In this document: one piece after another, positions 1 through 64,000 of the stretch
Layout: each line of letters opens with the position of its first letter
Numbering within the stretch: the stretch's first letter is position 1
Source of the DNA: Branchiostoma floridae
Lineage: Eukaryota; Chordata; Leptocardii; Amphioxiformes; Branchiostomatidae
Length of the DNA: 64,000 nucleotides
Direction of reading: 5' to 3'
Assembly: GCF_000003815.2 (NCBI RefSeq)
Contig: NC_049995.1
Coordinates: 13,292,062 to 13,356,061 of the forward strand
Position numbers and translations under genes: made by a program
The notes under the pieces: generated by a model
The model's input: the letters and a program-made list of their open reading frames with translations, nothing else
Databases searched by the model: none
What the model was told of the DNA's origin: nothing

Positions 1-89
1 TATGCAATACTGATTTCAAGTACTTGAATTTGGTGGCTTAAGTTATGAAATGCGCGCTATACCTGTCATTGTATGTCTAAGAAACTTAC

Positions 90-188
90 CAAACGATTTG
101 AACAGAAATCCACCAATTGCTGCTGCGATGCTCATTACGGCTGCACCAGCAGATAATAAGACGATTGCGAGAAATCCCTGTTGACGTT
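90..188 (-). CDS. Gene A exon 5: hydrophobic (transmembrane) exon
   Basis: Acceptor CTATTTACAG and donor GTAAGTTTC bound a 99-bp phase 1-1 exon. It encodes a Gln-rich start followed by about 25 hydrophobic residues (GFLAIVLLSAGAAVMSIAAA then IGGFLF). It is the last gene A exon inside the window. Confidence 0.65.
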
Positions 189-3100
189 CTGTAAATAGAT
201 CAAGTAAACATTTTGAAGCAAATAATTGTATACTGATAAAGGTCATTCATCGTTAGCCCTGAGTTTCCAAAGAAAAGCTGAATGCATGACTGGACAAAAG
301 GAATTACATTGTATACATACAAGAAAATTATATTTCTCTTAGCAAGTAACGTCTTTTTGAACACAACAAGTGTGTGAGGAAAGAAAACAACAAAAAAAGT
401 TAACATTTGTAAGCAAGGCCAATCGTTGCAACTTCATTACTAATATTTTGCTCCTTTGGTGTAATGCATTTTGCCATCTTATGTCAACGTTGTCACAAAT
501 AGAGAAAAAAGTCCACCTTTCGCGTAACACCATTATAAATCAAAATGTAGTATGCTAGCAGACATGAAAACTTTTCTTACCATTTCCACCGTCAACAACA
601 GCCATTATGATCACAGCAATTGCCAACAAGACTCCAACCAGAGGTCCCATACATGCCAAGAGATTCATCGCCCCACATGTACATGTACATGTACAACAAC
701 AACAACATGTCTCTGTGCAAATACAACAAGTCCATGTACCTGTGGAAAAATGTCAGGAAGAAGATTATATACAGTCATATGCATAGCGACCACCTGGCCA
801 TTGCGGTCACTTTTTGTCTGTCCCTTGCATTTTTCCATCGACCTAAGCATTAAGAAATAGTCTATAGCAGGCACCTTTCCAACGTGACCACGGCCACACA
901 ACTTCCGGTCCCGCAGATACAGATACAGACCCAATGCCTATTGCGGCCACACAGCGGCCGTATGTCACCCTGCGTCGGGGTTATAATCGTAGATTGCGAG
1001 AATTTGGAGTTACCAATAGGGTCATTCTGACGGTAGCGGAAGGTACGAGACAGTGCATTAAACGTTAGAGCACACGTCTTTGTCGGCGAATTTACCAACA
1101 TTAGGCGTGCCAATATCACTCATTTCCGGTAGATTTAACTTTGGCAGGGTCAGTTGAATTTTTTGACGATCGAGACAATGCTACTTGGCGAGAAATATCA
1201 CTGGGTACAGATCATGTTTAAATTATTGCTTGTTGTCAATGGACCGATCCTGAAGCCCGTCCCCTGTTCGATCATATTCTGTTTCGAACACCTCCGGACA
1301 AAACTGGTCGCCGCCGCTATTTACCTGATACAAAACGACAGACTTCTGTTCAGCTTTTTGGGCCCTGAAATCATCTCAGACCGGGCCGAAAAAAATGCTG
1401 CCTTTTTTTATGAAGGCTACATCCACTGGGCCGGGTACATTCGTTTGGGGAGGGGGGCGGATAAATAGCTGCGGTAAGCTTAAGGGCGTTATAATTTCAG
1501 TCAAAGCGGAAGCAAGAGACACTCAATAGCATTGCAATGTTGGTGGGCAGGAGTGCCCGGTTTCTGACGCACGGTCGATGCACGTAAAAACCGGGGTACT
1601 TATTTCTGTGACGGGGCTTCTACTGCGTTTGTTCTATGCATAAAAGCTGCATGCGTGCTCATGACAAAAACAAAACTAAGAAAAAAGCAGTTCGGGCACT
1701 AGTGGAGAGGGGGCTTGTATTGCACGCCAACTAATAAGACCCTGCTACAAAGTATGCTATTGCAGAGTCCCGTGTCTTATACATGCCCTGCTCTACACGT
1801 GCACCCTGCCCACCAACAAAGTAATGCTATGTCTCTCCCTCCCAAAAAGCTATACTCAGTGGGTGTATTATTCAACAAAGAATAGCATAGCATGTCTCCT
1901 TTAGCTATTTCTGTCTCACTGGGGCTGTTTTTGACGGAGGTGTTCGAAATAGAATAAGGGGTTCTACCTGATTCTATTTGTTCGATATGGCGTTCGATCA
2001 GGATCGGTCCATTGATTGTCAAAGCATTTTCTCTGTAGTGGCCATCTGTCTATATTTCTCCAGTCGCTTAGGTGACAGGTTTGACCGTACATACATTCTT
2101 GCAGAAAAGCCACAAATTAACCAATTTCAATGCTTCATACACTCCTTTTGAGTTTTATTTAACTTTCACATTGGTGCTTTGTAAGAGTAGTTACGATTCA
2201 GATAGAGATTACCGCTTGGTCTGCAGTCATTGAATGGATGTGAATTGATATTACTAATTCATTTTCCTTTCCTGTTAGAACAATACACACATGTAGTACA
2301 TGTAAAGAGAATGTTAAATATACTTACATTTGCATATTTCTGCCATCAGACTGAGTATTGCTATTATCAAGATGGCGGCCCACAGCGCCTGGCACACAAA
2401 GACGATAACAACCCACCACCAGGGGGGCCTGTCTATGGCCAAAGAAGAAACAACAGGTAAGTTCACAATAAAAGAAACTTGCTCTCAAGACTCTAAAAGT
2501 CCGGAAAAAAGAAGTGAAACCGAACAAAGCAAAATTGTATCCCTGCTATTTTGTTCTGATAGCAATGAAGTCGTCTACATTAGTGGTTACAAAAGACAAG
2601 TTATGACTGGTTAATGACCGGTTTATTGAATTGAAACTCCTTGGAGCCAAAAGGGCTGAATTGCCAGATTCGCAATTACAATGTTTTACATACACTACAG
2701 GTAAACGGCATCAATCAACTAAAGACACATGTTCTCAGTTTACCACACATAATAGAATACAATACTAGTAATCATTATTCATCAATTCCAAATAAAACCT
2801 ATCTACTGCTGTTAAAGAGTTTGACAATATCAGGTATTGGACTTTTCACATGTTGGTATCTTCGTACTGATGCAGGGTCTATTTTGTTTGTTTGTCTTGT
2901 TTCCCTCCCTGTAACTTCACCTCTTCTGCTTGAGAGCTAAGTGTGGTAAAGTGTGGTACAGGTTTGACTTGGCTAGCTTCTTTTCAAGTTCCAGGCAAAG
3001 GTCTCTCTTCTCATACAGGCTCTGTAACTCCAGTGCTTTGCAAGACTGCTCGTATGAGAGGATATGTCCTAAGAGGATTCAAGTTGCTCGTCGTTGAATC

Positions 3101-6100
3101 ATTTCTATCTTCTTATGTCGTGTGTTTGTAAGGCCAGGGTGTCAGACTGGGGTAACGTATTCGGGGCAGATGAAGCAGGTGTATACAATGACCAGGTCTT
3201 CCACAGGTAGGTTAAATTGTCGGCGTTAACAGAGAAGGTACAGTCTCTGGCTTCCTTTCTTCGTTATGTCCATGACGTAGGTCTGATTGGATCGTCACTC
3301 CTGGGCACTTGGCAACACTTACCACTTCCAGCTGGTGTCATTGGATGGTGAGGGGGGCCTGTGGTGGCGGAGATGGTGTGCAGCTGAAACGGACATAAAT
3401 GGCCTTACTTTTGCCAGGATTCAATTTTATGCTGTTCATATCTGACTACGAAGACAGTTCATTGAGGTCATTCTGTACCTTGGATGTTTCAGAGAGAGAT
3501 TCAATGATGTTTAGGTCATCGACGAAGGCCCAGGGGATTGTATACTGTCTGTGTATGGGTGATGATTGGTCCTAGTTTGGTCCCCTGTGCCATTTCGCAC
3601 GTGAGTTGTTTTGTTTGTGACAGTACGCCGCGATATCTGGTATTCTGGCTGCGTCCCGAATGAAAGTTGGCAAGCCAAGGTATAAGTCCTGGTATGACGC
3701 CCATCTCAAGCGGATGTTTCATCGATGCGGTATGGTGTAGCTGTCGTTTGTAAGTACCCATGTGCTACAAAGTCTCAAGTCTCTCTTCGGTACTGTAGAG
3801 TCGGTCCGCTTGGCGTGAGGGCAAGACGTCAGCCATTGACAGCGAAGAGAGGACGCAGCGGGACCAGTGTGACTTCCTGAACACTACCCCCAATGTGCCG
3901 GATGCGTGACAATCCCGGACAGTAAAACTATATTCCAAACAATTTTACGTAGGGCGGGGCACTGATTTTGAAAGGGTTTTCCCCGCCACGCCCTGGTGCA
4001 TTTTGAGGCAGAGGTGAGGGGAAGGAGCGGTAAAAAAATCCTGGGTGCTACAATCCCCGACCTGTAACCTCTGCTTGGAGAATATTCTACAGGCACAACT
4101 CTTCAAACTGCAATGAATTTTTTGGAAGATACGAATGAAATTAGAGCACCGTGACAAAAAAGACTAATAGCAAAAGATAGTCTGGCCTGGGATCTGTTCG
4201 TTTCCGGATAAAAGTGAACTATGGATTATGCGATTTGACATTTGTGACACACACAATAAAAACCAGCTCCGTTCGAAGACTGCAATGGAGTCTATGTTTG
4301 GAACTTGTTTCCAGCTTTAGATGTCTCGTTGTCTGGCTTGACTCGTGCTTACCTTGGCAAGATCACATCACAAGTAGGTATGTTTTGCAATGGTGTTTCG
4401 GCCAAAGAACATATCATTGTCAATATAGAAAATTCCATGAACAATAATCTTGTGTTGCAACAGCTGCAGCATACCTGCGTTTTGAGGAGGGGGGTTGCCA
4501 GTAGGCGGCTTGGTCGTTCCTGTGTGAATAGTCCACGACTGTTATCATAATAATACACCATGCGAATAAAGGGAGTGCCAAATGTGACATGTATAAGGTA
4601 TTTTTTGTCAATCTGAGCAGCACAAAAACACAGCACAACACATTACTATTATAACAAGATTCTATAATATTATATAGTATAATTGTACTACTCGAATTCA
4701 TTTTAAACTAATTGAATCATTGAGTATTATGTCTGAAGGGGAATAAAGATAATTAGAACATGAATGTTAAAGAAATCAAACTCATTTGATTCAACAGACA
4801 TATAGAATCAAAAAAGTTTACATTTTAACAGAAAGAAATGAAATAAAAACAGTCAAAGCAAATGTGACCAAACTGGCAGGACAGTTTCCATTAAGATATA
4901 ATATCCTGTTTGACAGCCACTAATTTGACTCTTGGTCCGTGTTCAGACGATAAAAAAAGAACATGTCCACCTGAACCTGGAGGATCTGTCGCAGGACTAC
5001 TTGTAGGTGGAGTTGTTGTAGGCTCTAGAAAGATCAAATTTAACAGCATGAAAGTTGCTAGCAATAACAAGGAACATTATCATATGGCCAGGAATGAAAT
5101 AAAAACAGTCAAAGCAAATGTGACCAAACTGGCAGGACAGTTTCCATTAAGATATAATATCCTGTTTGACAGCCACTAATTTGACTCTTGGTCCGTGTTC
5201 AGACGATAAAAAAAAGAACATGTCCACCTGAACCTGGAGGATCTGTCGCAGGACTACTTGTAGGTGGAGTTGTTGTAGGCTCTGGAAAGATCAAATTTAA
5301 CAGCATGAAAGTTGCTAGCAATAACAAGGAACATTATCATATGGCCAGGCGCCGCGGACCAATCAGAAGGCCCCATTCTACGTTGGGTATGACACCGTAA
5401 CTGTCGCATCTACTTTTCGGCGGCTCCAGGAATCGTCCAAAAACCTTACGAAAACTAGATATCCAGGATTCGTACTTCCGGTGCCGTCAATCATGGTGAT
5501 TGACAGTACAGAAAACATTATTATGCACGCCCATGTTTCCATATATGGGTCGACCTCGTGAGACCTCGACAGACTCAAGTTGCGAGAGATTAAAACCCGG
5601 AAGTGACCGCTGCCCTCCCCATGATAGGACGTCATCTGAATGCTACTAACACGTAAATAGAATGTGATGCTACACGAAAAACAACTTCAAACACACAACA
5701 CATAATATAGTCGTGCGACTGTTATTGTCTATCGTTGTGGACAACGGTTGTCTTTAGACATGCGTTCAGAGTATTACGGGGCACCCGCAGTGCAGGATAC
5801 CATTGCGGTGCGTGCGTGACCCACAGTGACCGCTTGCTCGCAAATCAAAAATGGCGGGAGAATTCCTTATTTTCGTCAGGCGTTCAGGCCGTTTTCTGGA
5901 TATCCAGGAATCGTCCTCCTGTTCAGGCCGTTTTCTGGATATCCAGGATTCATCCTGAGTCTGTTCAAGCCGTTTTCTGGATATCCAGGATTCGTCCTGA
6001 GTCTGTTCAAGCCGTTTTCTGGATATCCAGGATTCGTCCTGAGCCTGTTCAAGCCGTTTTCTGGATATCCAGGAAGCGTCCTCGTGTTCAAGCCGTTTCC

Positions 6101-9100
6101 TGGATATCCAGGATGTGGACCAGGCCTTGTGTGAGAAAGAGACGCCATCTGGATGCTATTAACACGTTACCGTGAATGTGTCGCTATACGGAAAACAACA
6201 GTAACTTTATCCCATCTTGACTGCCATTTGTTAATTCATTACGCAAAAAGCATTTTGGGCCTGATACGTAAGTAACATGTAAACATCAAAGTATCATTAT
6301 CAACATTCGTTTAAGTTCTGTAACACCAGGATCAGCAGAATAAACTACACGATCTTCTTGCGGGGAGATACAAAGATGGCGGCTTTCTGACGAAAACAAC
6401 ATGCCCCCGCCCTCCGCATAGTCTCCTCCCTCGAAAACAGGAAGCTCCACCCCCACGTACACGTTCTGGATAAACACCGTCGTCTGTCCAGGAAACGTCC
6501 TGTTTGCGACGATTTCTGGATATCCAGGAATCGTCCTTCTGCTCAGGACGATTCCTGGATATCCAGGATTCGGCATATTACGAAAGTTAGATACTGACGA
6601 AAGTTGGATACAACAGTAACACATAGACTCCGGCCGGATTGGTGTGTATTTCTCGTTTGATCGGTCAGAATGAGTCGACACCGGCACCAGCGTCGATGCA
6701 AATCGTCACCGGTGCCAGTGTCGATTCATTCTGACCAATCAGAAGGAGCGATACACTCAATAAAGTAAGGTATATGTAGGCATTGGCCGATCAAAAGGAG
6801 CGAAACATATGCCAGAGCAGAGGGAATACGTACAGACTGCAAGGGGGGAATGGAGTCTTCTGTTAACATTGATAATGAGTTTTGTCGTTCTAAAAAGCCA
6901 AATACTGCAATGCTTCGAATATTTCCTGTGGAAAATTTGGTTTCAAAATGCAATCTGTAATGTCCTTACAAATGTATGTACCAAAGAACAAATGTGAATT
7001 TTCAGAAAGGAATTCACACGTTCATTACCAAGGAATCTATGCGTCATACAGGAGTTTGCAAGTTTGGGTAGGCTATATGATAATAACGTTAATGACCCGC
7101 CTGTTACTCGGTGTACATGGTGTTATACACGCCTGGTTATAGGCCAACTTGTCTTAAATACACTCACACAGACTGTACTGTTTTCTTGGGAACTTCGCTC
7201 ACTCGGTGGTTTTATTCGGTGATTATAGCAAAGGATCAGGCGTTATGACACCATATACACCTCGGGGCGGGCCATTAACCCTTAACTGATTCTGAAACAG
7301 CAGTTTCATATCAACAACAGAAAACGTTTTGGCTTCAATTAAAAAAAAACTCCTTGTATGAATACTAGTAAGTCTTGAAAGACAGTAGAAAGACAATGCA
7401 ATATATATAAGCTCTCAATCATGGTCTTTTTTGTACATGCTACAGCTCACAATACATTTGCTGTTATTAGTGTCAGGGTAATGTACTTGTCTAAGGTCAG
7501 CAACATTTACGTAAAGTGCCCTGTTTTAGGGCAAATATATTATATATTGAACCCATTTTGCCAACTTGTCTTAAATCTACACTCAGACTGTACTGCTATC
7601 TTGGGATATACATTTTGTAAAATTTTGCAAAATTGATTGCTTCAAATTAGAGTCCATTCTGAGTCACCGAGATGGTTTTGAAATAATATTTGCAGAAATT
7701 TTGAACTAGTAAAAAAATATTTTAGTCATTAAAGTTCTAAAAGTTTGAACTTGTTTGAACGTATCTAGATATGATGGAAACATTAGGAAAGTAATGGTAC
7801 ATATATCTCTTTGTTTAGAACAGTTTGGAAACACCAATGTGTTTTAGTCATTGTTGCAACATGTTCTCACATGTGCCAACAATATGTGTCATTTTCCCTC
7901 TATAAAAACCTTTGTTACCCCAATAAACCAAGCTGCTAAGCTGGGTCTTTTGTTTGGTCTTGTATTTCTAGATTTTCTTTAGTAGATACTGGTGGCTCTT
8001 TTGTTAGAAGCTATGAGACAGACATAATTTCCTCTACTTGGCAGGGATGTGTGAATTGCCCTCCATGAAATATTCTGATTATGCAAATGACTTGCACATC
8101 TGCATAATTTATGAATGGTTATATACACCTTTAAATAACTTACACAGGTCACAATGTTGACAATCCAATCATTTACTGCATGTACTTGAATTAGGGCATT
8201 TTTAAATTTACTATGCAGATTGGTATCTGCTTATCGTCCACCTGCCACAAATTACATATGCTACATGTATTTGAATAATGGAAAATACTGGTAATATAGA
8301 TTTTCTTCATTAAGGATACAAATTATTTCCAAATTTGCATAAATTGCACTTTATTATGTACATCTCTGCCAAACATACCTACATGCTAAATATCATAGAA
8401 ATTCATCGTTCCTATGTTCCGTTATGCTCCTTGGAAGATTTTGACAAAATTGTCCCTGAAGTTCCAAAGCAAGCCGCTAGGGGGGCCAAACTTATATACC
8501 CTCTTCCTTACGTCACAAGCTATCTGTCACCAAGAAATCAAGACCATAGCATGTTCATGTCATACGATACAAAAATTGAAGTTCTGCTGCAGTACCAAGG
8601 TCACACACCAGGGGGCCCAAAATAGACCTGTACCTTTGTCTTCTAAACACCTACCCTCATACCAATTATTATTTCAGCCAGAGGTTGTAAAGTTATGCTG
8701 ACCACAAATATCCGGACACACAGACAGACAGACACACATACACACACACAGACACACACATCAAAAACTGTACCTCCATTTTTCATGGAGGTAAATATTT
8801 AGAACATCATTAATTAAAATTTTATAAATAGTTCTAAACAGTTACTTCTTACAGTTAGAATGTTATAAAGATTCCCAAAATGTTTGAACAAAAGGCAAGA
8901 AATACCCTTTGATAATGTGGAATTGACTTGACTTTAACCTGTACAGTACAATTTGTTATTGTTGCTGCTTCAAATCAGAAAGTAATATAGAGAATCAATC
9001 ATTACCTGGCTCTCCAAGATCGGCACTATGCACCAATGATGTTCCATCACTTAGTGTCACTGTGCACTGATATGTTCCAAAATCTGACTGTTGGACATTG

Positions 9101-12100
9101 GTAAGATTGAGGCCAGCATTCGTACCACTTATTTCAAAAACCCGTCCACTATAACCAGCACTTGGTAGGAATGTTGACCCAATGAGCTGCGCAATAGTAG
9201 TTCCATCTTTCCTCCAGACAATCCCTGCAATGGTAAGTCCACCTGTGTCAGCATCCCATGGGAATTCTGCATCATCTCCAATATTGACAGACACATCATG
9301 TATGGCAGGAAGGGACTGAGCTGAAAGTAAACAAGAAAAGAGATTTTAAAAGTGGCAATGACATTGGCACAGTTTTCATATACTATTAGTACCACAAAGG
9401 AAGTTAAAGATTAAGCGACATTGATGCTCAGGGGTGTAGCAGTCTATAATCTAATTGAATTCTGAATATTGTACTGGGCATTTTGTTTATTTAATTGTTT
9501 GTTGAAGCTTCATGAGAACCTCATCACACTGCAGGCTGCTTTTCAATGAGGTCATTAAAAAATGTATCTTATAATAATCCATAAGAAAAAAAAGGAAAAA
9601 AAGTGTATATACTTATCGATGGTAATTTGTTCCAGGCATTATCATGTACTTCAGGAATCTTAATGAGTCATTTGAAGTAGTAGTAGTAGTAAGTAGTAGG
9701 CATCTTTCCATGTTTACAGATGATGGTAGCGCTCTGTGTGAAGTCACGGCGGAGTACAAAGTCAGAAATACAGTAGGTCATTTGTAGTAAGTAATGGCTG
9801 AACAGTGGAAAATGGGTCAATTATTATCAATGCTAACGAAACACACTTATGTCTACCCCCTGGCATAGCGAACGGAAAAAAAATACACGACACCTTAAAG
9901 ACTGTATTAAGTCAATATCTCGTGTTAACCTTGCTCCATACTAATCAAGGCTTCACTTACACATGACCTTATACTTTTGCCAAATGATATCTAATTTAGC
10001 TTTTTTAGAGTGAAGTATTCAATTACTTATGCAAATATTTATTTTGCATAAATTGTCTCAGTTCGTTTGTACCCAAATTTCACCTTCCTCAAGCTTTATA
10101 ATGCTGCAAGTATGATAAGCAAATTCCATCATTTCCTTATATGGAAATATAGTAATTTCTTATGCAAATAAGGTCTTTATTGCCATCAATTTCTCAGTTT
10201 CATTCCCCTCTTTCTCACTTACATAAGTGACAAGTTTGAGAGTCCTATGCCAAATGAAGTGACATATAAGTATTGCAACCTGTAATTGATTTACTGAGCG
10301 AAAAGTACGTTTAGCCAACGTGCATCTGCCGCAACCAAGAACACAATGTCACGATGACACGTACAAAACGGTTAACTGAAAGCATCAAAAGTCTCATGCT
10401 ATTATTGTGTCCTTAGTCTCTACACGAATATTTGAAAAACACTGCCATAACCTGATAAGTTTGCATGCCCTCAGCATGAGGTCTCATAACACAGATCTAG
10501 ATCAGACTTGTCTTGGGAGTTCGGAGCAGCTATGAACAACGGAGAGCTATTAGATGATACAACGTGCAAAAACAGTCGACCCTGTGTCCATTATAAATAC
10601 TGACTAAATGATGAATGATAAGATTTGAAAGATTCTGCAAATACTTTGGTATCCTCGAAAGACAGCTGCAGAAAGTTAAAAGCTGTTCCGGGATTGAATG
10701 ATGTTATTAAAGATTTACATTCTGCTGCTGGCGTACATTTTGAGTCCCTGTAAAAACTCTGCCGATAATCAGACGCACAAGTCCGAGGTGTTGTCTGCTT
10801 TAACACCTGTATTATTGTTTGATGACGGTATGCAAATCTCCGCACGGGAACTCGCTGACATCATCAAGGACTTGCCCAATGGCAAGGCTTGTGGGTCTGA
10901 TGGTATCAGTAATGAGCATTTGAAGAATGCTGGCCCAAGTCTGTATGTACATATTTCATTGTTATTCACCTCTGCCACTGTTCATGATTTAATTCCTGAT
11001 ACTTTGTTAGCCACGATTATTATTACTGTAGTGAAGAACAAGTCTGGCAATATCTCCAGTACCGACAATTACAGACCAATTGCGATCACATCGGCTCTAT
11101 CCAAAGTCCTCGAGGCGATCCTGCTGAACCGTCTAAAGTTTTTTATTCTGACGTCAGATTCTGAATTTGGCTTTAATCATGGAATAGACATGTGTGTTTT
11201 TATCTTAAAGCAAATTATAGAGCACTACAGATGGTTAGGGTCTCCTGTGTTTGTTTACTTAATGGACGCCTCTAAGGCCTTTGATCGCGTCAACCATTGG
11301 TCGTTGTTCAGCTAATTGATTGACAGAAGGGTTCCGCTGTACCTAGTTCGTTTTTACATGCTTGAAAAAAGCATGTACTGTTTCTGGTAGGGATCTTTGT
11401 GATTCCGGACCGATATCTCTAGAACCTCTGGATGGATTGCGATTTCCTTTGCTATGGGGATAGAGTGTGTGACCTATTGTGCTATTAAGTAGATTAGAAG
11501 TTTGCTGTTGTTTTGTGGTTCGTTTTTTAAAAAATATTTACACCCCTTTTCCTGATATGGAGTGATCTTGCCTCATTCCCTCTGTCTCAACCTCCTTGGG
11601 GACAGCTAGCAGCTGTAACATGTGTTTTGAGTTTTCAGTAGCATGGGAGTGTGTGGAAGGGTCGTTTCCAGTGCTATATCTCCAGAACAGAACGTGTGAT
11701 TTACCTCCATGAAAAATGGAGGTATAGTTTTTGGTGTGTCTGTGTGTGTGTCTGTTTGTGTTTCCACATATTTGTGGTCAGCATAACTTTAGAACCTGTT
11801 GATGGATTGTAATGATATTTGGTATTTGGGTAGGTGTTTGGAAGACGAAGGTCAAAGTCAATTTTGGATCCCTTGGTGTGTGACCTTGGTACTGCAACAG
11901 AACTTGGATTTTTGTATCTTTTGACATGGATATGCTATGGTCTTGATTTTTGGTGGCACATAGCTTGTGGTGTAAGGAAGAAGTGTTGTATGTTTGGGCC
12001 CTCTAGCAGCTTGCTCTAGAACTGCTGGGGCATTCTGGTCAAAATCTTCCAAGGAGCAAAAAAGAGCAACTGTGACCATCGCTGTCACCTCTGTATGGTG

Positions 12101-15100
12101 TGAACCATTATATACACATTGAGATACAATGTATGTGCCAGGTGCAGGTGTAACAATAGGAAATAAAAATGAAATGGTGAGGACACCAGAAAGGTGTAGT
12201 TTTGGATCTCACTGTTTACCATAGGTAGATATATAACTTAAGAACAATGATGGAATAATTTTGCCAAACGTCAAACCATATCAACCCCCACAACACACCA
12301 TACGCACCATCACAAAACAAAATATTTCAAGCAGGTTTGAGTTTTCAGACTCTTGTTTTTTTCTTCTGGTATAAGAACCAAAGGATGTGTGTGAGATGGG
12401 GGGCTATCCTGTCTCCCTATATTGAGGATTTGAATGTTTGGAATAGGATCTCCATTAGCGGTACCACCGCAGTGGTACAATGCCAAGGTCGGTTGCTATG
12501 TGGGCGGGTCCATAGCTAACCATATTCTTTATGCTGATGACTTTTGTCTTATATGTCTCAGTACTAAGTCTCTTCGGGGATAAGGATATGCGAAGAGGTT
12601 AGTCTTGAAAACGACATATTGTTTAATATTTAAAAAAAAAAAACATTTTCTATGTATTTTCCGTGCGCTCGTCTGTTATAGGACTTTCACACTGAAACCG
12701 AATTAGCAGGAATCAAGCAGAACCAGCCGGAATGAAGTATTTGCAAAATCCGTGCCACATTCGGAGCCATTATTGAGCACTACAGATGGTTAGGGCCTCC
12801 TGTGTTTGTTTACTTTATGGACGCCTCTAATGCCTTTGATCGCGTCAACCATTGGTCGTTGTTCAGCTAATTGATTGACAGAAGGGTCCCGCTGTACCTA
12901 GTTCGTTTTTTTTTCTTCTGGTATAAGAATCAAAGGATGTGTGTGAGATGGGGGGCTATCCTGTCTCCCTAGTTGTCCGTTACTAATGGAGTGCGACAGG
13001 GAAGCCTCCTTTCTCCATATTTGTTAAACGTGTATATTGAGGATTTGAATGTTTGGAATAGGATCTCCATTAGCGGTACCACCGCAGTGGTACAATGCCA
13101 AGGTCGGTTGCTATGTGGGCGGGTCCATAGCTAACCATATTCTTTATGCTGATGACTTTTGTCTTATATGTCTCAGTACTAAGTCTCTTCGGGGATAAGG
13201 ATATGCGAAGAGGTTAGTCTTGAAAACGACATATTGTTTAATATTTAAAAAAAAACATTTTCCATGTATTTTCCGTGCGCTCGTCTGTTATAGGACTTTC
13301 ACACTGAAACCGAATTAGCATGAATCAAGCAGAACCAGCCGGAATGAAGTATTTGCAAAATCCGTGCCACATTCGGGTGGGAATTCCAAATGGACCTTAC
13401 ATCCCCTTCACACGAGAAGGAATGAGCCAAAATGCCGTCAGAATGAATTTCTACTCCTGTGAATTCGTAGTGTATTTTAGATATTATCACTGCATTTCAG
13501 ATATTTTTTGGCCACATTCGGGCAGGATTTGAAGTGGCTTGCCGTTTCGGTTTTTCATCCAATGAGATAAGAATGTTTTGAATAATGTTGGAATGCCGTA
13601 GAATGCGGTCATACTTCAGCTAGAATAGTTAGAATACACTAAGAATACACTGTGAATGCCATTCGATATTTCTCCACTTCGAATGTACCTCGACAGTTTT
13701 TAACATGTCAAAGACTTTCGAGCCAGCCAAAAGAACGGGCACAAATAGCTGGAATGCAGTAAGAATTTCTGGAACACACTACGAATTGCCAGAAATCGTC
13801 AGGAATAAAAAAACATTTTCATTCCGACGGCATTCCGGCTGATTCTTGCTCTCGTGTGAAGGGGGCTTTACTTCAGTATCCACCACCACGTGTAAGACTC
13901 TATGGTGCGAATCTGAAGTTTGTGACCTCATTTGTTTATCTGGGTATACATCATAACCCTACGCTTAGCGATGACGACTGTGTACGTGCGAGGCTGAAGA
14001 GTCTGTATAGTCGTGCTAATTGTACAAATCGCACTTTCTCCCTTTGTTCTCCACCAGTTAAGAAAAACTTGTTTATGGCATAATGTGGCCAAATATTTGG
14101 CGCCCAATAATGGAACTCTGTCAGAGCTAATGTTCTTTCTAAGTGCCGGGTCGCATACAATAACTGTTTCCCGATTAGCATTATTATTTGCCTCAACGGT
14201 GTAGCGCCTGTACAATGTTTGTGTACCATTGGACTGACACTTTTGAATCAAGGCGAAGGAGGGTTTGTTATTCGTTCGTACAAAGATTAATATCCTCCAA
14301 TAATTCTATTATCAAGCACTTGTTGACATGTACTACAAAACACATTTTTTCTGCAACTGCTATGGAATATTGTACAGATAGATGCTTAAGGTATATGTAT
14401 ATATGTGTGATCTTTTGTGTGCCTATGGGTTTTTTTAAACCTGAAATAAAGAATAAAGATAAGGAGGTCTGAACAAGTCAATTGATCGCACCGAGCTCCA
14501 CGAAAACGAAGCTACGTTTTGGGGGTAACAAGACGGCTGAAAGAAATTCCAGCATTCTATGTGTAAATCTAGTGTAACTATTAACGTGACGATAGTAGCG
14601 ACCAATTTGGATTTATGAGCAGGGCTATAAGCTGATGGAATAAATATTAAACATTCTGTGTACTGATTCGCTAGGCAAGATTATTCCCCCTTTTGCCGAA
14701 TTCTACGACGAGAAATCTTGGTGTAAACTATTTTCTAATTTATTCTTCTCCTGGGCACGTATACAATTGCCATGCATGCAACAAACGCAGTGGACAACCA
14801 GTCACAGATACAAGTACCCAACTTTACACCTACATCGACCTCATGTCAGAAACCGGGCACTCCTGCCCACCAACAAAGTAATGCTATTGAGTGCCTCTTT
14901 CTTCCGCTTTCATTAAAATTCTGACGCCCTTAGTGAAACTATATCCACCCCCTTATCAAAGGACTGTACCCAGTGGATGTAGGCTTTTACAAAGATTAGG
15001 CAGAGGAGAGGATTTCAGGGCCCAAATAGCTACACTGAAGTCAGTCCGTATTATCAGCTTAATAGCGGCGGCGTTTTTGACCGAGGTGCTCAAAATAGAA

Positions 15101-15493
15101 CGAACATAGAATGATGTTCGGTTGGAACGGTCCATTGCAATTCTTTCACTTTCTGCAAGGAGGGTACAGCTTCGCAGAAAAGGTCGGATCGTCTTTTTCC
15201 AGGCTGGACATGTCTTTCCGATTCCCCGCCAACCTAAATACATGATAAGCAACCAAGGATATAACCAAGGAAACTACTTGGTGCAACCTTTTACTTGTAC
15301 GTTGAGTGATCACTTAAACTCTCTGGGACAGATGACTTCTGTAGGTGCTTCCCTTCGCAATATTGACTGAAGCGCCCTGTCATGAGCAACAACAAAAAAA
15401 CTTACCTTGGCTCACCAGCCACACATCTGGTCCACCCGGAAATGAAAGAACAATCTGCGCCACCAGAAGACGTAAAATCGTTGTCTTGGCCAT
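90..15493 (-). CDS. Gene A: V-type Ig plus multi-pass membrane protein (3' part beyond window)
   Basis: Five exons join on the minus strand: 15406-15493, 9006-9320, 2328-2432, 581-739 and 90-188. Each has an AG acceptor and GT donor, and every junction is phase 1, so the frame stays open throughout. The product starts with a signal peptide, followed by one V-type Ig domain, a long hydrophobic segment, a linker with 12 cysteines in about 22 residues, and two further hydrophobic segments. The last visible exon ends in a donor (GTAAGT), so the gene continues left of base 1. I do not recognise a named family for the membrane part. It resembles tetraspan proteins only in layout. It is divergent from gene B. 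The Ig and signal exons are solid. The link from the Ig exon to the membrane exons rests on phase and order, across a 6.6-kb intron, so it could be two genes. Confidence 0.7.
581..739 (-). CDS. Gene A exon 4: cysteine-packed linker and transmembrane segment
   Basis: The acceptor has a strong pyrimidine tract (CTTCCTGACATTTTTCCACAG) and the donor is GTAAGA. The 159-bp phase 1-1 exon begins with 12 cysteines interspersed with Thr, then a hydrophobic segment (PLVGVLLAIAVIIMAVV). The Cys block is read from a simple repeat of ACATGT and TTG units. An internal ATG at 666-668 could instead be a start codon if this were a separate gene. Confidence 0.6.
1195..2035. mobile_element. Fold-back (palindromic) element
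   Basis: The left arm (about 1195-1560) and right arm (about 1800-2035) are diverged inverted copies. Both hold the strings CAATGGACCGATCCTGA and TTTCGAACACCTCCG in opposite orientation. The arm ends carry a GGGCAGG motif. A related arm lies at 14830-15150. No coding capacity was recognised. It lies in gene A intron 3. Confidence 0.6.
2328..2432 (-). CDS. Gene A exon 3: first transmembrane helix
   Basis: Acceptor TTCTTCTTTGGCCATAG and donor GTAAGTAT bound a 105-bp phase 1-1 exon. It encodes RPPWWW followed by about 24 hydrophobic residues and ends near MAEICK. The opposite strand also has an open frame with a GTAAGT, but it encodes no recognisable domain. Confidence 0.6.
2850..3790 (-). pseudogene. 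Decayed non-LTR retrotransposon reverse transcriptase
   Basis: On the minus strand, 3516-3761 reads IPWLANFHSGRSQNTRYRG and then QGTKLGPI, the usual fingers/palm motifs of LINE reverse transcriptases. After a frame change, 3540 downward reads FVDDLNIIESL (the Y/F-x-D-D box) and KLNPGKSKAIYV. In-frame stops and shifts show it is dead. It lies inside a gene A intron. Confidence 0.75.
3791..4835. other. Intronic stretch without recognised content
   Basis: No splice-bounded frame, RNA gene or repeat was identified here. It lies within gene A intron 2 and its short open frames have no domain signature. Confidence 0.4.
4836..5349. repeat. Two-copy tandem duplication, period 256-257 bp
   Basis: Unit 1 (about 4836-5092) and unit 2 (5093-5349) are almost identical and differ by a one-base A-run change and a substitution or two. 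Each has a plus-strand frame of about 60 codons containing CPPEPGGSVAGLLVGGVVVG after a possible acceptor (GTGTTCAG). That looks like a short exon, but no partner exons were found. Confidence 0.85.
5355..5399. repeat. Fragment of an interspersed repeat (CCAATCAGAAG ... CGTAAC)
   Basis: The motif run of a Pu/Py box, CCCCATT and TATGAC(G/A)CCGTAAC also occurs near 24060-24105 and, inverted, near 38060-38115. Probably a MITE fragment. Confidence 0.45.
5887..6116. repeat. Tandem array of six 39/42-bp units with a palindromic core
   Basis: Units start at 5887, 5926, 5968, 6010, 6052 and 6091. Each contains GCCGTTTTCTGGATATCCAG, whose core TGGATATCCA is a perfect palindrome, followed by a GGA(A/T)(T/G)C(G/A)TCCT(C/G) spacer. 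Spacings of 39, 42, 42, 42 and 39 bp are all multiples of three, so both strands stay open for about 90-145 codons. Related single motifs lie at 5415-5470 and 6505-6572. Confidence 0.9.
6505..6572. repeat. Two further copies of the TGGATATCCA motif
   Basis: Two TCTGGATATCCAGGAATCG-like motifs sit in a short inverted arrangement about 390 bp from the main array. Confidence 0.7.
7088..7282. mobile_element. MITE-like element with long terminal inverted repeats
   Basis: The left end (TTAATGACCCGCC ... GGTGTACATGGTGT ... CGCCTGG) is matched inverted by the right end (CAGGCGT ... ACACCATATACACC ... GGCGGGCCATTAA). It has no coding capacity. A second member lies at 24606-24765. Confidence 0.75.
8325..8805 (-). 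repeat. Interspersed repeat with CCTCCAT...ATGGAGG end (copy 1)
   Basis: It ends in a CA-rich microsatellite and then ACCTCCATTTTTCATGGAGGT, a hairpin terminus. It is homologous in inverted orientation to 11700-12075 and, more distantly, to 39780-40050 and 47505-48620. Shared internal strings include GGTCAGCATAACTTTA and GGTAGGTGTTTGGAAGAC (written in the orientation of the 11700 copy). Non-coding. Confidence 0.8.
9006..9320 (-). CDS. Gene A exon 2: V-type Ig domain
   Basis: Acceptor TTGTTTACTTTCAG and donor GTAATG bound a 315-bp phase 1-1 exon that fits the signal exon. The Ig V landmarks are GIVWRKDG (C strand), LTNVQQSDFGTYQC (E-F region) and a Y-x-C. At the B strand the expected cysteine is a tryptophan (AEFPWDAD), so the F-strand cysteine is probably unpaired. 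Confidence 0.85.
9321..10697. other. Gene A intron 1, part without recognised features
   Basis: AT-rich sequence with a short (GTA) run near 9678. I see no exon, RNA gene or clear transposon end. Confidence 0.4.
11700..12075 (+). repeat. Interspersed CCTCCATG repeat (copy 2)
   Basis: Starts with TACCTCCATGAAAAATGGAG, then a TG-rich run, GGTCAGCATAACTTTAGAAC and a tail matching copy 1 (GGGCATTCTGGTCAAAATCT). It interrupts the RT debris. Confidence 0.8.
12355..13360 (+). repeat. Segmental duplication inside the RT debris
   Basis: 12355-12745 and 12907-13360 are near-identical. The first copy lacks about 61 bp, which in the second holds the GVRQGSLLSPYLL motif. Both end in ATTAGCA(G/T)GAATCAAGCAGAA. 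Confidence 0.8.
13401..13867. mobile_element. Short TIR element inserted in RT debris
   Basis: The ends CCCCTTCACACGAG and CTCGTGTGAAGGGGG are inverted repeats, flanked by TTAC-like sequence on both sides. The interior is rich in GAATG/CATTC words, with no open frame of note. Confidence 0.65.
14830..15150. mobile_element. Solo arm of the fold-back element
   Basis: Shares CCTGCCCACCAACAAAGTAA, ACCGAGGTGCTCAAAATAGA and GGTCCATTG with the arms at 1195-2035. It lies just downstream of the gene A signal exon, in intron 1. Confidence 0.6.
15406..15493 (-). CDS. Gene A exon 1: start codon and signal peptide
   Basis: ATG at 15491-15493 opens 29 codons: MAKTTILR, a hydrophobic core (LLVAQIVLSF), then a Gly/Pro stretch. 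It ends at donor GTAAGT in phase 1, which joins in frame to the Ig exon. Confidence 0.8.
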
Positions 15494-16080
15494 AGTCAAA
15501 GTTTACTGATCTTAATCCCCAAAAATGTCAGTGAACGTAACCCTCACATCAGCACTCTAATCAGTTGCATTTGTTTCCTGCTACAAAATCACTATGAAAA
15601 AACAGTCCGCCCCTAGGTTACAGTTTCAAAGTCACCGTGAGTGCGCCGACACTGTGCCGTCGTGCCACTACATGGACCCATATCCATCCGCCTTAAGTAA
15701 TCGCAGATTAAGCGATTTTGTGTCACCTGATGGATGACTGAACTGAACACTGAAGCGATTTTGTCGTTCAATTGTTCGGATATTAGGCGACTCCACCAAC
15801 ATGTTTGTTCATAACATGATTTTTACTGACTATAAGGAAATTTCTTGTCTTCGTGAACTTAATTTTTACTTCCGTCCAGACTGCTACGCGGACTAATAGA
15901 ACATCATTTCGGTGTGACTAGTCCACCTGGAAGTTAAATGCATGCTAATTGTCAGTACAGAAATGGCAGTAGCTGTGACCGCCAAGGGACCTTCTTGGTT
16001 CCTGAAGTAACCTTTTTCATCTTATTACACAACTCAGTTTAAAAAGAACCAGGTTTGGTGATTGAAAACTTGACCCCAGC
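15494..16080. promoter_or_regulatory. Divergent interval between genes A and B
   Basis: Only 587 bp separate the two start codons on opposite strands, so it must hold both 5' UTRs and probably a shared promoter. I see no convincing TATA box. An ACTTCCG (ETS-like) word lies near 15869. Transcription start sites cannot be placed from sequence. Confidence 0.55.
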
Positions 16081-16177
16081 ATGGATTTTTTGCCTTGGAC
16101 ATCGGGGCAACGACAGAAACGAGTTTTGTGCTCGTTGGCATTCCCAGTTGTTTTGATCCTTCTATTCCCTGGTGGAG
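16081..16177 (+). CDS. Gene B exon 1: start and signal peptide
   Basis: ATG at 16081 gives 32 codons: a basic N-region (GQRQKR), then VLCSLAFPVVLILLF. Donor GTAAGC leaves phase 1. Confidence 0.85.
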
Positions 16178-19100
16178 GTAAGCAGCAATTTTCAGCCATT
16201 TGAGTCATGTGTTAACGCTTCTTTAACTTTCTAGCATTTTCTTCATCAGCATTTTAATAGTATCTGGCGTGACTTTGAGCGTTACTTGAAAAAAATATTT
16301 AAAAAAATTGCAAATCGTGAATATATTACTAATTTGATGATATTACTGATAATACTTTCAATTTGTCTAATATTATTAGAAACATTTAATTGGTAATGTT
16401 AACGTTAACATTAAGTTACCGCCTACATTAATCATAATTTGGTTAAGATACAAAATCACTTGACATATTAAAAGTGCAACTGATGTGATGAGAGCCAAAA
16501 TCATATACAACATACATTTTCTCAGAGCAATGTAGATTATAGAAAGATCTTTATATGTTTTGCAGTACACTGTTCCGTCACTTCACCTGAGTTCACAGCA
16601 GCCCAGATTGGTCAGGACGTGACAGCTACATGGACCTACTCTCCTCCTGAGGGGAACCCTCCGTTGTTACTCATCAGAGCAGTGAAAGGAGCATCACAAC
16701 AAGTGTTTCAGCATTATGTGCAGACTGGAACAACGTTACTAGAACCAGTTTATGATGGTCGGGTTGAGGTTGTTGTAACAGACTCACAGGTAGACTGTAC
16801 ACTGAAAAACTTTACTGCCACTGATGAGGGATCTTACGAAGCTGAATTTACCTATAGTGGTACTGGAATATGGATTTCTGAAAACAGCTTCACATTTATT
16901 GCTGTCACTGGTGAGTAAGCAGTAAGGAATTGTAGGTCTCTTCAGAAGACTAAGATTTTGCAACATTAGTGGGATGAGGAGGTTTTTTTAAGGACACAAG
17001 GCTGTTCTAAATTCTCTTTCAGAATACATTGTGTGAATTATGTAGTGCTATATGAATCGCATTAAAGGTGTTGTGTATCTCTTAGCATATTGGTAATGTT
17101 ATATTCCGGATTCATTCATGTGCTTTATGGAAACCTTGTCAGCCATCAATAAACATCAAATGTTTAAAAAAACTGAGGAAAACATCATGAATTTTAATTC
17201 ATCCAGTTCGTAGGTCTGTTCAAAATTAGTGGAGAAGGGCACACTTTATTTGGGTTTTTCCATTTTACCTTTCAGTCCCACAGGTCTGTCTAAGACTTGC
17301 CCAAATCAGGGATGCGTATTTTAATTGGAGTGCTTTGAGTTAAAGCACCCCAATTAACTCTATTTGAGAAAACACGGTAGATTATTCTGTGCCAAAACAA
17401 CCCGCAAGTTGGGTACCATCAAAACATACTGTATTTCAATAGATTTCACCCTCCTTCAGGTGTTTTGCTGTGATTTCCGGTATTTAGGCTGACCGGACAA
17501 TAGCAGTTACTACTAAAGTAATGTGTTGTTCTTTCCCTAGAAAATCATTATAAATAGGGTGATAAGCCTCTTGGTGCTAACCACTTTATAAAAATAAACG
17601 ATTACCAAGATTTAAAAAAACACCCCCAGACACCATAGGAATAGCATATACTCTGTCACTTGTCACTTTCAGGATAATTTATGTTGCCACTTCCTCCAAT
17701 GTACGTTTTCGTATCATTTAAGGTAGGGTATTTTAGTGAGCATAAACATTCCTCATGATTTAAACCTTTCTTCCCTAACCCATCTATCAATAGTTATAGC
17801 TCCAGTGTGTCATCAGAACAGTCTCCCCTGTTTGATTCCTTTCTTTTATACATATCAATGTTAGTTCAGAATGATCAGTGGCTTCCATCATTTCTTCACA
17901 GTTCCCCCCGACCCCATCCTCACCATCAGCTTCTACACCACCAGCGTGTCGGAAGGACAGTCCGTCCCACTGACCTGCACGTCCACCCAGGGGAAACCTC
18001 CCTCCCAGGTCACGTGGTGGAAGGGTGATGTGGAGCAGCAACAAGCCGTCTACAACAGCACTCCTAATGCTAGTACTTACCAAGGAGACGCCATGAGTGT
18101 GCTGACTCTATCTGTCCAACCTGCCAACAACCAGGAGACGTACCAGTGTAGGGTCAGTCAGCTGGGGAAGGAGCTGGAGCGGCGGGATTTGCAGCTCAAT
18201 GTCAGATGTAAGTACAGTAAAAAACTGACCGAATAACGTTGCTTACTTTGACAGGTAACGTATTGCAACTGAGATTTTTTTATCATAGCTCTAACCCAAC
18301 ATGTACTGTACTGCAGTCATGACCGATCCCCCTGTCCTGACCGGCTACTCTAGCCCCATCTCCAGCGGAGGTTCCCTGAACCTGACTTGTACCTCGGGTA
18401 ACAGCTACCCTCCAGCCAACATCACATGGACCCGGGTGGGAGTGGGGACAGTGGCTGGAACTGACCAACCACAGACAGACGGACAACATGGCGGAAAAAT
18501 CACGTCACAACAGATCAGTCTTACCAACCTGCAGGCTCGGGACAACGGAGCTCAGTTCAGGTGTACAGCTTCAAACAGTTATCTGGGACAGAATTCCAGT
18601 CTGAGCAGCTCCGCTGTCTCGATGGATGTTAGATGTGAGTACAATTAGAAGTATGAACTTGTACATCATGTGGCTATATCATTATATCTAATGGTCGATA
18701 GTTCGAAAACATGCTTTAAGCATTGACTGTCTGCTACCCATAGTGTCTTGATCTTAGTTTTGAAACTTATTTGTCTCTAAAACGCTAATTCCCTTTCTAC
18801 TAGTTTACCTTGAAGGAATCAACATTACTGGCCACACCAATCCCGTGCCAAGCGGAGGTTCCCTGACCCTGACCTGTACCTCGGGTAACAGCAACCCTCC
18901 TGCCACCATCACATGGACCCGGGTGGGAGGGGTGTCACCAACTGGAACTGACCAACCACAGACAGATGGACAATATGGCGGGAAAATCACGTCACAACAG
19001 ATCAGTCTTACCAACCTGCAGGCTCGGGACAACGGAGCTCAGTTCAAGTGTACAGTCAATAACTCTGCTGTCAGCCAGAGTGAGGAGAAGACTGTTACTA

Positions 19101-19228
19101 TTGATGTACAATGTAAGTCATTGATCAACATTCTCTGATTCTAAAGCTTTATGATATAAGTATTGCAATAACAGAATTGTTATGTTGCAAAAGTTTTTTA
19201 TATGTTTAAACCTAATTGATCCTACGGG

Positions 19229-19270
<42 letters not shown>

Positions 19271-22200
19271 GTTTGTGTGTGTTTATGTATTTATATATTT
19301 AGATTTTTAGATATATACATGTAGTTGTCGTGTTTCATTTTAGATGCACCGGCCAACATCCAAGTGACCTGCAACCTCATTGGCCTGAGTGACCTGAGGG
19401 AGGGTGACACCCTTGTGTGTACCTGTACAGCTGATAGTAACCCAGCCGCCCAGTACAACTGGACAAAGGACAGCACAACTGGTCCCCTTCCTGCAGGTGC
19501 AGTAGTGAACGAAACAGCAGGGACTGTCACCTTCAGCACCCTAGACAGGGCACACAGCGGGGAGTATAGGTGTGCAGCTAACAACGGTATCAGTCCTGAG
19601 GCAACAAATAGCAGCATCACAGTAGATGTCAACTGTAAGTAGAAGTTTTACCTAAAACAATCTTTAGAGACTTTTTGTGCATTTTCCTAAATGACAATTG
19701 TTGCGAAGCTTGATTTGGCGTTACTATCGTCAATATCGGTTTTCCTGGTGCTTGTCAAATACACAAAATGTGAGAAGATAAAAGTTACATGTAAATCTTT
19801 GTCATGACCAACAGGTCCCTTGTGATTCTGCTTTTTAGTGTCTTTAAAGCTCAAATCTAGTGTCTTGATGTTGGAGTTGATCCCACCTAAATAATTATGT
19901 ACATGTAATGTAATGTACCCACCTCTTGTATACTTAACAGTTAAACACATCACACATTTTTTTGTCAAAACAGGCAATACTTCAACAGCTGCATGTATAA
20001 TGTTAAATGTAGAGCATAGAATATTTGATATTGTTCTGCTGTTCCTCAGACCCCACCAGTATCACCTTCATCACTCCCCCTGTGACTGTTGATGAGTATG
20101 ATGACGTCAACCTGACCTGTACAGCTGACAGCAATCCTGAACCTGAACCAGGCAGCTTCAGCTGGGCCTACATAGACGGTACAACTCTAGCGGGCACTGC
20201 AAGTGAGGATGGGTTCAGCTTTACCACAAACATTGCAGTCATCACTTACCAACAGGCGGGGACGTACACATGTACAGCTGGCAACGGGATTGGTGCTGCC
20301 GCTTCTGCAGGGACTAATGTTACTGTGGAATGTGAGTTTGCCATTTTTCCAAAGTAAATTCCATGCAGTTTATTTGAGATTTAAGCAGTTGATTTGCACA
20401 GAAATAAATTATTCTGAGTCATTTACTTAATTGGTAGTGCCTTATTATCATTCTCATCTCAGATTGCTTGAACAAGATTTCCTCATAAGCTCTTCTAAAT
20501 TTCAGACCCTCCCAAGTTCTACCCTTCCACTGGCCCCTACCCAGCAGCTGTTGGTGCAGACGTCTCCATGGAGTGTTCTGCCTTCGCTGTGCCCAACAAT
20601 ATCATCTTCAGCTGGTCCAAGAATGGAACAACTCTGACAAACTCCAGCCGACTCACCATCCAGTCTTCATGGGAAAAAGTGATCCTCACGATCAGCAATG
20701 TGACGGAAGGGGACTACGGGACGTACAACTGTACAGCAGACAATGCAAAAGGGCCAGCAACAACTACCAGAAATCTGTATAAAATAGGTAATTTTTAATA
20801 TTGCATAATACATAATTTACATGTACGTTAGATTCTACTGTTCACAATTTTTTATTGTTATTTTTTTTTAATTTATCTTATGTTTCGTATTAGATTAGTA
20901 TTTAGTTAAGTGGAGGAGGGCACTTTACAAACCTTTTAGGCTTCTCCCCTCCCTGGCACTTTTATTTACTTGTGGTATACTTGTTATTGTTAATAATATA
21001 TTATATTATATAGTATGATTATATTTGTTATTGTTTTTGCCATGTGCGAAATAGATAAACAACAAATATTTAATCGGATATATTTGAAAGCTTAAAAATA
21101 CTTTAGAGGGTCTTAATATCTTATTGTTATCAATGTTTTATGTATTTCTCCCAGGACCACCGAGCAGTCCCAGTGAATTCAGACTCTTGTCCAAGAATAC
21201 CAAGTTCGTTGTTAATATCACCTGGACAGCAGGTTCTCATGGCGAACTGAACACAACTCACACAGTACAGCTGAAAAAAGCAGGGACAGATCAGTGGGAA
21301 GTTGTGGGTAGCCTTGAACAAACTACAGCCCAGCAGCAGCAGCGTACGTTCAACATTGCACTCGACCTGAAGGCACAGCAGGCTGGGGACTATCAGATCA
21401 GAATAAATGCCAGGAACACACAGGGAGAGGCATGGTCTGAGTCTGTGGATCTGAAACTGGAAGGTACATGGAATACATGGAAAACATTTTGTGTCAACCT
21501 TTTATTTACAAGAGGAAAATATACAATGATCTTATCGAGTACGAGGGCTCTATTTTGTTTCTGCATTTTACATTATCATTGACTATAAAAGATGTCAATT
21601 TGAAAGCATTGTAACATTCGACGCGATCAAACTGCGATATAAAGTCAAGTTGGTTGTTTCTTACAGCAAGCCATCGCCTGTCTGGAAGGATGACAACGAA
21701 TGAAAACTGGGTGGAGGCCTTGAAAGACAGCGAGTCAACTGAATTCCGACTAAAGGCAGCTTTGTGGGAGAGAAATGTGAGTCAAAATGCTGAAACTTAA
21801 GAAAGTTTGTTATGTAGTTTTTGTTTTGCTCCTTCATTATTTGATTCTTTATTTTGTATCATTTTAAAAAGGCCTTTAAGAGTTGTCTCAATATTGAAAT
21901 AATGTTACATGTATCTCTGGTTTTGTTTTTCTTGTTGTCTATAATGGATATTTACATAATGTATACACTATACATATTGAGGATTCTGTCAACGTACAAT
22001 GTTCAAACATGTATTAGAAGCTAGTTAAATGATATATCATGCATGTTATCGGGGGAAGAACATAATAATGATGATGTTCTTTTTCTTTCTTTCAACAGTT
22101 GGACACAGTTTTTAGTTCTTTAATCGGATATGAGGGTGCGACCATAACACAGTTCAGGTAAGCCAGTAATCTTGCATTCACTTCTTTCTAGATTAGATCT

Positions 22201-25200
22201 TAAAACTTTCCTTAAAATATCATTGAATCTATGATGACCTGGGTCCCAATTCCGATTCACAGCCAGGGCAGTGTTGTAGGGGACTTTCAAGCAGTGGTGG
22301 CCGAGTCAGAAACACAGGCAGCTATAGAAGCTTTCGAGACACAAGTCAACGCAGGCAGTGTGGGCGATCTTACTGTGGTCAAGGAGAGCTCACAAATTTC
22401 TGTCACAAGGCCTCCTGGTAAGCTTAATGGTATTTTTCCACTTAACTAAAAGAGAAAGGAAGTAAAAAATATATATCTGATAGTTTTGAGGTTGGTCTTG
22501 TGTATAGAAATATATTCCTGCCATCGGTATGCTCATAATGTGTGCTTGTGTAGCATAATTATGTTTTTGTGACATTCATTCTGATGTTCAACTTTTCTTC
22601 TTTTGCAACCTTCATTATAAATCTTTTTAATTACCTCCTAAGTCATTGACTTTTTGTATTTGAATATTTTGATAATCATTGTAAACTATCATATCAATCA
22701 GTTTGCTTTTTTCATTCACATTTTGGCGTCCTGCATGTTTTTGATCACAGATTGTGGCAAGATTGTTCCAAACACTGATTTTAAAGTAAAAACAAAATGT
22801 CTACAACGGGTCATTGCCTTTGATGCACTTTACGTGTGAACACCTATGATCAAATTGTTATACTAAGTCGCCAAGCATTTTAGCTTGAGATCAATCTCAT
22901 CTTAGGATTATGAAGTAGATTTACTCTAAAGTATTTTTGAGAAACATGATAAGAAATAAAATAGGTCGGTGTCACGTCGGTGTGTTACGCCGAACGGCGG
23001 TTATACCGGCTATATAGATACGGATACAGATACGTTTTGACTCAGACTGCAATTTCCTTATTCTAAGCATTTGGACCCAATAGTCAATTCCATTTATATC
23101 CTTTTCCGTCAATAATAAATGTTGAACAGGAATACCTTTGCCATGGTGTGTTTTGGGAAATTACAAAGTGTGTCTGCGTCGTTGGCAGTATTTTCGTGTA
23201 ACCTGTGTTGAATCCTACACGGTCTGCTGCAAGTTTTAAAAAATGTGTCCTATGCAGGCTGCTACCATTGTCTTAACATTACGGTTTTTGTGTTCACGGA
23301 ATGTCTGCAAGCCAAAGTCTCTGATTACTCCCCTTCCCCCTCAATGGGCATGTTTTTCGGATTTTACTTCCTTGTCTTAATTTGACTCTGCGTTGCCTTG
23401 GGAGGTTGGTAGTATCTTAACACTTGTAATTATCGTCGTTACTTTTAACCCCGCAATACCGATTCGTGTCTTTGCCCTTGGGCCATGCTGAAATGATTTC
23501 CATTCTACTATTGTTCTGTATACAACACATCTATTTTGAAAAACATACAATAAAGATCTTTTGCACTGTCAATGCCACAAAAAATTGTTTGTTGTAACAA
23601 ACACAAGTATGATGTAAATGAGCTGATTTTCAGATTGCTGCTTTAGTATGCAGCTTTTTGTAACATAGTTTTCACCCATGTTTCGTACACCAGATGGAGG
23701 AGTTAACATCACTTCTACCACCATCATCATCATAGCTGCAGTATGTGGAGTTGTGGTTGCAGTTGTCGTTGTTTCTGTGTGCGTGTGCGTTTGTAGGAAG
23801 TCAGCAAATGGTGAGTGTGAAACATGCATTCATTTATTGAATTGTTCCGTCCACATCTCATTTTGTAATTCAAGATTATCAAACACTTTTAGAGGCACAT
23901 CACAAGAAGCACTGTATAAAAAAACGTAAAATTGCACTCACAAGTTTGCTCACTTTTTTGTTGGCATAAGATATTTACTTTGCTTTTCTTTTAGGCAAGA
24001 AAGGCGGAGCGCCTGAAGAAGGCCTAGGGTTGGTTTACTTATCTTTTATTTCTAATCAGCTGGGGAGCCAGAATGCCCCATTTCATGTTGGTTATGACGC
24101 CGTAACACGTGGAAAATCATTAAAATTACCGGTTATATGAATAGTTCAATAACAGATTGTTAATTGATAAGAAGAACGCTGCCTCAAAAGTACTTTCACC
24201 TCTGCCCAGAAAGTGGAATGAGTACACACATTGCAGGGGGTGGGGTGGCTACTTCTGTTTACTTTGGTTGTGCGTTTCTTTGTTCAAAGACAAAGGTTTA
24301 ATGTCTTAGAATACGGATAGATGATACGCGTGACCGTTTGCAGTCCATGTCGTAACAGGTGTTTGGGGGCCAAGTCCACTTACGAGAACCTGTCATATTC
24401 AACTTTCAGTAACATAATCAGTAAAATTTGTTAATATTCAAATACTTGGAACTGAAATACCCTTCATGTTAGAGTTAAAGGTTATATGTTGTTCAAAGTC
24501 AATGTTCAAATTTATTGAATATGTATAACATAGTATTGAATAAAGTATGAATGTGTTAGAAATGAATTTTTCTATGGTATTAATATGAATGAATATGATA
24601 CTAACTTTAATGACTCCACTGGTCCTAGGTGTATATGGTGTCAGAACGCCTGGTCCTTTGCGATAACCTGGTCCTTTGTACACTCTGCGTTTTTATTCGG
24701 TGGTTATAGCAAAGCACCAGGCGTTGACACCATATAAACCTCGGGCGGGTCATCATTCCTTAATTAGCTTAACTGTCAATTGTGTCATACATGTTACGTT
24801 GAAATCTTAATCGAAAATTATTTTAGAAGGTTAGAAATCCAGGTAATAAGAAAAGGTACACTGTCAACCTTGTCCATTCTATAAAGCAGCCGGCATATAA
24901 CTTTGAGATTTTATAATGAAACTCTGCATTTGCCGGTGCTATAGACTCACTTCTGCTGATAGACCAACGTCAATGAATGGCCTCACAAACCACGGGTTGG
25001 ACCAAAGCACGGAAAACATCCCCGGTGGGGAAGGTAAACACAACAGCTTGTTGTTGTATAGTTTTTTTGTTGTTCGTGCATCTAACGTAGGAATCTCAAA
25101 CCCTTGGGTATCGTTCGAGCTTACGTCCCTGTGCCCAACCCACCCTAGCAAATATAGAGGACGATGAAATCGGGGATCCCCTGTACCACAGTGCTGCATT

Positions 25201-28200
25201 TTCAACATATGTACCTGTTTGTCAGTTTCATTTTTTTTTTTTTTTATTCTAGAGGATGTTGTAGTTAGAGGGGGTATCTAAATATCAAAGAGAGAATATG
25301 ATGTGGTATAGATTGGGAATTTTAAACATGATTATATTACAACAAGCATGTCAACTTATGGCTCAAAGTCAAAGTGTTACGGAAATAAAGAATAGTGTTT
25401 GTTTTTTTCAATTTTGTTACTTACTATTATAATTACAATTGCCGGTATTGTATAAAGATAAACCTAGACATACTGACATGCTCTTGTTTTCTACCTCTGG
25501 CCACGGCCTACGATTAGTTCAATTGTCTACTATGAACATTTACAACGATGTGCAAAGTGACCAAGACGAGGGGACAGGGGCCGTTGCCATGGCAACAGCT
25601 GGGCCTATAGACCCCAACGTGCAGTATTCAACTGTCAACAAGAACGGTGAATGTTTGTTTGCATGATTAATGTTAGCAGAATATGCAATAACACCGTAAA
25701 AAATCGGTTGTTCTGTAGAACTAGAAAATAGAATGTACCCATTGACTGCCACAAAGCAAATGTCTATTCTTCATTTCATTTTACATATGGTTGTTTGCAA
25801 TATATTTTACGCACACGTATGCTATGCTCCCAATTTACTATTACAAGTTATGTTCAAAACTCGCCCAAAGAATCATTTTGTTTCTCTCCCTATTGTTCCC
25901 CTGTTGCATTGGTCTCTGTCATTTTAGTAAAATTACTTGCACTTCGATGTTGGGGCTCCGATAATATATATTAAAGACGAAATTCTTGTAAACACACGTT
26001 GTTGACACCCACATACTAAATTAATGGAATTTCTACATGCATCACTTTACAATAATTTAGGTTGAGACTTTTTGTATATAATGCTACCTTGGGCATGGAA
26101 AGTGTTGGTCACAGATTGGTCATTTTTGTATCAAAGAGACCATATTGGTTGTTATTCTTTCTGATCGATCTTGAAAGGAGTGTTGCAAGAGTAGCCGACA
26201 CATACTGACATGCTCCTTAACATTAGCTTCTTGGTTTCTGCTGCGTTTAGTTCAAATACCGACTGGGAACCCTTACGATGACGTCCATTTTGAGCGGGAC
26301 GAGAACATGGGAGCAGTGGACGGGGAAGCAGCAGGACCTGTAAACCCAACCGTGCAATATGCTACTGTCAGCAAGAACAGTGAGAAGTTTCAGTAGTCTT
26401 ACTATTTTGTCTAATTTTTATTTGCTAGGAAGACAATGTTGAACAGTTTTTGTCAGATTTAGTTACATCATGGCCATGAGTATTTAACGTGTTGCTAGCG
26501 CTCTTCCAAGTAATGACCCGCAATGTTTTTAGCTACCGGCCCCAAACTGTAATCTCATCAGTACACAGTTTCTGTGGCGAATATGCTCCACACCTGTCAG
26601 AAACAACAAACCCACATTTTTTCCAAAACATGGGGACCAGCCAAGTTCATATGGCCTCGTTTTAACACACAGCCAGCAAGCTGAGTCCACGGTCTCCCTT
26701 TTCTGGTACGAAGCCAAAACGCGACACGGCTGTGAACACCTGTGCCTATGATATCCAAAGAATGTTTACACACAGTAGGATTGCGTGAACCCTAGAACGC
26801 CTGACGGCTCAATCATGTATAACGACTGGTGACAACAAGACAGGAAAGTGTCAGTACTGGGAAAAGAGGAGTCCGGTTTTTCCTTGAGAAAACTTATCTA
26901 ATTCCGTGAGGGGACACAGAAAAGTTCCTGATGAATTTTTCGCTATCTACTTCCCCTTTGAAAAGGAAAAATAGGAACTAAAATAGGTGAATGGATGTTT
27001 TTGATCAATGCATGCCAAACTTTATGTATCAATTGACCTGTAATCAAATTGTACTAGTAATAAGAGATGTTACTCAGTTTCTTCTAGATACATTTCTTAG
27101 AAGTAAGCAGGATTTTATAGTATGTATCAAATAAGATAATTCATTAAATTTTAAAGGTAGGTTTATACTAGAAAAAAGCTGATTGTATACCATGGCCCCG
27201 AAAGGCCCAAGCATTTAGAATATAATTTTCCCCTTTTTATTGTATTAAAAAAATCTCTTCCTATGAACAATTAAAAGAAAAAATTAAAAGAAAACATAAG
27301 TTTCATCTCTCACGATGAAAGCTGTCTTGGTGTAAGCAATGCCATGTTCTAATGTATACATTACCGAAAACGACAACATTGTCAGAACCACAGTCAAAAC
27401 CAGATTTCAAATTCATGCTGCAAGTGCTGTCTTTTTTACAAAAGAAACATAACAATTGCTTACTTGCATCAACCCAATAGTATGAAAAAAGAAAGATAGA
27501 AAACAAATTGTGGACTGAATTTTTAAATGCCAGGACAAAATGATCATGTGTCTTTTGATACACACCTGGAAATATCGGCATGTCACACTAAAAATCTTAA
27601 GATTCTTAATATCCTATTTCTACTTTTAGTTCAAATAGCGACTGGAAACCCTTATGATGACGTCAACTTTGAACGTGATGAGAAGACAGGATTCGTTGCC
27701 GGGGCAACAGCAAAGCCTCTAGACCCAACCGCGCAGTATGCTACTGTCAACAAGAACAGTGAGTTCTTGGGTTGTGTTTTCTTTATTCATTTGTTTCTTG
27801 GGTGGCAGAATAGTGAATAGCTTTGTCAAAAATGGGATATCAAGCTTAAAGATATAGTTGATAGGTTGTTCTTCGAAGTTAATAGAATGAAGATTTTGAT
27901 GCTACATTATTCATGTCCATGTGAGATATATATATTGAATGTTTAGTTTGTCTAAGATTTCATCCAAGTGATGAACGGAAACTGAGTCAGCAGTCTAAGA
28001 GTCAAAATGAATGTAAGGACACCATGTGGTTCACAGAAAGCTTCCTATCAGGCATCTTTAGATTAGAATATACTGCACACCAGTCATAAATAGCTTCCAA
28101 ATCCTTAACAATCGCAAACTTACATACAAGCGTTTCCTGAAGCAACGAGACAACAACAATTTGTTTGAAATACGTTAGGAGGCAAAAATGATATCATATA

Positions 28201-31200
28201 GAAGAGAAAATATCATCTAGATAATAGTGTACCAATCTTTGTTGTTCTTATTACACTGCTTTAGGGGATTTTTCAAGAATTAACAGTTTCTATCTAAAAA
28301 CAAGATAAGAGAATATAATGTAGGATTTCAAACGTATAGGTGTTGATTGTGGAGACGCCCCCCCCCCCCCCCCCCCCAATAAAAAGCTGCTTAACAGACA
28401 AAAACACCCATCACGAGCACACACATTGCAGTAAAAGCTATCTTGTTGCGGGGAGGGGGGTTAGGTTATCATGTCTTACGATAACAACTGATGTCACAGC
28501 CCAAACGGATCTGTAAACACTTCGTGTTTGTCTGTATTATAACTTGCGGTAGTGTTTTGAATTTTTGCCAATTTATAGTGCAGCTGTGGAAAAAACACTA
28601 CGTGCAAGCTGATACACTGTCGCACACCTGTCTAAAATTTCCTAAGAAAGCTTGGAGGTCGAGCTCCGGTCATACAGCCTCGTTTTCGCTCACAGTCAGC
28701 AAGCTCGTTCCACGGTCCCCCTTTTCTGGCTGGAAGCCTAAACGCGACACGCTCGTGAATACCTGTGCCCGTCGGAGCCAGACAGTGTTTACTGTCATCG
28801 AAGAGTTGCGTGCACAAGACGGTTCAGCTATGCATAAAGACCGATAACAATCACACAGGGAAATGTTAGTTCTGGGAAAAAGTGAAGGCCGTTTCCTCAT
28901 GGACTTATGATTCATGATCTAATTTTAAAGATGGACAGCAACCTAATGTCCCGACAACTGTCTTTTATTCCTGCATTTGTTCTAAGTAGAGGTTATTAAA
29001 AATATTTCGTGGGGACTGTGATACATTCAATATTTGAGGGTAAAATTATTTGAGATCAAATTATACTATAATGATTTTACTACCACTTTCTTCTTGATTG
29101 CAATTCCTTTCTATGGTTTTTATTTTTGACATGAAATAAGTATTAAATGTTCATATTCCTGAGTGTATGACATAGCCCTGAAAAGCACTGAAAGTTTGCA
29201 ATACTTTTGCTAATTTTCTTCGTATAAACAATTAGACTTTTATAAGTCGTGATATTTGTAATAACAATACCAAGTCAGGCAATTTTTCATGTTTACAGTA
29301 CATAAAGCTACATTTAGGAATTCAGCGTTGAAATATTGATGAGCCGAAATACGAGCAGTCTATGAAATATTTAAGATGTTTTGCTGCAGATTTACCATAC
29401 ACATGTCGATCACTGCTTGATGATGATTAATAAAAAAAAAAGCGTAGCACCCCTTCGATGATACACCCAAAACCAAAGAACCGCAATTTTTAGATATGTT
29501 TAAAATGAGGCGGTTTCTAGTCAAAACTTTGTGAACCTTTCTTGCTGTAATTAATGTACCACGAAACACCTTGCTTTATCATAATGTTACTACAAGTTCT
29601 CAATAAGATAAAAATTGACATATCTGTAATTATTCCTCTCTCCAGCAGAAGGCAATGGCGCAACAAACCCAAACACAGTCTACGCTCAAGTCAACAAGGA
29701 CAAAAAGAAGAGAGGTATAAAAATTATTATGTACATCAGAGGACATTGAGTTTCTTCTCTAAGACTGTGTAACTTTAATGTCTGAGATGCTATTGTCATT
29801 AATATCTGAGATGCTATTGAAAGTAATCGTATAATAATTAATCAAGAAATACTCTCCTATCATTTCTCTAATTAGACAAGGAAAAGCCAACGCTGGTGGT
29901 TGACCCAAGCTCCGAGTATGCCACAATTGACAAGTCCAAGAAGAAAAAGAAAGGTGAAGAACTGCCCTTAGTCACATCTACGAAAAATATAAAGCATATA
30001 AAGCTAGTGCACATGTGATAATTCAGTTGTTATGGCACCTCTTTGGCATCTTAGTGTTGTTCTGACATATGTATCTTATGGATTTGTATACTTGGTAGTA
30101 TGTGTGTATCAAAGATATCAATCTGTAATCCTTTGTATGGTCATATTGAAAATAATTTGAACAAATTGAAGGTGAAAATTATCGTAATTAAATCATCATT
30201 ATTATTCAAATACAAATCAACCTCTACAACTGGATAAAACTTTTTGAAAGTGGAAAAAACTTTTTATCGAGTTTGAATTTACCTGGATGTCTAACCTTCA
30301 TAAACGAATCGTTGTTATTGTTATTCTGCACACAGACATGTCCTCACCTCCTGAAGATCCCAGTGCTCAATACTCAGAAGTCAAGAAGGGCAAGAAAAAG
30401 GACAAGGACAAGAAAGGTAGGAGATCTTAGATTCGATCTTGCTTTAGCTTACTAGTACTGCAAACCCTTGTTATAAACGCACCCCGAAATAACATTATGT
30501 CTTTCGAAGTTGCCATATCCCAACATTATTATTAAAAATAATTTTTGCCAGACGGAGAAAATGAAGTTTTTAACTGTAGCTACAAGCAAAAATATTCGTT
30601 ATAAACGTACCCAAAAATGACATTATTTCTCTCGCAGTTTCCATATCACGACATGATTTTTGAATAAACAATGATTTTACTACACACAGAAAATGAAGTA
30701 AGCAATTTGTACTGTATCTACCAGCAAAAATATTTCCTTTGATTCACATCATTTAGTGTCAGTGGGCATACTTCTCTTTTATGTACATTGTTTTCAAAAC
30801 AAACTTTGCGAGACTGAAAACATTGTAACGTGATAGTTCTATTTGTTGATAGAAACTGCTCCCACAAAAACAAGCCTGAAAAGCAGACATGGCGGCTTTG
30901 TTATGTTCTGAATGATGTGCTAGTTTCAGTGTCACCTCCTGCAGCTAAGGTCAAAGTTGAGAAAAAGTAGTTCGGGTTTGTTGACAATCTTGTTTTGTTG
31001 GTGTTCGTGTGGAGAGCTTGACTGAAAATTGATTGGACAAGCCGTAAAAATTTCACTGCACAATTGAGGTGCTATCTCCAGCAAATAACATGGGAGAGTG
31101 ACCAAAAGTAATTTTTTATAATTTATAGGGCAAACTCTATTCATTCATGGCCATCGGATTAAATCAGGGTGTATATTTATTTTTTATTCATCTCAAAACA

Positions 31201-34200
31201 GCCCCTTCAACTGATACAAAACTAGTTTGTGAAAAACGGAATGATAGTATCATAGTATCAAGGAGCAAATACCAGTAGAAATGGCACATGTTTGATGATG
31301 AAGATGTTTTCAACAACATTGCCAACTAATCCCTCTCCAAGCACACCCAACGGATAACCCAATATCTTGTTATTGCTTGCATAGATGATCGTTAAGACGT
31401 CTGACGCACGGTTGTCATGACAACAGCACGCCACATAACATCTGCATGAGTCATGCTGACATTTCCTCAAAATGCCAGGTTCAGGTCGAGAAGGTAACCC
31501 TAAACAGGTGTACCCAGGTACCAATAACAAAGTCTGCTGTAAACACAGGCTTGATTTTTAGGCTGAGTATGCAACATACTGTATATGATTAGGTAGGTAG
31601 GTAGTAGGTATATGATGAAATGAACTTTTTTTCTTTATGAAAGTTTTCTTCCCTTAATTGGATCTTAAAAGCAAACTGCCACTCATAGAAAGATTATCTG
31701 TCTGAAAAAAACAAAGTTGACTGATGTGTATCTAGAAAAAAAAAACATATTTCAGCCGTAAAGCTGGACCATATATATGGAAGCTTCAGGTGTAAACTAC
31801 ATGTAAAAGAACCCAACATAATTATTGGGAGGAGTAAGGGTAACCATGTATGCTTGGCTGAAAACACTGACCGTAGCGCGAGCGAGGATGTATCGCATTA
31901 CTAGCTACTTGAAAAAACATCATGCTTCACCTCAATTGAATAATGACTTCTTCACCTTTTGAACTTCATCGGCCTGTTCTCACCAGCTATATTGTACGGG
32001 TGTTTGTCGACGTTCCGTGATTTACAAAACAATCACAGTCATTCATGTTGAAAACAGGGTCGCCTTGTAAGTGGGAACATTACTGGTGCTCAACTGGGCA
32101 GAACTTACTTCCTCAAGTAGTCAGAGATTATTCTAAAATTAGTAGTCTTGTTTTCAGAAGACTAATCGACTAGTAACACAAGACAAAATTTCCTCATTCC
32201 TACCTGTTAAGAAAATGCCTGGCATTGTAATATGTTTTGTAAGAATAGTACCACTTGTTCTGTAAAGCATACATTTTGAGACTTGAATAAATCACAAAAC
32301 ATTGTCCTAGCAGTTACATAGCTACTATCAGTTTTTCAGAAACTATATTTGTATCAAATCTGGTGAATTTAAGCATTAAGGAAAAACGCATCAAAGGGTA
32401 TCCAAAGTACAGCTTGTACTGATAGTAGGTTGATAGAGATAGTCAATATATGACAAAGGTAAATGTTTCACGGGTGGTTTATTCGGTGATTCGGTTTCCA
32501 TAGGAACTGACCATGTTCTATATGTCCTAGGAGAATACATCATTAATGTTTATGGCACTGTGTATCTTAGGGCATGTAATTAAACATAGCTTAGAAGTGG
32601 TCGTCTCTGGTTAGGAAACACCAATTAATCACTTGATAGATGTAACAGACTTTTCATCCTTCAGGTGCAAGAATGGTTTTGGTAATATACGTGCATATAG
32701 ATAAAAATTAGAATATTTTGAGAAACTGAAGCATAATCAGCTAAACATAGTTGCATTTGTCGGAAATATGCACTGATGTCATGCTAAATGTATTCAACAA
32801 GTGCATTTTATATATAGCTATGAAATAAGACAAGTACAGATGCAGTTCAAACATAGGGGGCTCTTCTGCACAACCTTCTTTGTTGCATGACCCGAAACGA
32901 ACCTTTTACTCAGCAAGGTAAACAACTGACAAGTCTAAAATGGAGCCTGGCAAACTGGTGTAATTGATACTGTACACAAAAGGCACTCCAGGTGTACATT
33001 CATATAGACCAATTTTGACAGTTTTAGCGGCTAACAACATAATCTGGGGCAGGTAAAATGTGCAATGACTATCTGCCATCCATGCAGCAGTCTTCTTTGT
33101 GTCTTCTTGCCCTCTGTAGGCTAAAACTTCTAACAGTCATGGGAATTTTCTGTCATCCACTGAAAAATCAGAAGACATGTTTTTATTTTTTCTAAAGCTG
33201 AACAACTTTCGAGACTTACTAAAGCTGAACTACTTTCGAAACCTACTAAATGCGACTGCACCTACCTTGAAATAGATGCACCTATAATCCATGTACTTGT
33301 TCCCACAGCCCAACAAGGTTGGTTACATATCAACAAAGAGGATGAAGTAGATCAATGTGAAGCTGTAAGGGGGATTCTGGAGGGGTAGGGTTTCAAGGTC
33401 AAACAAACCTGTACGTTAGCTAAAGTGTGTTTAAATGTATTGTTTTGGTGCACTAGAATTCCAGATAAAAGACATAGACTAAACTGTATGATCTTACCTT
33501 GGATACCATTTCTGAGAAAATTTTTATCATCTAATGGTATCAAATTTTTTGTCTAAATAACGCAATTTAGGGCAGGTAAACTGTGCAGGGGCCTATCAGT
33601 GTAAAGGTTAAGGGGAAAGAATGCTGGTGGGGTTATTTTCAAGGCCGTGAAAGCATGATGTGACATGATATGGGGAGGCATTCCTTTCAAAACCAGTGGT
33701 GCGTGGTCTTGCAGTTTGTACACCCATCACCAGGAGGCAGTCCTGCACTGAGCTACATGGTGTTTTGTAAAACATACACAAATGTGTTTTATTGTTAAAA
33801 GTAGTTAGCAAATTAACAAAATAGGCAGCTATTGTAAATCACTAAAGGATTTATCAAACTTAGAGTAAAAGTTATGCTTGAGAATGTGTCCTTGATATAT
33901 ATGACTGAGCAGACCTATTTTTGCCTGTTACATGTCGTCCGGAGAGTTTGGTTATTGTGTTCGTCGGCGTTCCTCGCGCAGACATTCGTAGACAGTCTGT
34001 AAATGGCTTGGTGCTGCTTCTAGTGTATAGGTGTAGCGTTAGTGTTCTTAGTATCACTCTCACAGCCCTCACCGCTAGAGATTCTCGTAGACACTTCGAC
34101 AAAAAAGATACGGAATGCGCAAGTCTCTCCTTCCAATACACAAACTTTTCGCATCACCCCTCAAGAAGTTGAAGCGCCTCCTCGTGGCTAAACAGTTAAA

Positions 34201-35100
34201 CTGCAGGGAGACTGAAGGAGGTCTGACACCCAGACTAGCTAGTTTGTGGACACGCCTTGACGTCCATGGACCAGGCAGATACACAGAGACATACAACCAC
34301 AAACACACTCACACATTTGGGCAAACCTACACACAGAAGGACAAGCAAAAACACTTCTCTCCCATAGGCTGCAAAGATTTACCATACCCATGTATTACTG
34401 CATAGTAACTTTGACTGTTTCCTTCTTCCTAGCATCACCTGTTCCAGAAGTCATCTACACAGAAGTGAAGAAAGACAAGAAGGACAAGAAGGATAAAAAG
34501 AAACCACCAGCTGCCAAGAAACCCAATGTCAAGAATGCACAGGTCAGTGACAGGCCTGCTCAATGTGCATGACACTTTTCGTGTGATTCAACATTGATAT
34601 ATTATGATGACTCATGATTTATGTATTACGATTGTACTTGTACCTATTTGCAAGTCTGTGTATAAGAAAAAATTGAACAAGGAAATGTAAGCTTTCTTAA
34701 TTCCATATTAATATGTCAAACTCAATTTGTACTGTCTTTGCCAGCAGGGAAAGCCCTATGTAATAGCCTCGATCGAGTTGGGTAGCCCTGACTGTACTTG
34801 CTGAGCACAGCCAAACCAAGAAATAAATAAGGAAAGTATCATGCATCGTATCTTTGACATCTTTTGAATTGCTTTTTTCTCTGATAGGAATCAAAGAAGA
34901 ACCCACAAGGACTGATCTATGCAGAGCTTAGCGACTTCCAACTGAAACCGCCACCTAAAAAGCCGACCAAAGCCGTTCCACCCAAACCTCGTTACGAGGA
35001 CGCACCCACGGAGTACGCCTCGATCAACTGGAACGCTTCGAGACGAAAGGCACAGGAGCAGCCACAGAGCGGGAGTGACTCCGACGTTGAAACGATATGA
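16081..35100 (+). CDS. Gene B: Ig/FN3/SEA receptor with multi-ITIM cytoplasmic tail
   Basis: Twenty-three exons total 4041 nt (1346 residues plus stop), in one frame: 16081-16177, 16566-16910, 17902-18207, 18317-18634, 18804-19112, 19344-19634, 20050-20331, 20506-20787, 21155-21463, 21667-21776, 22099-22157, 22263-22417, 23694-23810, 23995-24028, 24945-25033, 25518-25646, 26251-26379, 27630-27758, 29646-29714, 29876-29953, 30336-30416, 34433-34542, 34888-35100. Order: signal peptide (1-32), V (33-147), six Ig (148-743), FN3 (744-846), SEA (847-954), one TM (about 958-988), tail (about 989-1346). The tail holds nine Y-x-x-(V/I/L) motifs, so it is predicted to bind SH2 phosphatases after phosphorylation (family knowledge: ITIM receptors). 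It converges on gene C, whose ectodomain has the same plan. No vertebrate orthologue is named. Exon edges rest on GT/AG and phase. Confidence 0.92.
16566..16910 (+). CDS. Gene B exon 2: V-type domain lacking canonical cysteines
   Basis: Acceptor TATGTTTTGCAG, donor GTGAGT, phase 1-1. The B strand reads VTATWTY (W at the Cys site) and the F strand reads DEGSYEAEF (no Cys). A lone Cys sits in the E strand (DCTLKNF). It is recognisable as Ig V by the DEGSYEAEF context. Confidence 0.85.
17902..18207 (+). CDS. Gene B exon 3: Ig domain 2
   Basis: Acceptor TTTCTTCACAG, donor GTAAGT, phase 1-1. Canonical Ig pair: VPLTC (B strand) and ETYQC (F strand), with VTWWKG between them. Confidence 0.92.
18317..18634 (+). 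CDS. Gene B exon 4: Ig domain 3
   Basis: Acceptor TACTGCAG, donor GTGAGT, phase 1-1. LNLTC and AQFRC cysteines with ITWTRVG. It shares long near-identical stretches with exon 5. Confidence 0.92.
18804..19112 (+). CDS. Gene B exon 5: Ig domain 4
   Basis: Acceptor TTTCTACTAG, donor GTAAGT, phase 1-1. LTLTC and AQFKC, with the same GKITSQQISLTNLQARDNGA block as exon 4, so a recent tandem exon copy. Confidence 0.92.
19231..19266. repeat. (AT)n microsatellite
   Basis: Uninterrupted AT dinucleotide run in gene B intron 5. Confidence 0.9.
19344..19634 (+). CDS. Gene B exon 6: Ig domain 5
   Basis: Acceptor TTTCATTTTAG, donor GTAAGT, phase 1-1. LVCTCTADSNPAAQYNW and HSGEYRCAA mark an I-set or C2-type Ig fold. 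Confidence 0.92.
20050..20331 (+). CDS. Gene B exon 7: Ig domain 6
   Basis: Acceptor TGTTCCTCAG, donor GTGAGT, phase 1-1. VNLTCTADSN, FSWAY and AGTYTCTAGNG are canonical. Confidence 0.92.
20506..20787 (+). CDS. Gene B exon 8: Ig domain 7
   Basis: Acceptor CTAAATTTCAG, donor GTAATT, phase 1-1. VSMECSAFAVPNN, IFSWSKNG and GDYGTYNCTADN are canonical. Confidence 0.92.
21155..21463 (+). CDS. Gene B exon 9: fibronectin type III domain
   Basis: Acceptor ATTTCTCCCAG, donor GTACAT, phase 1-1. PPSSPSEFRL, VVNITWTA, HTVQLKK and YQIRINARNTQGEAWS are the A, B, C and F/G strand signatures of FN3. Confidence 0.92.
21667..22417 (+). CDS. Gene B exons 10-12: SEA domain
   Basis: Exons 21667-21776 (phase 1-0), 22099-22157 (0-2) and 22263-22417 (2-1) encode a juxtamembrane SEA-like module. 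Landmarks: FRLKAALW, VFSSLIGYEGATITQF, and GSVVGDFQAVVAES at the exon 11/12 joint. The GSVV string matches the known SEA autoproteolysis site (cleavage between G and S), so the receptor may be a cleaved heterodimer. Gene C has the same three-exon layout with an identical 59-bp middle exon length. Confidence 0.85.
22418..23693. other. Gene B intron 12 (1.3 kb)
   Basis: No exon or RNA gene recognised. It has a GC-rich patch at 22970-23035 and ordinary AT-rich sequence elsewhere. Confidence 0.5.
23694..23810 (+). CDS. Gene B exon 13: transmembrane helix
   Basis: Acceptor TTCGTACACCAG, donor GTGAGT, phase 1-1. An IIIIAAVCGVVVAVVVVSVC-type helix is followed by CVCRK, with juxtamembrane cysteines that could be palmitoylated and a basic stop-transfer. 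Confidence 0.93.
23995..24028 (+). CDS. Gene B exon 14: 34-bp micro-exon
   Basis: Acceptor TTTCTTTTAG. It encodes GKKGGAPEEGLG and ends phase 2 at a weak donor (GTTGGT). The donor was chosen because only this end joins exon 15 in frame. Read-through would reach a stop at about 24140. Confidence 0.65.
24606..24765. mobile_element. MITE-like element (second copy)
   Basis: Inverted ends (GGTGTATATGGTGTCAGAAC and GTTGACACCATATAAACC) and inner TTTTATTCGGTGGTTATAGC match the 7088-7282 element. It lies in gene B intron 14. Confidence 0.75.
24945..25033 (+). CDS. Gene B exon 15: cytoplasmic tail
   Basis: Acceptor CCGGTGCTATAG, donor GTAAAC, phase 2-1. It encodes a polar Ser/Asn-rich stretch (LTSADRPTSMNG) without a tyrosine motif. 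Confidence 0.8.
25518..25646 (+). CDS. Gene B exon 16: ITIM exon, repeat 1
   Basis: 129 bp, phase 1-1. It encodes IYNDV near the start and VQYSTV at 25619-25636, a full ITIM consensus (V-x-Y-x-x-V). Confidence 0.9.
26251..26379 (+). CDS. Gene B exon 17: ITIM exon, repeat 2
   Basis: 129 bp, phase 1-1, homologous to exons 16 and 18. NPYDDV near the start and VQYATV (26352-26369), full ITIM consensus. Confidence 0.9.
26380..29645. repeat. Duplicated exon-intron block around exons 17 and 18
   Basis: Intron sequence at about 26580-27250 is diverged but alignable with 28620-29240. Shared words include GCCTCGTTTT, CCACGGTC(T/C)CCCTTTTCTGG and CGCGACACG. So the exon copies arose by a duplication that included intron. 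A (C)20 run is at 28358-28377. Confidence 0.7.
27630..27758 (+). CDS. Gene B exon 18: ITIM exon, repeat 3
   Basis: 129 bp, phase 1-1. NPYDDV and AQYATV (27731-27748). The -2 residue is Ala, so the second motif is a near-ITIM. Confidence 0.9.
29646..29714 (+). CDS. Gene B exon 19: ITSM-like exon
   Basis: Acceptor CCTCTCTCCAG, donor GTATAA, phase 1-1. TVYAQV (29675-29692) fits T-x-Y-x-x-V, followed by NKDKKKR. Confidence 0.88.
29876..29953 (+). CDS. Gene B exon 20: ITIM exon with Lys block
   Basis: Acceptor CTCTAATTAG, donor GTGAAG, phase 1-1. SEYATI (29911-29928) fits S-x-Y-x-x-I, followed by DKSKKKKK. Confidence 0.88.
30336..30416 (+). CDS. Gene B exon 21: tyrosine motif with Lys block
   Basis: Acceptor TTCTGCACACAG, donor GTAGGA, phase 1-1. 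AQYSEV (30365-30382), near-ITIM, followed by KKGKKKDKDKK. Confidence 0.88.
30468..30740. repeat. Diverged two-copy tandem repeat, about 130 bp unit
   Basis: Both halves run GTTATAAACG(C/T)ACCC, a CATTAT...CCATATC segment, and GAAAATGAAGT...CAAAAATATT. Intronic. Confidence 0.6.
30930..30970 (+). other. Candidate alternative terminal exon of gene B
   Basis: Acceptor GTGCTAGTTTCAG is followed in the correct phase by VSPPAAKVKVEKK and a stop. The peptide resembles the PPAAKK stretch of exon 22, so it may be a decayed duplicate exon or a real short isoform end that would drop the last three tyrosine motifs. Confidence 0.3.
30971..34432. other. Gene B intron 21, remaining 3.5 kb
   Basis: No supported exon. 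33920-34180 has open frames on both strands with no recognised domain. 34260-34345 is CA-rich. Confidence 0.45.
34433..34542 (+). CDS. Gene B exon 22: ITIM exon with long Lys block
   Basis: Acceptor TTTCCTTCTTCCTAG, donor GTCAGT, phase 1-0. VIYTEV (34450-34467), full ITIM, followed by a KKDKKDKKDKKK block and a Pro/Ala/Lys linker. Confidence 0.9.
34888..35100 (+). CDS. Gene B exon 23: terminal exon with two motifs
   Basis: Acceptor TTCTCTGATAG, phase 0, 70 codons plus TGA at 35098-35100. LIYAEL (34912-34929, ITIM) and TEYASI (35008-35025, ITSM type) flank a proline-rich stretch (PPPKKPTKAVPPKP) that could bind SH3 domains. Confidence 0.92.
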   Translation, partial: ESKKNPQGLIYAELSDFQLKPPPKKPTKAVPPKPRYEDAPTEYASINWNASRRKAQEQPQSGSDSDVETI

Positions 35101-37503
35101 TATACGATACCTCCTGTGTGTGCCATGTATCAAGATGCTTTGGAAAATAGATGCCCTGTCATCTTTGGACAAGACCAACACTATTTCACAAAGAACAGAA
35201 GCTGAAAAACATGTAACATACATTCTCATAATTCCACCAGGTGCCATTATACCGCCACCTCAAAAAACGTTGTTATAGAGGCCTTGCCAAGATTGTTCAT
35301 GACCTAAATATCTGAATTGTATTACATTTAGGATATTTAACATTCGGTGTTCAAGAAAATCTTGGGAAGATCTCTATACTAAGGTTTTTTGTTGAAGGTG
35401 GCGGTATTGTGGCACCTGGTAGAATTATGGTAGTTGATGTTACTGATATAATTACACCATGTTTACACCCTGCCATGTGATATCATTAACCCCTTTATGG
35501 GTGGGAAAGTACAAATTGTAACCTCCTCGAATTTCAAGAACAATATTAAAGAGAACTACTCAAGAATGTACTGAACACCAGGATGTATAAAGTGTGAAAA
35601 TTTTGAGGATTAGCTAATGCTGTATTAGTAGATTTCTTTCAAGTCAATCCTCCATCGGGTCATGAGACCAATTGTGTGTCACCATAAGTAAAGTGATGAG
35701 CTTAAAAGCATTTTTACATAGCAACAGCAGAATTAATTCAACAGACCAAAAATGGTGCACTACTCACTTAAGCTATATGAATGAAATTTATTACATTGGA
35801 ATATTTGATATTACTCAGAAGTCAAATTTACAACCATTAAAGACATAAAGCAATCATGTTTTTGTATGTAAATTGCTATTATTTCAATTATGATAAAAAA
35901 ATATAAGATTTCATTTTAATTTTGCTTTGATAATGACATGTATCCGGTGCAATTTTACAAGTGAATTACTCTAGTTGAACTTGTGACCTGTCATGTAAAT
36001 ACTAGATTTGGAAAGGGTGCAGGTCAACAACAATGAACTACATGTAGGTTTTCTACATTATAAAGTGATTTATAGTATCTGTGCTCATTTGTACACCGCA
36101 TTACATATGCCCTCTATCATATTCATACGTAGGCATATATATGGGAATATATGGACCACTAATGCAAATGCAATAATAATTATTATCGCAATCTTCCAGT
36201 TTGCAATTTTTGTACCATTCTGTCGACTTAAAGTGGCATAGCATAAGGTGAACCATCAAAATTAGAAATTAAACAAGGTACAAATAAAAAACTATAGAAT
36301 AAAATACGAGTTGAACAAAACCATACATATCAGTGTGTACGAAATGGACTCCATGTACCTAAAGTATTCTCAACATTGCCTTTTCTTGTGCCAATATATA
36401 AGACTTTAAAAAGTTATTATTCGGTAAATGGTAATCATGTATAACTATGCAAAGGATGCAAGTACTGCCATCGTTGAAAAAATATCACACATGCCTAAAT
36501 GATCCTTTTGTACTCACATCTGTTGCTTTCAATTTATTAAAATGAGCTGCAATTTATGAGAAACCAGTGATATCTGTAGTAAGAGCAGATGTTATAGATT
36601 TTATACTTTTGAAGAGATAATGCAATCTAATTTTCTATTTTTTTATCATGCACACAAGATAATAATGTCTAACTATTTGTGTACCACTAAATGAACATTG
36701 TTAACGATGTTCACATTGAAGTGCCTCAAGGACACGATGATACGAAACTGTTGTATGCAATAATGTCTAACAGAGAAATATATTATTCAGGAAGGAATAT
36801 CGATTCTGTCATTGATATGGCACGATGTCTTTTTACTTAGTTGTGTAGTTAACATTGGTGACGTAATTAGACATGTCATGAGGATGCCCTTTTCTACATA
36901 CCTCTCATCTTAAATTTGTTTTCTAAAGAGAACATGTGCATTTAAAGCGCAGTTTTCTTTTCCGTCAGATTTCTTCTGTTTTGGTGTGTAACGATACTCT
37001 ATAGCCTTCGATTATACACATTTAAACTAGGATTATTCTAAGAATAGTGTAATTCCAAAAATAACTGTCATATGGACTGAACTTTAACACAGTAAAGATA
37101 TTTGATTTGCAATTAGTGACAAAGTTGTGACTTATTATATAGTTTGATTGGTTGATATATAGTGAGTCAGTCACTACGTTTCATCGTTACCCTCTGAAAT
37201 AAGATCATTATGCAAGGTAACATTAAAAAATTGAATATTAAGCTTGTATTCAAAATAGTAAAACATGAACAGTAAAACACACATTGACTTCAAACCGTTC
37301 ACATTTTTCAGAATGAATGTTTCAACCACCAAAATACAACATGCCAGCACTTAGATTTGTCTAAAAAAACTTTGCTTTAAAAACTTTGGAACTCCACCAC
37401 TCAAACAACCAACTGAACAGTAAAGCAAACAAGGAACTAGACAAATGTTTGGAAAAACCAAAAGCTCCAAAGCTGAGGTGCCGAGGCCATCCTAGTTGTA
37501 TAC
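35101..37503. other. Convergent 3' region between genes B and C
   Basis: AT-rich, no exon seen. It must hold both 3' UTRs. Candidate polyadenylation signals are AATAAA at 36283-36288 (plus, for B) and its complement at 36533-36538 (minus, for C). Neither can be confirmed here. Confidence 0.5.
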
Positions 37504-37578
37504 TTAGTACTTCTCGTCCGAGGCGGTTTGCAGACTTGTATAGGTGTTCTCATCCAGCGTCGCCAAGTTGATGTAGTC
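37504..37578 (-). CDS. Gene C last exon: tail with YINL
   Basis: Acceptor TTAACACCCAG, 24 codons plus [19 protein letters not shown] carries a Y-x-N and a Y-x-x-L motif. It is nearly identical to the gene D tail. Confidence 0.93.
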   Translation of the reverse strand, partial: DYINLATLDENTYTSLQTASDEKY

Positions 37579-40500
37579 CTGGGTGTTAAGAAAGGAAATG
37601 TCACCCAAAACACGATAAAATGTATAATCATTGACGTACATCTAAATAATGAAATTGACTTACTTTCAAACTGCACATTTAACTATTGGATTTTTCAAAA
37701 CTTGTTGATGTCATTTCATTTCTTTGTATGCTGCTTTCCAGATATTATCCTGTACCACATTATGCAGCTAATTAACTTCGAGATAGTCATCAGCATTCTA
37801 AGTTAGTATTATTGCTACACTGAATAGTCTATATCTCTTTGTACCCGGAGGCGCCTTTAGTGGGCCATTTGGTTACTGTAACTGTGCGAAAAGAGTTTGC
37901 ACTCACATGTTCAGTCTCCATGAGTGAATCCAAAGTCCGCTGTATCTTCCGGAACTCCGGTCTCCGGGCGGGGTCAACTTCCCAGCAGCTCTGCATCAGG
38001 TTGTAGCTAAAATGATGTGATTTATTAAGTAATTTTGACCCTTCTGACTCCCCAATAATTTCAAAAAATATAACGGCGTTACAACCGTTGTAAAATGGGG
38101 ACTTCTGATTGGTCGGTGACGTCTGGCTACGTGATAATGGGCCATAGTATGCACCTTTGTAAAGACCACCATTGTAAAGTCACTCAACGATGAATTGGAT
38201 TTGAATACCTAGAACTTGTTGAACCTCGCTTTCGAACATTCCCGTTTTTGTATAATTATTAGCTAAAGGAGAGCCCATGTCCCATTTTAAGGTCTTCGGT
38301 ATTAGAAGACTCACAGTTTCGCATCGCAGTGTTTTGGTTTGTCCATCCTGTATCCCTGCTGCACTCCGTCCATCACTTCTCGTTTGGACATACCGGGGTA
38401 CGGGGTAGCACCTGGTGGCGAAAATTTTACCGTTTCAGAAGTTAAATCAATAGTATAAAATTTCGTCTATGTTGGTATGATTTAGATCATCAGCATCAGC
38501 CTCACTACAATAACGATAAACGTACCCAGAGTGACGATCTCCCAGAGCAGCACTCCGAAGGCCCAGACGTCCGTCTTGGTGGTGTACTTCCGGTGGAACA
38601 GCGACTCGGGGGCCATCCAGCGGATAGGCAAGCGGGTCTAAAATGGAGAGGATACATTTTGCATTTATGAAGATCTCTATGAAATCTAATTGACAAGCGA
38701 AAGGATTCAAATCAGATTTTTTGTTAGTAAATTCTAAATTAACAGTTGGATGATAGCTACCTTTGTGGTCCTCTCGTACTCATCTCCCTCCCGTGAGAAG
38801 CCGAAGTCAGACACCTTACAGGTCCGGTCTGCAGACACAAGCACGTTCCGAGAAGCCAGGTCACGATGGATGATCTGAAATGTCAATGTTGGATTTGATC
38901 TTTATCATTGGTATTATGAGCTGAGTTCGATGTAAGTATTCATGTTAAACTAGAGTTCGGGGACCTCATACCTCCATGAAATATTTATTGCTTTTTGGGG
39001 ATGGTATGTATGTTTATAGTCGGTTGTATTTGAGAGTAATGGTTATATAATATAAATGTTATGGGAAAGTAGTGGTGTATTTATTTAATGACACAGAGGA
39101 TGTCCATCTGATTAGTAATTATCAAAATGTGACACTTGATTGTGTAATGTGCGTTTAAGAGGTCGACGGCATATGGTAGCGTGGTGTTCCTTAAGCTTGA
39201 TGTTTGGCATTTAAACTGTCTAAGGTTGTCAGCATTATTGAGGTTCGACTATGTACCTCAGAGCTGTGTGGTGGGAGGAAGTTGAGAAACTCAGAAAGAA
39301 GAAGGGATGTGGCCAACTTTAGTCAGATGGTGATTTGATTTTCCACCAATATGTCATAACATCAGCTGTTCACACGGTACAAAAACGAGATGCACACTTT
39401 CCTCTGACAGCCCTACACCAACTGTAAGATGAATACTTGGCGCCAACCCCGTCTGCTAAAAAACAAGTACCATTGGCTACGAAAGAGACAACTAACAACT
39501 GTCCCTTATCGTAACAAAATCAGAACATCTGTATTGCCCATAAAACTTCTGACACCCAACACAGATGAGAGGACCTAATGGCATTTTAATCACCATGTCA
39601 CTCAAATCAGCAGTACAGTATGTGAGACATCCATACCTGTTAAGCATTATCTTTAAATGTACCTCAACTTCTTACAATTATACTTACGCTTCACATCTCC
39701 ATGATATCCTAAGCAGACATAAATAAAACTAATTATCATAATAAAAAAACTCGGGGTTCCCCAAACAGCTGTCACCTCACCATCTGCTTTGAGCTAAGCC
39801 CATTAACAAACACATAAAGCACGATGCCTGTACCAATATATCTCAAATATAGGGGTGATTTCTGATACTATTACATCGATTATAACGACAGATACGGCTC
39901 CCAAAATCTCATCGATTCGAGCTTTCATCACACCCCACCAACACAACAAGTATGAAACCAATCTATTTAGCCGTTCTTGAGTAATCATCTACACAGAGAC
40001 ACATAACAGAAAATATAACCTCCATTCCATGACATTTCATGGAGGTAATGAATCCTTACAATACACATGCATGAACACATACTGTGACTTAAGCTTTTTA
40101 CCTTCTTAGACGACAGAAAGGTCATGCCCTTGGCCACGTCCCATGCGAACTTGGTGAGGTCACGTGATGAGAGGGACTTGCTGCCGCCGTGTAAGTTCCC
40201 GTATGTTTGCTGGGTGCGGCTGGTGCGGAGGTTGGACTGGAGACTTCCTCCGGACACGTACTCAAGCAGCAGGTAGAACGGCTCTGGGAACAGAAATATA
40301 ATGATCATTATTATTATAAATACAATCGCAGACCATATTGTTAACGTTTTAAAGAGAGAGACAAGGAACCAAGAGTTTCTTCTACCAAACGGAGAATGGA
40401 AGTTTGACTTAATCTCGAACTTACATGATTTGTCTCATAGAGTGAGTGAGTGCGTGAGTGAGTGAGTGAGTGAGATAGTGAGAGTGAGTGAGTGAATGAG

Positions 40501-43500
40501 TAAGAGTGAGTGAGTGAGTGAGTGAGTAAGTGAGTGAGTGAGTGAGTGAGTGAGTGAGAGTGTGTTGTGTCTTAAGTGATGGCAGTCATCCTTTTGCACA
40601 AACCTGCATCCGTGCAGCATCCGAGAAACGACACAACGTTGGGATGAGTCCCAAGTAGCTTCAGTACTGTCAACTCTTTGAAGAAAGCAGTCGAGGCAGT
40701 GGGACTCGACATACCTAAATATCAAATAATGATAGATGTAGATAATACCGCTAGAAGACATGAAATCTTAACTGAAACAAGAAATGTAGATTTCAGATCA
40801 ACTTGGTTCATTCAGACTGCTTTTTAATTTTGAACTACCTTTTACCTTTCAATTCCTTGACAGCCACAGTTTTCACACCTTCGCCTCCCGAAATTTTCCA
40901 GGCTTCGGCCTTGTAGACACTCCCGAACTCCCCTTGTCCAAGCTTCTCTTTGATGTTCAGTTGATTCCTCGGGAATTCTGAGGATGGTTTTACATCTTCA
41001 TAAGCGACATCTGGTGTATCCTAATATATAAGTGGTAAAAAATAGTGATCAGAAAATGCGAAAACGAAGTACCAGTGATGATTATCATAAACCCATCATG
41101 AAAATTGTAGAATTACCTCCGTTTTACTGCTTGCCATCAAACCTTGATACGTGTGGTCGGACTGTGGAAACAGAAAGAGCTTTAGAAATTTAATAACTTT
41201 GTAAAACCTTTGTATTTTTTGAAATGCTGAATTATTGAAAGTAACTTTTTTTTAGCACGTGACTCTCAATCAAGACTTATACTTGAAAGTTCATTATATT
41301 GAGCATTTGTTTTCCAAGAAATTCTTCTAAGCAAAGTCAAGCACAATAAGGATATGACATATCAGATGTACCTTCTGTCTGCGAGGCATTCTCAGACTCT
41401 GATATCCGTCGTCCGAATTACCTGCCTTAAAAATACAATTAGCATGTTGTGACATTAAAAATCAGTAAATCATTTGTAGACACTAAGGGACTGTGCTGTA
41501 AAAGAGATGGTATACTTAAAGACTTCCTTCCATATAATCTATGTGTACTTTGCACTCTCAAAAAATTCTGAGTAATCGATGACTTACTACATTAGGTTCC
41601 AATTCCATGCTACTAGACGCTTTTTTCGGCGGCTTATCTGAAATATTCAGAATCAATGTTTCATACAAAATTGACAGAAGACGTAGGTGATTGCAACAAA
41701 ATGTACGTGATTAAACGATATTACATTCATGTTCATATGTGTCTCATAGGCTGACCAGTCAAGAACAGTTTTACGGGGAGCTTTTATTGAAAGGATAAGG
41801 AAAACTTGCAAAGATATGATAATTGTGTATCTCCGTAATCATTTACTCACCACGAGCGGCATGTCTTCTCATGAGGAATATGGCAACAACAACCACAGCT
41901 ATCAGCCCCACAACACCGACCACTGCGGCTATGATGATTATAGTGGTTGAAACTCCACCGCTCACTGTAAAGACAAAATAACTGTCAGTTTTTGCATGAG
42001 CTACTATTTTATATTATACGTTAATTGATAATTGATATAAATCTTCGGGTGGGGACCAAAGTAGAATCAAAGACAACACTATCAAGGGTTACAAAAAACA
42101 TTACCTACTTTTTATCATAAGCAACTATTTCCTGGCTACCAGATCAAGCAGGTAAGCATACAGCATATGTACAACAACTTTTTTATTCATTACAAGAATT
42201 AATAAACTAACCCGCAGGTTCAGCTTCACTTATCCTGCTGTTCTCAGGATCCACCGTGAATCCGTTCTCATCAGGATCCCCCAGCTGTCCATCTACCAGG
42301 GCATCAGTGTACGTAGCCTGGGCTGCAGCCGACTCAGACTGGGCCACAGTAGCCAGGAAATCAGCAAGGACGCTCCCGGACCTGGCAATAGAAGTTGGCA
42401 TTCAGTATCTATGACCGTCTCTTTGTGGGAACTAGGAAAGTTAAAAATCACAACTCTCCTTTAGTGACTGCAAACATAAATTTTAAATCTTCTTAAAGTA
42501 ATCATACTGAAAACTGACATAATTCTTGAAAACAAAGTCAAAAGGAAATACGTATTATTATCAAATAAATACAATGTATAGAAATTGTTAATGCCAACCT
42601 GCAGCCTGTCACATCTGCCTCTTCATAGCCTTTGTATTGCTCAAATATAGCTCCCAGCTAGAAATAGAAAAACATGAAGAGCAACTTACTGAGCAAATTA
42701 AAATCTTGCATCATTTTTTCAATGTGTGACATCATAATATATAATGTGCTTTGATCAAGCTACACAGTTACTAAGTTAAGTCAGCTAAACATTAGATTTA
42801 ACAGATGAAGGAGTTCAAAGTTTCACCTACATGTGTTACTATCCTGGTAGAAAGCTCTCCATCACAAATCCCCTTGGTGTACTCAATACTGGTGATGGCG
42901 AGGGTTCCATACAGGATCTGATTATCTGGGGAAGAAACATGACAACCAGAAACCTTAGCTTTTTTATATATATAATGACAAACACCTTGAAAGCATTGTA
43001 CATTGAAAATTTCATTGAATGTGTTAATCAATGGACCGACAACTGTGAGAATGTGTGTCATTGATTATTATGTTTATTATCATCATGATTATCGTTATGT
43101 GGAAAGAAGAAAATGAAAAGTCTTTTAACTCTAATATAGTACACACTAAAGTCTTCATTACAAATAGTTTGGAGAAATACCTATGAATAAATTACCCTTG
43201 GAGAAATAGTTACAACTGTTATTTTGATTCAATTTAATACAGTTTGGCCAAGATTGGTTAATTATACATGTAATGTACCTTCTATTTCAACCTGGATGAC
43301 GTTAGAGTACACAGCCCCCTGACTGTTCTCTGCCTGGATGCGGATCTCGTACTGTCCTTTTCCATGGAGTTTCACATTCTCAGTGAACTCAGGTCTGTTC
43401 TTGGAAGCTTCTTCGGGGACTTGTTTGACAATGACCCAGTCTGTAGTCTCCTCCAGCCTGTACTGTACGGTGTGATTTGTCTCCAGACCACCGTTAAACT

Positions 43501-46500
43501 CAGCTGTCCATGCCAGGGTGACATCCCCCGCAGCTGTCTTCTTGGTGTAGTCAAGGTTGGTGGAAGGTTCTGGTTTGGCTGGGTTTGAATAAACAGAAAA
43601 TTAGAATTTTGTTAGCTACACATGTACATCCACCCGATACTGACAGTTTATTGTAACTTGTAGTTATAACAAAAAATATCAATGAAGAAAAGAACGCAAA
43701 AAAGTATTAAACTTGTGGTTGCTTCTATTCAAGCAGTTTTGTTACAAAAAGATGAAAATGGTAAATATAGCCCAGTTGTTTACACTTACTTTCAGCCACA
43801 AGTTGGATGACTGTTGACCGTTGTCCATACCCATTGGTGGCGGTACATGTGTAGTCCCCATAGTGCTCCCTCTGCACATCTGCTATGTACAGTGTGCTGA
43901 CTCCGTCGTGACTGGTAGCATTACCACTGATGTCATATCCACCCTTCATCCATGTGTAGACTACCTGTGGTGGGTAGGCGAAGGCAGAACACTCCAGTGT
44001 GACCGGCTGGGACCTGCCTACAGCGTACCTGTCTCTGGTGTGGTTAAAGAGCGGGATAACTGGGGAAAACAATGAGAAAAGGAAAGAAATACCAGTAAAG
44101 AAATTATGGTATAGTATTATTAGTTTCATGTATGCATGTCCTCACAGGAATTTGATTCAAAACTACAAGTATTTATTTATGTATTTTGCATAATCAAAAA
44201 TCCTTACTTTGCACCTAAGTTGAAAAATCACTGTAATTAGACTATTAAAAAATTATTACAAACTTTAATCGTAGACAAATATTCAATGATAACAATGACG
44301 CACTTACAGTTGACATTAAGTATGAGGTCCTTGCTCACAGGTGACCCCGTTACACCATTATCAGCTGTACACCTGTAGATGCCTGCATTTTCATGACCAA
44401 CAGAACTGTTTGTGTAGGTGAGAGAGTTTCCTGTAGTCTGCTGCAGAAGAGTTTCTCCTGTCTCCACAAACATCCACGTCATGGAGGTGACGTCAGGGAC
44501 ACTGTCTGCCTCACAGGTCAGGCTGACGGACTGGGCCTCGTTCACGGGGTTGGGAGTAGCGGTCACTGTCAGCTCGGGGGGATCTGGGGGGAGAGAATAA
44601 TCTTTTTTTGGACTGCCATTCAATGTAGGTGAAATCTTGGTCCAACATTTAAAAGAACTAACATGTAAATAAAAAAATAGAAAATGCAATGATGAACTGT
44701 GATGAGAAGTCGTCAACCAAGAAAGAGCCTCGTGGCATCTGTAGGCTCTATAATACTGTTAACTCTAAGGGGGAAGAATCATTTTTTGTAGGACCTCTGT
44801 TGCAGTAGTCCAACATTTCAGTACCAACATGTAAGATTTAAAATAGAACATGCACTCAAGAACTGTGATGAGAAGTCAGCACCAAGAAAGGCTGCCTCTG
44901 TCAGGACATTTGTGGACAGGAACATACACGTAAATGTGTACAGTATGTAAATTAATCCAAACATTGTGTATTGAAGGAAACAATACAAGCCAGGAAAGAC
45001 AGTTCATGGATGTACTTATATGTAGGCAGTAATTACATAGATTGATGCACCATGCTTATCAGCATGAATGTTATACAGGACAGACACTTTTGCCTAGTCT
45101 TACAGTATTAGTTATCTACAGTCTACAAAAACAAGTGCTTTTAAAAAAGCTGGCATTTTGCCAATGTTTGCGTATGTGAACGTTTTTTTCTAGTTATTAG
45201 AATGTCATATAAATAGAACAGAGTAACTAAACCTGATATTGGCGCATGGAGAGATTCACATATGTGCCTGAACTGCAGCAGATCTAGACGCCACCTGTTA
45301 AAATTTGCGTGAACTGCAGCAAATTTCACTACATTTTTTTCATTGCCTGTTTTTGAGTGAGCTCTGTTGCCGGGCATTTTTAAGTTGTTTTTTTTTTATT
45401 TTTATTTCTACTCGGCAAAAAAACGAAGCGGTGAATCCGTTAACCAAAGAAATAAATTGGTGTAGCCAAATGGATGTAAAAATTAGTATTTTAATGGATG
45501 TAAAAAAGAAAGAAAAAAGTTGAAAAAAAATCTACCTCCCCGGATTCGAACCGGGTGCATTGGTTTAGAATGCGTAAACTTTACCACTGCGCTAGTGCGA
45601 ACATGTTCAAGAAATGCCTGTTTTAACAGGTATACAAATGTTTGGCATGGATTGAACAGGTCCGTTCATCTCAACATCACAACATCACAACGGCGACTAC
45701 ACTGGCCAGAAGGCATTTTGCGACTGCAAGTCGCAAAATGCAAAAAAAGTCAGAAACCAGGTCATGAAAGTTTCAAGACTTCAACTTCAGTCAATAAAGA
45801 AAAAGGCTGAGGTGACAGCTGATGACAAATAACACACCATGATTGTATACAAATGTGCAAGTATACATTGTACGTATGCCAGGACTTTGACTTCCCATTG
45901 ACCTTCATGGCAAGAAACAAATTAAAGGAATCTTAGAGGCAAATCATTAACATTGTGGACAATTTGTCAGAAGCTGATGACTCAGTTATTCACATAAGCA
46001 GGACATACTGTTCAGTCTTTTAGTATACTGTCAAGAAGTATAGTTTTGGGAGCATTTGTGCAGCGCGAAGACTCATGCGGCAGGCTTGTCTGTGTGCGGT
46101 AAACTGTCAAAGCTTACAATTCACGATGATCTCCAGCGTTACAGTTTTAGTCTCAGTTGTGCCCTTTTGATTGTTGAAAGCTTCACAGATGTAGGTTCCA
46201 GCATCACTGCGGTCTACTTGTTGGAAAGTCAAGACGTTGCTGTTCCATTCATCAGAACTGTTCTGTTTGGTCCACTTGTAACCAGCGGTAGGATTGGCAA
46301 CAGCTGAACACATGATGTTGACAGAGTCTCTCTCTAACACGGTCACAGGTGAGGTTTGGTTCAGTGTTGGTGTGTCCAGACCTGAGCAGGTTTGTAGATA
46401 CCGTTGATGTTATTATCATTTGATTATGACATTTACCTTAGAATTTCACATTTAAAGCTTACAATTTGACTCAAACTAAGACTGATGTTCGTCAAATAAC

Positions 46501-49500
46501 TTACACAGCACATCCACAGTGCTTGTAGCTGAGTCAGATTGTCCTATGCCGTTGTCAACTGTACAGGTATATGTGCCTGCGTCATTTCTATGGAGACTTG
46601 TGATCTGTGTAGTGTCGTTGTTGGCAATGCCTGCTGGGATAGGTCCTGGGTCCTTGCTCCATGTAAAGGTTGGTTCAGGGTTCCCGTCAGCCGTACATGT
46701 GAGAGTGAGAGGGTCTTCTTCTTTCTCTTCTGCAATACTCGGTGTGACGGTGGTTCCTGTTAGTTCATCTATTACAAGGTCCAACTTGTGAACGGTCTGG
46801 ATTATTAATATAGGCTAGGAGAGAAACACTCTTGGACTAATAAAAACTTTCCTGGTGTGGCTGAAAAATTCCTTATGTACATGTACATAACATGAAGTAT
46901 CACTTGGGCATCCAAGCTTATTGATATAGTTATAGACACAACAGAAATGTAGCAAACAGTTACTACATTATCAAAAATAATGTTTAACTAGATAAAGGTA
47001 CAAACACTCACAATTCACCACCAGTCCCACAGGACCACTCTCCTGTGACGTCCCCACCACGTTAGTAGCCGTGCACCTGTACTGTCCAGCCTCACCACGC
47101 TGTACATTGTTGATGGTCAGGGTTCCTCCACTGTGGGAGACAGACTGTCCATCTCGTGTCCAGGAGTAGGAGGTAGGAGCTGGAACGGAGCTGGCAGAGC
47201 TGCACGTCAGGGTCACAGTTTGGTCCTCTACTACTGGGTTTGGGGTGATCTCAACAGTTGGCTGGGACGGCTTGTCTGTGAAACACATGCCATGTATATC
47301 AAGGTAAGATTACGTTAAGGCCATAGAAAATAAATTTTATGGATGGCATCCCCTTAAGACCCCAAATCTTATGCAAAATTGCAAAATAATATTAGGAAAA
47401 AAGCAAAAAATGTAGTTGGCATATTACACTAAAGAGCTGAATTATAACTGTTGCATTTCCTTTTTTTGCAGTATTTATTGTTCATATGTATCAGTAATTT
47501 TAGTGTAATTACCTCCATGAAATGTAATGGAATGGAGGTTATATTTTACCCTGTGTTTGTGTGTGTGTGTGTCTGTGTGTGTTTAAACAAAATAACTCAA
47601 GAACGGTTGGGTGGATTGGTTTCATACTTGGTGTGTTGGTAGGGTGTGATGAAAGCTGGAAATGATTAGATTTTGGGTCCCCTAGTGGCTCCCCTTGGTA
47701 CTGCAGCGCAACTTCCGGTTTTGCTATTTTGGTGTTCTGAACATGCTATGGTCACGATTTTTGAGTATTAGATAGCTCTTGTGCTCAGGAAGAAGTGACA
47801 TAAGTTTGGGCCCCCTAGCGTCTAGTTTTGGGATAGCAGGGGCATTTTTGTCAAAAACTTCTGAAGAGGATAACTCAAGAAGGGAACAACGGATTTTCAT
47901 GATTTTTGATATGTAGGTACCTCAGACAATGTTGTACAAAATGAAATACTAATTATGCAAAATAGGAGCAAATTTGCATAATTAATGACAACATTGACAC
48001 AAAGCAGTTTTTTCTATGTATCTCTTGTTTTGGACGTGATATGGTCTTGAAATTTAGGTGGTAGATATCTTTTAGTGTCATGACAAAGTGAGGCAAGTTT
48101 CAGCCCCCTAACATTTAATTTGGGAACTGCAGGGGCGTTTTTGTCAAGACACTCCAAAGAGGATAACTGCAGAAAGGATTGACGGATTGGCATCATATTA
48201 GGCATTCGGGTACCTTAGGCAAAGATGTTCATAATGATATACGTGTTATGCAAATGAGGACTTAATTTGCATAATTAATGAGGAAATTGTATAATTCCAT
48301 TGTTTGCAATAACTGGACTTCAATAAATGTAACACATGTTAATTATAATAGGTGGAATATAAGCAGATACCAAATATGGTAATGAGGAACTTATTTGCAT
48401 AATTTAAGTAAAAATTGCAAAACCGCTTTATGATNNNNNNNNNNNNNNNNNNNNNNNNNNNNNNNNNNNNNNNNNNNNNNNNNNNNNNNNNNNNNNNNNN
48501 NNNNNNNNNNNNNNNNNNNNNNNNNNNNNNNNNNATTATGTTATGTCTTAGTCAATTGCATGAAATTTACGAAAGCTCTAAATTTTCATGGAGGTATGAG
48601 GTCGCCGAACTCTAGTTTTTAAACTCTTTCTGTCATGTCCGTTATGTGATATTGTATTGATGAGCAATGAATTTCATGTGTTGGTCCATAGGACAAATAA
48701 TTAACAGAACTGTCAAACTGTTGATCTAAATAACGTTAAAGTCAAAGCCTCAAGTTGACTTGTGTCTCTTAATAAAGCAGCATTAATGGAGAAGCAAGAA
48801 ATGATGTACAGTCATGTAGAAAACTTAAGAATCTCCATTAGAATCTTAATGCACAATACAAACCGTACTCACAATTCACGACCAGTCCCACAGGACCACT
48901 CTCCTGTGACGTCCCCACCACGTTAGTAGCCGTGCACCTGTACTGTCCAGCCTCACCACGCTGTACATTGTTGATGGTCAGAGTTCCTCCACTGTGGGAG
49001 ACAGACTGTCCATCTCGTGTCCAGGAGTAGGAGGTAGGAGCTGGAACGGAGCTGGCAGAGCTGCACGTCAGGGTCACAGTCTGGTCCTCTACTACTGGGT
49101 TTGGGGTGATGTCAACAGTTGGCTGGGACGGCTTGTCTGTGGAACATATGGAGAGGTCGGGCAAATTAGGATTGAACAGATGAAACCTTGCGAGCCTGTA
49201 GTGAAACAACCAAAAGCATATATTGTAGTGATTGGGTCACAAAATTTATTGCAGGGCAGGTAAAAATAAAGGACTGGAATAAAATCAGAGGACCTACATA
49301 TTCATTGATTAGAAATGTAAGGTAGTTGCATGGTGGCCACTCATACAAAACTGATCGATGTGTATATACATAGAAGTCATGTGCTGAATGACAAAGTACA
49401 GTACACTTACACTGCACTGTGACGACAGTGTTTGCTGTCCCAGTTCCAGTGCTGCCATCATGGAAAGTGTTCGTTGCTGTACACACGTACGTGCCAGCTG

Positions 49501-51473
49501 CTGTCCGCTGTATGTTTGGGATGGCCAGCTGTGCTGTAGAGGAGACAGCTGTGGTGCTGCCCTGTTTCTTCCACTCCACACTGGCAGCAGGCCTGGCAGA
49601 CACAGTACACTCCACAGTCAGGGTGTCATCTTCATTCACAGTGTCCTCAGATGGGGCTGATACCTCAGGGGCATCTGGGTAGAAAAAAACAACATCATGA
49701 AACCACGTCGGCCTTAACGTTGCATTCTATGCCATTGGTTACGGTTTCGACAGTAAAAATACTAAATGCAATAGATTGATGCTTTTATGAAATGATATTT
49801 ACTGAAATATGGTATTAGAAGGTCTCTTAGTGGGTTCATAACAATGATACAATTGTCAAAAGGAAAAAAATACATATTATTAAACCTTTCTGATATCCGA
49901 AACTTAAAGGTTACACCTAACAATATATTTTACAACTTAAGAAGTTTTGCTGATACTTTCAGCTTACATTCCACACTGAGAACAGTTGATGCCGTATCAG
50001 GTGTGGTTCCCATATTGTTGGTCACCTCACAGGTGTAGGTTATGTCATGTAGGTTTCTTGGGGCATTGCTGATGGCGAGAACACCGTTATTCTCGCTGTA
50101 GCGGTCCTCTGTACCGGGGTCAATGACCCTGGTGCCTTCCTTCCATGTGTAGCTGAAGGTGTCAGGGGTTCCCTCAGCAGGACAGCTGATTGTGGCGGAC
50201 TCGCCTTCTTTCACACGGGTTGTACCGGGTGGGGGTGTGGTGATGCTGGCTGGGACTGGACAGAAGGGAAACATCAGATTCTGATTCACTTCATCTTCAT
50301 TTTCATTTTACTCAAACATCATTCATACCACATTAGTCATGCTGTACGGAGGTTTGGGCTATTAGTAAATTATTAATTTGCCTTATCAGTTACATATTAA
50401 GCTTTATGCTTGAGACGAAAACAATGCGTAATCACTATTATAACAGATATTAAAATGTTGTTTTTTTATTGCATAAAAAGATATCTCGCAATGCCAGGTT
50501 CAGAACTAACCGTCACTTCATTATATCTGGCGTCAGAGTATGCTTTGATTTGTAAGATTCGATATTCAATAACACCAGAAGGGTGTATATTTGTACGCGT
50601 GTCTGTGTTAGTTGAGCAATGCTTACCATGGTACAATATCATATCAGGAACCGTTGTACAGTTCAGTGTCATCATATTGGTATTGATGCTAATCAGGCTT
50701 TTACCATGCATTTTTTCACACCGACTTTCTATTGAGGGAAGAAATGATTGTCTACTTTGAAGTAGTTGAATATTTTAGATGTAGACGGAGATTGAAAACT
50801 GTGCCTTACAGCAATATCAGGTACAATTTCAGATGAAGGTCGTTGACATTTCTATGCAGTGATTGGACTTGAGTGGCCATTATCAACTGAAAAAAGGAAA
50901 AGAACTCCAGTCACCTGCCAGTATGAGCTGTGCACTTTCCTCAGGTGAAGCGCCACCGTCAACTAAAAGAGAGCACCTGTAGACCCCAACATCTGCAGAC
51001 GTGACCCCGGTCAGCTGAAGACTGGCCTCACCATTGGTGCTTGTCCCTGTTGTTGAAGCTCGGCTGGCATAAACAGAGTAGATGTAGGGCCCACTTCTGT
51101 CTATTTCCAAAATGTCATCCACTGGGTCTACACTTGTTTTTCTCCATACTAATCTAATGAAGGATTCCCCAGATCCCAGTGTATATCGCCATGGAAACAA
51201 GACTGTTCCTCCTTCAACCACATAGTAGGTCGGCTCGTTGTTGGTGATGGTTGCTCCTGATGATAGGAGGTGATTAGTCTATTCACTCATTTATTCGTAT
51301 TTTCGTACTTTCAATATATCATGTTTTAGCCTAGGGAAAGGATAGTAGATACGCACTTTCACTGTCCCGAGCACGCATGTGCAGTGACAGGAATTGTGGA
51401 TAATATGCCAAAGGATAAGACACAGACTTGTAAACAGTACTCGCCATGACCATTGTCTCGATTTGCATAACAT
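37504..51473 (-). CDS. Gene C: Ig/FN3/SEA receptor tyrosine kinase
   Basis: Twenty-six minus-strand exons total 4470 nt (1489 residues plus stop) in one frame: 51353-51473, 50915-51256, 49968-50255, 49411-49674, 48873-49136, 47012-47275, 46505-46768, 46118-46381, 44308-44583, 43790-44059, 43279-43578, 42831-42925, 42599-42657, 42212-42381, 41851-41964, 41588-41637, 41372-41425, 41117-41161, 40846-41020, 40604-40714, 40102-40283, 38761-38874, 38526-38637, 38315-38411, 37907-38006, 37504-37578. Order: signal (1-40), V (41-154), eight Ig (155-872), FN3 (873-972), SEA (973-1080), TM (about 1084-1112), kinase (about 1186-1465), short tail. The kinase has [23 protein letters not shown] and MAPE, so it should be active. 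Tail YINL fits a Grb2-type Y-x-N site. It is closest in feel to the FGFR/Tie class, but no orthologue is claimed. The signal exon is the weakest part. Confidence 0.92.
37907..38411 (-). CDS. Gene C exons 24-25: kinase C-lobe end
   Basis: 38315-38411 (phase 1-2) encodes [12 protein letters not shown]...YRMDKPKHC. 37907-38006 (phase 2-0) encodes [12 protein letters not shown], the conserved Arg of subdomain XI. Both are standard tyrosine kinase signatures. Confidence 0.93.
38526..38874 (-). CDS. Gene C exons 22-23: catalytic and activation loops
   Basis: 38761-38874 encodes [10 protein letters not shown] and [18 protein letters not shown] (one activation-loop Tyr). 38526-38637 encodes [13 protein letters not shown] and [17 protein letters not shown]. 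The HRDLA-x-RN form marks it as a tyrosine kinase. Confidence 0.95.
39780..40050 (-). repeat. Interspersed CCTCCATG repeat (copy 3)
   Basis: Inverted relative of 47505-48620. It shares the complement of AACTCAAGAACGG(T/C)TGG-like and CATACTTGGTGTGTTGG-like strings and ends in CATTTCATGGAGGTAATGA. It lies in gene C intron 21. A small related end fragment sits at 38950-38985. Confidence 0.75.
40102..40283 (-). CDS. Gene C exon 21: kinase hinge
   Basis: Phase 1-0, 182 bp. [17 protein letters not shown] is the hinge, followed by a Thr/Gln/Gly-rich insert and [12 protein letters not shown]. Confidence 0.94.
40440..40562. repeat. (GTGA)n microsatellite
   Basis: Interrupted GAGT/GTGA tetranucleotide run in gene C intron 20. 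The matching intron of gene D (57810-57880) has a decayed version. Confidence 0.9.
40604..41020 (-). CDS. Gene C exons 19-20: kinase N-lobe
   Basis: 40846-41020 (phase 0-1) encodes [15 protein letters not shown], glycine loop GQGEFGSV and VAVKELK. 40604-40714 (phase 1-1) encodes [12 protein letters not shown] (helix C Glu) and [11 protein letters not shown]. Confidence 0.94.
41117..41637 (-). CDS. Gene C exons 16-18: juxtamembrane micro-exons
   Basis: Three small exons: 41588-41637 (50 bp, phase 1-0), 41372-41425 (54 bp) and 41117-41161 (45 bp), the last two phase 0-0. They carry GYQSL and TYQGLM tyrosine motifs. The acceptor of the 54-bp exon (TTTTTAAG before GCAGG) was chosen over the AG three bases on to keep frame. 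Confidence 0.78.
41851..41964 (-). CDS. Gene C exon 15: transmembrane helix
   Basis: Acceptor TTTACAG, donor GTGAGT, phase 1-1. [15 protein letters not shown] then [15 protein letters not shown]. Its start matches the gene B TM exon ([16 protein letters not shown]). Confidence 0.94.
42212..42925 (-). CDS. Gene C exons 12-14: SEA domain
   Basis: 42831-42925 (phase 1-0), 42599-42657 (0-2) and 42212-42381 (2-1). [31 protein letters not shown] and [16 protein letters not shown]. Layout and the GSV(L/V) position match gene B. The fourth residue is Leu, so autoproteolysis is less certain here. Confidence 0.85.
43279..43578 (-). CDS. Gene C exon 11: fibronectin type III domain
   Basis: Acceptor TTCAAACCCAG, donor GTACAT, phase 1-1. 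[21 protein letters not shown] and [16 protein letters not shown] are FN3 strand signatures and close to gene B exon 9. Confidence 0.93.
43790..44059 (-). CDS. Gene C exon 10: Ig domain 9
   Basis: Phase 1-1, 270 bp. [20 protein letters not shown] and [12 protein letters not shown]. Closest to gene B exon 8 (same membrane-proximal position). Confidence 0.93.
44308..44583 (-). CDS. Gene C exon 9: Ig domain 8
   Basis: Phase 1-1, 276 bp. [17 protein letters not shown] and [11 protein letters not shown]. Confidence 0.93.
45535..45601 (-). pseudogene. tRNA-like polymerase III unit (degraded tRNA or SINE head)
   Basis: The minus strand carries an A box (TAGCGCAGTGG, 45584-45594), a perfect B box (GGTTCGAATCC, 45542-45552), intact anticodon and T stems, and a T8 terminator at 45524-45531. 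The acceptor arms pair poorly and the variable loop is too short, so a working tRNA is unlikely. It lies in gene C intron 8. Confidence 0.65.
46118..46381 (-). CDS. Gene C exon 8: Ig domain 7
   Basis: Phase 1-1, 264 bp. [19 protein letters not shown] and [11 protein letters not shown]. Confidence 0.92.
46505..46768 (-). CDS. Gene C exon 7: Ig domain 6
   Basis: Phase 1-1, 264 bp. [19 protein letters not shown] and [11 protein letters not shown]. Of several acceptors, only CTTGTAATAG before ATGAAC gives both phase 1 and the family length. The upstream CTCTCCTAG has a better tract but breaks the frame. Confidence 0.85.
47012..47275 (-). CDS. Gene C exon 6: Ig domain 5 (duplicate pair)
   Basis: Phase 1-1, 264 bp. 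[19 protein letters not shown] and [13 protein letters not shown]. Nearly identical to exon 5 (48873-49136). Confidence 0.92.
47505..48620 (+). repeat. Interspersed CCTCCATG repeat (copy 4, contains gap)
   Basis: Starts ACCTCCATGAAATGTAATGG and a TG run, then several AACT(C/G)(A/C)AGAA...GGATT sub-blocks, and ends TTTTCATGGAGGTATGAGGT near 48600. It fills the intron between the duplicated Ig exons. Confidence 0.8.
48435..48534. other. Assembly gap (100 N)
   Basis: Exactly 100 unknown bases, a conventional placeholder whose true length is unknown. Confidence 1.
48873..49136 (-). CDS. Gene C exon 5: Ig domain 4 (duplicate pair)
   Basis: Phase 1-1, 264 bp, nearly identical to exon 6. The visible peptide difference is VDITPN against VEITPN. 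Confidence 0.92.
49411..49674 (-). CDS. Gene C exon 4: Ig domain 3
   Basis: Acceptor TTTTTTCTACCCAG, donor GTAAGT, phase 1-1. [19 protein letters not shown] and [10 protein letters not shown]. Confidence 0.93.
49968..50255 (-). CDS. Gene C exon 3: Ig domain 2
   Basis: Acceptor CCCTTCTGTCCAG, donor GTAAGC, phase 1-1. [20 protein letters not shown] and [10 protein letters not shown]. Confidence 0.93.
50915..51256 (-). CDS. Gene C exon 2: V-type domain
   Basis: Acceptor CCTCCTATCATCAG, donor GTGACT, phase 1-1. VLFPWRY (W where the B-strand Cys is expected), [21 protein letters not shown]. The same FPW signature is in gene A. Confidence 0.9.
51353..51473 (-). CDS. Gene C exon 1: candidate signal peptide
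   Basis: ATG at 51471-51473 opens [14 protein letters not shown] and a hydrophobic core ([11 protein letters not shown]), then Cys-rich residues. Donor GTATCT is the only nearby one giving phase 1. Another first exon further upstream is possible. Confidence 0.45.
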
Positions 51474-54400
51474 TATTCAGGCGTACTTTTTTATGTCTCA
51501 GGGACTTTGACACATCACCCATAAATTCGTTGCTGCACATTGAGTGTTCACCAGCTTCCCTGGCACTCTATGGTGTCACATCGAACAACCAATCACTCCA
51601 CACCTGTACGATCTAACTCTGAGGCTATCTCGTAAAGACGCCACTATCATATGTAATGACTACATGTTACATACAATCAGATCGCGATGATTCGGGCTAA
51701 CGTTGGCACAGCAGTATAGTGGTAGGTAAAAAGTAGGTGACCAGATAAGTTAAGAAATTGCATGTCTATGAGTAATGTAATCTGCTGATTAAGACAACCT
51801 TGTTCTCGAACATAACACAACTCACCAGAAATGATTGTTGAACACATCGATCTAGAGATTTATACCGGGCATTTAAGGCTATTGAGAACAATAATTTACT
51901 ATAATAGTTAGCCAGTCATGACTGCACGGCTTCAAAGGCACAATAATATTTCTAAGGTTTATCTTTGGTCTGCCTCAGGTAAAACAGATTATGATTGCAA
52001 CAACTTATACCTTTACCACACAATGCCGGGCGGAGAACTTACCTTGATGTGCACATCACAACATTACGTGCGTGACCCTACAATTATAACGTTACCATAC
52101 AAAATTTGAACATGCTTTACAGTCAGGGTCGGTACATACCTAACACGGTCGTTTGCTCACTCAGAAAGAATATGCTTAAAAATATCAGTATGAACATAAT
52201 TTCTTGTGGCAAGTTAGCTTAATCGTTAGCACTGAATCAGATACGTTACCAACTTGATGTTACTTCCTGGTCGAATATTCGTAAACTCCGATTACCATTA
52301 GCGTAAATCGTAGCGTAAAAGTAGTAGAAAATTCGCAACTGATAGAATTTTAATTCTCATATTGTTTCACTATAATCTAGTATCAAGATTCATTAACTGA
52401 AATAAAAGTATTTTCATGAATGTCACAAAATAGCTTATGATGCATCACATAATGCATTAATAGGTAACTGAGATGAAAATCTGTAAGGTTAAAGGTGGAT
52501 ATGTGTTGACTTAACCCCCGGTTACATAGCCTCCCAGGCTGACTATTGTTAGCTAAGGATAGATTCGGGAGCTAAGTCGGGTGTAGTCGGCTGTAGTCGG
52601 CTCGCGTTCAGCTTATATATAGTCGGATGGCGTTTGTCATCCGGCTGTAAACGGCAGGTCTGGAATAGGTAACTGGCTGATGGTCGGCTGCGGTTCGGCG
52701 CCGTTTGGTTAGTATTCGGCTAGTGTCCGGGAGTAAGTCAGCAGTCAAATCGAAATCAACCACGCCGTAGCCACTGCTGGCTTACTTTTAACTAGGTTCC
52801 AATTTTCCAATGACCGACAACGTAGAAAAATCTTTGCTAAGTCAGCCCCAACCAAAGTGGCTAAAACAAGAACGTTGACAAATCACCCCGACCTTCACAC
52901 GACCAACACACAGCCAAAAACATAGAAAACTGCACGAATGATAACTTTAGGTACATGTTAATTCTTTTTGATAAGTAGCGCCATTGAGCTACTTGTAATA
53001 TGCAAGACCTAACCTGCACACAAAATGCGATTTTGATTGATATCATTGCAGACACTTTATCAATTGCATATTTCAAGATATAATTAGCACCTCTAATGCG
53101 ATTTCCAATTAATATACTGTAAATGCAGAAATGTTCGTGGTGGTTTAATGTTCGAGGTTTTCGCGGTAGCCACTTCACTGCGAATTTAAAACCACCGTTA
53201 ACATTTTTCCTTGGCAGTAAGAGACTACAGTCCATGGTGGTACCGCGAGCTTAAAATCACGGCTAAAAGTCCCTTTCCCGCTAGAGCGAAATTAAATACT
53301 CCATTGGTTATATGTTGCAAGCTTATATGAGAAGGTTATAAGACAGACGCGATTTGCTTTAGTTTTAGCATACTACTAAGTTAAACGGTATATATCACTA
53401 CGTTTGTTATTGCAAATTATGCACTCGTTAGTAAAACGACTGCTAAGAAAAAGGCCACCAGTCGGCACTGTAGGAGCAAAACTGTACTGAAAGGACATTT
53501 CAATACCATGTATAATAACAACGAGGGTATTGAGGGTTAGTGTATGATGAAATAATTACTAAACAACGCCACATGCTCATAGACCATAGATTGTTTAAAT
53601 ATTTCTCTTGAACTCTGTTCTGTTAATGTGCAGTTTTGATATATAGCATGTGAAAACGTGCTTACAAATACAAAACTAGAATATGTGCATAGTCATTAAG
53701 ACTGTTTCGGTACCATCATTTGCATCAAATTGTTTTCTGAGAGTCTAATGCAGAATTCGAAAATACAGGGATCAAAATGCTTTGCTAAAATTATACCAAC
53801 ATAATCATACGTCAATTGATATTGAACGAGTTTGCTAGTATATCCAAAACAAGTTTTACTTTTTTTTAGATTTTAATCGCTGATGATATCGCTGAACTTG
53901 TGACTTAGTTTTAAAAATGCCATGTGATGACATGTTTAAGATATACATAAAGGTTATACTATACTATAAATATACTATAAAAGACTGCTTTAGTGACATC
54001 TGAATTGAATTTAAGAATTCAGAATGATAACACACGCCCGTTCAAAATGTTTATACTGTCTGTTGATATATATATCATAAGTGTTTGTGTCGGGAACAAC
54101 ATGTGGGGATTTCAAGAAAAGCTTGAAGCTCAGACGCTGCTTGCTGGAACTATTACTTTACCTTAGTGGTGAGATTTCATGTGGCCAGCATCGAAAGCTT
54201 GACATAGAGTACATTTCTAAGGTCTACATGGGCAGACAACTGCCAAAATACAGTTGTTTCACAAAAATGTTGTTATGACACTGACAATCAGACAGACAGA
54301 CAACATCATCTTAATAGTGCATACAAAATGTATATAGTTGGCTGTTTGCACCACCAGCACAAGTGGCACAAACTGAGACCGAGGACAGATGTGATGCTGT

Positions 54401-54491
54401 CAATCATCACATGGCAACACAATACAGTCCATAGCAACCAAAAGCCAGGCTATGGTGGGCTCATGTCAATTACATACATTATCCATTGGCT
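51474..54491. other. Intergenic region between C and D
   Basis: No exon recognised. 52560-52740 is rich in TCGGCT/GTCGG words. 53125-53215 holds a short imperfect inverted repeat (GTGGTGGTTTAA against TAAAACCACCG) that looks like a small MITE. It must contain the gene C promoter. Confidence 0.5.
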
Positions 54492-55705
54492 GATCATATT
54501 TCCGTTGTTTCTGCATCAATTTTGATGTGTTATATATCAATAGAAAGCGTGTGTGATTTCCTTTCATATGGTATCAAACTCCTTATGGCTATAAATTCTT
54601 GGAACGAGCACCAGGGCTACTTACGTCAGTGGGTCACGAAAAAAAAGTGCCCAAATTTCAATTTTTGTGTTCAACTCTGTATCATCCTGCTGGTATGGGT
54701 GTGGGTGTCAACGATTCAATTTACCCTTTTTTTCACGTAATCTTTGGTATACAGAGCATCCAAGTTCATCTTTAACATTTGAGAAGAGTATATGTGCCCT
54801 TTTAGCTGTTGATGACCTAATCGAGGTGTGGAGGCGGCAAGGAGAATGCCACGCTGACAGCGCACGGATAGAGCGTAACAGCGCGTAGCGCTTGGTGGAG
54901 GCAGTGTCATGGTGTGGTGTATGTATGGCTGCCACAGGAAAAACGAAGTTCACCTTCATCCCAGACAAGACAACCTCAATGCTGTGAGATACAGGGACAC
55001 CATTCTCCATGCAGTCGCAATGTCATACCTCGTCAGCGTGTGTGGGGGACCAAATGCAATTTTGCATGTGTTAGACTACAACGCCCGTCACACAGAGCAA
55101 GGATCAATGCAAACTGTGTGCGTGGACGGTGTAATCTTACAGAATGTCATTCGACCCCATATTGAAGGGGTAAGACATTGCGACTGAATACTGAATGGAG
55201 AATGGTGTCCCTGTATCTCACAGTATTGAGGTTGTCTTGTCTGGGATGATAGCGAACCTTGTTTTTCCTGTGGCAGCCATACATACACCACAACAAGCGC
55301 TACGCGCTGTTACGCTCTATCCGTGCGACAGTCGGCGTGGCATTCTCCTTGCCGCATCCACACTTCGAATCGGTCATCCAACACCCAAAATACACATATA
55401 CTCTCCTCAAATGTTGAAGATAAACTTGGATGTTCTGTATACCAAAGATTACGTGAAAAAAGGATAGATTGAATCCTTGACACCCACACCGATACAAGCA
55501 GGATGATACAGAGTTGAACACAAAAATTGAAATTTGGGCACATTTTTTTCGTGACCCACTGACGTAAGTAACCCTGGTGCTCTTTTCACGAATTTAAAAT
55601 CATGAGGAGTTTGATACCATATAAAAGGAAATCACACACGCTTTCTATTGATACATAACACATTAAAATTGATGCAAAAACAACGGAAATATGATCAGCC
55701 AAAGT
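54492..55705. mobile_element. Large inverted repeat of a Tc1/mariner-like transposon
   Basis: Arms of about 510-520 bp (54492-55011 and 55195-55705) are inverted copies around a 180-bp centre. The left arm reads on plus as decayed Tc1-type transposase: VWRRQGECHAD, then a shifted VSWCG-type GGSVMVW region. The centre has LDYNARHT, near the Tc1 DNARPHTA box. The right arm repeats the first part inverted. Stops and shifts show it is dead. It lies 178 bp past the gene D stop. Confidence 0.75.
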
Positions 55706-55882
55706 TCATATTCCAAACTTTTTGTGCCGAGTTTATATGGAAAACCCAGTTCCCCTGACTTGCCCTGAGGGCACTTTTCCATCAAGCTTCCAGGAGGTCG
55801 GCGGATGTTTGGCGGGCTGCTATAGGCGAGATTTAATCAGGCTATAAAAAACACAGATGATAAAGTCACCCAATGTGTCTAT

Positions 55883-58518
55883 TTAGTACTTCTCGTCCGA
55901 GGCGGTTTGCAAACTTGTGTAGGTGTTCTCATCCAGACTAGCCAGGTTGATGTAGTCCTGGGAAAGAGGAAAAGGGAAACAGAAAGATGGCTGAGGCAAA
56001 TGAAACACGAACGAATTAAGAAAGCTTATTATGGCAGTGCATCACATTCACGATATTGAATTATAACAAAAAGCAAATATTTTCATATATAACAATTTTC
56101 ATAATGATTGTCATTGGCTAAATTTCATTCTGTGTGGACTATAAGGTCACATACTGCCAATAGAGATTACTATTCCTGCCGTAAAACACTTCTATCAAAC
56201 CATTTCATTGTAATAAAGAAAGCTAGCCTTTTCGATGTGGACAATCGATTACTGTTGAAGGCACCGGGCATGAATGAGAGGTTGTACTCACATGTTCAGT
56301 CCCCATGAGTGCATCTAGTGTGCACTGGATCTTCCGGAACTCTGGTCTCCGGGCTGGGTCAGCATCCCAACAGTTCAGCATCAGGGTGTAGCTGTAGTAT
56401 TTCCATAAATAGTCAGATAGCGTTGTTTTATTGTGCCATCCATTAAGAGATATGCTTATGCAAATGTTAATGGAGTGCACGTACTTTCTTAATTAAATAA
56501 TCGACTAAAATAGTGAGCACCCAGAAAGATGATCGAGCAACAACCTTATGTCCTTAATTCCCACTGTATTATTCATGAAGAAACAATAAAACATATCATT
56601 GATGGAGGGATGCTAAATGTTTAAACGTTTCAACGATTTATGTTATTTCTGATCATAAAATAATCAAGATATTATCAAGAAGAAAACCCCGTTTCATGTT
56701 ATAGTTTTAGTATATAAAGCAGTTCGACTCACAGTTTCTCATCGCAGTGTTTTGTTTTGCCCATCCTGTATCCCTGCTGCACTCCGTTCATCACTTCCCG
56801 TTTGGACATGCCGGGGTACGGGGTAGCACCTGGTGGGAACAAACATCATGAGCTGCTGTCTCTTCTTTAACTTGCTTTTGCAAAGGGTAATACCATAATT
56901 TATCAACAAAGACATCATTAATTTATTTAAAGATTGTAGATGTTAAGCAAGTTATTTTGTGATTATGCTTTGTATGAGCAGTAATGATCGATTAAGTCAT
57001 ATAAATCTCTGTAAGGTTGATTTTAATTGAATAAAGAAAGAAAGAAAGAAACCCACCGAGAGTGACGATCTCCCAGAGCAGCACTCCGAAGGCCCAGACG
57101 TCCGTCTTGGTGGTGTACTTCCGGTGGAACAGCGACTCTGGGGCCATCCAACGGATAGGCAGGCGGGTCTGGGGATAATTTTCCGGGAAGAAAACATATC
57201 ATTCAAATTTCAGTTGATGGGAAGTCCAAAACAAAAACGAAATGTAAGTTTAACGAACGTGACTAAGATTCTGCCATAATGGTGAATGATACTTACCTTA
57301 GTAGTCCTCTCATATTCATCTCCTTCTCGCGAAAAGCCAAAGTCGGACACCTTGCAGGTTTTGTCTGCAGCAACCAGCACATTTCGGGTCGCAAGGTCAC
57401 GGTGAAGGATCTGCAATGAGAACCGCTGTTGTTGGACTTAACATTAATTGTTGGCTTGAGACAATGATACATTGTGTACACATGTGTCTATGATAGAATG
57501 CAGATCTAACAGAGGATGCTTCACCTTTTTGGAAGCCAGAAAGGTCATGCCCTTGGCTACGTCCCAGGCGAACTTGGTGAGGTCATGTGACGATAGGGAC
57601 TTGCTGCCGCCGTGTAAGTTCCCGTATGTTTGCTGAGTGCGGCTGGTGCGGAGGTTGGACTGGAGACTTCCTCCGGACACGTACTCAAGCAGCAGGTAGA
57701 ACGGGTCTGGAAACAGGAGATGAAGTCAGAGAGAGAGAGAGACGAGGAACCAATGGTTTCTTTCACTAGATGGAGGATAGAAGTTTGACCTAATCTCGAT
57801 TTACAGGACGTGTCTGAGGGAGTGAGCGATTGTGTGAGTGCTAGTGAGCGAGTGAGTAAGTGAGGGTGAGTGTGGTGTGGTGTATCTTCAGTGAGGGTAG
57901 ACATCCTGTACAAACCTGCATCTGTGCAGCAGCCCAGAAACGACACAACATTAGGATGACTCCCGAGGAGCTTCAGCACTGTCAGCTCCTTGAAGAATGC
58001 AGTTGAAGCAGTTGCACTTGTCATACCTAAATGGTAAATCATCATCGAGAAGAAGAAGTAAATCAGCGAAGTACATCGTCATCGCGCAAAGAAATGTAAA
58101 TCGGAAGACTTGTATTTTGTGATTCCATACCCACATGCTTTATACATGTTGTGTATTAAAAAAAAACGATCTAAATGAATGTTTCACTGCACCTTTCAAC
58201 TCCTTCACGGCCAGAATTGTCACACTTTCGTTTTCCAATTTTTTCAAGGCTTCAGCCTTGTAGACACTCCCGAACTCCCCTTTGCCAAGTTCCTCTTTGA
58301 TGTTCAGTTGATTTCGCGGGAATTCTGAGGATGGTTTTACATCTTCATATGCAGCTTCTGGTGTTTCCTAATAGAAAAGTGGTAAAACATATTGGTGAGT
58401 AAATGCAATGCAATGCAAACGAAAAGAACCGATAAAGATTCTAATAAATTCATAATGAAATTTGTAGAATTACCTCCTTATTACTGCGTGCCAGCAAACC
58501 TTGATACGTGTGGTTAGA
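55883..58518 (-). CDS. Gene D: tandem kinase-end paralogue of gene C (5' part missing or displaced)
   Basis: Nine exons, 1011 nt, each the same length as its gene C partner: 58474-58518, 58193-58367, 57916-58026, 57525-57706, 57297-57410, 57057-57168, 56733-56829, 56292-56391, 55883-55957. They encode [31 protein letters not shown], the hinge, [15 protein letters not shown] and DYINL with TAA. All catalytic residues are present and there is no stop or shift. No juxtamembrane, TM, SEA or Ig exon lies between 58519 and the window end. Retroelements start at 58610, so upstream exons are either beyond 64000 or lost. It could be an active RTK with a far ectodomain, a cytosolic kinase, or an unexpressed duplicate. 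Confidence 0.85.
57810..57880. repeat. Decayed (GTGA)n microsatellite
   Basis: Interrupted GTGAGTGA runs in the gene D intron equivalent to the gene C intron at 40440-40562. Confidence 0.75.
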
Positions 58519-58609
58519 CTGTGGAAAAAGAAAGAGCAGTTTGCGAGCTCAGTGCGACCTATTTGAAATAAAGTAAATCTTTAGTAACCCTTAAACATAT
58601 AAAGCTTAC

Positions 58610-59198
58610 TGTGACGGAGTCACTGCAATAGTTTTAGGCATGCCCAAGGCTAACTGCGCATGAGCAGGGAGAAGGGGATAAGGAGACGAAACTTCGGCAG
58701 TGTGAAGTCCTGCTATGTAGATTTAGAGGTTTCATGGATTAAAAGAGCAACATCGGAACAACAGCGTCGGTCTATCTTGTGACAAGTGGAAATTCACGGA
58801 AGGTCTACGACCGGTAAGTGAGACCCTTAGCCTACGGAACTTCCCGAACGGAACTTTTCATGCAGTAGAGGCGAACGAGAGTGGCCATTAGCCAAGCCGT
58901 GAATAGAAAGTTTGGAAGGCTGTCCGACTGGCCAAGTTGTTGATGTATCCTACTGCTGAGGAAGGGAAGGGTAAAGACTTTCAACCATACTTTCAGTGAT
59001 GCTTTCTTAATTGGATGCATATGGAACCAATTCGTATGGTAACAAACATATTCTTTGTGTGTGCATGATATCAAGCCAGCGGAATAGAACGTCAGCCTCA
59101 GACGGGCTAAAACAAATCACTAAACAATAGAGCGTCACCCCAGACGGGCCAAAACAAATCAGTAAACTGTAGAGCGTAAAATAAGAAAAAAAGGGAAG
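58610..59198 (+). mobile_element. Probable 5' region of an LTR element
   Basis: Begins TGTGACGGAGTCACTGCAAT, an LTR-like TG start, directly after sequence matching the gene C intron. It precedes the gag-like ORF. A doubled AGACGGG(C/T)(C/T)AAAACAAATCA motif lies at 59100-59165. No second LTR or clear primer binding site was found. Confidence 0.5.
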
Positions 59199-61307
59199 AT
59201 GGAAGAATATATCGAGGCAGGTTCGAAATTAAGCCTGAAGGAGGAGGCTTTGCAAACGTATGTGCAGCAGGCACTGGAGAGGGAGGAGAGAGCCAAGGAA
59301 AGAGAAATGCAAAAGTTGAAGTTAGAAGCCGAAAAGAGAGAGAAGGAACGACAGGTAGAGATGGAGAAACTGAAGTTAGAAGCTGAGAAGCTCAAGTTAG
59401 AAGCTGAAGAGAAAGAGAAGGAACGGCAGGTCGAGATAGAGAAGCAGAAGTTAGAAGCTGAAGAGAAAGAGAAGGAACGGCAGGTCGAGATAGAGAAGCA
59501 GAAGTTAGAAGCTGAAGAGAAAGAGAAGGAACGGCAGGTAGAGATAGAGAAGCTGAAGCTACAAGCTGAGGAAAAAGAGAGAGAAAGGCAGGAGAAGGAA
59601 GCGGAACGGCGACATCAGCTGGAGATGAGACAGCTGGGGCCGGAGGGGGGTGCAGCCGCAGAAACGGAAAGTGTTCGGGCTAAGATACCCAAGCTTCCAG
59701 CCTTCGAGGATGGCAAGGACGACCTCGATGCCTTTCTACAGAGGTTCGCAACCTCCAACGGCTGGAAGGAGACAACGTGGGCCTCCACCTTAAGTGCTTT
59801 GCTCACTGGAACGGCACTGCAAGTATATTCTCGGCTTAGCGACCATGAAGCCCGGGATTATAACAAGGTGAAGGAGGCACATATGAAGCGCTACAATCTT
59901 ACAGAAGATGGATTTCGCGCCAAGTTTCGTCACAACCAACCAGAAAAGGGGGAGAGTCCGGAACAGTTTCTGGTGCGACTGACCAAGTACCTTGACCGAT
60001 GGGTAGATTTGTCCAAGACAACCAGGGACTATGAGTCCATCCAGGACATGTTCGTCAGGGAACAATTCATGGAGGCATGTCCCACGGACTTGGCCACTCA
60101 CCTACGAGAGCGAGCCCCGCAGTCCATGAAAGAGATGGCAGAGATGGCGCAGCACTTCCTAGAGGCTCATAGGCGGGAACTGGCAACCCGGGTGGACATG
60201 GTGGAAGTTCAAAATCCCGGAGATGCCCGCGTTGTCAAGAGGTGTTACAACTGCAACAGCCCGGAGCACTTGGCCAGGGCCTGCCCGCAAGTGAGACAAC
60301 TGATGGAGCCGTCCCAAGGGACCTCATTATACGCCAACAACGGAAAAGTGACAGGGTACGAGTATGAAGGGGAAGTCGAGGGAACACCCGTGACTATGTT
60401 GTTAGACACGGGAAGTACGCAGACATTTGTCCACAATGACTTGGTCCACCCTATGAAGATCAATGCAGATGCTCAGGGCGGGATAAAGTGCATCCTTGGG
60501 GATATACAAAACTATCCGACCGCAAAAGTCGCTATCAAGGTGGGGAATACAACCTATGCGGTAAAGGCCAAAGTGAGCCAAAACCTGCCAAGACCTGTCA
60601 TCCTCGGACGTGACATCCCGAACTTGGCCAAGCTGGTACAGACAGCTCCAACGCATAAGTTCGGTCAGGGACCCACCTCCGCAGGAGACGGGAGGATAGC
60701 CTCCAATAACGGACCAGCATTCGGTCGCCATGGTGACGGAGGAGGTCGCGGTGGTTACAGACGTGACGGGGACTACGACAGGAGCAACCGTGGATTCAGA
60801 TCGAGCCAGTACAGTTACGATGGTCGTGGCAGATCGTATGGGGAGAGCCAGCGTGGCTTTGGCCCAGGGTATCGCGACATCCACAACCATGGAGGCGGCC
60901 AGGGGCCGAAGAGCAGGAAAAGATATGGCCCGCCTGTCCGCACTAACTACCGTCTGATTGTGGAGAACTTGTCCAGTCGCTGTAGCTGGCAGAACTTGAA
61001 GGATTACATGCGGCAAGCTGGAGAAGTCACCTTTGCTGATGTGCACAAGCAGAACAGGAATGAGGGGATTGTGGAATTCACCACCTACCGAGACATGGAG
61101 AATGCCCGGCGTAAGCTTGACGGGACTGAAATCTATGGTTGTGAGATCAAACTGGTGGAGTCTAAGCCTGCATGGAGCACTACCGATATATTGAAAGACC
61201 TTTATTGTACATTCATGCCTCGACGGGCTAGGTACAGGTCACTGATAACAGACATGACTGATAACAGACATAACAAACATATGCAAAAAACAACAAGATA
61301 CAATTAA
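59199..61307 (+). CDS. Gag-protease ORF fused to SR-protein linker and RRM2
   Basis: A 702-codon ORF. Residues 1-150: charged coiled coil with three 18-residue tandem repeats (54-bp units at about 59406, 59460 and 59514). About 160-325: retrotransposon capsid-like region ([27 protein letters not shown]). 349-362: zinc knuckle C-x2-C-x4-H-x4-C. 401-406: LLDTGS, a retroviral-type aspartic protease. 515-580: Gly/Arg/Ser-rich linker. 581-655: [20 protein letters not shown] and [14 protein letters not shown], matching RRM2 of SRSF4/5/6-type splicing factors with the SWQ(D/N)LKD signature at 596-602. The last roughly 40 codons (after 61185) are antisense 3' UTR of the neighbouring LINE. No reverse transcriptase follows. 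Frame is intact. Expression is unknown. Confidence 0.88.
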
Positions 61308-64000
61308 CTAGCTGAAGGTACTAAGCTAACAGGATGGTCGACATCTTCTCGCTTCTTTGTACAGGTGTAGATATAGGAACAGATAATGTTTGATATACAG
61401 GGTTTGTCTAGGCGCATCAAAAATAGAAATTTATCCGTTGCATTAAGGTGTTCAAAATATGGGAACTCTTTTCTTATATATTCATAAAGCACAATCCGTT
61501 CATTATGGTACAGTTTACAGTGTAAAATAAAATGCTGTTCATCTTCTACTTGTTGCAAATCACAAAATTGGCAGACTCTATGCTGCAGAGGGGTGCGGTT
61601 GTGCCTACCAGTTTCGATATGTAACTTGTGGCAACTAATCCGGAGTTTAGTGACAGCCACTCTGTGTTGTATGTTTTTCACCATCAGATATTCTTCTTCT
61701 TTATAAATAGTCTTGAATAATCTATAGGTTCGTAATTTGTTACCGAAAGATTTGTCCCGGTTGTCATTGTGTATTTCAGCTTTAAATGTTTGAATATAAA
61801 TATCCTTTAATCGTTGGCTGATGGCGTTGGTTATAGGTAATAGGTTTGTTCCTAGAGATATCTGAGATCTCCATATGTAGGCAAAACCGCATTCCTCCAG
61901 TATCTTACGAACGCCGGACGCCCAGCACTTGTTTCCATTTGCATCTAGTTGTAATTGACAAGATAGGGCGTCGGCTTGTAGACTGTCAGCTGGCACGTTT
62001 TGACGGATTCTTAGAAAGTGTTTGATAGCGTTCAGGGAGGCTTCCAGTTGAATGGGGTACCTCCCTAATTCCGCTCTTGTGGCAAGGTTAGATGCTGGTC
62101 TGGGGATATTTAGTGCTTGTTTGCAGAATTTAAGGTGAACAGATTCAATGGGACAGGTTTTAGGGCTTTTTAATGCGCCCCAGATTTCTGAGCCATAAAG
62201 TAGAATAGGTTTGACACATGCATCGAAAAGTTTGTTTCTAACTGGTAATGAGGCGGTGGCTTTATCTAAAGATTGTTTTATTCCGAATAAAGCCTTCAGA
62301 CCTTTGCCACTCAGGTATTTGTTGTTAGCTTTAAACGTGCCAGCTGCACTCACAATAATACCGAGATAAGTATAACAAGTTACAATTTCTATTTCACGAT
62401 TATCAAACAGGAGAGAACAGTTTTTAGGTAGACTGCCACCCTTTTTAAATACAATAATTTTTGTTTTCCTAAGATTTACTTTTAATTTCCAAAGTGCACA
62501 ATAATTTTCCAGATTGTTCAAGGAATGCTGTAATCCCTGTTTGGACTCGGAAAAAATTACCAAGTCGTCAGCATACAACAAGCAAGGGACAGTTTTGTTG
62601 TACATAAATGGAGGATTACAGGGAGCACCGTCAAATTGGGACACAATATCGCTAAGAAAAAGGTTAAATAATGTAGGGCTTAAATTACACCCTTGTCTCA
62701 CACCACAATTAGTAACAAAAGTTTCAGTCAATCCATTTTTAGATTTAACGCAGTTTATAGTCTTTGAATACATGCCTTCTATTACTTTTAGAAATTTACC
62801 ACCAATACCGAGCTTACTCAATTTAAACAAGAGGCCGTTTCTCCAAACAGAATCAAATGCTTTGCTAAAATCAATGAAGCAAGCGTAAAGTTGACGGTTT
62901 TTGTTTAGATATTTGCTAACTAGTGTACTTAAAACAAACAGATTATCGGTAGTTCTAAAGTTTTGTCTGAAGCCTGCTTGGTGTGGCTGGAAGAGGTTAT
63001 TGTGTTCTGCGTATTTGACAAGGCGTGAATTTAGAATGGAGGAAAATAATTTCCCTAAACAGCTGATTATAGAAATCCCTCTGTAGTTATCTGGCAGGGA
63101 GGTGTCTCCTGACTTGTGGATAGGAACAATATGACTTACTGACCATTCTTGCGGAAAATGACCATTTTGTAAGCAAGTGTTAAACAAGTGGAGTATAGGT
63201 TCTTTAAGCAACATTTTACCAGATTTTAGCATTTCATTCAAAATTCTGTCATTGCCGCTTGACTTACTGTTTTTTAGTTTTAAAACTGCGGTGTCCAATT
63301 CTTCTGGAGTAATTGCGGAATCTAGTTCTGACGAGTTTGGTGGGGTGTTCGAAAAGTCTGTTTGAACGTTTTCACTGGGAAGGTCGTTGTCTGTAGAGCT
63401 ATCAGGAAATTTGTCAAGATTCTTGAAGTGATTTACCCATTCCTCCTCTGTAATCTGGTTATCGTCATTTGGCTTTCCTGGTTTCAGTTTATTTATCAAG
63501 TTCCAGAATGCACTCGGGTTTCTTTCCTTTAGTGAAGACAATTGATCCATGATTTGTTGGTGGAAATCTCGTTTTTTCTTTTTTAACAATTTCTTATATT
63601 CTTTTTTACTTTTGAAGAATCTACCCCTTATGTCTGGATTCGAAGGATTTTTTTCCAGTAAAGATGCTATGTTTTTCACTTCCCTTTTCATTTCCATGCA
63701 GGTTTTGTCAAACCATTTCTTGTTTTGTCTTTTACGTGGGCGTTTCCTTACCCTTTTCAAACATAGCGACTGATCACCTGCTTCTCTCAGAATGGAACCA
63801 AACTCAGACACATAATCATCGATTTCCGAAGTGCTGTTTATGTTGTTTGGAACATTAGAACAAAGTAAACGTAGTCTGTCGACGAAATGAGACTGGCCGA
63901 GAGAAGAAAGAAACTTCTGGGCTGATTTATCGTTCCATTTATATTGTTTGGGGAGAGGTTTTGCATTTGATATTTTCCGGCTTTCTTGATAGGAGTGATT
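61185..64000 (-). mobile_element. Non-LTR (LINE) retrotransposon, 3' part
   Basis: Contains ORF2 (61304-64000) and a 119-bp 3' UTR with AATAAAGG close to the junction with the SR fragment at about 61185. The 5' end is beyond the window. Confidence 0.8.
61304..64000 (-). CDS. LINE ORF2 polyprotein, C-terminal 898 codons
   Basis: Open from the window edge to TAA at 61304-61306 with no stop or shift. It starts between the endonuclease and RT. RT boxes: [53 protein letters not shown] and VTCYTYLGI. The C-terminal Cys/His motif is CQFCDL with HFILHC, common in CR1/Jockey/L2-like elements. GTG/ATG starts within are not meaningful because the ORF continues upstream. It is a young copy by its integrity. 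Confidence 0.9.

Follow-up and report, generated by a model that had tools for sequence, protein, structure and literature searches.

The locus described here raises the question of whether lancelets possess paired receptors in which the activating member is a receptor tyrosine kinase. Paired receptors such as CEACAM, KIR, SIRP and SIGLEC have very similar distal domains, tails of opposite types and clustered genes, and show exchange between members, according to portions of PMC5112662. In the window, the whole 64,000-nucleotide stretch of Branchiostoma floridae DNA that we analysed, genes B (+, 16081-35100) and C (-, ~51256-37504) are convergent with a gap of 2.4 kb, and a third gene, D, lies on the strand of C, which matches the clustering and opposite orientation of paired receptors.

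Both gene models were rebuilt from the sequence using splice consensus and reading frame. The B model comprises 21 exons encoding 1305 aa, its stop ends at 35100, and every phase junction fits. The C model comprises 25 exons (51256-37504) with 1449 codons before the stop, signal exon not included. A sequence-only reading had placed the start of C at 51473, but this start yields phase 0, which does not fit the V exon; stronger candidates for the signal peptide lie at 52197-52140 or 52956-52893 (-). The same reading had proposed a shared plan and shared phases, and this is borne out by the rebuilt exons: V, Ig array, FN3, three-exon SEA and TM follow in the same order, in both genes every V, Ig, FN3 and TM exon has phase 1-1, and the SEA exons are 1-0, 0-2 (59 bp) and 2-1 in both. 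The TM starts read [17 protein letters not shown] in B and [15 protein letters not shown] in C.

Table. Predicted exons of genes B, C and D in the window.
Feature	Position	Strand	Remarks
B signal-peptide exon	16081..16177	+	phase 0-1
B V-type Ig exon	16566..16910	+	phase 1-1; V-set E 0.0023, below cut-off
B six Ig exons	17902-18207, 18317-18634, 18804-19112, 19344-19634, 20050-20331, 20506-20787	+	each phase 1-1
B FN3-type exon	21155..21463	+	phase 1-1
B SEA, three exons	21667-21776 (1-0), 22099-22157 (59 bp, 0-2), 22263-22417 (2-1)	+	GSVVGDF at presumed self-cleavage site
B TM exon	23694..23810	+	phase 1-1
Possible extra B cytoplasmic exon	25149..25220	+	partial counterpart in P0121; weak donor; left out of model
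B three repeated 129-bp tail exons	25518-25646, 26251-26379, 27630-27758	+	phase 1-1
B tail exons	29646-29714 (TVYAQV), 29876-29953 (SEYATI), 30336-30416 (AQYSEV)	+	
B last exons	34433-34542 (VIYTEV), 34888-35100 (LIYAEL, RYEDA, TEYASI, stop)	+	
C V-type Ig exon	50915..51256	-	phase 1-1; V-set E 3.3e-5, below cut-off
C eight Ig exons	50255-49968, 49674-49411, 49136-48873, 47275-47012, 46768-46505, 46381-46118, 44583-44308, 44059-43790	-	phase 1-1
C FN3-type exon	43279..43578	-	phase 1-1; FN3_DSCAM 20.5, fn3 16.1 bits, below Pfam cut-offs
C SEA, three exons	42925-42831 (1-0), 42657-42599 (59 bp, 0-2), 42381-42212 (2-1)	-	GSVLADF
C TM exon	41851..41964	-	phase 1-1
C juxtamembrane exons	41637-41588, 41425-41372 (DGYQSL), 41161-41117 (HTYQGL)	-	
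C tyrosine kinase exons	41020-40846, 40714-40604, 40283-40102, 38874-38761, 38637-38526, 38411-38315, 38006-37907	-	
C last exon	37504..37578	-	[24 protein letters not shown], stop; YxxL-x7-YxxL (YINL-x7-YTSL)
Gene D, tandem kinase copy	55883..58518	-	one juxtamembrane exon, seven kinase exons, tail exon

Since Pfam scores fall below cut-offs in both genes, position and the match between B and C are part of the basis for the names FN3 and V-set: V-set reached 18.5 and 24.5 bits in the two genes, and the FN3-type exon of B gave no Pfam fn3 match, only Tissue_fac at 18.9 bits, also below cut-off. By eye, the V exon of B is without cysteines at the usual two Ig positions. Pfam SEA scored 27.5 bits in B (cut-off 26.4), with P0121 (24.8) and C (19.4) below and no match in P0098, and the motif GS[VI][VL][GA]xF is present at the putative SEA cleavage site in 13/13 rows examined.

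The two genes end differently, as the sequence-only reading had stated. The tail of B is long and lysine-rich and holds 13 tyrosines, 12 of them in Yxx[VIL] (p 3e-10); five motifs fit the strict ITIM [SVLI]xYxx[VIL] and two fit the ITSM TxYxx[VI], and B is thereby predicted to carry an inhibitory-type tail. Its 129-bp repeats contain, in order, NIYNDV/VQYSTV, NPYDDV/VQYATV and NPYDDV/AQYATV. The tyrosine motifs of the B tail could instead bind activating SH2 proteins.

Gene C encodes an intact kinase (Pfam 306 bits) with GQGEFG, VAVKE, HRDLA, DFG and APE all present. With its ectodomain, TM and complete kinase motifs, the predicted product of C is a receptor tyrosine kinase, its signal exon still being a candidate. 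On the activating side, C combines this kinase with YINL-x7-YTSL, a motif that also occurs in protostome receptor tyrosine kinases: 14 of the 106 other rows with a tail have YxxL-x7-YxxL, including Daphnia and molluscs. The ITAM-like tail of the C kinase is probably ancestral, and since these animals have the motif too, it does not point to an immune role. Gene D, whose ectodomain was not found within the window, has the same residue as C at 295 of 337 codons, stop counted (kinases, dN 0.061, dS 0.393).

By kinase domain or C-tail, C resembles FGFR1 (268 bits), RET (263 bits), Tie2 (top C-tail match, 61 residues ungapped, 36 bits) and insect Cad96Ca-like receptors; an EGFR chain in the top row contains the kinase twice and reached 157 bits per copy. 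The best kinase matches outside the amphioxus family, at about half identity, include Daphnia, insect (some named Cad96Ca) and starfish proteins. In a tree of 37 of the 122 kinase rows, which held no Tie row, the kinases of the amphioxus family make up a separate clade (100/99), apart from RET- and FGFR-named rows. We take the C ectodomain, with SEA and a long Ig array, to differ from that of Tie, FGFR, RET and Cad96Ca; this difference and the separate clade speak against C as a Tie, FGFR or RET member.

Comparison of B with C revealed similarity beyond chance in FN3 (z 18), joined SEA (z 15), SEA3 (z 11), TM (z 9.5) and SEA2 (z 5.6), with 0/300 shuffles reaching the score in each case, and the FN3-SEA-TM match amounts to 96 bits. 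Phylogeny likewise does not place the two ectodomains in unrelated families, a placement that would have spoken against the sequence-only reading; their FN3-SEA-TM parts are homologous. FN3-SEA identity is 37% (66/180), and no similarity was detected between the SEA1 exons (z 0.9, 53/300 shuffles equally good). Direct comparison of the V domains was likewise negative in two runs (z 1.3 and 1.1, with 36 and 42 of 300 shuffles equally good), so that B and C do not show the very similar distal domains of paired receptors. The V domain of P0121 matches that of C (z 4.7), and remote kinship of the V domains is therefore likely. B and C are best described as diverged ectodomain subtypes that have the same predicted plan, not the same ectodomain. 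Of the proposed paired-receptor layout, the homologous plan, the opposite-looking tails and the convergent cluster stand, whereas B with C as a matched pair does not; a ligand shared by the two is unsupported, because the subtypes have diverged and direct comparison finds no likeness between their V domains.

The FN3-SEA-TM cassette was found, whole or partial, in 12 of the 125 proteins compared (P0001-P0005, P0010, P0098 and P0121-P0125), all from Branchiostoma. Within each source other than the window, these relatives, with the exception of P0005, come with contigs of one and the same listed length. These are database gene models, four of them from hybrid records (P0121, P0122, P0124, P0125), named nephrin-like, hemicentin-1-like, NPHS1, RET, FGFR2-like or hypothetical. 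Despite these names, which as far as seen do not mention two tail types, the predicted proteins belong to one family with B and C. Ten relatives are matched by the FN3-SEA-TM-tail part of B: six have a kinase, one (P0121) an ITIM tail and one (P0123) another short tail, and two (P0122, P0125) end before the tail. Ectodomain identity of B to the kinase receptors P0010, P0001 and P0002, which are genes of other Branchiostoma species, is 73, 72 and 73% in Ig1-4 and 84, 63 and 49% in FN3-SEA, which makes these receptors, not C, the closer predicted relatives of the B ectodomain. Neither the P0010 nor the P0001 model includes a V domain, and the P0002 V is only weakly like the B V (z 4.0).

B and P0121, the only two ITIM-tailed members found, are identical at 145 of 180 aligned residues (81%) in tail exons Y3b-Y7 and at 53% in Ig1-4 jointly. 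Identity rises from V (37%) through Ig1-3 (46-50%) and Ig4-6 (66-68%) to Y4-Y7 (75-96%), unevenly, as the TM is at 41% and B tail exons 1 (12%) and 2 (47%) are without a clear P0121 partner. Whereas the tail of B matches P0121, the P0121 ectodomain groups elsewhere: in the FN3-SEA-TM tree B groups with the kinase receptor P0010 (99/99), and at least two tail changes are needed over seven kinase and two ITIM rows. In the Ig1-4 tree the sequences fall into two lineages (both 100/100), and kinase and ITIM members are found in both. AU tests against B and P0121 as one clade gave p 5.2e-4 (FN3-SEA-TM, 12 rows) and 4.3e-5 (FN3-SEA, 11 rows), values weakened because the FN3-SEA-TM tree had already been seen when the group was chosen, and p 5.6e-10 for Ig1-4 (9 rows), where the tested group was named before its tree. 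These observations suggest exchange of tails or ectodomains in the family as the simplest reading, and on this sequence evidence the case for pairing is stronger for the family than for B with C. P0002, retained in the trees, looks recombinant (B-type FN3, C-type SEA).

We consider it somewhat more probable than its negation that these genes belong to a family of lancelet receptors that act in opposition, with receptor tyrosine kinases as the activating type. A common outside (V-type Ig, six to eight Ig, FN3, SEA with a conserved G-S site, one TM exon) would be joined at the phase-1 intron after the TM exon to interchangeable insides, either the lysine-rich tail with repeated ITIM/ITSM-like tyrosines seen in B or the FGFR/Tie-like kinase with docking tyrosines seen in C, the same kinase being present in D. 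The kinase type may be switched on by ligand engagement, and the B type, phosphorylated by Src-family kinases or a kinase-type neighbour, would recruit SH2 phosphatases and damp signalling. The two types would thus oppose each other, with matched pairs elsewhere in the family and not between B and C, and the SEA site could let the ectodomain be released or held non-covalently. We are doubtful of a bolder version, in which ITIM-tailed and kinase-tailed receptors have ligand-binding outsides in common that are exchanged again and again at the phase-1 intron. In this version the tail of the inhibitory partner is a direct substrate of the kinase, which closes an inhibitory loop without Src-family kinases or ITAM adaptors.

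Functional pairing might also be lacking altogether. B would then be an adhesion receptor resembling nephrin or nectin, its tyrosines serving as SH2 docking sites, C would be a receptor tyrosine kinase of other purpose, and their common cassettes would be owed to exon shuffling and tandem duplication. The V-Ig1 stretch of B does match nectin-1 (chain 3alp_A, E 3.9e-13 for the whole match), and titin (120 bits), MDGA1 (119) and contactin (100) score near FcRL5 (130) over its Ig array. The uniform 1-1 phase of the V, Ig, FN3 and TM exons fits as well, as lancelets generally shuffle such exons at a high rate, described as extreme in parts of PMC4284660, and precomputed Pfam annotation shows related kinases combined with other ectodomains: P0009 (CUB, EGF), P0005 (C-type lectin with Ig and SEA) and P0011 (LamG, EGF). 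However, chance shuffling predicts neither the presence of both kinase and ITIM members in each of two ectodomain lineages nor an 81% conserved tail alongside 53% in Ig1-4, and we regard this explanation as unlikely, if a shade less so than the bolder version above.

Distinctly less probable is that B serves the kinase type as a substrate or co-receptor, its 13 tyrosines forming a phosphorylated docking platform for activating SH2 proteins (PI3K, Grb2, SHP-2 acting positively), like adaptor tails. Many close tyrosine motifs on a basic tail would suit this role, the repeats NPYDDV and NIYNDV depart from the classic ITIM, and the homologous TM segments could permit co-assembly; the strict ITIM and ITSM matches of B, the lack of YxxM among its 13 listed tail tyrosines and the inhibition exerted by the one amphioxus ITIM receptor tested in the portions seen of PMC8211107 argue against it. 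We give very little credence to wrong TM-to-tail joins, with the B ectodomain truly spliced to other exons. The models derive from sequence only, a 1.7-kb intron follows the B TM, some tail exons have weak splice sites, and the counterpart of the first P0121 cytoplasmic exon is interrupted in the window. Nevertheless, database gene models, which are not transcripts, join the exons as proposed: P0121 has the same exon kinds in the same order from V to the last tail exon (52% over B residues 20 to 1304), and seven Branchiostoma models join SEA to kinase as in C (P0001-P0005, P0010 and P0124, P0003 with a shortened TM).

In the open-licence literature, covered mostly by title, we found no description of amphioxus SEA/Ig receptor tyrosine kinases or of ITIM/kinase paired receptors, some of the papers found being on CEA and angiopoietin-like genes or on plexins and Met. 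A survey of amphioxus tyrosine kinases (Mol Biol Evol 2008) may already list these kinases. Like B, the amphioxus receptors BbLcLRR and VCP bear ITIM or ITIM-like tyrosines; BbLcLRR is phosphorylated by Lck, associates with SHIP1 and, less, with SHP1/2, and inhibits signalling in Jurkat cells, probably via an SH2 phosphatase (PMC8211107, in part). Unlike B, BbLcLRR is an LRR receptor and VCP a different Ig protein, and the parts of PMC8211107 in question describe no kinase partner with a common outside for them.

The opposing-receptor family favoured above would resemble the on/off receptor pairs of vertebrate immunity, with the kinase as the likely "on" member. Swapped-tail paired receptors are best described from vertebrate immunity, and their activating members use ITAMs or ITAM adaptors (PMC5112662, in part). 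The lancelet kinase-type member differs in that a kinase is built in where vertebrate members have an ITAM or a link to an adaptor, and the lancelet outside is Ig-FN3-SEA, with unlike distal domains in B and C. Should one lancelet family combine the same kind of outside with either an ITIM tail or a full kinase, the logic of pairing would seem to have originated outside vertebrates from different components, and such a family offers a testable system for the origin of on/off receptor pairs. As in vertebrate paired receptors, broadly similar outsides appear to bear opposite-type tails, the genes are clustered and of opposite orientation, exchange between members is suggested, here at family level, and the distal domain is less conserved than the tail, as seen between B and P0121.

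We constructed the models of gene B, a receptor with an ITIM/ITSM-like tail, and of gene C, a receptor with a tyrosine kinase, from reading frame and splice consensus. The two genes are convergent and separated by a gap of 2.4 kb. In both, a V-type Ig exon is followed by an Ig array, of six domains in B and of eight in C, then by a single FN3-type exon, a SEA domain divided over three exons (1-0, 0-2 and 2-1) of which the middle one measures 59 bp, and a 1-1 TM exon. Pfam returned strong Ig matches in B and C and a full tyrosine kinase in C. SEA scored 27.5 bits in B and 19.4 in C (cut-off 26.4), and the V-set and FN3 scores lay under their cut-offs, with no fn3 match whatever in gene B; Rfam gave zero matches over the window at the gathering threshold. 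These results confirmed the shared plan, the 59-bp SEA exon and the two tail types described in the sequence-only reading, but neither the likeness of the V domains nor the start codon of C at 51473, which was ruled out on phase and has two better signal-exon candidates upstream.

Features located in the window (P0121 is a database protein with an ITIM tail related to that of B)
Feature	Positions	Strand	Basis or content
Gene B	16081 to stop ending at 35100	+	21 exons; reading frame and splice consensus
Gene C	V exon at 51256 to stop at 37504	-	25 exons; reading frame and splice consensus
Gene D, tandem kinase copy with motifs intact	58518-55883	-	Similarity to C
Isolated V-type Ig exon	9345-8998	-	30 of 87 aligned residues shared with C V
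C Ig3	48873-49136	-	
C Ig4	47012-47275	-	
N gap between C Ig3 and Ig4	48435-48534		
Counterpart of first cytoplasmic exon of P0121	25091-25220	+	Broken by a stop and by a shift of frame
Gag-like open frame	59166-61304	+	713 codons
Reverse-transcriptase ORF	61307-64000	-	898 codons
Direct repeats	5882-6569		68-nt copies, 42-nt spacing

Comparison of the exons of B and C, expressed as z against 300 shuffles, revealed similarity close to the membrane. None of the 300 shuffles did as well as the FN3 exons (z 18), the joined SEA exons (z 15), the membrane-nearest Ig pair (z 20), Ig5 of B against Ig5 of C (z 23) or the TM exons (z 9.5), which are hydrophobic and hence less telling. Over the same number of shuffles, SEA1 was unlike between the two genes (z 0.9), as were the V exons in direct comparison (z 1.3 and 1.1). 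B and C have a homologous membrane-near frame in common, without a recognisable shared outermost domain. The V domains are likely to be remotely akin, since the V of P0121 matched that of C with a z of 4.7; higher values were obtained for the V of C with the isolated V-type exon at 9.0-9.35 kb (z 10.8) and with the beginning of the gene model P0098 (z 11.1). Using B and C exons as tblastn queries, we found no further Ig exons in 1-16 kb at E 1e-3.

Relatives settled most of the B and C models. The search with C yielded 504 matches from 8000 scored candidates, of which the best 120 were considered. Among the matches listed, the best relatives of B and of C are Branchiostoma proteins, which makes a lancelet the most likely source of the window, and SEA is joined to a kinase, as in C, in the gene models P0001-P0005, P0010 and P0124. 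The alignment of P0121 (LOC144907751, recorded for B. floridae x B. belcheri, with five sequences in its cluster) to B, at 52%, begins close to the start and extends through the last tail exon; the first two tail exons of B have no clear partner in P0121, which itself contains segments absent from the B model. A search with the FN3-SEA-TM-tail region of B brought up ten relatives: six are kinase receptors, P0121 bears an ITIM tail, P0123 bears another tail, and P0122 and P0125 end early. The G-S site was kept in all 13 SEA rows inspected, making self-cleavage plausible. In a PDB sequence search, FcRL5 came top for both ectodomains and CEA second for C; as titin, contactin and DSCAM scored close behind and a larger number of Ig domains raises the score, we assigned the ectodomains to no family.

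Furthermore, the ectodomains of the relatives are not sorted by tail type. In the FN3-SEA-TM tree, which omits P0005 and P0125 for missing parts (the FN3-SEA tree also omits P0004), the sister of B is P0010 (99/99), a kinase receptor, and P0121 stands apart. The Ig1-4 tree contains two lineages supported at 100/100 each, one uniting the kinase receptors P0001, P0002 and P0010 with P0122 and the ITIM-tailed B, the other uniting the kinase receptor P0003 with P0123, P0125 and the ITIM-tailed P0121. A single clade of B and P0121 was rejected with p values of 5.2e-4 and 4.3e-5 in tests posed after the FN3-SEA-TM tree was known, and of 5.6e-10 in a test posed before its tree. Yet the tails of B and P0121 share 81% identity across the 180 residues aligned in exons Y3b-Y7, and tail and outside therefore appear to have recombined. 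Between these two proteins, identity rises from 37% in V through 46-50% in Ig1-3 and 66-68% in Ig4-6 to 75-96% in Y4-Y7, as would be expected if the ligand-facing part changes while the signalling tail is constrained; at 41%, the TM exon falls off this outer-to-tail gradient. B and C have the same phase-1 intron behind the TM exon, an obvious joint that may have been the breakpoint. In the alignment, P0002 unites an FN3 of B type and a SEA of C type. Heavy shuffling of 1-1 exons is general in lancelets according to the available part of one study (PMC4284660), so that shared cassettes would by themselves be ordinary; the conflict between the tail tree and the ectodomain tree raises the finding above such shuffling.

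A likeness limited to the exons is seen inside C, where Ig3 and Ig4 are identical at 260 of 264 bases. Although an N gap lies between them, a haplotype artefact is unlikely, as their 100-nt flanks are identical at merely 36 and 33 of 100 positions. This is exon-limited homogenisation, and the combination of identical exons and diverged flanks resembles the pattern in Xenopus CEACAM that the accessible text of PMC5112662 takes as gene conversion.

Of the 13 tyrosines in the 312-residue tail of B, 12 stand in Yxx[VIL], for which p is 3e-10 given the composition of that tail. Five motifs fit the strict ITIM and two the ITSM pattern, and three 129-bp exons are internal repeats. With the P0121 ITIM tail as query, the sole match among 7999 scored candidates was P0121 itself; the database does not contain B, and lysine-rich words narrow the reach of such a search. 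In the broken counterpart of the first cytoplasmic exon of P0121, the second half alone could serve as an exon.

The juxtamembrane region of C carries the motifs DGYQSL and HTYQGL, and its kinase has the usual motifs, the nearest single kinase domains in solved structures being those of FGFR1 (268 bits) and RET (263 bits). In a tree of 37 hand-chosen rows out of 122 bearing a kinase, the 12 amphioxus family kinases form one clade (100/99) whose position among the others is not fixed. Related juxtamembrane-kinase units stand behind other ectodomains, of C-type lectin, CUB/EGF, LamG/EGF and LDL-receptor-repeat type, in the Branchiostoma models P0005, P0009, P0011 and P0059 among the matches listed, so this kinase often swaps its outside. 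The last exon of C encodes YINL-x7-YTSL, spaced as in an ITAM. Yxx[LI]-x6-8-Yxx[LI] occurs in 8 of the 11 amphioxus family rows whose tail has at least 15 residues, a tally in which the P0124 'tail' looks like intron read-through. We dropped an immune ITAM, as the pattern is also present in 14 of 106 other rows and the C tail aligns with that of Tie2 without gaps. Given this alignment and the recurrence of the pattern in Daphnia and mollusc RTKs, the C tail is better read as a putative old RTK docking tail.

Receptors that are clustered, alike on the outside and opposite in their tails serve as brake and accelerator. According to the available part of PMC8211107, Lck phosphorylates an amphioxus LRR receptor that carries an ITIM; this receptor associates with SHIP1, to a lesser degree with SHP1/2, and has an inhibitory effect on T-cell signalling in human cells. 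By analogy with these precedents, B would be an inhibitory receptor, and C and D would be activating ones. The sequence-only reading had taken B and C for paired inhibitory and activating receptors, tail to tail. By sequence they are no matched pair, the V domains being unlike in direct comparison and FN3-SEA 37% identical; because comparison of the distal domains gave no likeness, we do not class B with C as pair members. The paired-receptor interpretation keeps partial support, at the level of the family, in which related outsides occur with both tails, and which would represent a paired-receptor kind with a different working. Kinase receptors of other species have outsides close in sequence to that of B (Ig1-4, 72-73%; FN3-SEA, up to 84%), and candidates for its kinase counterpart in this genome are D or a gene beyond the window.

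D encodes the same residue as C in 295 of 337 codons (stop included), and a dN of 0.061 and a dS of 0.393 between the kinases (dN/dS about 0.16) indicate that both copies are constrained. The DNA similarity ends at 58537, beyond which lie retroelement ORFs and the window end; the ectodomain of D is either past the window end or lost behind the retroelements. The Gag-like frame matches SCAN, zinc knuckle, aspartyl protease and RRM within one ORF; such a union of Gag-like parts with an RRM is unusual. This frame adjoins the reverse-transcriptase ORF, which runs up to the window end. At the other end of the window, the direct repeats contain CTGGATATCCAG palindromes.
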